64,000 nt of DNA, taken from Siphonodentalium dalli (Eukaryota; Mollusca; Scaphopoda; Gadilida; Siphonodentaliidae). The notes beneath the pieces were generated by a model. It made no database searches, was not told where the DNA came from, and saw only the letters and a list, made by a program, of their open reading frames with translations. Both the position numbers and the translations under genes were made by a program. How positions within the stretch are numbered: position 1 is the first letter of the stretch; each line of letters starts with the position of its first letter. Shown in pieces: positions 1-64,000 of this stretch. The DNA is taken from the NCBI GenBank assembly GCA_032622095.1, contig CP136065.1, positions 56,851,949 to 56,915,948 on the forward strand. The letters are read 5' to 3'.

Positions 1-890
1 TACGAGCTTAATTTATAATTGCGCGAAATATACTCATATTAGCATTATTAGAAAACTCAAATACGCTCTGTTTGGGCCTAAACGCTGGTTATTAAAACAG
101 CTCTATATGGGACTATTTAAATATGAAAGCCACATGGCGGTTTGCGCTCCATAATACACTTTAATAATATCAGCTTTTGAATTTTTCCCGGTATCGAAAT
201 AGGTCGATACATACTTGAACTACTTCTACGAGCAATATATTTCCCAGAAAGACGAATTTAAGTAATAAAATATAACATTAAACACGGTGTTTGGGTCCCA
301 AACAAAACAAAACAGTCATTTGCGCGACATGGATAAAAAGAGCGTTCTGTGTTAGTCTAATCTTGATATGGTACAAATAAAGAGCGTTTTACTTATGAGC
401 GAAAAAATAAAAAACAGTAGTAAAGTCGCTGAGACCTTGGCAAGTATTTCTCCGAGCACACAATGCCGGTATATCAATATTTCCTGTTTGTGTAATACAT
501 TCTTCCAAATTACGTAGACAAAATATGGAAGCTCGAGTGAGCCATGTCCGTTGAAGTAAGCCACATTGTGCTTATTTTCACGAGAACAGGCTGTAAAATA
601 GCACGAATAAAACAACTCTCGACTTACCATGCAGATGTACGCTCTTTAAAATGTGTTCTCATTGTGGATCGCACCAACCAACGGAATAACGGGTATATAT
701 TATTTCAGAATTAAATAAGTCCTATATGAACCTATGTGAATATTTAGGTCCAATATGAACATATTTGCACGAGGATAAGTTGCATAATTGTGTGCATACA
801 GCGTCCCTTTATATGGAATATCGGTTGTTCTAGATGGTGGTTCACGTCGAATATCCGTTCCATTACTCTACTACAGTGGTGTTTAAGCCA
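1..890. other. 3' flank of gene A, no gene seen
   Basis: AT-rich. The only structure noted is repeated AAAGAGCGTT boxes in both orientations (333-345, 377-390, 639-648), the same box found inside the TTAA miniature elements at 1.9, 10.7 and 37.1 kb, so this is probably a decayed copy. Confidence 0.4.
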
Positions 891-904
891 AGTCATCCGT
901 CCAT

Positions 905-1285
905 TAAATTAACCAATGTTGTCGGATATCGGATGCACTTGTTCGGGTGCGTGAAACTGATAAGTCAGCATTCAGGTGATATGCCAACTGGGGGAATGTA
1001 GCATTCTACTAACATTACAAAGCAAAATCTCAAGCAAATCGACCATACCACTCCATAGCAACATCGTCTGCACTATACGCTCAAATGTAAATAGTCATTT
1101 CTCGTTTCGGGACGCAACTATCGACGATGAACCAACGAAAACGATTTCGGCAGCCAGAGTCACTGTATTCAATTAATAGATAACAAGGTATGTAAACAGT
1201 TGTCAATTTGGATATATTTGTAAAATAACACTTTGAGCAAGAATATTCTCCATTTCTATTTTATCACCCTATCGGAGTGTTTCAT
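905..1285 (+). mobile_element. TTAA-type miniature element, related to 63421-63783
   Basis: Shares the CTTGTTCGGGTGCGTGAAAC start, the GGGGGAATGTAGCATTCTAC core and a TATCACCCTATCGGAGTGTT end with copies at 49887-50205 (same strand) and 63421-63783 (opposite strand). Its right end coincides with the edge of the segmental duplication. Confidence 0.6.
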
Positions 1286-1906
1286 TTAAATAAATCAGAA
1301 TTAATTCAATAACGAAAGGTACAGAACAGGATATTATAATTTAATTACTCCGTAATTTTAATATTTACCGTATACATGTAATTACAATATTTACAAACAA
1401 AATATTTTATTTGTTTATACAAGTATTATAATAGACACCAAACAAACTATTGAGCTACATCAGTCTATCGTTTCTCAAGAGAATTACACAGTTCAAACGC
1501 CCAATGTGTCACTATACAGCTAATAGCGCCAACAATAACAACAAAGAACAATAACTCTAACTACGCCTGTTATTTCGTTTATTTTTTTATTTCACTTTTA
1601 CGAAGTGTCTTTGAGAAATTTCACTCTCAAGGAATGATTGATTTATTGATTGATTTATTGCGTGATTGTGTGATTGATTGGTTGATTTTGGGGCTTTACG
1701 TCGTTTCATCCGCCAGTCCATATCACGACTAAGAACAAAACCAGGTTTGCTATACAGTCCAAAACTATCGTAGTGAAGCAACGGATGTGTATGTAAGGCA
1801 GATATGACTTTTACGGAATAACCTGGATGTAGATAGATTAGCAACACAAGGAAACAAATTTCTGGATCATTATTGAAACTAAACCTTTCTGAGAAAATTC
1901 AGTTAA

Positions 1907-2400
1907 AGGCACGGATGGCCTTAGTTGTCGAAAATATTCATATTTGTTCCAAACACCGAAAACTGACAAACATTAAAACGCATACAGTTTCGTTCATATA
2001 TACCATGACCGTCGCGTAAACAACATGCTATCATAAAGACTTACTATATTTTACATAAGCAAGAGCCTGATTGTGTCACAGAAGACAGCACAGTGTCACT
2101 GGCTAATCACACACAAATGATATAAACGCTCTTTATTAGTTCCATATCAGGAGATCAGCAACAAAGAACGCTCTTTATGTTTACCGTCATAATATAAACA
2201 AACACCAGAAAAGTAACTTTTTATGCTTTTGTTTACATAACAATGGTCAAACAAATGACAATAACATACTGTTTATGCGATATTTCTTATTTGTATACGG
2301 ACAAAGTCTGTCTACATTTTGATGTTCTTTCTGTTTGTGGCGGTTTTTGATGGGTGGAAATATTTTCACAGGATACCCACCGCCAAGGCCAACCGTACCT
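1907..2400 (+). mobile_element. TTAA-flanked miniature inverted-repeat element (AGGYACGG family), copy 1
   Basis: 494 bp starting AGGCACGGATGGCC and ending GGCCAACCGTACCT, flanked by TTAA at 1903-1906 and 2401-2404. Contains AAAGAGCGTT boxes in both orientations. The paralogous position near 44147 reads CTTCAGTTAGAGTTG with no insertion. TTAA targets fit piggyBac or Kolobok superfamilies; no transposase is present. Confidence 0.85.
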
Positions 2401-2819
2401 TTAAAGTTACTGTTAGCGTTATTAGCTGTATATGGTGTTCCCGTACAGACATACCCGATGTCTTAATTTGTGTTTATATTATCTTCTGTAAATAACTCTT
2501 TGTAATTCTCTATATATTCACATGAATTCTAGAATAAATCATCATCAAATGTTTATACAAGGTTGTTAATCAGCCCAACATATTTACGCTCGAGTTCCTG
2601 TAATATGTAGGTGGATCGGGTGGCTTGTGTGTATAACACACCAACGTTAGGGTACACTCGGACGTCGCTACTTGAACCTATTGACCGATACGGAACAACA
2701 TTTCCCAGCATTTACATGCAATCCAGCTGGAGACCGTTCTCATAAGAAGACAGCCCGTGTGACCCGGAAGATGACAAGTGCCGCAGCTATATATAGAAGG
2801 AAACATTCATGCCTCGGTT

Positions 2820-2907
2820 TCAGAGATCCACACACTTCGCCGCCGTCGGAGCGCTACCTGGTGTTCTGAATGTTATCATGCGACTGTGTCGTCTCCCATC
2901 TGCAGAT
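2820..2907 (-). CDS. Gene A terminal coding exon 8, short C-terminus
   Basis: Acceptor TTACAG lies at 2908-2913. Encodes SADGRRHSRMITFRTPGS, the last conserved strand of the chitobiase C-terminal domain, then a novel tail APTAAKCVDL and stop. Compared with gene B it lacks a net 13 bp after GSAP, which shifts frame and stops early. The gene-B-like hydrophobic tail can still be recognised in another frame just downstream, so the short end is probably derived. Confidence 0.85.
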
Positions 2908-5900
2908 CTGTAATTATGCAAATAATTTTTTCGGGCTGGTGGGATCAAGACTCCTATCTATGGAATAATATTAGGACCACTCCCTAAAGGCGCGCGCCGA
3001 AATCTACAGAATGACAACATGTACGACATTAGTCGCGCACCGAAAGCGGCACAAGCGACATGTGCCACTAACATTGCATGTTTTTGGCGTTTCTGTCGCT
3101 GTCGGCGCGCGACTAATGTCGCATGTTTTGGCGCTTTCGGCGCGCGCCAGAAGCGCCATTAGGAAGTGGCCATTCTATAGTAGTCCATACCGATCACATT
3201 CATGGTCAGCTTTTCAGACCGTTCACAGGTGAAGATAGATTTCTGCTGGCGATCACTTTCGTATTCAAATCTCGCTGTTTAATCACGTAATAGGAATCGG
3301 TTAGATTTGCGACAAAGTGGCGGTGTGCCATCCGGTACCGTTGATTCTGTGAATAACATTTGAGTAAGGATAAATTAGCGGGTTTTTTATTGGCATTTCC
3401 GAATTTTATGCGAAGTCGATTCAAAGCTTGTACTGAACGAATCTCGCTTCACTTTGTAGTTGTTTTCTTTCGTCTAATTAAAATATAAAAATCTAGTCTC
3501 GTTCTGTGCGAGAATGTGAAAATTAGAAGCTGACTGCAAAAATGATCGCCGACGAAAAGCTGACTACGAATAACATCCTTGTGACAATTATCCTCAGCAG
3601 CTTGTAAGTGGGACGCCAAATGGCCAGTTATGAATGGGGGCTTCCAAGAAAATCTCGGGGGGAAAAAGTTACAGCGTGGTAAGTAAGGCTTATGCCAGGG
3701 TGTGCCTTGAGACATATATTGAAAATCATCGGATATATATTGATCTGGCGGATGAGGTCAGAACATGCTTCGATCATGTTCGTATATTTATTTTTCAATT
3801 TTATATTGATTTTTTTAGGTCAAGAATTTTAATTCCAGAAATAAAATAAGAACAATATAGAGCAAGAATTTATTATTGACATTTCCATCACCCGTCACTT
3901 TAATGTTATGTTATATTAAACGACATAGCTGTTTTACTTCCCGGACTGCTTTGCATATAAAGTTTTGATACGGAGATTTGAAATGGAATTCTAATTTAAA
4001 AGTTGTCACTTGACCTTAATTCCATGCATCTGGCCACATTAATCCGATATTAGTTAAATTATTACTGATTTCGCTAATAAAGTTTCTGATATTTTGAATG
4101 TCAAATTTATTGGAAGATTAAAAACACAGACCATTTGAAGTGTCTTACAAGTTACCAGAAAAAAACAACATATTCGACGTCAAACAAATGGCCGAGGAGA
4201 TGACAAATGTCGCAAAATGTTGACCAATATATATTTTCTAGGAATTGGCATTAGGATTATTCATCTTCAAGTTTGCTACAAGTTTAGTATATGCTACTCA
4301 TTGGACATAAAACTTCTACCGTGTACGTGTAAGCGAAATGGTCATATGAGTTATGTGACTTCCGTTGGCAATGGCAACACACGTTACAAGTTACAAATAG
4401 ATGTGTGGTTGGACCTGGCTATAATAATCTAGGTTTATATATAACTACACGTAAGCATAACCAGTTTGTTGTGGTAGTGATATAGGGATATATAGCGCGT
4501 ATATAGGATGAATTCGGCTGAACAACACCCCATGCATATGTATATACCTGTAACCTATACTTACGATGTACGGAACAAATAGTCTGTTCCTGGTTCTGCT
4601 TCCGAACCACTGCTTGGAACTAAATCCCAATTAGTGGAGCCTAGTTTACTGTATTTCACTTGAAGTCCGGGAATTTCTGTGTTGGCGAACACCAAACCTT
4701 TTCCGGCGCTTATTGTGAAGCTGTATAGTTAAGAAAATTGTTTTAAAAACAATACATATATGTTGTATACTTCACAACTTCACAAGACATACCATGTACT
4801 GCTTCCATAAATCGACGAAGTTTGGCGCCTGCGTCCTATCCAGCCTACATTTTTTTATCGTATTTTTCGGAAATACAATTAGGAAAATCAAATACTGGTG
4901 AGCATGCGGAAACTAAACGTCTTAATTTTTGGTTTATTTATGAAATGGATGGTTATTTTCTTGCGTTCCGTGGAGTATGGATGCAAGTGGATCGGACTGG
5001 TATTTTATGTGCATGGAAGGTGAAATGAGAGACTAACTTCCATCCATACTCCATGCAACGCAACAATATCAACATCCATTCCTTACATTTGCACCCAACA
5101 GATTAAAAGAAGATTTAGCGCATATTTCCATGCAACGATATTCTAATAGCAAGTTGCATTCATACAACATGGAAGCAACTAGGGCTCGCGCGTGTCCCCT
5201 TCCACGATAATTACAATATCAGAGCTTGATGCATAATTTTCGGATCGTTATATTCATAAAAATCTATGATTTAGAGGGACAGAACTAACAATCAAAACAC
5301 TGTTTGAAAATATAAAAAAATATATATTAAAGATGCATAATCCGAATTAGCGCTCGCAAATTACTATTTCCTTGGCTTCGGGGGTAAAAAATATTTGATT
5401 CGAGTCGAGGATCCCACCCATCAAAGCTCAGAGTGATCAGATATCGATGTTTGAAATCTATTATTTTTCACCACCGATAATTTTAAGTGGCCCAGTAAAC
5501 AGTCGACGAGAACACGGACGCGGACCAAATTGCCAATGAAGATGGATAACTCTAAAAGTAAGTGGCTTTTTTGTGTCAGATATTTGACAAACCGGCAAAA
5601 TTTCGTTGAAAATAATGTTGATAAATAACAGGTTTTTGGGCAATTTTATACAATAGTTGACTGTGCTTAGCGTAATTTTTGTGCCTTGCTGGATTCTGAT
5701 AACTGAAGCGGCATTTCAAAAATTGTGTTGTTGTTGGAATCTGATGATATGGGGACCATCGAATCGGATTGAGTACCTTTAACTGTTTGCAAGTCGACTT
5801 GACACGTCGCATTTTGCCACTGACAGACAGATGATTCTATTCCTCCATTATTGCAGATGAGGTACATACAAACAATATACAATCTTCGGTATATAGGTGG

Positions 5901-8900
5901 TACAGAAGATATGTAGTATTGATTATAAAATAATCAAATGTGACGCCATCTGATATATATTTTGGGACGAAATTTGCTATGTGAATGTACCTTGCCCCGG
6001 ATACGAATTTTATCGGGTCGCCGAGCCCGTGTGACGCCAGCTTCGCGAATGCGCAGACGAGATCTCGGAAACGGGTGGAGCTATCGACTTGAAATTTGCT
6101 ATGTGAATGTATCTTGCCCAGGATACGAATTTTATCGGGTCGCCGAGCCCGTGCGACGCCAGCTTCGCGCATGCGCAGACCAGATCTCGGAAACGGGTGG
6201 AGCTATCGACTTGAAATTTGCTATGTGAATGTATCTTGCCCCGGATACGAATTTTATCGGATCGCCCAGCCCGTGCGACGACATCTTCGCGCATGCGCAG
6301 ACCAGATCTCGGAAACGGGTGGAGCTATCGACTTGAAATTTGGTTTTTGAATAGCCCGGACAACGTCGGGCTCATCGGCTAGTATAATATATATGGGTTA
6401 TATCATAGTAATAAACTGTATATATTCCTGAGAAATCACGTAAAAGAGTAAACGGAAAATGTGTAAAAACACATGTAGAGGTTCAACTATTCACTCCAGT
6501 GCCGTATCGACGGGAGATGAGAGTTTTCCAAAGAATAGTCAACTCGCGCATAATTCGCAGATAAATCGAATGCAGGATCTGAAGAATTGTTCTTCGTGTG
6601 CAAACAATGACAGTCATTGATTGTCATTTCCAAGACTAGCTGATTGGCCGCTGTCTATATTTTCGCGGAATGCTGACAACATGATTTTTGTATATCTGCT
6701 TTATTCCACACATTGTAATAATGTTGATAAATAACGTTCAGACGACGACGTTCAGTGAACGTTCAGACGACGACGATCCAATCGTAACTGGAGGAATCGG
6801 GCCCGACAAAATCGTGGATAGTTTGTCACGCCCTGTCATCTTTGTAGCCTAATATATTAACGAAGTTATTCCAGTCCGTTTGTTTGAAGTATAAATATTT
6901 GTTTAAATCAACATTCAAACATGCCTGCATGTCACCGGACAACCTTTATAAATGGAATGAGTCAACGTACCTCACTCCAGGCGGGGGAACTCTATATTGA
7001 ACATGCAACATATCCAGGCGAGATAAATCTTTGTAGCCTAATATATTAACGAAGTTATTCCAGTCCGTTTCTTGCAGACCCGAGCGAGTCTGTGAATCCG
7101 GTTCCTCTTCCCATGTTGATTTATGCCACGCCCTCTCAGCTAGGGCCACCAATCGTGGATAACTGTTGTGGTCCAGATTCTCGGAGGTTCTTATCGTCTC
7201 ACTCCAGATTTGTCCTTGCATACCTGAAGGAAAATACTCCTTAAGAAATTAATGTTTATTTGTATTGAGTTCCATGGAGTATATATGGATGCCAGTTGGT
7301 CTGTTGAACATGGATGCACCACGCGCCTTACGATCTGAGTCACCCGTGTGTAATTGTGAAAGTGAACGTTCAGACGACGACGATCCAATCGTAACTGGAG
7401 GAATCGGGCCCGACAAAATCGTGGATAGTTTGTTCACATGATTGCGATGCCGTCACAGATGAGGATATCGCGGGTTGTTCGTAAGCCATGGTTAACCACG
7501 TGGTTGACTACCCTACGATCTTTACTCGCGATCTTGTCGTTAGCATGCGCAGTCCAACTATCGGTTACTACATTTTTTTTTTACCTATGACGGAAATCTT
7601 TCCACTTGCGATTGAATCGTGGTCGTCTGAACGTTCACTAACATTGTTATATTGTTCATTTTCTGAATATGTTTACCTAAAACCACCCAACTTTATTCAC
7701 AGATTCAGTCGATATATGTTGATAAGATTCTGTGTTTTAGAAGCAGATGGACGTACAATAGACACAACATTTCCCAAATCTCAGATTTATTTTGAATATA
7801 GAGGAGGAGTTGTTATTTCCGAGAGGATGGTAATAGAATTACCCGCCATATCAGGAGATTGTTTCGTTTGCTGTCGTTTATATATCGTCCTTTCAGTCGC
7901 TAATTCATATCCATATACGTGTTGTTAGTTTTATTATTGCCGCGGAAACTACTTCACAACGTGTTATTACTTAATTTCAATGTGAAAAATACTCCGTTGC
8001 ATGTAGAGACCACCGACGCCCTGGAATTGAGAACACAGTAACAATGAACGTTCTTTATTTTTGCACGCTGAAGAAAAACTTTACCAGTTTTTGAGTGAAC
8101 AGTTAACCACGGGAAGACTTTTCACCCCTTTTCACAAGTCCTTATATATGACATTTCTTTTTTTGGAAGGGTGCGGGAGGGGTTGTAATTTTAGAGTTAA
8201 GGTTATCTGTCGCCTTAATGGTCAAAACATCTAGTAATAATATTATATATAGTTTTCCCGTCTTCGTTTCAAATTATATATGTCTTTTCGGATGTGTACA
8301 GAGGCGGACTGGGCCAAAAAAACCGGCCCGGGAAATGAATATATAATACCGGCCCATCTGCCGAGGGCTTTAACCCTTTACCCAACAAACCGGCCAAAAC
8401 CGGCCAAATAAAGCTTCAACAGCCTAAAATATCTTCGGTCTGTCTCAATAAAACCATACAAATATGGATATCATTGGAACCGGCTCATTGACCACATTGT
8501 GATGGTTACAGTTATGCCCTGTGCCAATGCATTCTCTTATATATGCGAGTCGACCATAGGTCGCCTCGCATATATAAGAGAATGCATTGGCCTAAAAAAA
8601 ATCTTTTTTTAACACTTTTTACCATTTTTTCTTACATTCTTTAACAATTTTATAATTTTTAATGTGTTAAGCCAATGCATTCTCTTATATATGCGAGGCG
8701 ACCTATGGTCGACTCGCATATATAAGAGAATGCATTGGCAAAGGGCCCTTCTGTTGGGTAAAGGGTTATGGGGCGCAAAATGTTATGTTTTCTATAGAAT
8801 AAACGGTAACTAGGCTAATACTGACATTTTATCAATGGCATTAGTAATGTTAAAGATTGTCTGTCTCTTCCGTGCCACAATTACAACAACAACATAATTT

Positions 8901-11900
8901 TTTATACAAGGCGGGAGGGGTGCGTGAGAATTTTTTTGGGATTTACAGCTGGGAGTTACCGTTAAAATCTCGAGATTAACGGGGTCTTTACGTGGTGTTA
9001 TATGATGCTGACAAGTTCATTTAATGACAAAATTACGATTAGCCAATCGTCGACAGATAAGTAGAACCATTGAGCATCCTACGTAGAAATAACTCCATGT
9101 AATTAACGAGCATTTCAAGCAAATTGCACATCGTGTAATCATCTTAATCGTCTGTGCCGATAAACAACTAATAGGTTTAAATTTAAACGGTCAAGTAAGG
9201 TAACGAAAGAAACCGACATCGTTTGACGTGAGTGCTTTGTGTGAAGTAGCACTGCAATTTCTTCAATTTCAGGAACATACATGCATGCGTGCATTGATAT
9301 TAGTATAATAAGACATGCATTCACTCACCGGCCCATCGGTAATTTACCCGGTCTCCCGATCGGCCAGTCCGCCTCTGGATGTGTACACCATAATCACACA
9401 TACAACCACGCGTGTATTTCTTGACTAACCATTTAATAAATAGAGCATGGCTTGGAGTTGAATACACGCGGGTATAGTGCCCAGTGGGGTGGGTATAGCT
9501 CACGATGCGAAGCGGAGTGAACTATGCCCACCCACTGGGCACTAAATACCCGCGTAGTCAACGACAAGACATGATCTATTTTCACTGAACAATTCGAACT
9601 TGTAGTATGCATACAACATATATACATAACTGTATCATACAAAGACTATCTAAATGCTGGACTGTTAAATTCCCTTCATAATAAGTTAATAGAAACCACG
9701 TACAACTCGTTTTACTGAGAACAAATAGTATTATTAACTTATATACCGATAAACAGTTTAAGAGAAACATAATCGTCAATATGTGTTGAAGTCTAGTTCA
9801 ATAAACCGAAACGCGCAGTATTTAGGTTTTTATTTTGAATGCACGAAAACCCGAAACTGTGCTACAAGGTAAATCAACCGAATGTTACCACTTCGCACAG
9901 TTTTTTCACAGTAATGTTTTAATTTCATTTGGACTCGCCTTTGTAAATTGGTGGACACTTAATGTATATCTGTTTTCGAGATTGTTGCATCTGTTCGTTG
10001 TTTTAGCACGATATTATACCAGTGCAGTGATGTGCTATATTCACGTAGTTCACGACCAATCAGAAGACGCCATTTCTGGGTGAGGTGAAATATTACTTTT
10101 TATTATATGACTATGACTATTCTACCCTAAATACCACTATTGTTTGAGGATCTAATCCAAATCATCGGATCACACTGAGTGAGATTTCCCCAGATCAAAT
10201 CAGATCACACTCCTAAGGAAATTCCCGAGATCTGCCGAATTAAAGTCGACGAACTATTTATCCTTTAAAATAGACTCTGGTAAAAAAAAATAGAACTGCT
10301 GAAGTGAAAAAAATCGGCAATTACCTGATTATTATAGTAAACTGGGCGTCATATAATACACCTTTTATCACAACAGTGAGTTGATCCGTGTGGTCGCATC
10401 ACGTCTCGTTGAGGTGGGCAGATTGCCGGATCAAACTTGTTGCCTGCGGCAACTCGGTTGATCCGGCTATCTGCCCACCTCAACTCGATGTGATACCATG
10501 ACACGGATCGACACACTGTTGTGATAATATGTATATATACTGGTAAAGTAAAGTGGTGTGTAGTCGGGTTTAATTCCTTCGTATCTCAATTAATTATTGT
10601 TCGAATATGCATGACACGTTGGAATCAGGAAAACATTTAAAATTACTGTTTTCATGTGTTATGGTGTTCTTTTCTATATGTAAGATGCTTGTGTATTTTG
10701 GTTAAAGGCACGCGAGGCCTTAGTTGTCGAAAATATTCATATTTGTTCCAATCACCGTAAACAGAACAAAAATTAAAACGCATACAGTTTTGTTCATATA
10801 TACCATGACCATCGCGTAAACGGCATGTTATCATAAAGATTTACTATATTTTACCTAAGCACGAGCCTGATTGTGTTACAGAAGACAGCACAATGCTGCT
10901 GGCTAATCACACACAAATGGCATAAACGCTCGTTATTCGTTCCATATCAGGAATTCACCAACAAAGAACGCTCTTTATGTTTACCATCATAATATAAACA
11001 AACACCAGAAAAGTAACTTTTTATGCTTTTGTTTACATAACAATGGTCAAATATATGACAATAACATACTGTTTATGCGATATTTCTTATATGTATACGG
11101 ACAAAGTCTGTCTACATTTTGTTGTTCTTTCTGTTTGTGGCGGTTTTTGACGGGTGGAAATATTTTCACAGGATACCCACCGCCAAGGCCAACCGTACCT
11201 TTAACTAATCAGCTTTAGTGGTTTTATGCCCCATTACATGTAAGAGCACACCAGAGAGCTCGACTCCACTGGTGTCAGTCCATATTATTTTATGTTAGAA
11301 ATTCTCACAATGCAGTTGAATATATTGCGGATTACAGTTAATTAAAGACACGGTTGGCCTTGGCGGTGGGTATCCTGTGAAAATATCTCCACCCGTCAAA
11401 AACCGCCACAAACAAAAAGAACATCAAAATGTAGATAGACTTTGTCCGTATACAAATAAGAAATATCGCATAAACAGTATGTTATGGTCATTTGTTTGAC
11501 CATTGTTATGTAAACAAAAGCATAAAAAGTTACTTTTCTGGTGTTTGTTTATATTATGATGGTAAACATAAAGAGCGTTCATTGTTGGTGAATACCTGAT
11601 ATGGAACTAATAAAGAGTGTTTATGCCATTTGTGTGTGATTAGCCAGTAGCATTGTGCTCTCTTCTGTAACACAATCAGGCTCTTTCTTGGGAAAATATA
11701 GTAGGTCTTTATGATAACATGCTGTTTACGCGATGGTCATGGTATATATATGAACGGAACTGTATGCGTTTTAATGTTTTTTCTGTTTACGGTGTTTGGA
11801 ACAAATATGAATATCTTCGACAATTAAGGCCGCACGTGCCTTTAAGGTATCCTTATTTGATCTTATTCCCTTCAGATATTAAATATAAGGTGTGACGACA

Positions 11901-14900
11901 AAATTTGCTGAACGTACATTTGTGAATACTCTGAACATTACCATTAACTTCCATACTCGAAAGTTGAAAATAGCACTATACTGAGAAACGTACCATTGTA
12001 TTATTATATTATCACATTGTCTGTTTCGAAGTCTGGTATAACTAATAGATAAGACTATTTCATTTTGTTTAAGCTATCGCCTGTAAGATCGTGTTGGAGA
12101 CAATTGCTGTTGGTGGTTTGATCTCTTTGACAACAGTTATGTGAGAAAGTGTGTGCATATGTATTGTATATAAATACCGGGAGATATATAGAGGATATGA
12201 AATGAGTGTTTCTCTCATATGATATTTATGAAACGAGTCTAAGAATTTTCAGTTTTCTCGAGCCTCCGGCGAGAGAAAACTTAAAATTCGTGACGAGTTT
12301 CATAAATATCATATGAGAGAAACACGAATTACATATTCTATTTATCATATGACACATATAAATTGATTATAATGTCCAAAACGCACACAAAGCACTAAAT
12401 AGCTATATGACATCGGCAGCAAAAGGTTAATGTGACGTCACTTCATTGCACCGGAAACGCAATTACACCTGGTGAACTAGCAGAAATAATATGCACGCGA
12501 AGATATAGTGCGCTATTCTGTTCTCAGTGTGTGACATTATATCGTATGTTTATTAGATAAATACGAATTACATATTCTATTTATCGTATAACAATGTCCA
12601 AAACTATATATTTCAAGATTATAATTGCGAGAATTTCGGCATCGCGTTGATTGACGCGCACGAATTTGACCTGCATTTAGTTAGAGATACGGCTCGGTCG
12701 CGGCTGCCATTCAGCCAATCAAAACACACTTTTTGTCAACAAACCAATCAAATTATCGGAAGGTGATATGAACTAGTAGTTCATATGAACTAGTAGTTCA
12801 TATGAAATTGATTTATGACATTCTTTCCAACGTAAATAATGATTGAGTCATATGATAAATACATGTCCGGGAGATATTATAAGTTAAAGTGTCTCCGGTT
12901 GTCTTATATATGGGGTACCAGGCGAGGTGGGACCAATACCACCCGACGCGAATAACGCTGTAACGTACTTACCATATCGACAATTTTATCTGACATTAGA
13001 AACATTCAACCAAGCACGAGTTTCAATGAAGAATGTAAAACTACGAAAGCGCATTAGGGTCATCCGAAACAGACCGCACCCAAAACATACAAATACACAA
13101 CTCGTTATAACGACTTGTAAAAATAAAAACATAATGCGCTTTCGTAATTGTTTAGAGTCTTTAGACTCGAGCGGTTTGGACGGTATATGTTTTTAGATTT
13201 TTTGCTCCCGTGTGCATTTTGTGAAGAAATATAGAGGCAATGCTAATGATGTTGCGTGATATGTCAGGCATCAGAAAATAAATTTTAGACACATGTGGGT
13301 CCCGACTGGGTGAATTTATGACGTCGCCACCACCCAACAACTCAGAGCAGGCACTGAGTCAGTTTGATCAATTATTGAGCTGGGAATATTTTTCTACTGC
13401 TGTGAAACAGTTACAACAGGCTTCCCTTTGACCGAAAAATTAGCTACATTAAACCAAGATGGCCGCCAAAATGGCGACCGAAATTTAAATTGATGAATTT
13501 TCACACTTGTCTCTTAAACATTAACGATTGTTTGAAAGGGGTGGCTAATAGCAAATTAATATTAGAAATATTTTAACACCTAACCATTTGGACAACATAA
13601 AATGTCCTACTTCGGGTCTTATTCCTGACAGCTATCTTTACAATTTGCATTCGTAGATATGCTATGAAAGTTTTTCCAAAAATCGATTTTGGAACTCGAG
13701 TCTGGTGTTAAAAGAAAATATCTGAATTTGGTAAAGAAAATGTTTCATGATTTTAAATATATGGATTGCCATATACTTACCATCAAAACAGAGCATCTAC
13801 ATTTAAGATGGCGGCCAAAATGGCTGCCAAACTAGATAAATAACTAAAATCTGTCCAATTCACATCGTACCACTCCTAATTATGCGCGAATTGGCGAACA
13901 TAGGTGAATATAATGTATCCATGCTGGCGAAAGTGCAGTTATGAACCAATAATAATATTGTGTGATTCATGGCTGTTTATACCCCAAAAAGTCAAGAGAA
14001 AGTAACCAAATAAAATAGATTTTTAAATCATCAATATGACAGCAATGAACATTTCAGAGTCAGGAAGGAAACATTAGATAGGAAAATGATTTTATTTCTA
14101 CACTAATTATACAATTACATCAACTTTCTTCTTGGTAGAGCACGTTGGACCTCAACATCCAAGATGGCTCCCAAAACGGCGACGGAAATTCGACTAAATA
14201 TGATTTTTCACACCCGTCTCTTAAATCAATCACAACTTTTTGTAATGAAGAATAAATTCTGACATCTAACTAATCGGTAAGCATAACCTGTTGGATTGAC
14301 ATATCAGTATGATTAGCCATCTACATTCAAAATGGCGACTTAGGTAATTATCAGAATGGAGAAATCAACCAAATTTGCTAAAGTTTCTTTGATAACGCAC
14401 CTAACGTGGGTTTCCGTGACTACTGGTCAACACATTTGTTCCATGTTGGAAAAAGATCCAGTACTTATGAAACGATATGAATATTTTGCGAACACTCGCT
14501 GTTTATTACCGACATTTCAATACCATATATAGTTTACATTTAATGAACTGAGTGTGTATACCAGGGGTATAGTATGACAATTACTTTGTTGTATAATACC
14601 ATACGAGAGCCTACAAATGTGCGCACTGTACCTCTTCTGCGAACAATAATTGCGTTGGCGGATTTCTACCAGGCTTATTTTATGGGGAAAATATCACCTA
14701 CACCTTCGGCGACTAGAGATAAAATATATCCAGGGGCGCAACAAAACAGAAACTATTGTGGAGCAGCGAAAAGCTCATCTGTCAACTCACTGACTTCGGA
14801 CCCCAGATTTGCGAAAGAGTGGCTGATTTTGCTTGATGAAACTAGGATAGGAAAATAGCACCATACAATGATTCGCAATGGTATCGTTGAGTTCCATAGA

Positions 14901-17900
14901 TGATATAGGTCTCTGGGCATCACATATACTGCAAGTTTCTTCCGAGAATGGTCTCCCATCCCTGTGCAGGTATATAGGCATCAAGTTTATATTTGATACA
15001 CTCATCGTGTCATATTTGTCACATGATTGTGTTACCGAACTTCGTCCAGACTTGCGTTGTATGGTCTCATAAAAAATTCACGCAAGAAACATGTTCATAC
15101 CCAATTCCGTTTCACATGCCTGCACTTATGTACTTGTATCGGCCACTGGCAAAGCTATAACGAACCTAATAGACTATATAGTCTTGCATTCCTGCACCAT
15201 GCCTAGTCTGAAATTTTCCAAGGCGGTCATCTTGATGACGTCATAAGATCACCCAGTCGCGATCCCCAGGTGTCTAAAATTTATTTTCTGATACATGAGA
15301 TATCAAGCAATATCAGCAGCATAGTCGCTATATTTCTTCACAAAATGCACACGGGAATACATAAGAGCCTCTACAATTTGTTTGAATTCGGAGTGCTTCA
15401 GTTTTCGCAATGGCCAGCTATAATCTTTAGATGTACATTGTGTGTAATTCACATTTCCGATAATCCGATTGTATTATTCATTAAATTTCACATCATATGG
15501 TTCGAGGTACCAGTAACTCTTGAGTTGTCCTGTCTATGGAAGGCCAGTTTACAATATTAATACATACCGATATACAACTCTCACCTATAATATTTTCTGT
15601 CTTGTTAAGGGTCTCACAGCTGGTAACTTCTGGGCATACATCTTTGAATGTTAGTGGCTTTCCACTGCGTCTGACATCTATATTCCAATATAGGTTATCT
15701 GGCATGAAGTTGAAAACTTTCCTGGTCGACGTGAATCGGGGCGCCCAATAGAATCCCCTCTCTTCGGGGTCTGGCTCATACGGATGGTCAAAATAAAGAT
15801 GGGTAGCTTGCGACATGATGATCTGTAGAACAAGAAGCAGTAACAACTAAGTCGCATCATCAGATAATTTTATGGTGCTCCGTCAAGAGAGAACATGACG
15901 TGTCGTCGTGATTGATGTCTAATACTATTGTCTGTTCGTTCAGTTTACAATTTGTACACTTCAAATGTGATCAACTATGAATGTGTATGTTTGACGCCAC
16001 CAACTTCTGATTTCCTTTACTAGTTTGTGTTCGTTCAGCTTCAAATTCATACCATATGTCGTCTGTTGAACTAATTATCTGAACATTTCCCACCACTGAA
16101 TATGAATCATTCTGCTCGTGTATTATCTGTTTTTCTGTCGGTTGTCTGCTTTTATTAACACCCCTCCAAATGAATAATATACCGTTCCAAAGTATACTGT
16201 TATAACTGATTTGGGAGAGTCAATTTAGTATAGAAATGGTTAATTATATAAACTGATCATACTGAGCGACTTCTTCCCCTCAGTCTGACGCACACAAATC
16301 TAACCTTGTAACCAGCGTTTGCTAGTCTGTAAGCTTTGTCGGCACTTCCCCACTCCCAGACATTGTTCCATGCATTGCCGTATACTTCGGTGTTGGAAAA
16401 GAATGTTCTGTTAAACGTTTCGGTACTTTTGTGATGCATAAGACCATCTTCCCATGCGGCTAAGTTGAGTCCCAGATCAGCCGCTATGGTTGAAACCGTC
16501 TGAGCAAAATGCGCACGTAAGTCTGATGTGCTGTTCATGTTGGGGTCATCCTCCATCATGCTCTGACATGCGGTACTGTTAATCCACGCCCCGTCAGCTA
16601 CTTCATCTCCTCCGAAATGATAAATTATTAATGGAATTCCAATCTCTTCGTGATATCTTTTGAGCTCTGATATGACTTTTTTGACAAATGCATATGTGGA
16701 ATTAAGGCATGGGTTAACAGCGTTATCGTTGAAATACTGCACACTTTCATATTTAGAGGTATCGGTTGCGTCTGAAAGCAGATATTCCATTGCTCCGTCC
16801 GTGTCTCCAATATCGGACAGTGTTCTTTGCCTAGCCTCCATGGACTTTATTGCCGCTCGCGCATGTCCCGGCATATCCACTTCCGGTATTACTTCGATGT
16901 GTCGATTAGATGCGTAGCGAACAATGTGCTTATACTCTGCTATGGAATAGTATCCTGAACCGGAGTTATCTGTATCAGGCCCGGAGCCTAACTGAGGTAT
17001 AAGACAACTCAGCTCAGCTAGGTCATGACAACGTTGGCTGCCGATCTGAAGATACGCAAAGGAAATTATCACGTCATCACGATAATATTATATGTTATTA
17101 ATTGGTTGTTTCCATATTGGCCGAGTTATGAGGCCGAGGTCTGTCGTATTAATACGACAGACCGAAGCCTCATAACTCGGTCAATGTGGAAACAACCAAT
17201 TAATAAGTATTTTATTAATTAGCAACATTGGCCATTGTTATTTCACAGGTTGAATATATTAATATAGATATACACCATTGTGCGCTTTATTAAATTAACA
17301 ATTATTCCTGCAATTTGTATTCTTGTTAACTTAGTGAATAACTTGAAGCGATTTCACAGTACTGTCTGTTTCCACTGGGAATGATATTGATACGGATAGT
17401 AGTTCATCCACGTATATTTACTCCCAAAAAAATCAGTGACAGTCCGTAATTCATCCGAAAGCAACTGTAATCTATCTTCTACTTATTGCGACCGATAACC
17501 TGTAGCTAAAAATTAATAAATAGTCTGTATAAACACGGCAGACCTCGGCCTCATAACTCGGCCAATATGGAAACTACCAATTAATCTCATATATATTTTG
17601 AAGACCTCTGTCTGTATGTATGTTTGTTTGTTTGTTTGTCTGTCATTAATACAAATCTACGATTCTCGACCGATCGGGACGAAACTTGGTACGTGTGTGT
17701 AGTTTGACCAGGCGGTGGACGTTGTCGTATCGGCGAGCCCGTGCGGCGCCCGCTTCGCGCATGCGCAGACGAGATCTCGGGAACGGGTTGAGCTATCGAC
17801 TTGAAATTTGCAATGTGAATGTATCTTGCGCCGGGTACAAATTGTATCGGGTCGCCGAGCCCGTGCGACGCCAGCTTCGCGCATGCGCAGACCAGATCTC

Positions 17901-20900
17901 GGAAACGGGTTGAGCTATCGACTTGAAATTTGGGGTGTGAATGTATCTTGCCCCGGATACGAATTTTATCGGGTCGCCGAGCCCGTGCGACGCCTGCTTC
18001 GCGCATGCGCAGACGAGATCTCGGCAACGGGTGGAGCTATCGACTTGAAATTTGGTATGTGAATGTATCTTGCCCCGGATACGAATTTTATCGGGTCGAA
18101 TAGCCCGGACAACGTCGGGCTCATCGGCTAGTCTCATATATATTTTGAAGACCTCTGTCTGTTTGTCTGTCTGTTTTTCTGTTTGTTTGTTTGTCATTTA
18201 TACAAATCTACGATTCTCGACCGATCGGGACGAAACTTGGTACGTGTGTGTAGTTTGACCAGGCGGTGGACGTTGTCGTATTGGCGAGCCCGTGCGGCGC
18301 CCGTGCAGCGCATGCGCAGACGAGATCTCGGAAACGGGTGGAGCTATCGACTTGAAATTTGCTATGTGAATGTATCTTGCCCCGGATACGAATTTTATCG
18401 GGTCGCCGAGCCCGTGCGACGCCAGCTTCGCGCATGCGCAGACGAGATCTCGGAAACGGGTGGAGCTATCGACTTGAAATTTGGTATGTGAATGTATCTT
18501 GCCCCGGATACGAATTTTATCGGGTCGCCGAGCCCGTGCGACGCCAGCTTCGCGCATGCCCAGACCAGATCTCGGAAACGGGTGGAGCTATCGACTTGAA
18601 ATTTGGTTTTTGAATAGCCCGGACAACGTCGGCATCGACTTGAAATTTGGTTTTTGAATAGCCCGGACAACGTCGGGCTCATCGGCTAGTCTCATATATA
18701 TTTTGAAGACCTCTGTCTGTCTGTCTGTCGGTTTGTCATTAATACAAATCTACGATTCTCGACCGATCGGGACGAAACTTGGTACGTGTGTGTAGTTTGA
18801 CCAGGCGGTGGTCGTTGTCGTATTGGCGAGCCCGTGCGACGCCCGTGCAGCGCATGCGCAGACGAGATCTCGGAAACGGGTGGAGCTATCGACTTGAAAT
18901 TTGCTATGTGAATGTACCTTGCCCCGGATACGAATTTTATCGGGTCGCCGAGCCCGTGCGACGCCAGCTTCGCGCATGCGCAGACGAGATCTCGGAAACG
19001 GGTGGGGCTATCGACTTGAAATTTGGTATGTGAATGTATCTTGCCCCTGATGCCCAAAATGATGGTTTATATAGACAGAACACAACGCGCATCTTAATCG
19101 AGAATCTTTTATCGAATGAGTTGCGGATGGCGAAAGGATATATTTCGCGAGAGCGCAGCTCGAGCGAAATATAACTTTGCGCCGTCCGCAACGAGTTCGA
19201 TAACAGATTCGAGATTATGATGCAAGTTGTGTTCTGTATTTATTCTACACCATTCAGTCAGATAAGTTCAACCCATGAATGTCACCTCCATTGTTACTAT
19301 AACCACCTTTATTGTGATTTAAGTCTGACAAATAGCCAGTAATTATGGGGGGATCACCGGAAGCGGATGATCGACGTAATGTACGTCATCTTTCTTGGCG
19401 ACAACGTCAACAAGAATAGTTCCGGCTTGTATTCCACTAGAGGTATACACTACTATGTATTCAATGGCTGGGATTCCGTTGAATACATGTGCCTCACGTC
19501 AATGGGTGTGGAATATATAGACAGAACACAACGCGCATCTTAATCGAGAATCTTTTCTCGAATGAGTTGCGGATGGCGCAAGGATATTTTTCGCGAGAGC
19601 GTAGCTCGAGCGAAATATAACTTTGTGCCGTCCGCAACGAGTTCGATAAAAGATTCGAGATAATGATGCAAGTTGTGTTCTGTATTTATTCTACACCGTT
19701 CAGTCAGATAAGTTCAATCCACGAATGTCATATCCATTGTTACTATAGCCACCTTTATTGTGATTTAAGTCTGACAAATAGCCAGTAATTATGGGGGATC
19801 ACCGGAAGCGGATGATCGACGTAATGTACGTCATCTTTCTTGGCGACAACGTCAACAAGAATAGTTCCGGCTTGTATTCCACTAGAGGTATACACTACTA
19901 TGTATTCAATGGCTGGGATTCCGTTGAATACATGTACCTCACGTCAATGGGTGTGGAATAATTTCCAGTACTAATCCCAGTCTGGGACTACCATTTTTCA
20001 CAAATTCTTCAGAATCAAAATCTCAAATAATTTGGTCTGATTGATTGAATAATACATGTTTATTTTCACTCGCTAAAACAGTACACTGATGTTATATATA
20101 TAGTGTGCGTAAGATCGTATTTATTGACAAATAATATGCACAGGATTAGATAGCGAAAGACACTTAATCGGGTTCACGATTAGACAGCGATTGATATTCA
20201 AACGCAGTAACAGGTGACATGCGAGGTTGGGATTGCATTTCGAAATAAGTATCCTGAGTTAATCGGAAGGGTGATAACTCTAAATAGAATATACTTTGAC
20301 GAAATAACGGAGATTTGTATGAACGAATTTACAACACACGCTCTTTAAAGATACGGACGGCGTTGGCGGTGGGTATGCTGTTAAAATATTCACCTCCGTC
20401 AAAAACCGCCATAAACAGAAAGAATAGTAAAATATAGACATACCTTGTTCTTATACCAATCATAAATATGACATAAACAGTATGTTATTGTCAAATGTTT
20501 TTCCTTTGTTATGTAATCAAAAGCAAAAAACGTTACAGAACCTGGCTTTTGTTTAGATCCGGATATTGTAAACATAAATAGACATAACACACCGCGCATT
20601 TTAATCGAGAATCTTTTATCGAATGAGTTGCGGATGGCGCAAGGATATATTTCGCGAGAACGTAGCTCGAGCGAAATATAACTTTGCGCCGTCCGCAACG
20701 AGTTCGATAAAATATTCGAGATTAGTATGCAAGTTATGTTCTGTATTTATTCTACACCGTTCAGTCTGATAAGTTCAATCCACGAATGTCACCTCCATTG
20801 TTACTATAGCTACCTTTATTGTGATTTAAGTCTGACAAATAACCAGTCATTATGGGGGGGGGTCACCGAAAGCGGATGATCGACGTAATGTACGTCATCT

Positions 20901-23900
20901 TTATTGGCGACAACGTCAACAAGAATAGTTCCGGCTTGTATTCCACTAGAGGTATACACTTATATGTATTCAATGGCTGGGATTCCTTTGAATACATGTG
21001 CCTCACGTCATTTGGGTGTGGAATAAAGAGCGTTAATTGTTACTGTTTTCCTGATATGGAAATAATAAAGAGCGTTTATATCACTTGTGTGTGATTAACC
21101 AATAGAATTGCGCTGTGTTATGTAAACAGAAGCAAAACTTCTGTAACACGAGCAGGCTCTTGTTTACGTACACCATCGTACGTATTGACGACAATATACT
21201 ATTTGCGCCCTGATTATGTTTGGCATATGAACAAAACTATATATAGTTTAATATTCCTTCTGTTGATATTGATTTTAAGCAACATCGCTCATAATATTAA
21301 TGTCGGCATTACAGAGGACCCGGCTATTCTTGACGATGATCAGCATTATGATTAATGTGAACCAAGATGTAGAAAATCTTTACCTCTGTTAGTTCTGGAA
21401 GTCCATTAATTTCGATCCTCCATGCCTCGTCGTCCGTCAAGTGGAAATGGAATTTATTGAGTTTATACATGGCCATAACGTCGAGCATTCTCTCTACGTC
21501 CTCAACGCTGTGGAAGTTTCTTGCCACGTCCATATTCATACCACGAAACCCGAATCTGGGCTCATCCGAAATCGTAGTTTCCGGTACCTTATCGTTGTGC
21601 AGTAAGGCGAGCAAGCTTTGGATGCCGTAGAAAATACCAGCCGTACTCGAGCTATTTACTCGGATCATGTTGGTTTGAGGATCTATGTGTAGAGAATAAG
21701 CCTCGGAGTCGGTAGACGGCGTCAGTTGTTCGAGAATGATTATATCCCTTGTTTTCCCATTTGGACCAAGAACGGTGTGAATTCCCAGTGACCTCATCTT
21801 ACCTGTAGAAGACGATTAATAGTCATGCAAGAGAATGACTTGGGGAAAAAAGATGAAACAAGAATATACGTCACTGTGCAGAGAGGCTCGCGTGTATAGC
21901 CTGTGACGTGTAGCCTGTAAAGGAAATGACAGCAAAGCGACACTGAATACCAGAGTACGAAAACAAACTTTGCAGTTATCAGGGACCATCTCTAACAACA
22001 TTTTGGTAGTATCATAATGAGTGTGTATGTACGGGGGATAACTCTTTAGTAGTTGTATACATTTTAAGGAACTTGTGGAAATAGGTTGAGTTATCACTGG
22101 TTAATGATCATAGTCGGCCGATTGTAACTAACTTCGATGACGATGACACATACATACTTGGAATTATTCTGAGAGAAAAAAAACCCCGCAAGTCACACGC
22201 TACAACTGGAACCTCTCTGTTATGTCATCTAGTATAGATCTTGCCATGAATCTCTACTCTGGCTAACGCCCATAGAGATCATATTCAATCAGTACAAAAC
22301 ATTGGAACTTGGAAGTTTTGACAGGGAAACTTATAAAGTCGAAATATTACGCGGGGAATATATTTCTTAGTTGTTATCTCTTCCTTAACAATGTACTTCA
22401 TAAATAAACATCGAATTAATTACCCAGTAAATATTCCGAAATTGCAAGCGACGCAAAGCAAAATCGCTCACAAATTCACTCAAATCGTGAAAATTCCAGT
22501 TGGGACCTTCACGTACAGTGAAGTACATTATTAAAGAACAGATAATAACTATAACAAATATATTCCCCTCGTTATTATTTTTCTACATTATAAGGTTCCT
22601 TGTCAAAACTTCAAAAAATATCCAAGGTTTTGTACATGTGGAATATGATCTCTATACGGACGTTAGCCAGAGTAGAGATTCATGGCATGATCTAGTTATC
22701 TAGGTACAACAGCAATGGACTATCACCAAATATATACAAATGTAGCGCCAGTTTTGTCGACAATTGACAATTTAACTCAGATATGACCATTGCATATGAT
22801 AACGCTGTGAGTTTTATCAGAAGATAAACTATAAATATCGGATTATATATCTTGTAATTGTGTCATGCAGTATAATTTGCAAAACTATGTCATATTTTGA
22901 CGGGTTCTGTCAGTCAAGTGTGAAGGCACCAAATAAATCCATGCTGGGTATACCATATCATTATACATCGCCGTTGGAGAAAGGCCTTCAACTTCGGGTT
23001 TGATTGTATACTCATTGCATAATTATATAAGGTTAATCTATAGGAGAGCGAAAAATCACAACAAAGTCGACGAAGCTGCATAAGATACGGTCGCGTTTCG
23101 GTGATGAAATACTGAGACATATACATGTATATGAATAATTGCATCAGGTTATATATGCATCTTACCCTCCAAAAGATTTTTTATCTAAAATATGCATATT
23201 TTTCTTATTTTACATTTCATATTGCATACGTGCGTGTAGACACATATATATATGGTAGATGATACCGTAGATGAGGACCAGGTAGTCCGTCTAAGTTTCA
23301 AGAACTTTTCCTTCACCCCCTGTCTTTGTACCCTATCATACTAATAACATATGTTTAAATCCAAGTCTGCAAATAGCGTGCCTGTCATTTTCAGAATGAG
23401 GTCCCCAGAGGGTGAATTTAGTGATGCTATTCCGCACAGCGGGCTAGCATCACCAAATTCACCTCTGGAGACCTCATTCTGCTTGGGCCTCATCTTCTGG
23501 GAAGTATATACAGTATAAAATTAACCTTTTTTTTATAGTTTTCCCTTCTGGGAAGTTTCTATATCCCCTAATTTGCAGCAGATAAAATGCATAATCGAGG
23601 TGCCCAATGGGTGAACATCACCAACTTCAACTGGGGAACTTCATTCTGAGCCTTAGTCTACCATAGCAATTGAGGGCCTAAGCAGAATGAGGTTCCCAGA
23701 GGGTGAATTTAGTGATGCTAGTCCGTTGTGTGGGATAGCGTCACTAAATTCACCCTCTGGGGACCTCATTCTGCAAATGACAGACACGCTATTTGCAGGC
23801 TTGTTTAAATCAACTAGTATTCTTTGACTTGCACGTCAGTCCACGCGTGCTTGTAACCCCTGTATGTGTACCCTGCCAATATGTAACGTGTTCAGCTGCT

Positions 23901-26383
23901 GTCCGTACCACAGTCCCCTGGGGAAAATTACAAGAATACCATTATAGACTATACCAGTGACAAGATTCAAATAATCGTTTTTGGGTCAAAACCATAGTAA
24001 ATTCTAGAAATCGATAATTGAAAGAATCGAAGTCGAGATATCGTATCGAAAACTAGCGAAATCTACCGAAGAAATCGGGTCGTCAATCTCCCTGTCCGCT
24101 CAGAGGCATTTGACCTAGTTATAAAATCAATATTTTTGAGCAATAGTTGGTCGTGAACGTGTACTTAAACGCGATGACATAACCTATAAATGCTCATATA
24201 TTCCGCAAGTCATTCCGAAGCCACCAATACCTTTTTTATTTCAACCGATGTGTTTGTGCCAAATTTTTCAACTTTATTCATCAAACGAATTCCAAAAACA
24301 AGACGTGTCTGTGACTGACTGTAAATTTTGACCGACTTGCTGATTAATTGACAATAATCGAGAGTAAAGTTCACAAATGATGAGTATTGAAGAAACACTT
24401 GAATTATTAATTTTCTCTGTAACAAGAAGTTTATCTGATTTTAAAACAGAAGTGAACTTGGAAGTCGTTAAATAATTGGAATTTGTTTGATACTATATTA
24501 AAATTCTCCGAAAATAGCGTGACCTTGACCCCCCCCCCCCCCCCGCATTCTTGATTTACTTTCGCTTTCAAAATTTACTCTCAGTCGCAGACACGTCTTG
24601 TTTCTGGAATTATCGATTTCTAGAATTTATAAGGTTTAGATAGTTGTGTGGTTTTAGCCAAAATCGATCATTTGAACCGTGACACTGGTATAGTCTATAT
24701 TGGTATTTTAGAGTAATTTTCCCCAGCGACATGTGATCCATACCCGCATCGGGGACCGTCTCGACTGTATATATTTGTATGATGTAAAATAGGATGGGAA
24801 ATCTTTAAAGAATTTCTGGGGCGAAAGATATCACAAAAAGAAATAATTATATAATTCAATCAATAAATGTTACCCGTGTATATGGAACACTCGTATGAAG
24901 AATTTACCTTTTAAATACATGGCTTCGTTGTCACTCAGATAATTTTTCACGATGGTCCACTCGATTGACTTCATGTTGATAGTTCGGTCCCAATTGAGAT
25001 CAGTTGATTTTGGTGTTGGAATTATTCCGTAGTTTGATATTTTAGTGATGTTTGTATTGGTGTCATACCTCTCGATGGGTTGGATCGGGTTATATAAATC
25101 GCCTTCGTATCGTTTCCATTGTTGTGGTGTCGTAAACTCAGAAACGAAACCGAGATCGATCGTACTTTTTATAGTTTTGGGGCGGAGACCCGGTGCTGTG
25201 GTGTACCAGTTTGGCATGATGTCCGTTCTTGAAACGAACCAGTTGTAAATGTTGACCGTGACCTTGTAACTTTTACCGGGAACTAAATTTGGAAAGCCAT
25301 TTACGGGTTCTAGTTTCTTGAGCGCTCCGTTTATTTGTGTTGCTTTCATCTTATAGTTCTTTTCCAGCTGGCCATCTTCGACGAACTTGAAGATATTAGA
25401 AAAATATATTGCCCAGTTATCATAACCGATTGTCGTTTGGCCGTTGTTCACGAAGGTTATCTCGGCTGGAAATTGCGCAAATTTAGCGGTATTGTCAACG
25501 ACCTTGAACTTCACCTCAATGTTCTGTGCAAAGTCATCTATGAAGGATTGATCCACAGCAGCTGCGACTGAAATTGTGATACATGTAAGAATTTATGAAA
25601 GTTTTTTTTATAATGTAAGTTGCAAGAATGTAATGCAAGTTTGTTGCAGAGGCCTGTGTGATGCGCCATATAACATGAGTGATAAACTGTGTGTACTTTT
25701 TACTACGATGGAGTTTGATACCTTTAACCCCACGTGTGATTGTACAAATGACATCATCGCCGGATTCGTCATCTCCAGTTTAAACCTGGTTTACATACAC
25801 CTATTCACTTTTGGTTAAAACTCCGTTTGACAGCTAAATCCGTGGTTTAAACCCGAGACCGCAGGTCTAAGTGATGCATTCGTCATCTTTGGTTTAAACC
25901 TGGTCCAGCCAGACCAGTGGTTTAGCAAGTAGTGTCTCTGTGTCGTCGAGATAATTAATCGTACTTTCCTAATGCGGATCGTCGCATTTTATTGATTGCG
26001 AAAATCAATAATTGCGATAGCGAGCATATTTTGATTGGAAATTTATAAGCGAGAAGCACTCACACCTATAAATTAAGTGGGGATAAGTTGTTGTCAATAT
26101 CGATAATGTTTGTGTGTTTTATAAATCGCAGCGTTTTTTAAGGTCGAGCGGCTCTATATGTGTGTTCGATGGCATTCCTTCCTCCCACTGCTAAGAGTTC
26201 CCCCAATAGGGGTGGGGTTCTGACGAACACATTCATACACAGGTCTAGGGTAGGTTGGAGGATGATAAAGTACTTTCGGTTGGGGGGTGACCACATACAG
26301 GCCTATATATGCTGACACATTAACTTTAATTTTCCTCAGTTAGATTTACTCAAGTATAAGTTGAGTATAACGAGCCATGCCAT
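2820..26383 (-). CDS. Gene A: secreted chitobiase-type beta-N-acetylhexosaminidase (GH20), complete, 8 coding exons
   Basis: Predicted to remove terminal N-acetylglucosamine from chitin oligosaccharides or glycans outside the cell. The join is 26383-26350, 25567-24908, 21802-21384, 17045-16305, 15822-15585, 7223-6971, 4720-4565 and 2907-2820. Every intron is GT-AG and every phase agrees, giving 862 residues; I recall bacterial chitobiases as similarly long. Order: signal peptide (about 1-15), CHB_HEX domain (about 16-185), GH20b domain (about 205-310), catalytic barrel (from about 314), C-terminal Ig-like domain (about 782-853). Visible motifs: FRGMNMDVARNF, HFHLTDDEAW, PEVDMPGHA, the catalytic Asp-Glu pair in HFGGDEVADGAW (about 518-519), AAWEDG, YGNAWNNVWEW and GMQGQIWSE. 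Several NST sequons suit a secreted glycoprotein. The tandem paralogue B lies upstream in the same orientation. GH20 identity is secure; substrate is inferred. Confidence 0.93.
2985..3165. repeat. CpG-rich inverted repeat cluster
   Basis: GGCGCGCGCCGAAA at about 2990 is mirrored by TTTCGGCGCGCGCC at about 3136, with GCGCGACTAATGTCGCATG-type repeats between. A shorter version occurs in copy B at about 44670-44800. It stands out from AT-rich surroundings. It lies just upstream of the terminal exon in intron 7. Confidence 0.6.
3170..4560. other. Gene A intron 7, conserved with copy B
   Basis: Intron sequence that aligns to 44800-45930 and 47480-48240. Small ORFs here change mostly by amino-acid-replacing substitutions between the two copies, so they look non-coding. 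At about 4319 an ACCGTGTA is the empty site for the element at 47568 in copy B. Confidence 0.6.
4565..4720 (-). CDS. Gene A coding exon 7: C-terminal Ig-like domain
   Basis: Residues 782-834: after a split Ser comes FTISAGKGLVFANTEIPG, then a strand-rich segment ending EPGTDYLFRTS. This resembles the small C-terminal beta-sandwich of bacterial chitobiases. Acceptor ATACAG is at 4721-4726 and donor GTAAGT at 4559-4564. The ORF has no ATG near its start, so a plain ORF search misses it; the alignment to the gene B exon settles the frame. Confidence 0.88.
5330..5782. repeat. Dispersed repeat family
   Basis: The block with GCTTCGGGGG and ATTTGATTCGAGTCGAGGA (about 5330-5460) recurs at 31843-31975 and 60748-60890. 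The block ending GATGATATGGGGACC...GAGTACCTTTAA (about 5640-5785) recurs at 31775-31830, 39180-39326 and 61020-61199. TTAA at the right edge suggests another TTAA-type element. Confidence 0.6.
5960..6382 (+). mobile_element. Helitron-like element, 5'-truncated, 122-bp minisatellite core
   Basis: Three and a fraction copies of a 122-bp unit (markers at 6078, 6200 and 6322). Then comes the 3' end: hairpin AGCCCGGACAACGTCGGGCT, a short spacer and CTAG at 6379-6382, followed by T. A 3' hairpin plus CTRR before T is the Helitron terminus. Same family as 17585-19050. Confidence 0.7.
6738..6890. repeat. Templated insertion carrying a fragment of exon 6
   Basis: Joins a copy of intronic sequence 7365-7434 (GTTCAGACGACGACG onward) to a copy of exon sequence 7029-7073 (CTTTGTAGCCTAATATATTA onward). 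Copy B lacks the insertion (around 50420). It lies downstream of the real exon, in intron 6, without an acceptor of its own that I can see. Confidence 0.75.
6971..7223 (-). CDS. Gene A coding exon 6: end of catalytic barrel
   Basis: Residues 698-782. Starts MQGQIWSETIRT after the split Gly, and contains YPRLVALAERAWH, the signature of the last barrel strands. Ends with YRVPPPGV, the linker to the C-terminal domain. Acceptor CTTCAG is at 7224-7229, donor GTACGT at 6965-6970. The preceding intron is 8.4 kb of transposon-rich DNA. Confidence 0.93.
7361..7645. repeat. Short inverted-repeat element in intron 5
   Basis: GTGAACGTTCAGACGACGAC at about 7363 is mirrored near 7613-7643 (GGTCGTCTGAACGTTCAC). 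A matching pair exists in copy B (50884 and 51240-51258), so it predates the duplication. A lone copy of the end lies at 27520. Confidence 0.6.
8299..9377 (+). mobile_element. hAT-type non-autonomous transposon with 8-bp target duplication
   Basis: Begins CAGAGGCGGACTGG and ends with its inverse CCAGTCCGCCTCTG, flanked on both sides by GATGTGTA (8291-8298 and 9378-9385). Copy B has one GATGTGTA and no insertion at about 51495. The 8-bp duplication and CAGAGGCGG ends fit hAT. A piggyBac-type element is nested at 8374. No transposase ORF. Confidence 0.9.
8374..8765 (+). mobile_element. piggyBac-type miniature element, nested copy
   Basis: Starts CCCTTTACCCAACA after TTAA and ends TGTTGGGTAAAGGG before TTAT (a decayed TTAA). 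Carries two hairpins of about 68 bp (8527-8593 and 8672-8740) in opposite orientation around an AT-rich spacer. Nearly identical to 49267-49659 at a non-paralogous site, which shows mobility. Confidence 0.85.
9455..9570. repeat. Foldback hairpin, shared by both gene copies
   Basis: GCGGGTATAGTGCCCAGTGG is mirrored by CCACTGGGCACTAAATACCCGC. Copy B has the same structure at about 51570-51680, so it predates the duplication. Confidence 0.75.
10098..10540. mobile_element. Foldback insertion private to copy A
   Basis: Copy B runs straight from ATATTACTTTATATACTG (about 52242) across the position where A holds about 440 bp. The insertion is dominated by a long inverted repeat (about 10368-10530) in which GTTGAGGTGGGCAGAT pairs with ATCTGCCCACCTCAAC and CACAACAGTG with CACTGTTGTG. 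Confidence 0.7.
10706..11200 (+). mobile_element. TTAA-flanked miniature element (AGGYACGG family), copy 2
   Basis: Starts AGGCACGCGAGGCC and ends GGCCAACCGTACCT with TTAA on both sides. Nearly identical to 1907-2400. The paralogous site near 52460 (TTTGGTTATAAGTAATC) is empty. Confidence 0.88.
11346..11841 (-). mobile_element. TTAA-flanked miniature element (AGGYACGG family), copy 3, inverted
   Basis: The reverse orientation of copy 2, only 145 bp away. TTAA is at 11342-11345 and 11842-11845. Copy B reads CAGTTAATTAAGGTATCC at about 52603-52620, exactly the single-TTAA empty site. The AGGYACGG termini pair within each element. Confidence 0.92.
12185..12860. mobile_element. Foldback insertion private to copy A
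   Basis: Contains a near-perfect hairpin (about 12206-12330) with GTTTCTCTCATATGATATTTATG mirrored around a CCTCCGGCGAG loop, and repeats of TACGAATTACATATTCTATTTATC. The flanking CCGGGAGATAT occurs at both ends (12178, 12868). The corresponding part of copy B has no such insert but has its own element at the adjacent TA. Confidence 0.6.
13206..15357. mobile_element. Inverted-repeat element in intron 5 with repeated AAGATGGCGGC-like motifs
   Basis: CCCGTGTGCATTTTGTGAAG at the left is mirrored by CTTCACAAAATGCACACGGG at 15338-15357, and similarity extends over about 120 bp at each end. The interior has spaced AAGATGGC-type motifs at 13457, 13805, 14161 and about 14328. Only the right arm survives in copy B (about 56590-56745). 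No transposase recognised. Confidence 0.65.
15585..15822 (-). CDS. Gene A coding exon 5: barrel segment
   Basis: Residues 619-698, beginning IIMSQATHLYFDHPYEPDP and ending ENIIG. The Tyr/Asp-rich segment is a conserved GH20 chitobiase stretch near the active site. Acceptor CTACAG at 15823-15828 is separated from exon 4 by only 482 bp; donor GTGAGA is at 15579-15584. About 4 of 79 residues differ from the gene B copy. Confidence 0.93.
16305..17045 (-). CDS. Gene A coding exon 4: GH20 catalytic core
   Basis: Exactly 247 codons in phase 0, residues 372-618. Begins IGSQRCHDL, continuing LPELTE from exon 3 as in other chitobiases. Contains PEVDMPGHARAAI, the catalytic Asp-Glu in FGGDEVADGAW, AAWEDGLMHH and YGNAWNNVWEWGSADKAY. 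Acceptor CTTCAG lies at 17046-17051. The donor GTTAGA at 16299-16304 departs from consensus but is needed for the in-phase joint and is conserved in gene B. Confidence 0.95.
17098..17584. mobile_element. Inverted-repeat element with palindromic end
   Basis: AATTGGTTGTTTCCATATTG at the left recurs inverted at the right end (CAATATGGAAACTACCAATT, 17561-17580); about 45 bp of each end match. The left end also folds on itself around GTCGTATTAATACGAC. The Helitron-like element at 17585 abuts its right end. Absent from copy B, which diverges after about 58830. Confidence 0.65.
17585..18131 (+). mobile_element. Helitron-like element 1 of a head-to-tail array
   Basis: Starts TCTCATATATATTTTGAAG after A; a GTCT/GTTT microsatellite follows, then about three 122-bp minisatellite units. 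Ends with a hairpin (GCCCGGACAACGTCGGGC), a short spacer and CTAG. The 5'-TC, 3'-hairpin-CTAG and A/T target fit non-autonomous Helitron/Helentron elements. No Rep/helicase is present. Confidence 0.8.
18132..18689 (+). mobile_element. Helitron-like element 2 of the array
   Basis: Begins with TCTCATATATATTTTGAAG directly after the CTAG of the first copy and ends at its own CTAG (18686-18689). Near its 3' end about 47 bp including the hairpin are duplicated (about 18590-18680). Confidence 0.8.
18690..19050 (+). mobile_element. Helitron-like element 3, 3'-truncated
   Basis: Third TCTCATATAT start in direct tandem; breaks off inside the minisatellite after CTTGCCCC at about 19048, where the foldback repeat begins. 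Confidence 0.75.
19067..19964. repeat. Two tandem copies of a 446-bp foldback repeat
   Basis: Units begin ATAGACAGAACACAACGCGC at 19071 and 19517. Each has an inverted repeat of about 195 bp, in which the beginning pairs with GTTGTGTTCTGTATTTATTC and TTCGCGAGAGC lies near the loop. A unique tail of about 250 bp ends GGGTGTGGAAT. A third copy lies at 20578-21024. Confidence 0.8.
20349..21282 (-). mobile_element. TTAA-type miniature element (divergent AGATACGG end) with nested foldback repeat
   Basis: Starts AGATACGGACGGCGTTGGCGG after TTAA, the end sequence of the elements at 36381 and 37129. It is interrupted at 20578-21024 by the 446-bp foldback repeat: the sequence before and after rejoins as AAACATAAA plus AGAGCGTTAATTG. 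The far end is truncated. Confidence 0.7.
20578..21024. mobile_element. 446-bp foldback repeat, third copy, nested
   Basis: Begins ATAGACATAACACACCGCGC and ends GGTGTGGAAT, matching 19071 and 19517. Its insertion inside another element shows that the repeat is or was mobile. Confidence 0.75.
21384..21802 (-). CDS. Gene A coding exon 3: GH20b domain and start of the catalytic barrel
   Basis: Encodes residues 232-371. It includes an AGIFYGIQSLLALL segment typical of the end of GH20b, then RFGFRGMNMDVARNF, whose Arg is the substrate-anchoring residue known in the family, and HFHLTDDEAWRIEI. Acceptor CTACAG is at 21803-21808, donor GTAAAG at 21378-21383. The 3' part is duplicated in gene B at 63871-64000. 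Confidence 0.93.
22225..22705. mobile_element. Foldback miniature element, TAGATC family
   Basis: TAGATCTTGCCATGAATCTC at the left pairs with the right-end inverse (GAGATTCATGGCATGATCTA); arms are about 190 bp. Same family as 47568-48007, where the 8-bp duplication is clear. It lies in intron 2 of gene A. Confidence 0.75.
23362..23803. mobile_element. hAT-type miniature element with 8-bp duplication
   Basis: Starts CAAGTCTGCAAATAGCGTG and ends CACGCTATTTGCAGGCTTG, flanked by TTTAAATC at 23354-23361 and 23804-23811. Inside are two hairpins, each with CAGAATGAGGTCCCCAGAGG-type arms around a short spacer. In intron 2 of gene A. Confidence 0.88.
24000..24900. other. Gene A intron 2, right part
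   Basis: No gene seen. Contains a C16 run at about 24529-24544 and an imperfect mirrored region (GACACTGGTATAGTCTATA near 24680 against CTATACCAGTGACAAGATTC near 23948), probably an old inverted-repeat element of about 750 bp. Confidence 0.4.
24908..25567 (-). CDS. Gene A coding exon 2: CHB_HEX carbohydrate-binding-like domain
   Basis: Encodes residues 12-232. Acceptor TTTCAG lies at 25568-25573 and donor GTAAAT at 24902-24907. Features such as VKFKVVDN, FVNNGQTTIGYDNWAIYFS and LVPGKSYKV match the immunoglobulin-like N-terminal domain of bacterial chitobiases. The end (EWTIVKNYLSDNEAMYLKG) leads into the GH20b domain. Ends in phase 1, matching exon 3. Confidence 0.9.
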
Positions 26384-27467
26384 CAAAATGACATAAGTTT
26401 TGAGGACACACTTATATCTAGCTAATTATAATTAGAAACAGAGGGTTCAATTCCATGTAGTTGGGCATAAATATGCATATTTTATTCCAGCTTGAAACGT
26501 ATATAACACTATATAGTACGATCACAACCCAGATTACAGGAGTTTTATGTATATAATTGTTATTATCACTCAAGATTATCAAAAGTGTACGATTCAAGTG
26601 GTTGAATTAGATCTTTCAACATTTCACCTTATAGTTAGCTGGGTCTGACAAAAATCGTCTTTCTGAATAAAGCTCATTTAAAACATTTGTTCTCTAACAT
26701 ATGATATCCAGTAAAAATTATGGGGAAAGAGGGGATGAGACCCCAATTTGTTGGGAGAAAAACAATTAGATTTGCATTTAGGGAGGATGGTAGACCCATG
26801 GTTGGGAGTGATTTCTATGTTCAACCCTGTGTATGAACGTTTTTTCCAGACCCCCCTCCCCCATCATCGAGTGCTCATTTGTATAGCCGCTGACAACAGC
26901 GACAACGCAGTACTATAATTGGCGAACCACCATTCAAATAGAATAAGTGATGGGACTCATAATTCGACCTTAAGAGTCACACACGCATCGTTTCAGGTCG
27001 AATTCTGTCGCCAGGACGCTGTTCGCATGCATGAGCGATTGATTTCAATTTGATCGCCATTGGCGGCTTATCATCAGTGATCGCACATGCTAAACGGCAC
27101 ATTACTATCAATCTATATATTCACAATCTTGGGTACAGTGTTGCGCGAGACTGACAGGTAATATAATTCGACTGAATTCTACAAAAATCACCACTGATGC
27201 TAGCTATACGTTGGAAACTTCTTTCCAAGCCATTTCCTTTCCGTACTTCATTTATTATTTTATCGCCCATCAGTTATGAGAATGACTGTACCCGGATAGT
27301 ATATGTGACCGAGTGAACCATGCCATTCTCTGTAACGACAATCTCGATGACGAGGTTGATTGCATAAGATGATTGGTCACGAATAGGACGTGGTTGTCTG
27401 AGGAAGGTAATTGATCACGAATCGCTCTGTGTTATGTTAACACGCACCTTAAAAAAAACGCTGCGAT
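26122..27467. mobile_element. Possible inverted-repeat element upstream of gene A
   Basis: AATCGCAGCGTTTTTTAAGGT at 26124 is mirrored at about 27447-27467 (ACCTTAAAAAAAACGCTGCG). If real, the element overlaps the signal-peptide exon, so the match may be chance or the exon may lie within old element sequence. No target duplication is seen. Confidence 0.3.
26350..26383 (-). CDS. Gene A coding exon 1: signal-peptide mini-exon
   Basis: Eleven codons plus one base, starting MAWLVILNLYL and ending at a GTAAAT donor. The single leftover base joins the two-base start of exon 2 to give Ile, so the N-terminus reads as a short hydrophobic core followed by IAAAVDQ, a good signal-peptidase context. The same frame has a stop at 26426-26428 and no other ATG between, which supports this start. 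The exon is far too short for ORF scanning and was found by looking for a phase-compatible minus-strand exon. Transcript evidence could still reveal a different or additional 5' exon. Confidence 0.75.
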
Positions 27468-27539
27468 TAATCGCACGCGCGCGCGTGTGCAATGAGAATA
27501 GACCCTTACCGAGGCTAAGTGAACGTTCAGACGACCACG

Positions 27540-27899
27540 ATTCAATCGTTAGTGGACTGGGAGCGCATCATCACAGACACTATTCCAGATGCCTATTCCT
27601 TGAAATGGTATTCTGCTACGAACACATATACTTATGTACATATGTTGAACGTCCACCGCGATCCTCTCTCCACCTGGACTATATGGAGATTACTTGCTGA
27701 CCTCCCTGAAAACTCACAGGAACTGAGAAATCTTTCACGGCTGTTGATCAGATTGATGTTCAATAACAACTCGAATTGCGGTGCCTGCAGATCAACGTAT
27801 CACAACGAAATTGGATATGTACATGTATTATTTACATGTAATGCACCAGCCATGCATCAGTTGAGATACAGTTTCTGGTCAGAAGAAGATAAGAAATAA
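27540..27899 (+). pseudogene. LINE C-terminal relic
   Basis: About 120 residues with WERIITDTIPDAYSLKWYS, PLSTWTIWRLLADLP and a knuckle-like CGACRSTYHNEIGYVHVLFTC. This resembles the C-terminal tail of invertebrate LINE reverse transcriptases. The RT core is absent and the frame is open on its own, so this is a stranded 3' end. Identification is by pattern only. Confidence 0.55.
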
Positions 27900-28296
27900 A
27901 TTTAATATTTATGGCATATGTATGCGTTTATCGAGATAAAAAAAACTTCAATGTAATGTGTGTTATCGGCTTCAACAAACTTCCCTGTTTGCCGGCGGTA
28001 TATGATTTTTTTATTTGAACTGTATTTATTGTATAACCCACAATGTACAATATATATTACACAGATTATATATAACTAATTATGATATGTGTGTGGGAAC
28101 AGAGGATCGGAGCACAAGTTACCGAACTTATCGGAGCTCCTCTCCCCTGGCATTCAATTGCTAATAAATATAAGTATCAGATACGGTTTTTAATTCAGAT
28201 GTATTGTGGACGTTGCTGTTTAAGTGTGGCTGTTGTATAGTGGCTTTGGTCTCGCACGTTGGGGTAAGAGAAACTATAATGAGAGAATTATGATGA

Positions 28297-28599
28297 TTAT
28301 GAGAAACGTTCTGTCGATGAGATAAATGATTGTACTGTCTCAGGCAGGCGCACATTCAGTGTTTCACTGTAGTTGGGTACACCAAACAGGAGATCCTTTT
28401 CAGAGATAGTGGTCACGTTAAGTTCACCCAAACGAGCCCACATCCGATGTATTGGTTCTGCGTACTGAGGACAACTGAATAAAAAATGGTTTGGGTCTTT
28501 ACATGAATTTCCACAAGTACAGTTTGGATGAGCTGGGATGTAATTTTCATATTTATTAAAGTTTAGGTCGCTACAGTTATTTCTAAGTCTACAGCGCAA
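28297..28599 (-). pseudogene. LINE C-terminal relic, opposite strand
   Basis: Encodes RCRLRNNCSDLNFNKYENYI followed by CTCGNSCKDPNHFLFSCPQY, the Cys/His tail typical of LINE ORF2 C-termini. No RT core is adjacent. Together with the relics at 27.5 and 30.5 kb it shows that the intergenic DNA collected several unrelated LINE ends. Confidence 0.6.
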
Positions 28600-28649
28600 A
28601 ATGTTTAATCGCCTTTTGACCTGTATTGTAGGATGGTGGGGGTTTCAAT

Positions 28650-29800
28650 GTCAGTTCTTTATCCTTGGACGTTTTATTTCGGCGCTTCATCGAAGACGTT
28701 TCGGCACATGTTTTATTTTTTATTTTTGACATGATTAGCAAGCAGGCGAACAGTTTTAGGTGTTGTCATGACTTCTTTCCTTCCGTTATTTTCACGAGCA
28801 AGATTGTAGATGCAAATGAATCAGTATTTTCAATATTTCGGACAGCAGTGAGACAAACGCTCTTTAATAATGTCTCCATTATCAGGAAATTTAGACTTAA
28901 TATAACAAGGAACAATGGTTCCATGCTCTAAGTGATCGACGCTGAGGTCTATACATTTTTCTATCACTTAGTGGGCATTTCGGGGCCGCAGATGTTCGTA
29001 TATGTATATTATAGAGTGTATTCAATCTATATGTTCGTCGCTATCGTTATCATTTGTTCCATCCTGTGTTTGTTTTTGTTATCCATCAATTTACATTTTT
29101 TATCACATTTAATTGTAATGAAAAATGGAAATAAAAATCATATCTAGTCCTCACTCATAGATGCATTGGTCCGAAAATTATCAGGTGCTGAAACGTCCGA
29201 AGTGCCGAATAGTCTGGTGCCGAAACGTCCAGGTGCCGAACCGCAAACCCAACTGCCGAACCGTCCAGATGACGAAACGTCCAGCATTCGCTTGTATGTG
29301 CGTGTCGTTGTTATCGTATTTGGCAGCTTTACTGCATAGCTCGTATCTCAAGTTTCGCGTATAATATATAGTTGGCGGATTACCCGTAAAAACCGCACCA
29401 AAAACGGTGCCAAAATCTCAATTCCAATACACAATAGTCTTACATAAATTGACCAATTTGAGGAGTTCAATTTCATATTTATTGGATAAGTTTCGAACAT
29501 ATTCATCAGTGTTTCCTTAATTAGAATACCAGAGAAAAGAACAAGTAATTTATTTTGTCGAAACTATATAATCTCCAAGACGAATTGCATCAGATTCCAC
29601 AAAATCGCTAAAACACTGGTCCAAAAATATCTACATTAGTCAGTCAGCGGAATGTAGATCATACATACCATAAGGAACGATGAAACAAACGAGAACCCAA
29701 CCGTGGTGTGTCATTGCGGATAATGAATTGAGATGAAACTCAATTAGCGAGGAATAAGATCTCAATTTGAACGTGCACCCGCGTACTATACGAATGCACC
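28650..29800. other. Intergenic, short degenerate repeats
   Basis: No gene supported. At 29180-29290 a degenerate short repeat (GTGCCGAAACGTCC-like, about six units) is visible. The rest is AT-rich and unremarkable. Confidence 0.45.
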
Positions 29801-29802
29801 TA

Positions 29803-30008
29803 ATACGCACACGCTTGACTACCTAAAGATAACAAATCGGGGTTCACGATAAGATGGCTATTGGCATATAATCGCGACCACGGAAGGCACGCGTGGTTTA
29901 ATGCACCTAATATGCACACCCTTGACTACCGAAAGATAACATATCGGGGTTCACGATAAGATGGCTATTGGAAAACAATCGCGACCACGGGAGGCACGCG
30001 TGGTTTCG
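29803..30008 (+). repeat. Two-copy tandem repeat, about 105 bp
   Basis: The unit with CACCTAATACGCACACGCTTG, ATCGGGGTTCACGATAAG and CGCGACCACGGAAGGCACGC occurs twice in succession, with few differences. Related ATTAGATAGCGAAAGACACTT sequence occurs at 20150 and 62877. Confidence 0.75.
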
Positions 30009-30466
30009 ATTGACTATCATATTTAATCAGAAGGGTAATAACTCTATAAAGAATGTACCTTTACGAAATAACGGCGATTTGTATGAGAAATTGCAACACC
30101 ACAATAGATCAACTCTGGTGAAATATAAACCGGTTTGGGTTACACTTCTTCAAATATTTCCGTTATTTCGTCAAAAACACTTCTTCAAATATCTCCGTTA
30201 TTTAGTTAATAAAAATAATTTCTTATTTCTATATTTCGCTCTATTTCGCCATTTCGCTGCATATTTTATTCCGCTGTTTCGCTGTATTTTCCTATTTCGC
30301 TTTTTCGTTGTATTTCATATTTCGATAATTCGCTATGTTTGGCATATTATGGGATATGGGATTATATTATACCCAGCATTCTGATATTCAATCGAACATC
30401 ACGTGCCACCCGTGCTCGCGATTAGATGCCACGAGCCATCCAATCGTGAACCCGATTACATATTGT

Positions 30467-31210
30467 TTGCTATCAAATCCTTGGCGTATTGGCTGAACAT
30501 TCAACAGAACTTGTATATTACATATGAGGAACACAAGCTGACAGCTGAACTCAAATGGTGCCCTTCTCGTTCTAACATAACCGACAATGGTATTGCCGAC
30601 TTTCACGCCAAAGAAGCTGCTAAATATGCTCATAACCTGACAATAAATACGGATAGCAGTCTCGAAGGTGACCTCTTATCAGTTAAACAACTGAAACAAG
30701 TACTAAAAACCAAACTCGGTGAAAAATGGCAGAAACGCTGAGACAATTCAGATAAAGCGCATCACACTCGTGACCTATATCCCACAATAAGCATGAAAAG
30801 TTGTGGATATATAAATGCAGCTTTCAACAAACAAGACGAAACAAACAGTATTCGTTTAATTACTGGACATAATAACCTAGCAGCAAATAAAATTTATGAC
30901 ATTCCACATACCATTCCAAAATCTGTGTTATGTGATATATGTGACACTCCAGAATCAACAAATCACTTTCTATTGAAATGTAAAGCTTATACAGTTCAAC
31001 GAACAGTATTACTTCAAACTGTAGAAGACATCCTAACAACAGAAGGTGAAAACTCTTATGGTGAAACAAAATGTTCTCCTATATATGCATGTTACCACCA
31101 GCGATATGAAACTTCTTCTCGATTATATTGGTCATATGGACAAAACAGCAGAAAAACAAATGCAACAAGCAGTGTGCACCTATATTTCGTCCACAGGTCG
31201 TCACTTCTAA
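30467..31210 (+). pseudogene. LINE relic: RNase H and C-terminal zinc-knuckle fragment
   Basis: Reads LKWCPSRSNITDNGIADFHAKEAA, matching the C-terminal half of a retrotransposon RNase H, then a stop TGA at 30739-30741. The same frame continues to VLCDICDTPESTNHFLLKC, a Cys/His knuckle. Near 31085 the likely original frame shifts to one reading MDKTAEKQMQQAVCTYIS and ending GRHF. One nonsense codon and one frameshift therefore separate it from an intact end. It belongs to an RNase-H-carrying LINE clade, different from the element at 32.6 kb. Confidence 0.75.
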
Positions 31211-31977
31211 TTTCCTGCTAACCTCGCTAACTTTCGTCATATCTCATCCAATGTTTCGGATCAAATCCAGTGGTGAACTGTCATATCACTTAAAGATTGC
31301 CATCTTGCAGCGTCATCAACCCACAGACGTTATTCACAGGCGAATATTCTCACAAGAAGTAAACTACATGTGGTCTTCAGTCAACTTCAAGTGACTACAG
31401 GAAAACAACAACAACTAATGTTGTCAGATATCGTTGATTAAATGTTACTGTTAAGCGCGGTTTATTCCAAAGAAGATATATTATTTGTTCTAAACTGTAA
31501 ATGAATTATCAAATCAAATGGGAATTCGATCAGAAAAAAATACAATTTATCACATTGTTTGCATTAATTCGGAATAATACGAACTCGTCATTCACTAATA
31601 TAAACAAACGTGATTACGGTACTTTTAGTTACACAGTATAATTTTACGTATTTTAACTTGCAATCTAGAAAAGTGTACGTCATTTTGACTGTTTCCGATG
31701 AATATAGCACTCTTTGTTCATATGTAGGATAAAGCCAACATCAATTGACGGAAACTCCCGCCAAATGCATGGGGGTTAAAGGTACATTGATGATATGGGG
31801 ACCGACTGATCGGATTGAGTACCTTTAAATACTGTAGAAGATGTATAATCTGAATTAACGCTCCCAAATTACTATTTCTTTGGCTTCGGGGGTAACAAAT
31901 ATTTGATTCGAGTCGAGCAACCCACCCATCAAAGCTCAGAGTGAACACATATCGATTTTTGAAATTTGTTATGTATA

Positions 31978-32075
31978 GGATATCCCCCGAGCTGTCGGGC
32001 ATTCGGAAAAATAATTCACCGAGGCGAAGCCGAGGTGTATTTGGACGAATGCCCGACAGCGAGGGGGATATCCAA
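31978..32075. repeat. Palindrome, about 97 bp
   Basis: GGATATCCCCCGAGCTGTCGGGCATTCG is mirrored by CGAATGCCCGACAGCGAGGGGGATATCC around an AT-rich loop containing GAGGCGAAGCCGAGG. Nothing coding. Confidence 0.8.
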
Positions 32076-32338
32076 CTTAAATCACACTATTTAAAGAATA
32101 ACAAGGCGAAATTTGAAAGTGTTTCTATAATTTTATTTAGAAATTTATCAATGATATCACAATATATGATATATTTAACAAAAAGTCAATTAAAAATTTA
32201 ACGAAAAATGTGAACATGACCATTAAACAAGTTCCGAGTCTGTCAGACAAATAAAGATTTGTACGCAAATTCAGTTGCCACTTTAAATAGTGATCGGATA
32301 TCTTTGATTAAAATCGTCATTAAAAATATTTCAACCGA

Positions 32339-32361
32339 CCCCCCCCCCCCCCCCCCCCCCG
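32339..32361. repeat. Poly-C tract
   Basis: A run of about 22 C interrupted by one G. Similar G or C runs occur at about 24529, 36049, 39850, 53994, 54228, 60797, 61700, 61883 and 62304. Confidence 0.9.
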
Positions 32362-32599
32362 CCCGATGAAATATGTTCAATCGTGCGATATGTCCTACTT
32401 GGCTGTGCATGTATAAACCAATGAACACAATATTTCTGATTCACATGATGTTAGATCTCAGATAACACATGGGTGGAAGTCTAATTGACACCAGTCCATA
32501 TGTGTCATATGTGTTAAGAGCATGGACACCACCTTCCATCTACAACAAACATTTAATTTGCTTGGCCTGATAGTGTGCTTTCTGTGGGTTGATAATTAA

Positions 32600-35373
32600 G
32601 ACGGTCAGCGTGGGTCTGATCGTGGGTGTCAAACATATAACACTAACATTGACTCCAACAAAGTAGAAATGCTCATGGAGTATCTTAAAAACATATCCAG
32701 GACATCTGAGTTATATGACATACACATGGGAAACAAAATAGCTGAAGATGTTAGTAACATCTTCGAAAGTGCTGCACTCCTAACATTTGGTAAACATAAG
32801 CGTAACACTAGAATCCGTAATGATAAACCTTGGTTCAATAAAGAATGTAGAATTGATAGGAACAAATATAAAAAAGCACGGACGAAATACCTTAAAGATA
32901 AGTCAGAACACAATAAAAAATGCATGTGCTCTCTAGGTCGTGCTTATAAAAAAACACTTAGAAAAAACATAAAGATTTATCGAAAGGAACTTGGCAACAA
33001 AATAAAATCTACATCCCGTAGTAGTCCCAGGGAATTCTGGAAAATTTTGAATACTAAATCAAAAGGTACACTTCAAATAACAGCAAATGATATGAGTGAT
33101 TTTCTTCAAGAAAATCAAAATTCAAATAAGGACAATATGGAAAATATACATTCAAATGCCATACACGATGATAATGATATATTGGATATGCCCATAACAG
33201 AAGATGAAATCATGAAAGCTGTAAACCAACTGAAGAATGGCAAAAGTAATGGAATAGATCATATACGTAACGAGCATATCAAGACAACAATTCGTATTAT
33301 GGTACCAGTATATACAAAATGGTTTAATATTATATTCGAAAGTGGAATAATCCCAGAACAATGGCTTGTTGGTGTAGTAATTCCAATTTATAAGAAAAAG
33401 GGTGACCCAACAAAACCTGAAAACTATCGCCCCATCACCATTTTAAGCTGCTTAGGCAAATTATTTACAAAGATTTTAAACACACGACTGAACCAATATG
33501 CCGAATCTGTAGATATGATTAATGTGAATCAAGCAGGCTTCAGAAAAGGATTTTCCACAGTTGATCACATAGCAGCCTTACATTTCCTCTCCAGTATTTA
33601 TAAACAGCATAAAAAGCGTCTCTTTTGCACATTTATTGATTTTAAGCAAGCTTTCGATACGGTTTGGAGAACAGGTTTGTGGCAAAAACTTCTTTTAGAG
33701 GGTATTAATGGAAAATGTTTCAAGTTTTTACAGAACATGTATGCAAATGTTAAATCGTTGGTTAGAGTTGATGAATGTGAGTCGAATACTTACCATACGT
33801 TATCTGGTGTTTTACAGGGTGAGAATGTCTCATCTTTTCTTTTCGCAATGTACGTAAACGATTTGGAATCTTTCTTGATCACATGCGGCACCTCTTGTTT
33901 GAATTTTTTAGAAAGCGAATTATTTAAAGAAATAGGCAAACTACTAAGAATATTGATCTTATTATACGCCGATGATACTGTTATAATGACTGAAACTATG
34001 AAGGAAATGCGATTTGCATTGTCTAATTTTTCGGAGTACTGTTCGTTCTGGAAGTTAAACGTAAATGTCTCAAAGACCAAATTCATGGTACTGGGTGCTG
34101 GTAAAAAACCAAGATCAAATTTACAATTAAACGGGAAAGCTATTGAGAAGGTAAATAGTTTTAATTATTTAGGGATTCAACTAAAAAGCACAAATAATTT
34201 CTCGCCTGGAATAAAGGAGTTAATAGCTAAGGCCAAACGTGCTATGTATGCACTTATATATAAGTCAAAAGAAATGAACATACCGGTCAATTTACAAATA
34301 GACCTGTTTGAAAAGACTGTTAAACCAATTCTTTTGTACGCTTGTGAAATTTGGGGATATCATGAAAAACGTGAACTTGAAAAAGTGCAATTAACGTATT
34401 TAAAATATATCTTTAACCTCAAATCTAGTACTCCAGACGTCATGGTATACGGTGAAACAGGTGTTATTCCTCTGGAGATTGAAATCGACACCAGAATGGT
34501 TTACTACTGGGCAAAATTAATTAATTCGAACAAACCTAAGATAACGCAAACACTATACTATTACTTACTTAGCAAGTATTCAAAAGAATGGAGTCACCCC
34601 TGGTTAAGTCATATAGAAGCTATACTGAATACCACGGGTTTATCTTATTATTGGATTATACAGGGCACCGAAGAATTCGAACCAGCGCATGTTAAAGAAT
34701 CAGTCAAACGAACCTTAACTGAAAAATTTATCTACGATTGGAAATTGAAGGTGAATTCACTTGGTAAATGTTCGACCTATAGAATTTACAAAAAAAAATT
34801 TGGTACTGAACCTTACTTATATAAGTTAACAAGAAACGACGTGATTACTTTAATGAGATATCGCTGTAGAAACCATCGCCTGCCAATAGAAACAGGATCA
34901 TGGCTTAACATTGACAAGAATAAAAGATATTGTAACTTATGTAGGACTAATTCATTAGGTGACGAATATCACCACTTAATGGAATGTAATCACTGGAGTT
35001 CCTTACGTAGACGAAATATACCAGTTTCATTGACCGAGAATCCTAGTACATACCGTTTTGTTCTCCTATTAAACTCCAACAATGTGATTGTCCTACATAA
35101 ATTAAGCGATTATATAAGACGAACGTCCACTTGACGAGTTCACCGCTCCCAACACAACACAACCCATTCCAACCCCCTTTGAGTAACTTAAACAGCACGA
35201 TCCTTCCCTATATGACCATATTCCTGATATGTAAACGTTAAAAGATATGTACTTATTTGTTAGTATCAACGCCATACCTCTTTTATGTATATTGTATTAC
35301 ATGTATATTTGTGATCTCTATATATCATATCATGATGATGAATGAGAATAAACTAATTTGAATTTGAATTTGG
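32600..35373 (+). mobile_element. 5'-truncated LINE insertion with TTTGAA 3' tail
   Basis: Holds the RT ORF plus about 240 bp of 3' UTR ending in two to three copies of a TTTGAA-like repeat at 35358-35373, the usual way several LINE clades end. A possible endonuclease remnant upstream (32460-32600) is too weak to claim. The 5' junction and target-site duplication were not found. Confidence 0.7.
32669..35134 (+). CDS. Non-LTR retrotransposon (LINE) reverse transcriptase, uninterrupted 821-codon ORF
   Basis: Copies element RNA into DNA at a nicked target. Visible order: linker rich in Lys (to about residue 150); RT motifs LKNGKSNGID (about 190), ENYRPITILSCLGKLF (about 252), NQAGFRKGFSTVDH (about 290), FIDFKQAFDTVWR (about 325), LSGVLQGENVSSFLF, the catalytic YADDT (about 438), and NVSKTKFMVLG and FNYLGI in the thumb region. 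Near the C-terminus a Cys/His motif (CNLC...HHLMEC) suits a zinc knuckle. No apurinic endonuclease domain precedes it; the frame is open upstream only to a stop at 32597-32599, so the copy is 5' truncated. The clade is not assigned. The open frame suggests a young insertion. Confidence 0.9.
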   Translation: MLMEYLKNISRTSELYDIHMGNKIAEDVSNIFESAALLTFGKHKRNTRIRNDKPWFNKECRIDRNKYKKARTKYLKDKSEHNKKCMCSLGRAYKKTLRKNIKIYRKELGNKIKSTSRSSPREFWKILNTKSKGTLQITANDMSDFLQENQNSNKDNMENIHSNAIHDDNDILDMPITEDEIMKAVNQLKNGKSNGIDHIRNEHIKTTIRIMVPVYTKWFNIIFESGIIPEQWLVGVVIPIYKKKGDPTKPENYRPITILSCLGKLFTKILNTRLNQYAESVDMINVNQAGFRKGFSTVDHIAALHFLSSIYKQHKKRLFCTFIDFKQAFDTVWRTGLWQKLLLEGINGKCFKFLQNMYANVKSLVRVDECESNTYHTLSGVLQGENVSSFLFAMYVNDLESFLITCGTSCLNFLESELFKEIGKLLRILILLYADDTVIMTETMKEMRFALSNFSEYCSFWKLNVNVSKTKFMVLGAGKKPRSNLQLNGKAIEKVNSFNYLGIQLKSTNNFSPGIKELIAKAKRAMYALIYKSKEMNIPVNLQIDLFEKTVKPILLYACEIWGYHEKRELEKVQLTYLKYIFNLKSSTPDVMVYGETGVIPLEIEIDTRMVYYWAKLINSNKPKITQTLYYYLLSKYSKEWSHPWLSHIEAILNTTGLSYYWIIQGTEEFEPAHVKESVKRTLTEKFIYDWKLKVNSLGKCSTYRIYKKKFGTEPYLYKLTRNDVITLMRYRCRNHRLPIETGSWLNIDKNKRYCNLCRTNSLGDEYHHLMECNHWSSLRRRNIPVSLTENPSTYRFVLLLNSNNVIVLHKLSDYIRRTST

Positions 35374-36376
35374 TTTGGGAGTTGTAACCTCTACGCACGA
35401 GCGTGGAGCGCCTGTGTGTGTGTGGGGGATATATCACTATCAAACAAGACGAACGCATGTGGATTAATTGTGAAGATACGAGTGAGGTGAACTATCCAAT
35501 TCACACGATGTATATACAAAGCCGGTGATAACGGGACGATTAATTAAATTTGTTGCACGGGATTAAAATGTACTCGCCAGTGTCGAAATTATGTTATTAT
35601 GTTGAAAGTATCCTCACGGACAGTTAACAGTACAACGCCCAATTATGCGATAGTGGCTATATACTGATATAACAATATATGAAGAGAAGAGAGCGACCCA
35701 TCTGTATCAGCATTGCGGTGAGCAAAGTTATATTTAAACGTATTTTCAGGGAAAGTGTCTATAATGTATCTGTTGAAGTGTATTACTTGGAATTTGCACC
35801 CCCTTTGAACAATTTTCTTAATTTGTGAAATTATATTTGCACCATCAATCCACCTGTTGGAAATTTATAATGGCTAACTGGACACAACTGTAAGGTTAGG
35901 AATTTTCAACTGGTGCCAATTTAGACACGACCAACTTCATATCACTATAAATAGTGCAATATGAAATAATTTGCAAACTGTTTTCGATGTGGAATCTCCA
36001 ACAGAATGATGGTGTGTTAGGCTTGAAACTTGAATTTGCTTGTTTGTGGGGGGGGGGGGGGGGCTCGCCACCGCACCCGTGCGTACATAGAACTAATTTC
36101 GTCAATGTTTTAATGTTTCTCCAACCACAGCATACATGTAAGTTGCATAAAGTGGTGTGCCCACTTACTATATTGTTCAGCCAAATAGCAGAACATTCTG
36201 AAAAAATATAATTCGTATTAATTTATGCGTGGGAAAACAAAGTGACATTGATGAAATTAGTTCAATATACAGCTTTTTCGTCGAACTTAGTTTTATTTTG
36301 TTCGACCTTGTTCTAAGACCTTGTTCGTAGGTTTTTCATTATTAGAACATGTCTCAATTACAATGTGCATCTGTCG
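35374..36376. other. Intergenic, no gene seen
   Basis: AT-rich DNA after the LINE 3' tail. It holds a G run at about 36049-36063 and nothing else I can support. Confidence 0.5.
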
Positions 36377-36380
36377 TTAA

Positions 36381-37647
36381 AGATACGGGGTGTTGGCGGT
36401 GGGTATGCTGTTAAAATATTCACATCCGTCAAAAACCGCCATAAATAGTAAACATACTTTGTTCTTAAAGCAACCAGAAACATGACATAAACAGTATGTT
36501 ATTGTCAATTCCCCCACCATTGGTATGTAAACAAAAGCAAAAAACGTTACGTTTCTTGGCTTTGTTTAGATCCAGATGTGGTAAACATAAAGAGCGTTAT
36601 GTATTACTGTTTCCTGACATGTAAATATTAAAGAGCGTTTGGTGTAAACATATTTATTCCTATCATAATAACATATATACATTTGACAAAAGTTTTGACA
36701 ATAAAATAGAATAATATCGTTGATTGATTGGAAAGGAGAGTAATAACAAGCCCAAGGGCTTGGTGTGTAATTAACCAATAGAATTGGGCTGTTTGCTCCC
36801 CTTTTTTTCGCGCCCACTCTTTATTAAGTGTAGAGGGGCGGTCGGACGGGAATGAATGGAAATATAATAATAATATAGCATTGATGATGTCATGAGAGGC
36901 AGAGGAGAGAGAGAAAGATAGGGAAATAGAGGGAGATTGAGGGGGAGAGTGAGACTGTCTTGGTAAAGTGATGATGTGATTCAGTTGGAGCTGATTGGTA
37001 TATTATTTCATAATAAATATGTTTTTGAATGTTTGATACGAATAATGGCTCTTCGTGGCTATGTTCAGATAATCGCAACACCCCGAAAAAGACAAATTAA
37101 AAAAATATATAATGGTACCTTTTGTTAAAGGCACGGGTGGTGTTCGTTGCAGAAATATTGATGGTTGTTCAAATCGCCACCAACAGAAGGAACACCAAAA
37201 TATATACAGTTCCGCTCATATGCCAAACATAACCAGCGCGTAAATAGTATTATTGTCGTCAATACGTATGATGGTGTACGTAAAGAAAAGCCTGCTCGTG
37301 TTACAAAAGTTCTATTCCGAAATATATACAGTGATATATTCTATTGGTCAATCACACAAAAATGATATTCACGCTCTTTATTATTTCCATATCAAGAAAA
37401 AGTAACAAATAACGCGCTTTGTGTTTACCATATCCGGATCTAAACAAAAGCCAGCAAACGTAATTTGTTTATGCTTTTGTTTACAATAACAAAAGGGAGA
37501 AATTGACGATATCATACTGTTTAAATTATGCCTTATTTCTGATTGGCATAAAAACAATGTCTGTCGATATCTTATTATTCCTTCTGTTTGTGGCGGTGTT
37601 TTGACGCAGGTGAATATTTTAACAGCATGCCAACGCCGCCCGTATCT
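36381..37647. mobile_element. Composite of two TTAA-type elements in inverted orientation
   Basis: AGATACGGGGTGTTGGCGG at the left after TTAA (36377-36380) mirrors the right end CGCCGCCCGTATCT before TTAA (37648-37651). An internal TTAA plus AGGCACGGGTGG at 37129 starts a 519-bp element that is complete on its own (37129-37647). The left half (36381 to about 36800) is a second, opposed and truncated copy. Confidence 0.7.
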
Positions 37648-38180
37648 TTAACAGCATCAGTTTGCCCTAACAGCATCAGAGCAATTCAGCAGGACCCAGC
37701 CGCACATAGTAGATTAGCAGAACCCCTTGACCACTTATCCCAATGATCATTGTAATCACAGAACACTGTTCATTTTCGCAATTTATTGATTAGTCACACC
37801 AATTTGACAATCCATGGTTGTCATCAAGTGGAGAACACACCGAACGATGACTTGTGATTGTTATGACAATACCTGGGGATTATTTTAATATTCCACAGTT
37901 ATTGTTAAAATAATCCACAGTCATTGTTTAAATAATGCACAGTTATTGTTACCAGTGGGTGATCGGCTGGATATTGTGCAAAGGAGAACAATAGAAAATA
38001 TGGCGAGTGTGGTTTAATTCTGGAGATGTGTACTTATTTGTGGCCTGGAAAAAGCCGTCAAGGCGACGGTCTCGGACAAAATTGTGGAGGAAGATAGATA
38101 ACTCTAAAATCAAGTGGTATACGGCCAAATTTCGTGATAATCAAGTGATGATACGGCCATATTTCGTTGAACAATTAAGA

Positions 38181-38320
38181 AATAAATACACGGTGTATCG
38201 GTGTGTATGGTCAAGTTGTACCACACAAAACTGATTGTAGGACTCCGCTACGCGTCGTCCTACAATCAGTTTTTTGTGGTACAACTTGACCACACACACC
38301 GATACACCGTGTATTTATTT
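38181..38320. repeat. Near-perfect 140-bp palindrome
   Basis: Arms of about 64 bp: AATAAATACACGGTGTATCG at the left, its inverse at the right, loop TCCGCTACGCGTC. There is only a one- or two-base difference per arm, so it is recent or maintained. Confidence 0.85.
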
Positions 38321-39485
38321 CTTTTGTAATACGACTGAAAGTTTATGGTCACAATTCGACTGAATAGTCAACGAAATACTGCGCTTTTTCGGTCTCAGGT
38401 GAGAAAACATTTCGTGGTGTAATTCGTATTGGGCGTACTCGATTTCATTGCATGGAGTACTCTGGTAATGTCTTGTCTTGTTATGGAATTCCCCCGTTGA
38501 CTTTTCGAGGCACCTCTTCTAGAAATAATCGTTGTGATTGGCTAAAAAACGATGTGTTTTCAGCGGCGCCCGTGCGTTTCATTTAAATTGTACATGAAAT
38601 ACGATTGCCGTCATTTCTGTTTTGAACGTTGTTGGGACATGAATATGATCATCTAAGCGATCTAAGTGATCTAGTTTACTAAACTAATCTTATTCCTCTT
38701 CTGTACTGGTGAACACACGCTTTCATTTTCAACTTGATTCCGAAATATCGAATATGATCGAGATTCGAATCGACGAATGCACAGCCCGGCCCCATGGGCA
38801 TGGATTTATTTTGTCATTTAATATACTTATTAAGTAACTTTCTTTGGTCGTAACATATATCAATATAACATAACATCATTTGGACCATATTCATTGGCAA
38901 CCAAACTGGTTTCAAGCGACAAATCGCTAGAAAATTTTGTCAAGATGTAGCAAAATTCAAAGGGTTACGGGTGCGGGTGTACTCCGTTGATGCCCCGTTT
39001 GCGCGGAGTTAGAAAAGACGGGAAAAGTCGCGTGCGGCGATCTGAATAAACCGATTTTTTTCTAGCGAATTGTACCACAATACTGGAACGAGATAGCCAT
39101 GGTAACTCGGGCCACTGGCCAATCAGGACATGGCTTTTAAGCATAGTTAGGCAGGGTCGTATTACAATTTATGTTTGATAAATAACACGTTTTGGGAAAT
39201 GTTATACCATAGTTGACAGTGGTTAGCATTATTCTGTTGTAATTATCTGATAACTAAAGCGTATTTTGAAGACATGTTGTAACTTGATGATATGGGGACC
39301 GTCTGATCAGATTTAGTACCTTTAAATGGAACAGATTTTCTATACGTAAACCCGCAGCTTGAACAATGATATTACAAGCAGGTTTACGTCGAAGGAAACA
39401 TGGACCTTTAGCCCTTTCAGTGCCAAGTCCGATTTTTGTATCAACCAATATTTCCTTGATCATTTTTTCAAATTTATTGATCATA

Positions 39486-40381
39486 ATAATGTGATACATT
39501 GATGGAAAGAGCTCTAAGATATGGGAGGCCCTTTTCACATTTATTATTTATTTGCGCTTAAGCGCAAATATGTACGCTTAAGCGCAAATATTTGCGCTTA
39601 AGCGCAAATAACCTCTATCATTTGCGCTGAATTAATTGCAAATGGCACAGGCCTAAACACATCACTCAAGTCTATATAGGCCCACCATATGAGGGAAGCA
39701 ATCCCCCAGTAACCCCTAGATCCCTTTTATGACATGGAAATGGTATTGATCTGTGCCGGATATGTCTCATTTATAAAATATACTTGATCTCTGTGATGGA
39801 GACACACATTCTTGGAGACAGGGATGCTGATAATATGAAAATAGGGTTCCCCCCCCCCCCCTATTTCAAGTCAATAAGTACACCATATGAAGGAAGCAAG
39901 CCCCCGGTAACCCCTAATTCCCTTTTTATGGCCATGGAAATGGTATATATCTGTGCAGGAGATATCTCTTTAAAAAATATACTAGAGCTCTTGGAGTGAG
40001 ACACCAATTCCTGGGACACCAGGGACAGAGATGCTGATATGCATATGGAAATCTATGTTTTTTCTTCAACTTCGAGTCTGTATGGGCCCATTATAATATA
40101 CTATGAGATGGACTCAATCATTCACAATCAGAGGGAAGGAAGGGAGTGTTAGGTATTTGCGCTTAAGCGCAAATGATTTGCGCTTAAGCGCAAATGATTT
40201 GGGCTTAAGCGCAAATAAATTGATAAACACATATTTGCGCTTAAGCGCAAATGATTTGCGCTTAAGCGCAAATGAATTACGCTTAAGCGCAAATGATTTG
40301 CTCTTAAGCGCAAATAAATAATAAATGTGAAAAGGGCCTCCCATACTAAGAGCTCTTTCCATCAATGTATCACATTATTAT
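39486..40381. repeat. Inner inverted repeat with TTTGCGCTTAAGCGCAAA clusters
   Basis: AATAATGTGATACATTGATG at the left recurs inverted at 40362-40381; arms are about 85 bp. Just inside each arm are palindromes TTTGCGCTTAAGCGCAAA: about four at 39552-39625 and about eight at 40155-40316, some with one substitution. Between them, two similar blocks of about 185 bp (GGAAGCAATCCCCCAGTAAC type) repeat. Confidence 0.8.
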
Positions 40382-40569
40382 CTATATCTATATTTGCGAA
40401 TGTCTGCCTGTCTGTCTGTGTCTCTGTGTTCTATAGAAATTCACAGGGGACCACCTATATGGCACAAAAGGGGTCTAATAGGGGTAACTTTTTACGAGAA
40501 AGATAATGGCGATGGTTAGAATTTTCTAAAGTGACGCCGTTGTTGTCAGGGGCAGAAAAGGTGGAGGGG

Positions 40570-42130
40570 CAGAAAAAAATTTGTCGCCGATTGCCACCAA
40601 ACTTATATATAATCATCCCCATAACATGAGGAATCTAGTGGTGTGGTTTAAATATGTCAAAAGTCGCGCCGTTCGCGTCAGGGATGCCCGGAAGGGAAGA
40701 GAGGGGTACCACAATTATTATAAAAATAATTTTAGCGCCGAATTCCACCAAATTGATGCACATTCTTCTGAGACCTTCTCCATGATACAAGGAATCTTAT
40801 TGTGCGATTTAAAGACGCCAAATTGGTGTCGTTGGGATGAGAGATTTGGGGTGGGCGCGGTGGGTGGGTACTAAATATGACAATAATTGATTTAGTCGCC
40901 GATTGCCACGAAACTTATACAAATTCATCCCCATGGTATGAGGTGTCTAATGGCGTGGCTAAAAGTTGTCAAAAGTGGCGTCATTCGAGTCAGGGGTGCA
41001 CTGAAAGGGAGAGGGGCACCAAAATTGATACACAATATTTTTAGCGCCAATTTCCACCAAATTCATACACATTCTTATCAATGTTATGAGGAATCTAATC
41101 GTGTGGTTTTAAAGACGTCATATTGGTGCTGCTTTGGTGAGAGATGTGGGTGGGGTGGGGTGGCCATTAAATTTGATAAAAAATTGTTTAGTCGCGGATT
41201 AGCACCAAACTTACAAACAATAATCTCCATGATACCAGGAGTCTAATTGTGTGGTTTAAAGATGTCAAAAGTGGGGCAATTCGAGTCAGGGCTGCCTAGA
41301 GGGTGAAAGGGACACAAACATTGATAAACAATATGTTTAGCGCCGATTTCCACTTGATTGATACATATTCTTCTCCGTGATACGAATAATCTAATCGTGT
41401 GGTTTAAATGCGCAAAATTGGTGCCTTTTGGGTGAGAGATATGCAACGGTGGCCCTAAATTTGATACGAATTTGTATACTCGCCAATTTTCATAAATTGT
41501 ATATATATTCATCTCTATAATGAGTCTAAGTGTGTGGTTTAATGATGTCAAAATTGGCGCCGGTTGAGTCCGAAATAGGGACGGGAGGGTCACCAAAAAC
41601 TTATAAAAATATGTTTAGTGTCAATTACCATCAAACTCATACACGTTCTTCTCAAATGATACAATGAATCAAATATTTGCGAATATATGTCTGTTTTCTA
41701 TATATAACTTTAAGGGTACAATCGAGATGGCACCAATGCGGTCTAACAGGGGTAACTTCTTACGAGTAAGATAATAGTGCGGGTTAAAATTTTCTAAAGT
41801 GACGTTGTTGGTGTCAGGGGAGGGGCTATTTTAGCATAGATTTCGACAAAATTGATATATTATTCTTCTCCGCGATAAGAGGAATATAATCGTGTGATTT
41901 AAAAATCCGAAATTGGTGCCGTTTGGGTGAGATGGGGGGGGGGGGTAATAACTATGATAAGAATTTGTTTAGTTGCCGATTACCACCAAACGTATATAAA
42001 ATCATCTCCATTATGTAATGCATGTATGAGTCTAATAGACGTGGTTTAAATATGACAAAAGTGACGTGGTTCAAGTCATGCATGAGGGGAGTTGCACCAA
42101 AGTTGATACAAATATAATTATCACTGATTC
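40570..42130 (+). repeat. Degenerate tandem array, period about 150 bp
   Basis: Around ten units, each with a GCCGATTNCCACCAAAC-like box, CATCTCCATGATANGAGGAATCTAAT and GTGTGGTTTAAAGATGTCAAA. GTGTGGTTTAA-type boxes lie near 40640, 40800, 40950, 41100, 41250, 41395, 41530, 41890 and 42040. Units are strongly diverged, so the array is old. Small ORFs here are by-products. Confidence 0.75.
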
Positions 42131-43314
42131 TACCAAATTCATGCACGTTCTTCTCTAATGATATGATGAATTAAATCATCTCCATGTCGTTCTAAGGAGT
42201 TTTTGGCATTCCAATTTCACAATCTCGACAAATGGTGACAGAATTAAGTCACTTGAACAATTATCTTCTCAACTGTCATGTTTTATGGGGATGGAAATCA
42301 GGGCATTCCGATAATGTTCTAGCAACACAGATACATAGAAGAAAGCACTAAAAGTATATTTATATCAATATATTTAAGAGATAATATATTCATTCAAACT
42401 GAGGGACCTTGAATCGTCAGAGGATTGCATATTAGAATGACTCGTGTATATATTATAACACGATTGAGTCTGTCCCGTTCAATATAGTTTCCACAAAAAA
42501 AGTTACTATTGCCAAGAGATATGGAAATGTAGAGCAGGCCTGTTCAAAAATAGTGGTCACAGTGTGCAGTCAAATATGGTTACTTCTGAGATAAAGGAAA
42601 ACGCAGTCCCTAGCACATGACATTTCGGAATCATCCAATATTGACATCTGACAAGGGTATATCTGCCCGATACCGAGGATTTCTTTCATTTTTTTTAGAA
42701 CAGACTCATCGCCTAACATAAACAACTCAAAATCTCGCTGTGTCGGGCACATGTAGCTGCTATACGTGCATAACATCAATTCGTTTAAACTGAAAATGAT
42801 TAGCCAGTATATAGCACCAGAACAGAGGAGCACCTGGACATATCTTTAAAACATCTGTATCTTCATGAAGATATGATAAACTAGATTGATTGATTGATTG
42901 ATACATCTCTATGTAAAACACAATTGTCGTCTTTTTTTCGAACTAATATGTTTAAGATGTTCATGTTTCATGCTATAACGTCTGAAGTATAGGCCGTTGT
43001 AAATAAATAAATACTTCTTTATTAGTGGGACGGATTAAACGCGATAAACAAAATGATAATTGTTCCGACCTGACAAGGTGAGCCACTACTTATAAGAATC
43101 ATGTTTTGTAATGCCATTTGGATATACAATTTATGAGAAGACGTGTAAACACTTTGAGAGCAAGAGTATTCTCTATTCCCACCAAATATCCACAGATGGT
43201 TTCACATCACTTTAACATGAGCAACGCCGGGTAACCCTGCTAGTAATCAATAAATTTGAAAAATTATCAAGGAAATATGGGTTGATACAAAAATCGGACT
43301 TGGCACTGAAAGGG

Positions 43315-43778
43315 TTAATGGCACTGGGAAGGATATTGAAACTTGAAAGCACCATTACGTCATACAATACTAGTGATCATTTCCATTTGGCAAAATGCTT
43401 CTATTTCACGAACCGTTCAATTTAAATAAATCAGAATTAATTCAACAACGAAAGGTACAGAACAGGATATTATAATTTAATTACCCTGTAATTTTAATAT
43501 TTATCTTATAGGCTACATGTAATTACAATATTTACAAAAATTAATTTGATTTGTTTTATACAAGTATTATAATAGACACAAAACATAAACTATTGAGTTA
43601 CACCAGTCTATTGTTTCTCAAGAGCATTGTTCAAAGTTCAAAGCGCCCGATGTGTCCATATACAGCTAATAGCGCCAACAATAAAAAAAAAGGGCAATGA
43701 CTCTAACTACGCCTGTTATTTCGTTATTTTTTTTATTTCACTTTTACGAAGTGTCTTTGTGAAATTTCACTCTTACGG

Positions 43779-43813
<35 letters not shown>

Positions 43814-44402
43814 TGTGGTTTAACGCCGTTTAAATCGCTAGTCCATACCATATGTACCACGACTAAGAACATATTCTGGTATACAGTCGAAAACTATCGT
43901 AGTGAAGCAACTTGAGTGTATATAACGCAGGCAGCACTTTTACGAAATAACGTGCATGTCTATAGATGGGTAACACAAAGAGAAAACAGTTCTGGAACAA
44001 TATTGAAAATGAACCTATAGCAGGGTGGGCGGGTACGATGTAGGCGAGTGTAAGTGTCCTTGGGAACCGTGCATGTCTGTAGATGGACAACACAAAGAAA
44101 CATATTTCTGGATAGATATTGAAAATAAACCTTCTGATAAACTTCAGTTAGAGTTGTTGTTAGCGCTATTAGCTGTATAGTGTGTTCCCGTACGGACATA
44201 GTGGATACCTTTGTTGTCGAATAACGGCTGTATGTTAGCCTAACATATTTACACGTGAAGCCTATAATATGTAGGTGGATCGAATGGCTTGTGAGTATAG
44301 CACACCAACGTTAGGGTACACTCGGACGTCGCTACTTGAACCTCTTGACTGACACGGAACAGCATTTCCCCAGCATTTACATGCAATCCAGCTGGAGAGT
44401 TC
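43315..44402. other. 3' flank of gene B
   Basis: From 43419 it matches copy A from 1278. ATTGATTGATTG microsatellite at about 43782-43810. The empty site for the TTAA element of copy A is at about 44147. No gene supported. Confidence 0.6.
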
Positions 44403-44577
44403 TCATAAGAAGACAGCCCACATGACCCGGAAGATGACAAGTGATGTAGCTATAAGGAAACATTCCTGCCTCGGTTTCAGAGATCCACATACTTCGCCGC
44501 CTGGACCAGGTGTTGTCGGGGCGCTACCTGGTGTTCTGAATGTTATCACGCGACTGTGTCGTCTCCCGTCTGCAGAT
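44403..44577 (-). CDS. Gene B terminal exon with hydrophobic C-terminal tail
   Basis: After acceptor TTACAG (44578-44583) it encodes SADGRRHSRVITFRTPGSAP, then a Thr/Pro/Gly linker (TTPGPGGEVCGSLKPRQEC) and an 18-residue hydrophobic end, stop at 44403. The layout of small residues, short basic spacer and terminal hydrophobic run resembles a GPI-attachment signal or tail anchor, although an Arg within the hydrophobic run weakens this. Gene A has lost this end through a 13-bp difference. Confidence 0.85.
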
Positions 44578-47500
44578 CTGTAATTATGCAAATTAAATTT
44601 CGGTGTTTAATTGGGGCTGGTGGGATCAAGACTCCGACATATGAAATACTATTAGGGCCACTCCCCAATGGCGCCTCTGTCGCGCGCTGAACGCGACATA
44701 ATGACAACATGTGCGGCATTAATCGCGGGCCGAAAGCGACACAAGCGACAAAATGTCGCATGTTTTGGCGCTTTCGGCGCGCGCCAGAAGCGCCATTAGG
44801 AAATGGCCATTCTATAGTATTCCATATATACCGATCACATTCATGGCCAGCTTTTCATACCGTTCACACATGTAGATAGCTTTCGTATAAGCTTTTCAAA
44901 TCTCGCTGTTTAAACATGTAATAGGAATCGGTTACATTTGCGACAAAGTGGCGGTGTGCCATCCGGTACCGTTGATTCTGGGAATAAAATTTGAGTAAAT
45001 TAGCGGGGTTTTTTTCTTCAGCATTTCCGAATTTTATGCGACATCGATTCAAAACTTGTACTGAACGAATCTCGTTTCACTTTGTAGTTGTTTTCTTTCG
45101 TCTAATTAAAATATGAAAATCTAGTCTCGTTCTGTGCGAGAATGTGAAAATTAGAAGTTGACTGCAAAAATAATCGCCGATGAAAAGCTGACTACGAATC
45201 ACATCATTGTGACAATTATCATCAGCAGCTTGTAAGTGGGACGCCAAATGGCCAGTTATGAATGGGGGCTTCCAAGAAAATCTCCGGAACAAAAGTTACA
45301 GCGTGCATGGTAAGTAAGGCCTATGGCAGAGGTGACTTGAGACATATATTGAAACTCGTCGGATATATATTGATCCGGCAGATGGGGTCAGAACATGATT
45401 CGATCATGTTCGTATATTTATTTTTAAATGTTATATTGATTTTTAAAAGTAGGTGAAGAATTTTAATTCCAGCAATAAAATAAAAACAATATAGAGCAAG
45501 AATTTATTATTGACATTTCCATCACCCGTCACTTTAATGTTATGTTATATTAAACGACATAGCTGTTTTACTTCCCGGGCTGCATATAAAGTTTTGCTCC
45601 AGAGACTTGAAAGGAAAATCTCATGACCTTAATTCCATGCATTTGGCCACATTAATCCGATATTTAGCTAAATTATTACTGATTTCGCTAACAACGTTTC
45701 TGATATTTTGAATGTTGAATTGCTTGCGAATCAGAAATATACACTAAAATTTCGGGGAAGATTAAAAAACAGACCATTTGAAGTCTTAAATAATGATTAA
45801 ATGCCGGGCCCTATTTACTGTGATATATAGTCGCGTCTTACAATTACCAGGAAAAACAACATATTCGATGAAAAACAAACGGCCGAGGAGATGACAAATG
45901 TCGCAAAATGTCGACCTATATATCTTCTATGGTCTGCCACCTTGAGTATATTCAAGAATAATGCACATCATTTGGGCCGAACAACAACTATGTACCACCT
46001 GTGTTCTGACGTCATCGCATGGAAAGGTGAGTCCAAAGTCATTTATATATTATATTTAAAGCGGTCATTTGACGAGGAAACTAGCAGCAGTTTGTCGATA
46101 ATTTACGACTTAACTGAGACACAATTATAAGTTTTTGTCAAAGTTCACCACTATTTACTAGTTCGGAAGATGGGCGGAAAGAGAGGGTGGTAGTGCACGT
46201 ACATGCATATAAACCGACTAGTAACAGCAAATCTGGTTCCAATCCCCACAAGCGCGGATTCGTGATCTACGTACAGGAAAGGTATAACCCGATTCGTGTA
46301 TCTGAGCAAGATATTGTTAGTTGCTTTCCGGGGATCGGTGGTATTTACGTGCAGTGAAATGATTTTTTTCATGACATCCCTAATACCGTTGTGACGAAAG
46401 GTGAGCAAAAAGAGAGCCATATTTTTAAACAGCCGCCATATAGAGTTCTGCGTGCATGGACCATGCGGGATACATTTACACCTTGAAAACAATTTGAATT
46501 TATTGGGAGTTACAAAGTAAAAAAATAACTGACATTTATGAGATGAGATTATTTGAAAAGATCATTAATCTAGACATTAGCTGGTTCAGCCACACGTAAG
46601 TGTAACTCATAACGTGTGTAACTATGGTATTGCTATGGAGATGCATGGCGGAGCAGTCACATGGTTTTACGGCCCCCAAACCTATACAGGTTTATGGATA
46701 TCGGCCAAATGCTAGCGATACATGTAAACAATGTCGATGGGAAGGACAAGCTGTCACAATTCGACAAGCGATACACCTGGTCGGTTTCAATCAAACCTAG
46801 AGGTTTGACTGTCCCAATGGGACTACGGATACCCCCCTGCTTTTAAAATACTAAGATATTTCACATGTCAGTAAACATTTAGTTAAAATAATAAAATAAC
46901 AGTTCCCATTGCAGGTGTACAACCATAACCCTAATCTTAAACCTATTGACCGAAAAATGTAGGAATAAAAGCTCGGACAAAATTATGCATGTTGCAAAAA
47001 TAATTCTAAGTCGAAAAAGGGGGATAACGCCACCAAATAATGTCGGACAGACGTCATAATCGCAGGTGCACAAGTTCCCATGGTACTAAATATCTGTGCC
47101 ACGTTTTAAAAAAATTGACCGACAAATGTAGGAATAAAAGCTCGGACAAAAGTATACATGTTGCGAAAATTTTATAAGTCGAAAAAGGGGGGATAACTCC
47201 ACCCCAAAAAAGTCCGACAGACGTCATAATCGCAGGTGCACAGGCTCCCATGGTGGTTGATGCCTGTGCCAAGTTTCACGGAAATTGATCAAAAAACGAC
47301 TGAGAAAAACTCCGGACAAATTTGTGTCCACGGACGGACGATGGACGACGGACGGACGACGGACAAGCTGACTCCAGTATACCCCCCCTAACTTCGTTGC
47401 GGGGGGTATAATAAGATAATTTCTCGCAGACAAATTATATTCTACCTCCACCTGCACAACGTTGGTCGCGCGTAACTTATCAGAAGATTGGATTATTCCT

Positions 47501-50500
47501 CTTTGCTACAAGTTTAGTATATGCTATACTCATTAGACATAAAACTTCTAAAAGGTTTGACCGTGTACTAGATCATGTCATGAAGCTCTACACTGACTAA
47601 CGCCGCGTAGAGATCATATTCCACCAGTACAAAACCTTGGAACTTTTTGAAGTTTTGATAGGGAACCTTATAAAGTCGAAAAAATAACACGGGGAATATA
47701 TATTTCTTAGTTATTATCTGTTCCTTAAAATGTACTTCACCAACTCGAAATTTCACGATTTAAGTGAATTTGTGAGCGATTTTGCATTTCGACGCTTACA
47801 ATTATGGAATATCTCCTGGGTAATTAATTCAATGTTTATTGCGATATCACTCACAAACAAACAGATAACTAAAAAATATATTGACCGCGTTATGTTTTCG
47901 ACTTTATAAGGTACCCTGTCAAAACTTCAAAAAGTTCCAAGGTTTTGTACTGGTGGAATATGATAGCTACGGTCGTTAACCAGAATGGAGATTAATGGCA
48001 CGATCTAACCGTGTATGTATGCGTGTAAGCGAAATGGTCATATGAGTTATGTGACTTCCGTTGGCAATGGCAACACATGCACGTTACAAGTTACTAATAT
48101 ATATGTGGTTGGACCTGGCTATAATAATAATGTAGATAACCATTTTGTTGTGGTATTGATTTAGGGATGTATAGCGCGTATATATAGGATGAAGTCGGCT
48201 GAACAGAGCCCCATATGTATATACCTGTAACCTATACTTACGATGTACGGAACAAATAGTCTGTTCCCGGTTCTGCGTCCGAACCACTGCTTCGAACTAA
48301 ATCCCAATTCGTGGAGCCTAGTTTAATGAATTTCACTTGAAGTCCGGGTATTTCTGTGTTGGCGAACACCAAACCTATTCCGGCGCTTATTGTGAAGCTG
48401 TAATTAAGAAAATTGTTTTTAAAACAATGCATATTTTGTATACTTCCAATTCGCAACTTCACAAGACATGCCATGCACTGATTCCATAAATCGACCAAGT
48501 TTGCCGCTTGCGTCCTATCAAGCCTATACATTTTTTGTTATCGTATTTTTCGCAAATACAATTAGGAAAATCGAATAATGGTGAGCATGCGGAAACTAAA
48601 CGTCTTAATTTTGGTTTATTTAAGAAACGGGTGCTTATTTTCTTGCATTGTGTGGAGTATGCATGGATGGAAGTCGGTCTGGCATTTTGTGTGGAATGTG
48701 AGACCAACTTGCATCCATATTCCATACTCCATGGAACGCAACAATATTAACATCCATTCCTTATATTTACACTCAACAGATTAAAAGAACATTTAGCACA
48801 TAATTCCACGCAACGATATTTTAATAGTGAGTTGCAAGTTGCAATCATACATCATCACGGTGGGGAATCACGTGGTTTCGAGTTGATGAGTATCACGCAT
48901 TCAAAATGGCCGAGGCGATCGAAAACGCGACCTGAAAAGAGGAACAAGGTAATAAACTATATGATATGACATATTACAAAGTATTTTGACATCTACGAGC
49001 ATATGCTGTGCTATTTTCCAAACTCATAGTTGTTTGCTCTAACATTCTGACCAAAGTTGTCAGTCGAAGATATCTAGATGCATGGACTGGTGTGGTTCAC
49101 GAACCTCCGACTGACAACTTTGGTCAGAATGTCATAGGAAACTACTGAGTATTTCGGAACAAATAAGATATCAACTTGTTTTAAAAATAAAGTAGCATAT
49201 GCTCGTAACAGTCCAAATGCTGCGTTTTGTGTCAGTTCCTAATATATTATGTTTTTGTATGTTTAACCCTTTACCCAACAAACCGGCCAAAACCGGCCAA
49301 ATAAAGCTTCAACAGTCTAAAATATCTTCGGTCTGTCTCAATAGAACCATACAAATATGGATATCATTGGAACCGGCTCATTGACCACATTGTGAAAGTT
49401 ACAGTTATGCCCTGTGCCAATGCATTCTCTTATATATGCGAGTCGACCATAGGTCGCCTCGCATATATAAGAGAATGCATTGGCCTAAAAAAAATCTTTT
49501 TTTTAACACTTTTTACCATTTTTTCTTACATTCTTTAACAATTTTATAATTTTTAATGTGTTAAGCCAATGCATTCTCTTATATATGCGAGGCGACCTAT
49601 GGTCGACTCGCATATATAAGAGAATGCATTGGCACAGGGCCGTTCTGTTGGTTAAAGGGTTAAGCTCGCCTCTGCCGTTTTGAATACGTGGCACTCACCA
49701 ACCTCGAAACCATGGAAGCAAATGGGAGTCCCCTTCCACGTGTTAAAACCCATATGGAACGATAATTACATAACCATTGCTTGATGCACAATTTTCGGAT
49801 CGCCTATGTTCATAAAAATCGATGATTTAGAGGGTCAGAACTAACAATCAAAACACTGTTTGAAGATATTGAAAACACTATATTAAAGACATATTATGGA
49901 CTTGTTCGGGTGCGTAAAACTGATTAATTAGTACTCACATGCTATATATGCCAACTGGGGGAATGTAGCATTCTACTAATATCGTCGAAAATCTCAAAGA
50001 AATTGACCATATACCACTCCATAGAAAACATCATGTTAACTAACTCAATTGTAAATATTTACATCTTGATTTGGGACGCAACTATCAGCGATAAACTAAC
50101 GCAAATTATTTCGTCATCGAGAGTCATTGCATTTAATTCATATATAAGAATGACGGTGTGTGTTGTAAATTTGGATCACCCTACCGTAGTGTTTCATATC
50201 ACTTGACACGTCGCATTTTGACACTGAATGACAGCCATTGATTGTCGTTTCCAAGAATATAGCTGATAGGCCGCTGTCTATGTATTATCGCGGAATGGGG
50301 TTGTTGCCTATTATTCTCGCAACGACTAATATATGTATGATGCTTTGATGTCGAATCCGTTCCATGCTGACAGCATAATTTTTGTATATGCTTTCTTCCA
50401 CACACTGTAATTGCATCGTTCGTGGTATAAATATATTCCGACATGCCTGCATGTCACCGGAAAACCTTTATAAATGGAACGAGTCAACGTACCTCACTCC

Positions 50501-53500
50501 AGGCGGGGGAACTCTATATTGAACATGCATCATATCCAGGCGAGATAAATCTTTGTAGCCCAATATATTAACGAAGTTATTCCAGTCCGTTTCTTGTAGA
50601 ATCGAGCGACCCTGCGAATCCGGTTCCTCTTCCCAGATTGATTTATGCCACGCCCTCTCAGCTAGGGCCACCAATCGTGGATAAATGTTGTGGTCCAGAT
50701 TCTCTGAGGTCCTTATCGTCTCACTCCAGATTTGTCCCTGCATACCTGAAGGATAATACTCCTTAAGAAGTTAATGTTTATTTTTATGGCGTTCCATGGA
50801 GTATATATGGATGCCAGTTGGTTTGTTGAACATGGATGCATCACGTGCCTTACGAACTGAGTCACCCGGGTGTAAGTGTGTAAGTGAACATTCAGACGAC
50901 CACGATCCAAACGTATAAGTGGAGGAATCGGGCCAGACAAAATCGTGGATAGTTTTATCACACAATTGCGATGTCGTCGCAGATGAGGATACCGTGGGTT
51001 GTTCGTAAGCCATGGTTAACCACGTGATTGACTACCCGACGATCTTTCCATCTACAATTTTTACGTACACGACTGCGATTCCGTCGCAAGCGGAGGATAC
51101 GTCACGGTTTCAAATCAAACAGTGCTTGATATTATTTCTTTACTCGCGATCTTGTCGTTAGCATGCGCAGTCCAACTACCAGTTACTACATTTTGTTTTT
51201 ACCTACGGCGGAAATCTTTCCACTTACGATTGAATCCTGGTCGTCTGAACGTTCACTAACATTGTTATATTGTTCATATATACTGAATATGTTTACCTAA
51301 AACCACCCAACTTTATTCATAGATTCAGTCGATATATGTTAAGAATGAGAATTTCTTCTCTTTTTTTGTTGAAGGGTGGGGAGGAGTGGTAATTTTTGAG
51401 TTAAGGTTATCTGTCGCCTTAATGGTCAAAACATTTAGTAATAATTTTATACATAGTATTCCCTTCTTCGTTTCAAATTACATATGACTTTTTGGATGTG
51501 TACACCAGAATCACACATACAATCACGCGTGTATTTCTTGACTAACCAATTAATAAATAGAGCATGGCTTGGAGTTGAATATACGCGGGTATAGTGCCCA
51601 GTGGGTTGGGTATAGCTCACGATGCGAAGCGGCGTGAACTATTCCCACCCACTGGACGCTATACCCGCGTATAGTCAACGACAAGACATGATCTATTTAT
51701 TATATTTCACTGAACAATTCGAACTACATATACATAACTGTATCATACAAACACTAACTGCTCGACTGTTCAAATTCCCTTCATAATAAGCTAATAGAAA
51801 CCACGTACAACTCGTTCTACTGCATGAGAACAAATATTGTTATTAACTTACCGATAAACAGTTTAAGAGAAACATAGATTCGTCGCAAGAATGTGTTGAA
51901 ATCTAGTTCAATAAACCGAAACACGCAGTATTTATGTTTTGTTTTGAATGGACGAAAACCCGAAACTGTACTACATAGTGAATTCAACCGAATGTTGCCA
52001 CTTCGCAAATTTTTTTCCACAGTAATGTTTTAATTTCATTTGGACACGCCTTTGTAAATTGGCGAACACAGTTCTGTATATCTTTTTTCGAGATTGTTGC
52101 CTCTGTTCGTGTTTGTTTTTTTTGCATGCTAGTTTGGTAGAGTAGTTGCTCAATTTAGCACGATATTATACCAGTGCAGTGATGTGCTATATTCACGTAG
52201 TTCTCGACCAATCAGAAGGCGCCATTTGTGGGTGAGGTGAAATATTACTTTATATACTGTAAAGTAAAGTGGTGTGTAGTCGGGTTTAATTCCTTCGTAT
52301 CTCAAATAATTATTGTTCGAATATGCATGACATATTGAATATATGTACACATTGGAAAACAGGAATACATTTTAAATTACTGTTTTCATTTTGTAATAAG
52401 TGTTCATGTTTTATGATTTAATTGAATAGTTCTTTTCTGTCTATGATGCGTATATTCTTTGGTTATAAGTAATCAGCTTCAGTTGGGAGTATGCCCCATT
52501 ACACGTAAGAGCTCGCCCGAGATCAGGACTCCACTGGTGCCAGTCCATATTATCTCAGGTTAGAAATTCTCACAATGCAGTTGAATATATTGCGGATTAC
52601 AGTTAATTAAGGTATCCTTATTTGATCTTATGTCATTCAGATATTAAATATAAGGTGTGGCGACAAAATTTGCTGAACGTGCATTTGTGAATACTCTGAA
52701 CATTACCATTAACTTCCATACTCGAAAGTTGAAAATAGCAATATACTGAGAAACGCACCATTGTATTATCACATTGTCTGTTTCGAGATCTGGTAAAACT
52801 AATATATAAGACTATTTATTTGTTTAAACTATCGACTGTAAGATCGTGTTGGAGACAATTGTTGTTGGTGGTTTGATCTCTTTGACAACAGTTATGTGAG
52901 GAAGTGTGTGCATATGCATTGTATATAAATACACTGTAAAAAGGACTGTGTGGCAGCTTCCACACAATGACTGTGTGGAGGCATTATCTGAACATAAATG
53001 TGTACACAATACACACATATGTGTGTAACACCCAATATCCACACATATATGTGTACATCACCACACATATTTGTATGTGACGTCGGTTTTTTTTAATTTC
53101 ACGTGGTGGTCACGCGCGCGTCGTTGTTTCGTAACGACGTTTTTTGTGTTTATATGGAATGCAGATGAGAGGAAATATATACTGAGACCAGTGACGTGGC
53201 GACAGTGCGGATATTGGGAAGGGTGCATGTGTCTATAACCCTATCCCAAACCTCGGTAAAATTTACTAACAATTCCAACAGTTGGAAATTTCATGCCTGA
53301 CGCAAAGTTACAAGTTTTACACCGCATGCATTATAATAGGTTGAAATTGTTCTCTTTGTTTGATTTTTCAACCAGTAATTAGTGGGAAATTTATATTTTT
53401 TTTTAGACAAACAGTAGCATATTTTTCTACTTTTGGTAAAACAAAAATGGCCTCAAATGGCCATCGGGTGGAAGACTTCCATTTGGTTGGAAATTCTAAT

Positions 53501-56500
53501 AGTTGGAAAGCTTGAGGTACCAATTGGAAAATTCAGAACGAGAGGGGGTGTGCAAATATAATTCTACAAATATGGTTCAAGGGGGAGGGTGGGGTGTACT
53601 TCGACATTTGAAGGTGGACACCCCACCCCCACCCCCACCAACGGCGACCACTGAGCCGCGTCCATGAATGAGACTTGTGGCTGCCACTGAAATGCCCTAG
53701 TCGCATACTACGAAGTTCTATATGACATGTGGCACCCGGAATCACACAAAATGTGTGAAATTGGTGTTTCAAATTAATTTCATTTGAATATGATGAGCAT
53801 CTCTGTTGCAATAAACCTTGAAATACCACAATGGACGATCAATGTACCGAGGGAAACAAATTGTTGGGTGGGTGGGGTATTTATTTGTCAATTATATTGG
53901 TGGTTTACCAAGACGATGTGAAAAATTAACATGCATATTTTGGCTCCTCTGCTATGTATAACTTGCGTAAATTTGGTTACCGAGGGAGGGGCCCGGGGGG
54001 GGGGGGGGGTGATGTCGTATATCTAATACATATGTAGCCACCGTTTGTGTCCAAAACTTTAAATTGTGAAGAATATTATGTCATTCAATAAATGTCATAG
54101 CAAATAATGAACTTAGAAATAATCTAAAATTATAAGTACTACAGAATAGTGAGATGTGTCATTAAAGTATTGTTAGCATTTGGATTAAGTGACGTACATG
54201 GTGAAGAGTTATCGTTTATACTATAAAGGGGGGGGGGGGGGGCTTATTTTCAAACTCGCCATGTTTCTCATATTATAATCCTTATATATGAATGTATTCT
54301 GTTATATATAGCTACAATTCCGTATGTAAAATTGCAAATTTCCCGTGTCAAGATTGTGCTTAATGAGGCATCGATCTGGCCATATAGATAAAGTAAAATA
54401 TATTTATAAATTGTCCGAACATTCATTATGTGAAGCTATAATGAGTAGTACATGTATATATTTAGTATCTTTCAAAAACTATATTCCTTTCTGAAAATGC
54501 GCTCTTTAATGTATGAATTATAATACTGTTATAGATGTACATACAATGTATACTGTAAATAATATTTCCAATGTTATAAACAAAATAACTTCTCTGCTTA
54601 CAGGTTCAATGGTGAAATCATGGCGGTCACGCGGTGCAACGTCGATGTAAATAACAAGATATGGACATGGCTGCCTTGGCAACGACGCAGATAAACTATA
54701 ATCAACCAACCAAGAACCATTGTGGAATGTATGAGTTAGACACAAATTCCACAATCAATGATTTTGGTATACATATGATGTCATGTGCTGTAATTTGGTT
54801 TCTGTGCAAGAGGCGATTACATTCAAAAAGACTATCCTCTTTGGAGCCCTTAATTTTCTTGTATAGTTCAAGGGATCTCAGAAAGCTTCAGTTAGTTTTA
54901 GAGCTTGTTTTTCTACACACGTGAGGGTGAGTCTGATGTAAGACAGCCAACCAGTAGCAATATATATGTATATATAGCAGAGACTGACTTTCGAATTGTT
55001 CCAATACATTCAAGTTGAAGGAAAATTCTAGTTATTGATGTGAAACCCATTGATGGAACTGAAACATGCACGCTTATAGTTTAAAGGATGACCAAAATAT
55101 TACGTGAATGTGTTAAACGGCTGTTTTGTTTTGTGTCTTTGTATTATTGAAATTAAAGACTATAGCTATACTATATCATTCGACAATCACGATTTCTGCT
55201 GTGTACACAAAAGAAGGCCGCGGACCCACGGGATATGCATGTTTGCTGTTTGATAAGTTAATATTCGAAAACGTCCAGCGCCGCACGTCAAGCATCAGTA
55301 GACTATAACATTTCATATGTATGGCGGGAAAAAAAACGTCCAACGATAGCCGAACTATATGTTTGGCCAATAAATATCGGTAAACACTCTTCGTTGAATA
55401 TGATTTTGTTTTTGCAGGATTAGCAGCCTATTGTTTGGATCGACCACACAAATTTGTACACATGTAATGAACACATATGTGTTGTCTTGCCCAACAGCAT
55501 TGTGTACAAAAACAATACAAAATAGTGTAATGGCGGTGAACACTATTGTTTGGATCAACCACACAAATGTGTACGCATGTGATTAACACATATGTGTAGT
55601 CTCGCCCAACAACATTGTGTACAATAACAATACAAACGTGTGTGGTAGCGGCGAACATATTGTTTCCTTAGTGCAAACATATTTGTGTCCATTCAACGAA
55701 CAAATAAATGTGCTGGACCAAAACATCTTTGTGTGTGCCAACTACACAACTTTGTAGGTCAGTAACCACACATAAACTGTTCATCTGCATCCACAGAATC
55801 TTGTGCGCAACTTAGCACACATTTAATGTGTGCCTACAAAGAACAAGTTGTTTTGGTCGATCCACACAGTATGTTCGCCACCACCACACAACAGATGTGT
55901 GGTCATTTGCCACACAATTCACCACACAATGTTGTCCTCGATCAAATGGCTACACAAACTGTGTGGTAACTGTGTGGTTCTACCACACAGTCGTTTTAAG
56001 AGTGTACCGGGACATATAGACATGTCCGATGGATATTATAAGTTACAGCGTCTCCATTTGTTTGGTACAGGGGGTACCAGGCGAGGTGGGACCAATACCA
56101 TCGGACGCGAACAACGCTGTAACGTATTTACCATATCGACAATGTTATCTGACATTAGAAACATTCAACCGCGCACGAGTTTCAATGAAGACTGTAAAAC
56201 TACGAAAGCCCATTGGGGCTAACCGATACACCACCGCACCCCAAACATACAAATACACAACTCGTTATAACGTCTTGTAGAAATAAAACAATTCGTTATA
56301 ACGACTTTTATAATCGATCCCTTGAATAACACTATTTCTGATTGGGCAAAAGCCGTCACATGATAATCCGGGCAAAAGTCATATTGGACTCCCGAATTCA
56401 AATAACCGTTAATGATTAAGAGGAAAATGTGAAATATCATCAATTTTCCAAATTTTGATCGCAATTTTGGCAGCCACGTTTTCCATCAAGGGAAAGTATA

Positions 56501-59500
56501 TGATGTATGATAATCACAAAAATGGAGAGATTTTCAATTTTCGGTCAGAAATTCACTACTAACTATTAATCAAACTGACTCAGTACCAACTCTGAAATTT
56601 TCAATGGCGGTCATCTTGATGACGTCATAAAATCATCTAGTCGGGATCCCAGGTGTCTAATATTTATTTTCTGATACCTGATATATCAAGCAATATCAGC
56701 AGCATATAGTCGCTATTTTTCTTCACAAAATGCACACGGGAGTATGGGTATAGGCAAGAACCTGAAGACATTTTCGCAATTTATTTGCAACTATTCCTTG
56801 AACACCTTTCAATTTTACATATTATCATCTTCATTCCATATGGAATCTGAACAGTCATTCAGAGAATACCAAACATGGATTTTAATACATTTGAGAGGTT
56901 CGTTTATTTTCTTATTAACTCTTTAGGTATCAAGAGATACTATAATAACCAATATTTCACAAAACAAACGAAGAGCTTATTAATTAATTATAAATGCGCT
57001 GTACAAGGGAGCTGCACATTTATAGTTATATAGCATGACATCATACTCCCATATATTCAAGGAAGAGTAAAACAAATCAACATTCACCGCTCATTAAACA
57101 AATACAAGGAGTAATCATCTGGACAAATATGTCATAGAGGTTATGGTGGTGACAAGTGTTCTAATTGAGCTGTTTTCCGGGCAGATTCTAAAACAATTTG
57201 AAGTATCAGGAATCGTAGGAAACCTGTACCGTAAAGACTGGGTATATATAGTTCGTAAATAGTAACATTTGAGTTGTCCTGTCTATGGAAGGCCAAGTTA
57301 CCATCAAACACATACCGATATACAACTCTCACCTATAATATTTTCAGTCTTGTTAAGTGTTGCACAGCTGGTAACTTCTGGGCATACATCTTTGAATGTT
57401 AGCGGCTCTCCGCTGCGTCTGACATCTATATTCCAATAGAGCTTATCTGGCATGAAGTTGAAAACTTTCCTGGTCGAAGTGAATCGGGGCGCCCAATAGT
57501 ATCCCCTCTCTTCGGGGTCTGGCTCATACGGATGGTCAAAATAAAGATGGGTAGCTTGCGACATGATGATCTGTAGAACAAGAAGCAGTAACAACTAAGT
57601 CGCATCATCAGATAATTATATGGTGCTCCGTCAAGAGAGAACATGACGTATCGTCGTGATTGATGTCTAATACTATTGTCTGTTCGTTCAGTTTCAAATT
57701 TGTACACTTCAAATGAGATCAACTATGAATGTGTATGTTTGACGCCACCAACTTCTGATTTCCTTTACTAGTTTGTGTTCGTTCAGCTTCAAATTCATAT
57801 CATATGTTGCTTGTTGAACTAATTATCGGAACATTTCCCACCAATACATATGAATCATTCTGCTCGTGTATTATCTGTTTTTCTGTCGGTCGTCTGCTTT
57901 TATTAACACCCCTCCAAATGAATAATATACCGTTCCAATGTATATTGTTATAACTGATTTGGGAAAGTCAATTTAGTATAGAAAGTGTTAATTATAGATT
58001 AACAGATCATACTGAGCGAGTGCTTCCACCCAGTCTGAATATAAAAATCTAACCTTGTAGCCAGCGTTTGCTAGTCTGTAAGCTCTGTCAGCGCTACCCC
58101 ATTCCCAGACATTGTTCCATGCATTGCCGTATACTTCGGTGTTGGAAAAGAATTGTCTGTTAAACGTTTCGGTACTTTTGTGATGCATAAGACCATCTTC
58201 CCATGCGGCTAAGTTGAGTCCCAGATCAGCCGCTATGGTTGAAACCGTATGAGCAAAATGCGCACGTAAGTCTGATGTGCTGTTCATATTGGGGTCATGC
58301 TCCATCATGCTCTGACATGCGGTACTGTTAATCCACGCCCCGTCAGCTACTTCGTCTCCTCCGAAATGATAAATTATTAATGGAATTCCAATCTCTTCGT
58401 GATATCTTTTTAACTCTGATATGACTTTTTTGACAAATGCGTATGTGGAATTAAGGCATGGGTTAACAGCGTTATCGTTGAAAAACTGTACACTTTCATA
58501 TTTAGAGGTATCGGTTGCGTCTGAAAGCAGATATTCCATTGCTCCGTTCATGTCCCCAACAGCGGACAGTGTTCTTTGCCTAGCCTCCATGGACTTTATT
58601 GCCGCTCGCGCATGTCCCGGCATATCCACTTCCGGTATGACTTCGATGTGTCGATCAGATGCGTAGCGAACAATGTGCTTATACTCTGCTACGGTATAGT
58701 ATCCTGAACCGGAATTATCTGTGTCAGGCCCGGAGCCTAACTGGGGTATAAGACAACTCAGCTCATCGAGGTCATGACAACGTTGGCTTCCGATCTGAAG
58801 ATACGCAAAGGAAATTATCACGTCATCATGATAATATATTATATATAGTCTACATAAACAGATGTATTCTCAATATCATATATAGATATAGGTTATATTG
58901 CTGTAACAGAATCCATATGTGGATGGATAGGCAACTTAATGACCAAGAATATGATTGTGGCCGATCAAGTCTCTAACTAAAAGCGGTTTCTATTTTAAAT
59001 GTGTTTAAAACTAATCTAAATGTTTGTCAGAGGGATACATTATAGTACATGAGCTGTGGATTATCACAATGCACATTCAAAATTCAGTAATGGTTAATAA
59101 ATAGAGGATCTACAACGAGTTCCCAGTTTATAGCGGAATTTACAAAACGAGTCCAGTAAATTAGGTCTGGACCGAGCCTTTGGCGAGGTCCAGACCTAAT
59201 TTACGGGACGAGTTTTGTAAATTCCGCTATAAAGGACGAGATGTGGATTCTATTTATTACATGATCCAAAAACCTCGACAAAACATACTTAAATCAACAA
59301 ATGGGACGCGAAACTAACATCGGCTTCTATAAACCCTGCGATGACGTTTCACGTAACTATGAGTTGTTTGCCCGCGTAAAGATATAGTCCCAGACAAATA
59401 AAGACGCATTGACGTATTTAATAGCGTATATTTAATGACATAAATTTTCAAACTCTTCATTCATTATAGTTTATTGGAAAAATATTGGAAGCCATATTAT

Positions 59501-62500
59501 TTTGAGACGTATCGTACGGAATGTAAACAGACGACAAACCGAAAGTCAACGGTCACCTGGCACTATTTCCTGTTATTAAACGAACGTTTAATATCACAAT
59601 ATATAGAATGGGTGTATTGAATGGAATAAGGGTAGGATCGTGTAATAAATCATATTTATAAACAAGGCAAATATGTCAATTTTGAAGATCAAACATACCT
59701 CAACCATTTTATATCTAGCTCGTCCTCTGCATGAATTTAAGATAACAGCTAACCGAACGTCTGAAGCGACTGTTTATAGATTACTTTAGTGACTCTGTGG
59801 AGCTGGCGAAATCTCTTGAGGTGCATATATTATATCTATGTCCCTTTTAAATATGCCGTATCACATACAACCATGTTTTACATTATTTATCATGACTATA
59901 ACATGGTTTAACATGATATATCATGTTTTCAACATGATTCAAAATGTTAATTAACATTGATAAATCTCTAGTTTTTAAAGTGTGCAAAAGCCGAAATGGG
60001 TGGTTTATTGTCCAGTACTAATCCCAGTATATACTACTTTTTTTCACAAATTCCTCGGAATCAAAATCTCAAATAATTTGTACATGAATGGCAATGTGGA
60101 CTGATTGATTGAATAATACATTATTTATTTTGACTTGCTAAAACAGTACAATGATGTTACATACAGTGTGGGTAAGATCGTAGTTATTAGCGAGTTTGCT
60201 ATTTCAAACCGGTACGGGTACGGGTACGCGTACGGGTAGCTACCCGTACCGGTACACGTTTTGTAATCGCAAACTGTTTTACGGGTAGAATTCATCACAT
60301 CAACTGGTAATGTATGGTGAGCTAACTCCAACAAAAATACTATTATGATATAGATTGCTATTCGCTTTATTGGCCGATGTTATACTTAGCGTTATGGATT
60401 GCTGGAAATTTGTATTTATATTAGATGGGCACCAGGATATTCAGTTGCTTTCACCAAGGACGAGGCAGCAGTTGGAAGGGGGTTGTGCTTTTCTTTCACT
60501 TATCTTGGTAACATTTAAAACATTTGGATTCTACAGGTCATAGACCGATCGAGTGTTGACTATAAATCGGTTGGAATTTTTAGACACAACTAAAAAATTA
60601 CTTATAGTTAAATTTTCCAACCAATATTCGGTGTAAAATGTATTGTTTTAGAACCAGGGTCTAACAATGTATTACGCGTACTTTCAGTCAAATATAAGAC
60701 CGAATTTGTCCTTCATTTTAGGTGGGGAATATTAAGTCATATTAAATATGCATAATCCGAATTAACGCTCCCAAGTTACAATTTCTTTGGCTTCGGGGGG
60801 GGGGGGGGGTAAAAATATTTGATTCGAGTCGAGGAACACACCCATCAAAGCTCAGGGTGAACATATATCGATTTTTGAAGTTTGTTATTTCTTGAAATGT
60901 GTAATTATTTGTGGCCCAGAAAGAGTCACCAAACCGACGGTCTCTGACAAATTTGACGAAGATGGATAAATCTAAAATCAAGTGTTAATACGGCCAAATT
61001 TCGTAATAATAAGGCCATATTTCGTTGAACAACATGTTGATAAATAACACGTTTTGGGAAATTTTATACCATAGTTGAAGCGGTTAGCATTATTTTGTTT
61101 GTAATTAATGGATTCTGATAACAAAGCGTATTGTGAAGAAATGTTGTTGTTGTAACTTGATGATATGGGGACCGTCTGGTCGGATTGAGTACCTTTAAGT
61201 AACATTGATTTGGAATCTTTAAATAGATCGAAGGGTCGGCCCTTCGGGGCAAGGGAATATTTATCCCAATAATTGGGATTTTTGTCGGGACCTAAACCCG
61301 GAGGTGGGTTGATAAGTTAAACTTTATTTGTAACAATAAAATGTGTTAAAATGTAGTCTGTTTATTATATGGATTGAATAAAGAGCGTTTGCTTCACTTC
61401 TTTGCGAAACACAGAAAACAGCTGAAACTCTCTCTGATTATGCTTAGATTTTGTTGAGGTATTTCGTGTCTTTGGCGACCTGTATTATCCCCACTACAAT
61501 ATACACCAGCATTGTGGTTCAAATGCACCATGTCCGTTCATATGGTAAATATATATTAAAATGAGAAATCAGTCCCCACCTACATACGATAAAGTAACTA
61601 AACGATTGTATTCAAATTTGCAATATATGGATAAATCCACGATATATTGATGCCCTTGTACAATGGGTTGAGACAGGGACGTGACAACAGGTGTGTCTCA
61701 CCCCCCCCCCCCCCCCAACTTTGGTAAAATGTTCAAGGGTTCTCCTAGTTTGATTTTTCAACAATTTAACAGTGGATTATTTGTAGTTTTTAGACCAACA
61801 TTTGCATATATTCCTTCTTTTTTTTTGGTAAACAATTTGGACTGAAATGGCTACCAGAAACTTTTGGAAATTTTCCACCTTGGGGGGGGGGGGGGGGGGG
61901 TTGTCAGGTCTAAAAAATTCCAACAATTGGAAAGCTTGATGCCAGTCTGTATGCTATGATTTAGCAAATTCCATGATAAAATTAAAAACATTTCTCACAC
62001 CGTGCCGAACCATGGTCGATCGGGTGTGTTCCGGTCCCTCCACATTGGTCAGTCAGAAACTGATAATTAGTTTAAGAAACAAAAATGGGGGGTGAATTTG
62101 CATGGCGTTAGACCACTGGATATTAAGATATTAGGATTTTTTCAGACTCAGGTCTACACATATTTTTGTACTGCAATGTCGGTCCAGTGGATTATATATA
62201 TGCCCACCCCGGCTAGTGACAAAAAGACTACTGATTCATTTAGAATATGCTACTATCCAAGCGGTTGTGAGGAACCAGTTGTGGAAAAAATCAAAGCACA
62301 AAGGGGGGGGGGGGGGCTGCAAATGAAATTACGCGCAAACATGTGAATTTGATATGGTTCAATGGATATAGTTAGAAATTCGAAGGTGGGCACACTTCCT
62401 AACGCGGAGACCATTTATAGCCATGCACGTCCCTGCAATGGGTCGAGACTGCGTCTATAGCACCATCTACTCACTCTATTAACACAACCTGTCATTAATG

Positions 62501-64000
62501 CAGTGAACAAAGTTGTTAGCGAAGAGATCGGCCTTCCGTATTTATCTAAGTGCTGGAAGCCGCCTCGAGAATTTGAACATAAAACCTGGGTTTAAATGAC
62601 AACTTTATCCATGATTGTTGCCCATGAAATCTTCAATAAATAGGTTAACGCATATCTGACTGGAATTTCATTGAATTCATGAACCTTTGAGTGAGAAAAT
62701 CGTAGTGAAAGGTTACCGGTCAATGTGACACATCTACCCGTTCCAAACCGCTATCGCTTTATAAGCTGCATTGAAAGTACCCAAGTTGCCGTGACGATGT
62801 TCACCGATTTACCCGTACCCGTTTCCGTCGGACGGGTATCGCAAACTCGCTATATTGACAACTAATACGCACAGGATTAGATAGCGAAAGACACTTAATC
62901 GGGTTAACGATTGACAGCTATTGATATTCAAACGGAGTAACAGGTGACACGCGAGGTTAGGATTACATTTCGAAATAAGTATCCTGAGTTAATCGGAAGG
63001 GTGATAACTCTATATAGAACGTACTTTGACGAAATATATAACGGAGGTTTATATGAACGAATTTAAAACACGCTAAAAACACTTATTCAAACAACTCCAT
63101 TATTTCGTCAATAATACTAGCCTCAATCCTAACCTCGAGTGGCACATGTTATTGCGATTTAATAGCAATCGCTATCTAATCGCGAACTGCGATTAATTAT
63201 CTTTCACTATCCAATAGCGTTCGAATTGGCTGATATTGAACATCTTCCACCCTGGTCTACAACCGTTAGTGGACGTTTATGATGGTTGATAAGAAATTAA
63301 GTAATGGGTGGATCAGATGGATTGACAGCATTGTATCTCAGGTTAAAAAATTGGTGTGAATTGTCGCTCCCCATCACAACACATTATATAGATATAACGC
63401 AAAATCGCTCATAATATTAAAGTGTTGTGAAACACCCCGGTAGGGTGATCAGATAGAAATGGAGAATAATAATGCTCAAAGTAGTTATATTCACGACTAT
63501 TCAAATTGACAACACACACGTCGTCATTCTGATATATTGATCGAATGCAATTACTCTCGACGGTGAAATCATTTGTGTTTGTTTATCGCCGATAGTTGCG
63601 TCTCGAATCAGATGTAAATATTTACAATTGAGTGTAGTTCAGACGATGTTTTCTATGGAGTGTTACGGTCGATTTCCTTGAAATTTTCGGCTACATTAGT
63701 AGAATGCTATATTCCCAGGTTGGCATAACGTCTGAATGCTAACTTATCAGTTTCACGCACCCGTACAAGTCCACAATATGTCTTTAATTACGGCATGACA
63801 GATGATCCGGCTATTCTTGACGATGATGGGCATTGTGATTAATATGAACCAATTTACAGAACAACTTTACCTCTGTTAGTTCTGGAAGTCCATTAATTTC
63901 GATCCTCCATGCCTCGTCGTCCGTCAAATGGAAATGGAATTTATTGAGTTTATACATGGCCATAACGTCGAGCATTCTCTCCACGTCCTCAACGCTGTGG
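44403..64000 (-). CDS. Gene B: tandem chitobiase-type hexosaminidase paralogue, 5' end outside the window
   Basis: Same enzyme class and orientation as gene A. The visible join is 64000-63871 (partial), 58794-58054, 57570-57333, 50745-50493, 48397-48242 and 44577-44403, with GT-AG sites and phases identical to A. About 563 residues are visible; the signal peptide, CHB_HEX and most of GH20b lie to the right. Exon 58794-58054 keeps the catalytic GGDEVADGAW and differs from A at about 13 of 247 residues by eye. The open frame, intact active site and conserved splice sites suggest a working gene. Its C-terminus is 28 residues longer than A's and ends in a hydrophobic stretch, FLIATSLVIFRVMWAVFL, which could be a membrane or GPI-attachment tail. 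Confidence 0.92.
45925..47488. mobile_element. 1.56-kb insertion private to copy B
   Basis: Copy A runs across this position (about 4225-4250) without it. It contains the tandem repeat at 46890-47415 and an unremarkable remainder. No clear terminal repeats seen, so boundaries are approximate. Confidence 0.6.
46890..47415 (-). repeat. Three-unit tandem repeat, about 175 bp, with TACCCCCCGCAACGAAG end
   Basis: On the minus strand it starts TATACCCCCCGCAACGAAG, passes through a GTCCGTCC-type simple repeat and then about three units with TTGTCCGAGCTTTTATTCC and GTGCACCTGCGATTATGACG. From memory, repeats of this look are common in mollusc sequences; I cannot verify that here. Confidence 0.65.
47568..48007. 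mobile_element. Foldback hAT-like miniature element with 8-bp duplication
   Basis: Flanked by ACCGTGTA at 47560-47567 and 48008-48015; copy A has a single ACCGTGTA at about 4319. Arms of about 190 bp start CTAGATCATGTCATG and end CACGATCTA. Same family as 22225-22705. Confidence 0.88.
48242..48397 (-). CDS. Gene B C-terminal Ig-like domain exon (equivalent to A exon 7)
   Basis: 156 bp, FTISAGIGLVFANTEIPG to GTDYLFRTS, between acceptor TTACAG (48398-48403) and donor GTAAGT (48236-48241). Five of about 52 residues differ from A (K/I, Y/F, S/I, P/R, E/D), so it is somewhat more divergent than the catalytic exons. Confidence 0.88.
48872..49712. mobile_element. Insertion private to copy B with about 45-bp imperfect inverted ends
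   Basis: GTGGTTTCGAGTTGATGAG near 48872 is mirrored at 49694-49712 (CTCACCAACCTCGAAACCAT), and similarity continues into TTCAAAA. Contains a hairpin (GACCAAAGTTGTCAGTCG, about 49038-49130) and the nested piggyBac-type element at 49267. The copy A position near 5170 lacks it. Confidence 0.7.
49267..49659 (+). mobile_element. piggyBac-type miniature element, second copy
   Basis: CCCTTTACCCAACA after TTAA (49263-49266), ending TAAAGGG before TTAA (49660-49663). Nearly identical to 8374-8765, including the paired opposite hairpins. A complete TTAA duplication is preserved here. Confidence 0.88.
49887..50205 (+). mobile_element. TTAA-type miniature element, related to 63421-63783
   Basis: Starts AGACATATTATGGACTTG after TTAA (49883-49886), shares GGGGGAATGTAGCATTCTAC with 905-1285, and ends near GATCACCCTACCGTAGTG. 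The right TTAA is not preserved. Confidence 0.65.
50493..50745 (-). CDS. Gene B end-of-barrel exon (equivalent to A exon 6)
   Basis: 253 bp, in phase, with MQGQIWSETIRT, YPRLVALAERAWH and YRVPPPGV. Donor GTACGT is at 50487-50492. Five residues differ from A (for example S/I, T/I, T/G, G/I, L/M). Confidence 0.93.
52932..56004. mobile_element. 3.07-kb TA-flanked element, private to copy B
   Basis: Ends are CACTGTAAAAAGGACTGTGTGG and the inverse of CACTCTTAAAACGACTGTGTGG (3 of 22 differ), with TA on each side; copy A reads AAATACCGGG at about 12169-12180 with one TA. Both subterminal zones are packed with short ACACA...TGTGT hairpins. At 55431-55670 there are two copies of a unit of about 119 bp. 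No transposase ORF; superfamily not assigned. Confidence 0.85.
56005..57332. other. Gene B intron, mostly unannotated
   Basis: 56005-56280 matches copy A 12860-13125; 56590-56745 is the surviving right arm of the element at 13206-15357. The rest (56745-57270) differs from copy A and contains nothing I recognise. Confidence 0.5.
57333..57570 (-). CDS. Gene B barrel-segment exon (equivalent to A exon 5)
   Basis: 238 bp, starting IIMSQATHLYFDHPYEP after acceptor CTACAG and ending ENIIG at a GTGAGA donor. Four conservative or mild differences from A are seen (F/Y, N/K, K/E, E/A). The 483-bp intron before it is nearly the same length as in A. Confidence 0.93.
58054..58794 (-). CDS. Gene B catalytic-core exon
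   Basis: 741 bp like its A counterpart. Substitutions seen against A include A/D in CHDLxE, SI/TV in YYxxAEY, N/D in ASxRH, Y/F in VQxFND, D/H in MMExDP and T/Q in FNRxFF. The catalytic DE, PGHA and NAWNNVWEW motifs are unchanged. The weak GTTAGA donor (58048-58053) is conserved. Confidence 0.95.
59120..59245. repeat. Foldback hairpin in gene B intron
   Basis: TTTATAGCGGAATTTACAAA is mirrored by TTTGTAAATTCCGCTATAAA, with AAATTAGGTCTGGACC against GGTCCAGACCTAATTT nearer the loop (GAGCCTTTGGCGA). Confidence 0.8.
60189..62851. mobile_element. 2.66-kb insertion private to copy B, GTACGG-rich ends
   Basis: Starts AGCGAGTTTGCTATTTC and ends with the inverse of AGCGAGTTTGCGATACCCG. Both ends carry ACGGGTACGGGTA-type repeats. 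Copy A reads GATCGTATTTATTGACAAATAA at about 20110-20132; here TTATT precedes and ATATT follows the element. The interior contains dispersed-repeat blocks, G/C runs (60797, 61700, 61883, 62304) and no recognisable gene. Confidence 0.75.
63421..63783 (-). mobile_element. TTAA-type miniature element, private to copy B
   Basis: 363 bp flanked by TTAA at 63417-63420 and 63784-63787. Copy A reads CATAATATTAATGTCGG at about 21290, a single TTAA. Carries the inverse of the GGGTGCGTGAAACTGATAAG and GGGAATGTAGCATTCTAC type sequences seen at 905 and 49887. Confidence 0.85.
63871..64000 (-). CDS. Gene B exon equivalent to A exon 3 (3' part, cut by window edge)
   Basis: Encodes HSVEDVERMLDVMAMYKLN through GLPELTE and ends at a GTAAAG donor at 63865-63870, exactly as in gene A. 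The exon continues beyond the right edge of the window. Confidence 0.92.

Follow-up and report, generated by a model that had tools for sequence, protein, structure and literature searches.

Two endings in a tandem pair of chitobiase-type genes of Siphonodentalium dalli: a 13-bp frame switch beside a putative GPI-attachment signal

The minus strand of the 64-kb stretch of DNA analysed here (hereafter the window) carries two tandem copies of one gene, A and B, and the question that they raise is whether their differing 3′ ends could send the products of one ancestral enzyme to different destinations. When the first 30 kb of the window were aligned with the last 24 kb, 29 matching pieces were obtained, and 25 of the 29 are displaced by 40.7 to 44.6 kb. 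Relatives were taken from a prokaryote contig collection (65 loci), 19 of which were translated to serve as tblastn queries for gene modelling; the exon models draw on tblastn rows from three of these 19 bacterial queries and alignments from one, together with splice sites. A scan of viral contigs with the GH20 exon of A gave one pattern-matching stretch and no confirmed relatives. Seven coding exons were found in A and six in the within-window part of B, and all the splice junctions seen in both genes are GT/AG. Gene A is unbroken over 851 codons including the stop, the expected signal-peptide exon being its one missing part, while the 5′ end of gene B lies beyond the window edge, which cuts its exon 2. 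A scan for the signal-peptide exon of A gave one candidate at 29714-29669 (MTHHGWVLVCFIVPYV joined to AAAVDQ), and the control strand also gave one. The features of both genes are as follows.

24908..25567, minus strand: gene A, most upstream exon identified (CHB_HEX and the beginning of GH20b), from tblastn with bacterial relatives, splice sites and Pfam; a signal-peptide exon is expected further upstream
21384..21802, minus strand: gene A, exon 2 (remainder of GH20b, beginning of GH20), from tblastn, splice sites and Pfam
16305..17045, minus strand: gene A, exon 3 (GH20 catalytic, HFGGDE), from tblastn and splice sites
15585..15822, minus strand: gene A, exon 4 (GH20), from tblastn and splice sites
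6971..7223, minus strand: gene A, exon 5 (final part of GH20, beginning of CHB_HEX_C), from tblastn, splice sites and Pfam
4565..4720, minus strand: gene A, exon 6 (CHB_HEX_C), from splice sites and Pfam
2820..2907, minus strand: gene A, terminal coding exon (last CHB_HEX_C strand, then GSAP-TAAKCVDL-stop, with TGA at 2822-2820), from splice sites and Pfam
2743..2844, minus strand: gene A, out-of-frame copy of the hydrophobic tail (GGEVCGSLKPRHECFLLYIAAALVIFRVTRAVFL), with its stop at 2742-2740
63871..64000, minus strand: gene B, exon 2, truncated where the window ends, from tblastn and splice sites
58054..58794, minus strand: gene B, exon 3 (GH20 catalytic), from tblastn and splice sites
57333..57570, minus strand: gene B, exon 4, from tblastn and splice sites
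50493..50745, minus strand: gene B, exon 5, from tblastn and splice sites
48242..48397, minus strand: gene B, exon 6 (CHB_HEX_C), from splice sites and Pfam
44403..44577, minus strand: gene B, terminal coding exon, which includes the linker and the hydrophobic end, from splice sites
44502..44514, minus strand: 13 bases in B that are absent from A (AACACCTGGTCCA), from the A/B alignment
44481..44489, minus strand: gene B, possible GPI attachment triplet C-G-S, suggested by a rule-based scan
44463-44480, minus strand: gene B, polar spacer LKPRQE after C-G-S, from the rule-based scan
44406..44459, minus strand: gene B, 18-residue hydrophobic C-terminus (FLIATSLVIFRVMWAVFL), from translation and hydropathy

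Other elements share the window. An 844-residue open frame with an RVT_1 match (2.1e-34), a retroelement, lies between A and B on the opposite strand (32600-35134, plus), and an array of palindromic units (TTTGCGCTTAAGCGCAAAT) occupies 40133-40342, with a 21-base start-to-start spacing at five of six steps. The introns of A hold a repeat family at 5895-6316 and 17607-18999, whose copies are often 122 bases apart, and two adjoining families of three copies each at 19063-21024, spaced by about 445 and 1062 bases. Long open frames in the 122-base-spaced repeats (LHPFPRSGLRMREAG...) look like repeats rather than genes.

Judged from their sequence, A and B are tandem GH20 beta-N-acetylhexosaminidase genes of the four-domain chitobiase type. 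Pfam places CHB_HEX, Glyco_hydro_20b, Glyco_hydro_20 and CHB_HEX_C on A in that order, all above cut-off, and Glyco_hydro_20 and CHB_HEX_C on the within-window part of B. Both carry the motif HFGGDE, which aligns with hfggde of 1qba and contains the catalytic Asp-Glu pair. The solved structures closest in sequence to the B part in the window are 9joq (2.8e-159), a GH20 enzyme, and the Serratia marcescens chitobiase 1qba (6.5e-117). The match to 1qba stops at the last CHB_HEX_C strand (residue 516 of the 563 in the B part) and that to 9joq earlier, at residue 494, so that neither covers the tail. According to the excerpted text of PMC4449183, the Serratia chitobiase has the same domain order as A. 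The CHB_HEX_C match takes in all 76 profile positions (1-76) in B and positions 2-76 in A. In both proteins it ends before the residues GSAP, at residue 516 of the 563-residue B part and at residue 832 of 850 in A; the tail therefore lies outside the folded enzyme, and the domains of both genes are intact.

The terminal exons (2907-2820 in A, 44577-44403 in B) are both preceded by the acceptor GCATAATTACAG, and the end of exon 6, TTCCGTACATC, and its donor GTAAGT are identical in the two genes. Exon 6 ends with the TC of a codon whose last base is given by exon 7, which fixes the frame SADGRRHSR..., and this frame aligns with the last CHB_HEX_C strand of the Serratia chitobiase. The join reads ...LFRTSSADGRRHSR(M/V)ITFRTPGSAP in both A and B, so that gene models and splice sites agree with the preliminary description in placing the two exons in the same phase through GSAP. 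Beyond that point B reads TTPGPGGEVCGSLKPRQECFLIATSLVIFRVMWAVFL and then stops, which is the Thr/Pro/Gly linker and 18-residue hydrophobic end described earlier. Gene A reads TAAKCVDL and stops, without an in-frame C-terminal hydrophobic segment; this is eight residues, the ten given previously being a miscount. The net 13-bp difference said to switch the frame is indeed there, as AACACCTGGTCCA (44514-44502) in B only, and a second difference in the tail, of 6 bp, is in-frame. The old tail likewise persists in A in another frame as GGEVCGSLKPRHECFLLYIAAALVIFRVTRAVFL, open for 34 codons (2844-2743), with a stop matching that of B. We tried the 31 AG dinucleotides between 3400 and 2739, the normal one included, as acceptors joined to exon 6 of A. 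One (exon start 2812) puts the tail in frame and drops the last domain strand, and rescue of the tail by a shifted acceptor is therefore unlikely. An ER-retrieval role for the ending KCVDL of A was considered and dropped, given its mismatch to the KDEL-like pattern.

How unusual the end of B is can be gauged from its last 18 residues, which have a mean Kyte-Doolittle hydropathy of 2.22. Among the ends of 1210 open reading frames of at least 30 codons in the window outside the GH20 exons, a sample that takes in ends from repeats and the retroelement frame, a single one reaches at least 2.22, and it is a tie; with other minimum lengths the counts are 3/1997 (at least 20 codons) and 1/709 (at least 40). 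A threshold of 2.26, above the value of B, is reached by none of the 1210 window ends and by 27 of 29216 ends from Markov DNA, and one of 287 long-frame ends in the bacterial loci reaches at least 2.2. The out-of-frame tail of A has a mean of 1.93, a level reached by 7 of the 1210.

The order of elements in B, with the small-residue triplet CGS, then the polar spacer LKPRQE, then the hydrophobic end, is the arrangement of a GPI signal. A rule set of our own, which asks for small residues at the point of attachment, a polar spacer and a hydrophobic end and cannot replace a trained predictor, accepts B, 2 of the 1210 window ends and 79 of the 29216 Markov-DNA ends, and rejects the out-of-frame tail of A. 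Slightly altered, it accepts 2, 4 or 6 of the 287 bacterial ends and, as positive controls, 2, 5 or 6 of 7 human GPI tails, according to the setting. The hydrophobic segment of B includes one arginine, which counts against a GPI signal, and the out-of-frame tail of A has two; in the seven human tails the last-18 means run from 0.92 to 2.38, and three of the seven have one charged residue there. The B tail thus looks like a GPI signal in its layout, which suits the GPI option raised in the preliminary description, and the anchoring itself is predicted.

Our main reading, to which we give a probability of about one half, is that an ancestral chitobiase with a GPI tail kept this tail in B and lost it in A by a 13-bp deletion, giving an anchored B and a soluble A. 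The common ancestor would most likely have continued, after its last CHB_HEX_C strand, in a short, flexible linker followed by a cleavable hydrophobic signal for GPI attachment. In B, given the expected signal peptide, the ER transamidase would cut near C-G-S and discard LKPRQE together with the hydrophobic end, and the attached GPI lipid would keep the enzyme at the outer surface of the cell. In gene A, the 13-bp deletion at the linker would have changed the reading frame so that a stop follows after eight residues, and because the folded domains are untouched the product would be secreted as a soluble form. Secretion, the anchor, the direction of change and the different destinations of the two products are what we infer from the gene sequences.

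As to which ending is ancestral, we favour loss in A over gain in B by about two to one, since the out-of-frame tail of A is open, hydrophobic and in register with B, which would need luck if the 13 bases had been inserted in B. Of the earlier statement that the tail was lost by frameshift in A, the frame switch therefore stands and the direction is one that we favour rather than assert. In the opposite direction, which we consider unlikely but not negligible, the ancestor would have had the short ending of A, and 13 bp inserted in B, perhaps by duplication of nearby sequence, would have moved the reading frame into what had been 3′ untranslated sequence; the hydrophobic end would then be of recent origin, serving as a new anchor or just being tolerated. 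It draws support from the first 10 of the 13 bases in B: 9 of these 10 agree with the sequence lying 21 bases upstream, and a match as good as this turns up at 187 of 20000 random positions and at 27 of 1127 GC-rich ones. However, the first 10 bases were chosen after the fact, and over all 13 bases the match is 9/13, which 6.9 percent of random positions also reach. A hydrophobic run at the end, sought by eye in the last 40 residues, was seen in none of the 19 translated bacterial relatives, as this direction would have it; to our knowledge bacteria have no GPI pathway, and their endings therefore say little about the eukaryotic ancestor.

The substitutions in the tail bear on the same question. 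Between A and B the tail has a pN of 0.077 and a pS of 0.102, against a pN of 0.026 for the body; a Fisher test, for which the 5.5 changes were rounded to 6, gives p 0.015. The tail substitutions look neutral, as they might with a young hydrophobic end, and offer no positive indication that selection has maintained the tail. However, a raised tail pN would be expected both under unconstrained decay of the copy in A and for a tail of no consequence from the outset, so the substitutions do not decide the direction. Divergence between A and B is 3/63 in exon 7 before the indel, 8/100 in the tail and 19/169 in the 3′ flank, and the closeness of tail and flank is a further point for insertion in B. 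The flank in question follows directly on the tail stop (44232-44401 in B, 2567-2738 in A) and is nearly as similar between the copies as the tail. Against insertion in B stands the luck that it needs, namely an out-of-frame stretch open for 34 codons and as hydrophobic as 1 in 1210 ORF ends, which must by chance also bring a polar spacer and small residues ahead of its hydrophobic end. Loss in A is thus probably the better account of the two endings, with insertion in B a possible one.

A rather improbable alternative concerns the anchor: the end of B could be a membrane segment other than a GPI signal, either a C-terminal transmembrane anchor that B, as a type I protein, would keep, or a feature for retention in the ER. 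Some 18-19 hydrophobic residues suffice to cross a membrane, and the end of B is long enough to span one. However, the segment runs through the very last residue and leaves no cytoplasmic part, and the small-residue triplet and polar spacer ahead of it are arranged as in a GPI signal.

Whether both copies are real, working genes can be judged from their divergence. Over the 526 codons shared up to GSAP, which are those common to A and B in the window (A upstream of the cut in B has no counterpart within it), there are 38 synonymous and 32 nonsynonymous differences, giving a dS of 0.122, a dN of 0.026 and a dN/dS of 0.215. These codons are under purifying selection, and both genes look functional. 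In eight noncoding stretches that align, the copies differ by 5 to 16 percent, although these stretches were picked by hand, with a bias towards similarity. This noncoding divergence (1284-16290 against 43420-58040) is uneven, which may reflect gene conversion. An artefact is very improbable, whether through tandem misassembly of two haplotypes, decay of A as a pseudogene or an assembly error behind the 13 bp: the homology of the copies does extend through introns and the 3′ flank, but large parts of the introns fail to align, a dS of 0.12 and a noncoding difference of 5 to 16 percent exceed the usual difference between alleles and so make haplotype misassembly unlikely, and A has intact splice sites and 851 open codons with a stop, besides its dN/dS of 0.215 against B over the 526. 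Of the proposed split of one enzyme into tethered and free forms, the differing endings, the frame switch and the functional look of both genes stand, while tethering and secretion themselves are predictions.

Among the published systems closest to this pair are those of bivalves. According to the excerpted text of PMC7747718, four-domain chitobiases are tied as paralogues to the larval and adult shell in Crassostrea gigas (CGI_10007856 and CGI_10007857) and Pinctada fucata (Pfu_20027 and Pfu_20028); CGI_10007856, the larval paralogue of the oyster, is a suspected shell protein that went undetected in the larval shell proteome. These enzymes have the same four domains as A and B, and the consecutive gene numbers suggest that the paralogues are genomic neighbours in both species. 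However, in that account the bivalve paralogues predate the split of C. gigas and P. fucata, whereas the A/B pair looks younger (dS 0.12), and the words GPI, transmembrane and tandem have no occurrences in the main text of the paper (PMC7747718). An enzyme family both GPI-tethered and free, as proposed for A and B, is described in excerpts on Drosophila Mmp1 and Mmp2, where both genes give GPI-anchored and released forms, although it is a different enzyme family and the passages treat splice isoforms, not a frameshift between tandem copies (PMC5353688). In ascidians, an N-acetylglucosaminidase is reported in sperm membranes (PMC3528131) and as released by eggs (PMC9265791); in the excerpts of these two papers GPI is not named as its anchor and no tie to paralogous genes is made. 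Our literature search, in open-licence PMC text, covered hexosaminidase or N-acetylglucosaminidase with GPI, mollusc chitobiase, and tethered and soluble paralogues, and was judged on titles and the starts of abstracts. Chitobiase, shell matrix and GPI together gave no match in that text, and among the matches listed no title reports a GPI-anchored four-domain chitobiase, which is not proof of absence. It is plausible that the divided ending is a testable variant within an enzyme family that is already known.

We put forward only tentatively, as possible though on the unlikely side, the fuller account in which a recent tandem duplication and one 13-bp change turned a single surface-anchored chitobiase into an anchored and a freely secreted enzyme, both kept by selection. 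If it is true, one small indel would have moved the site of action of a duplicated enzyme with its catalytic part untouched, and the lost signal would still be legible beside gene A. Where an animal makes matrices that contain chitin, a tethered chitobiase and a free one could act in different places; in a shell-building animal, chitin trimming at the cell surface could thereby be separated from trimming in the matrix.
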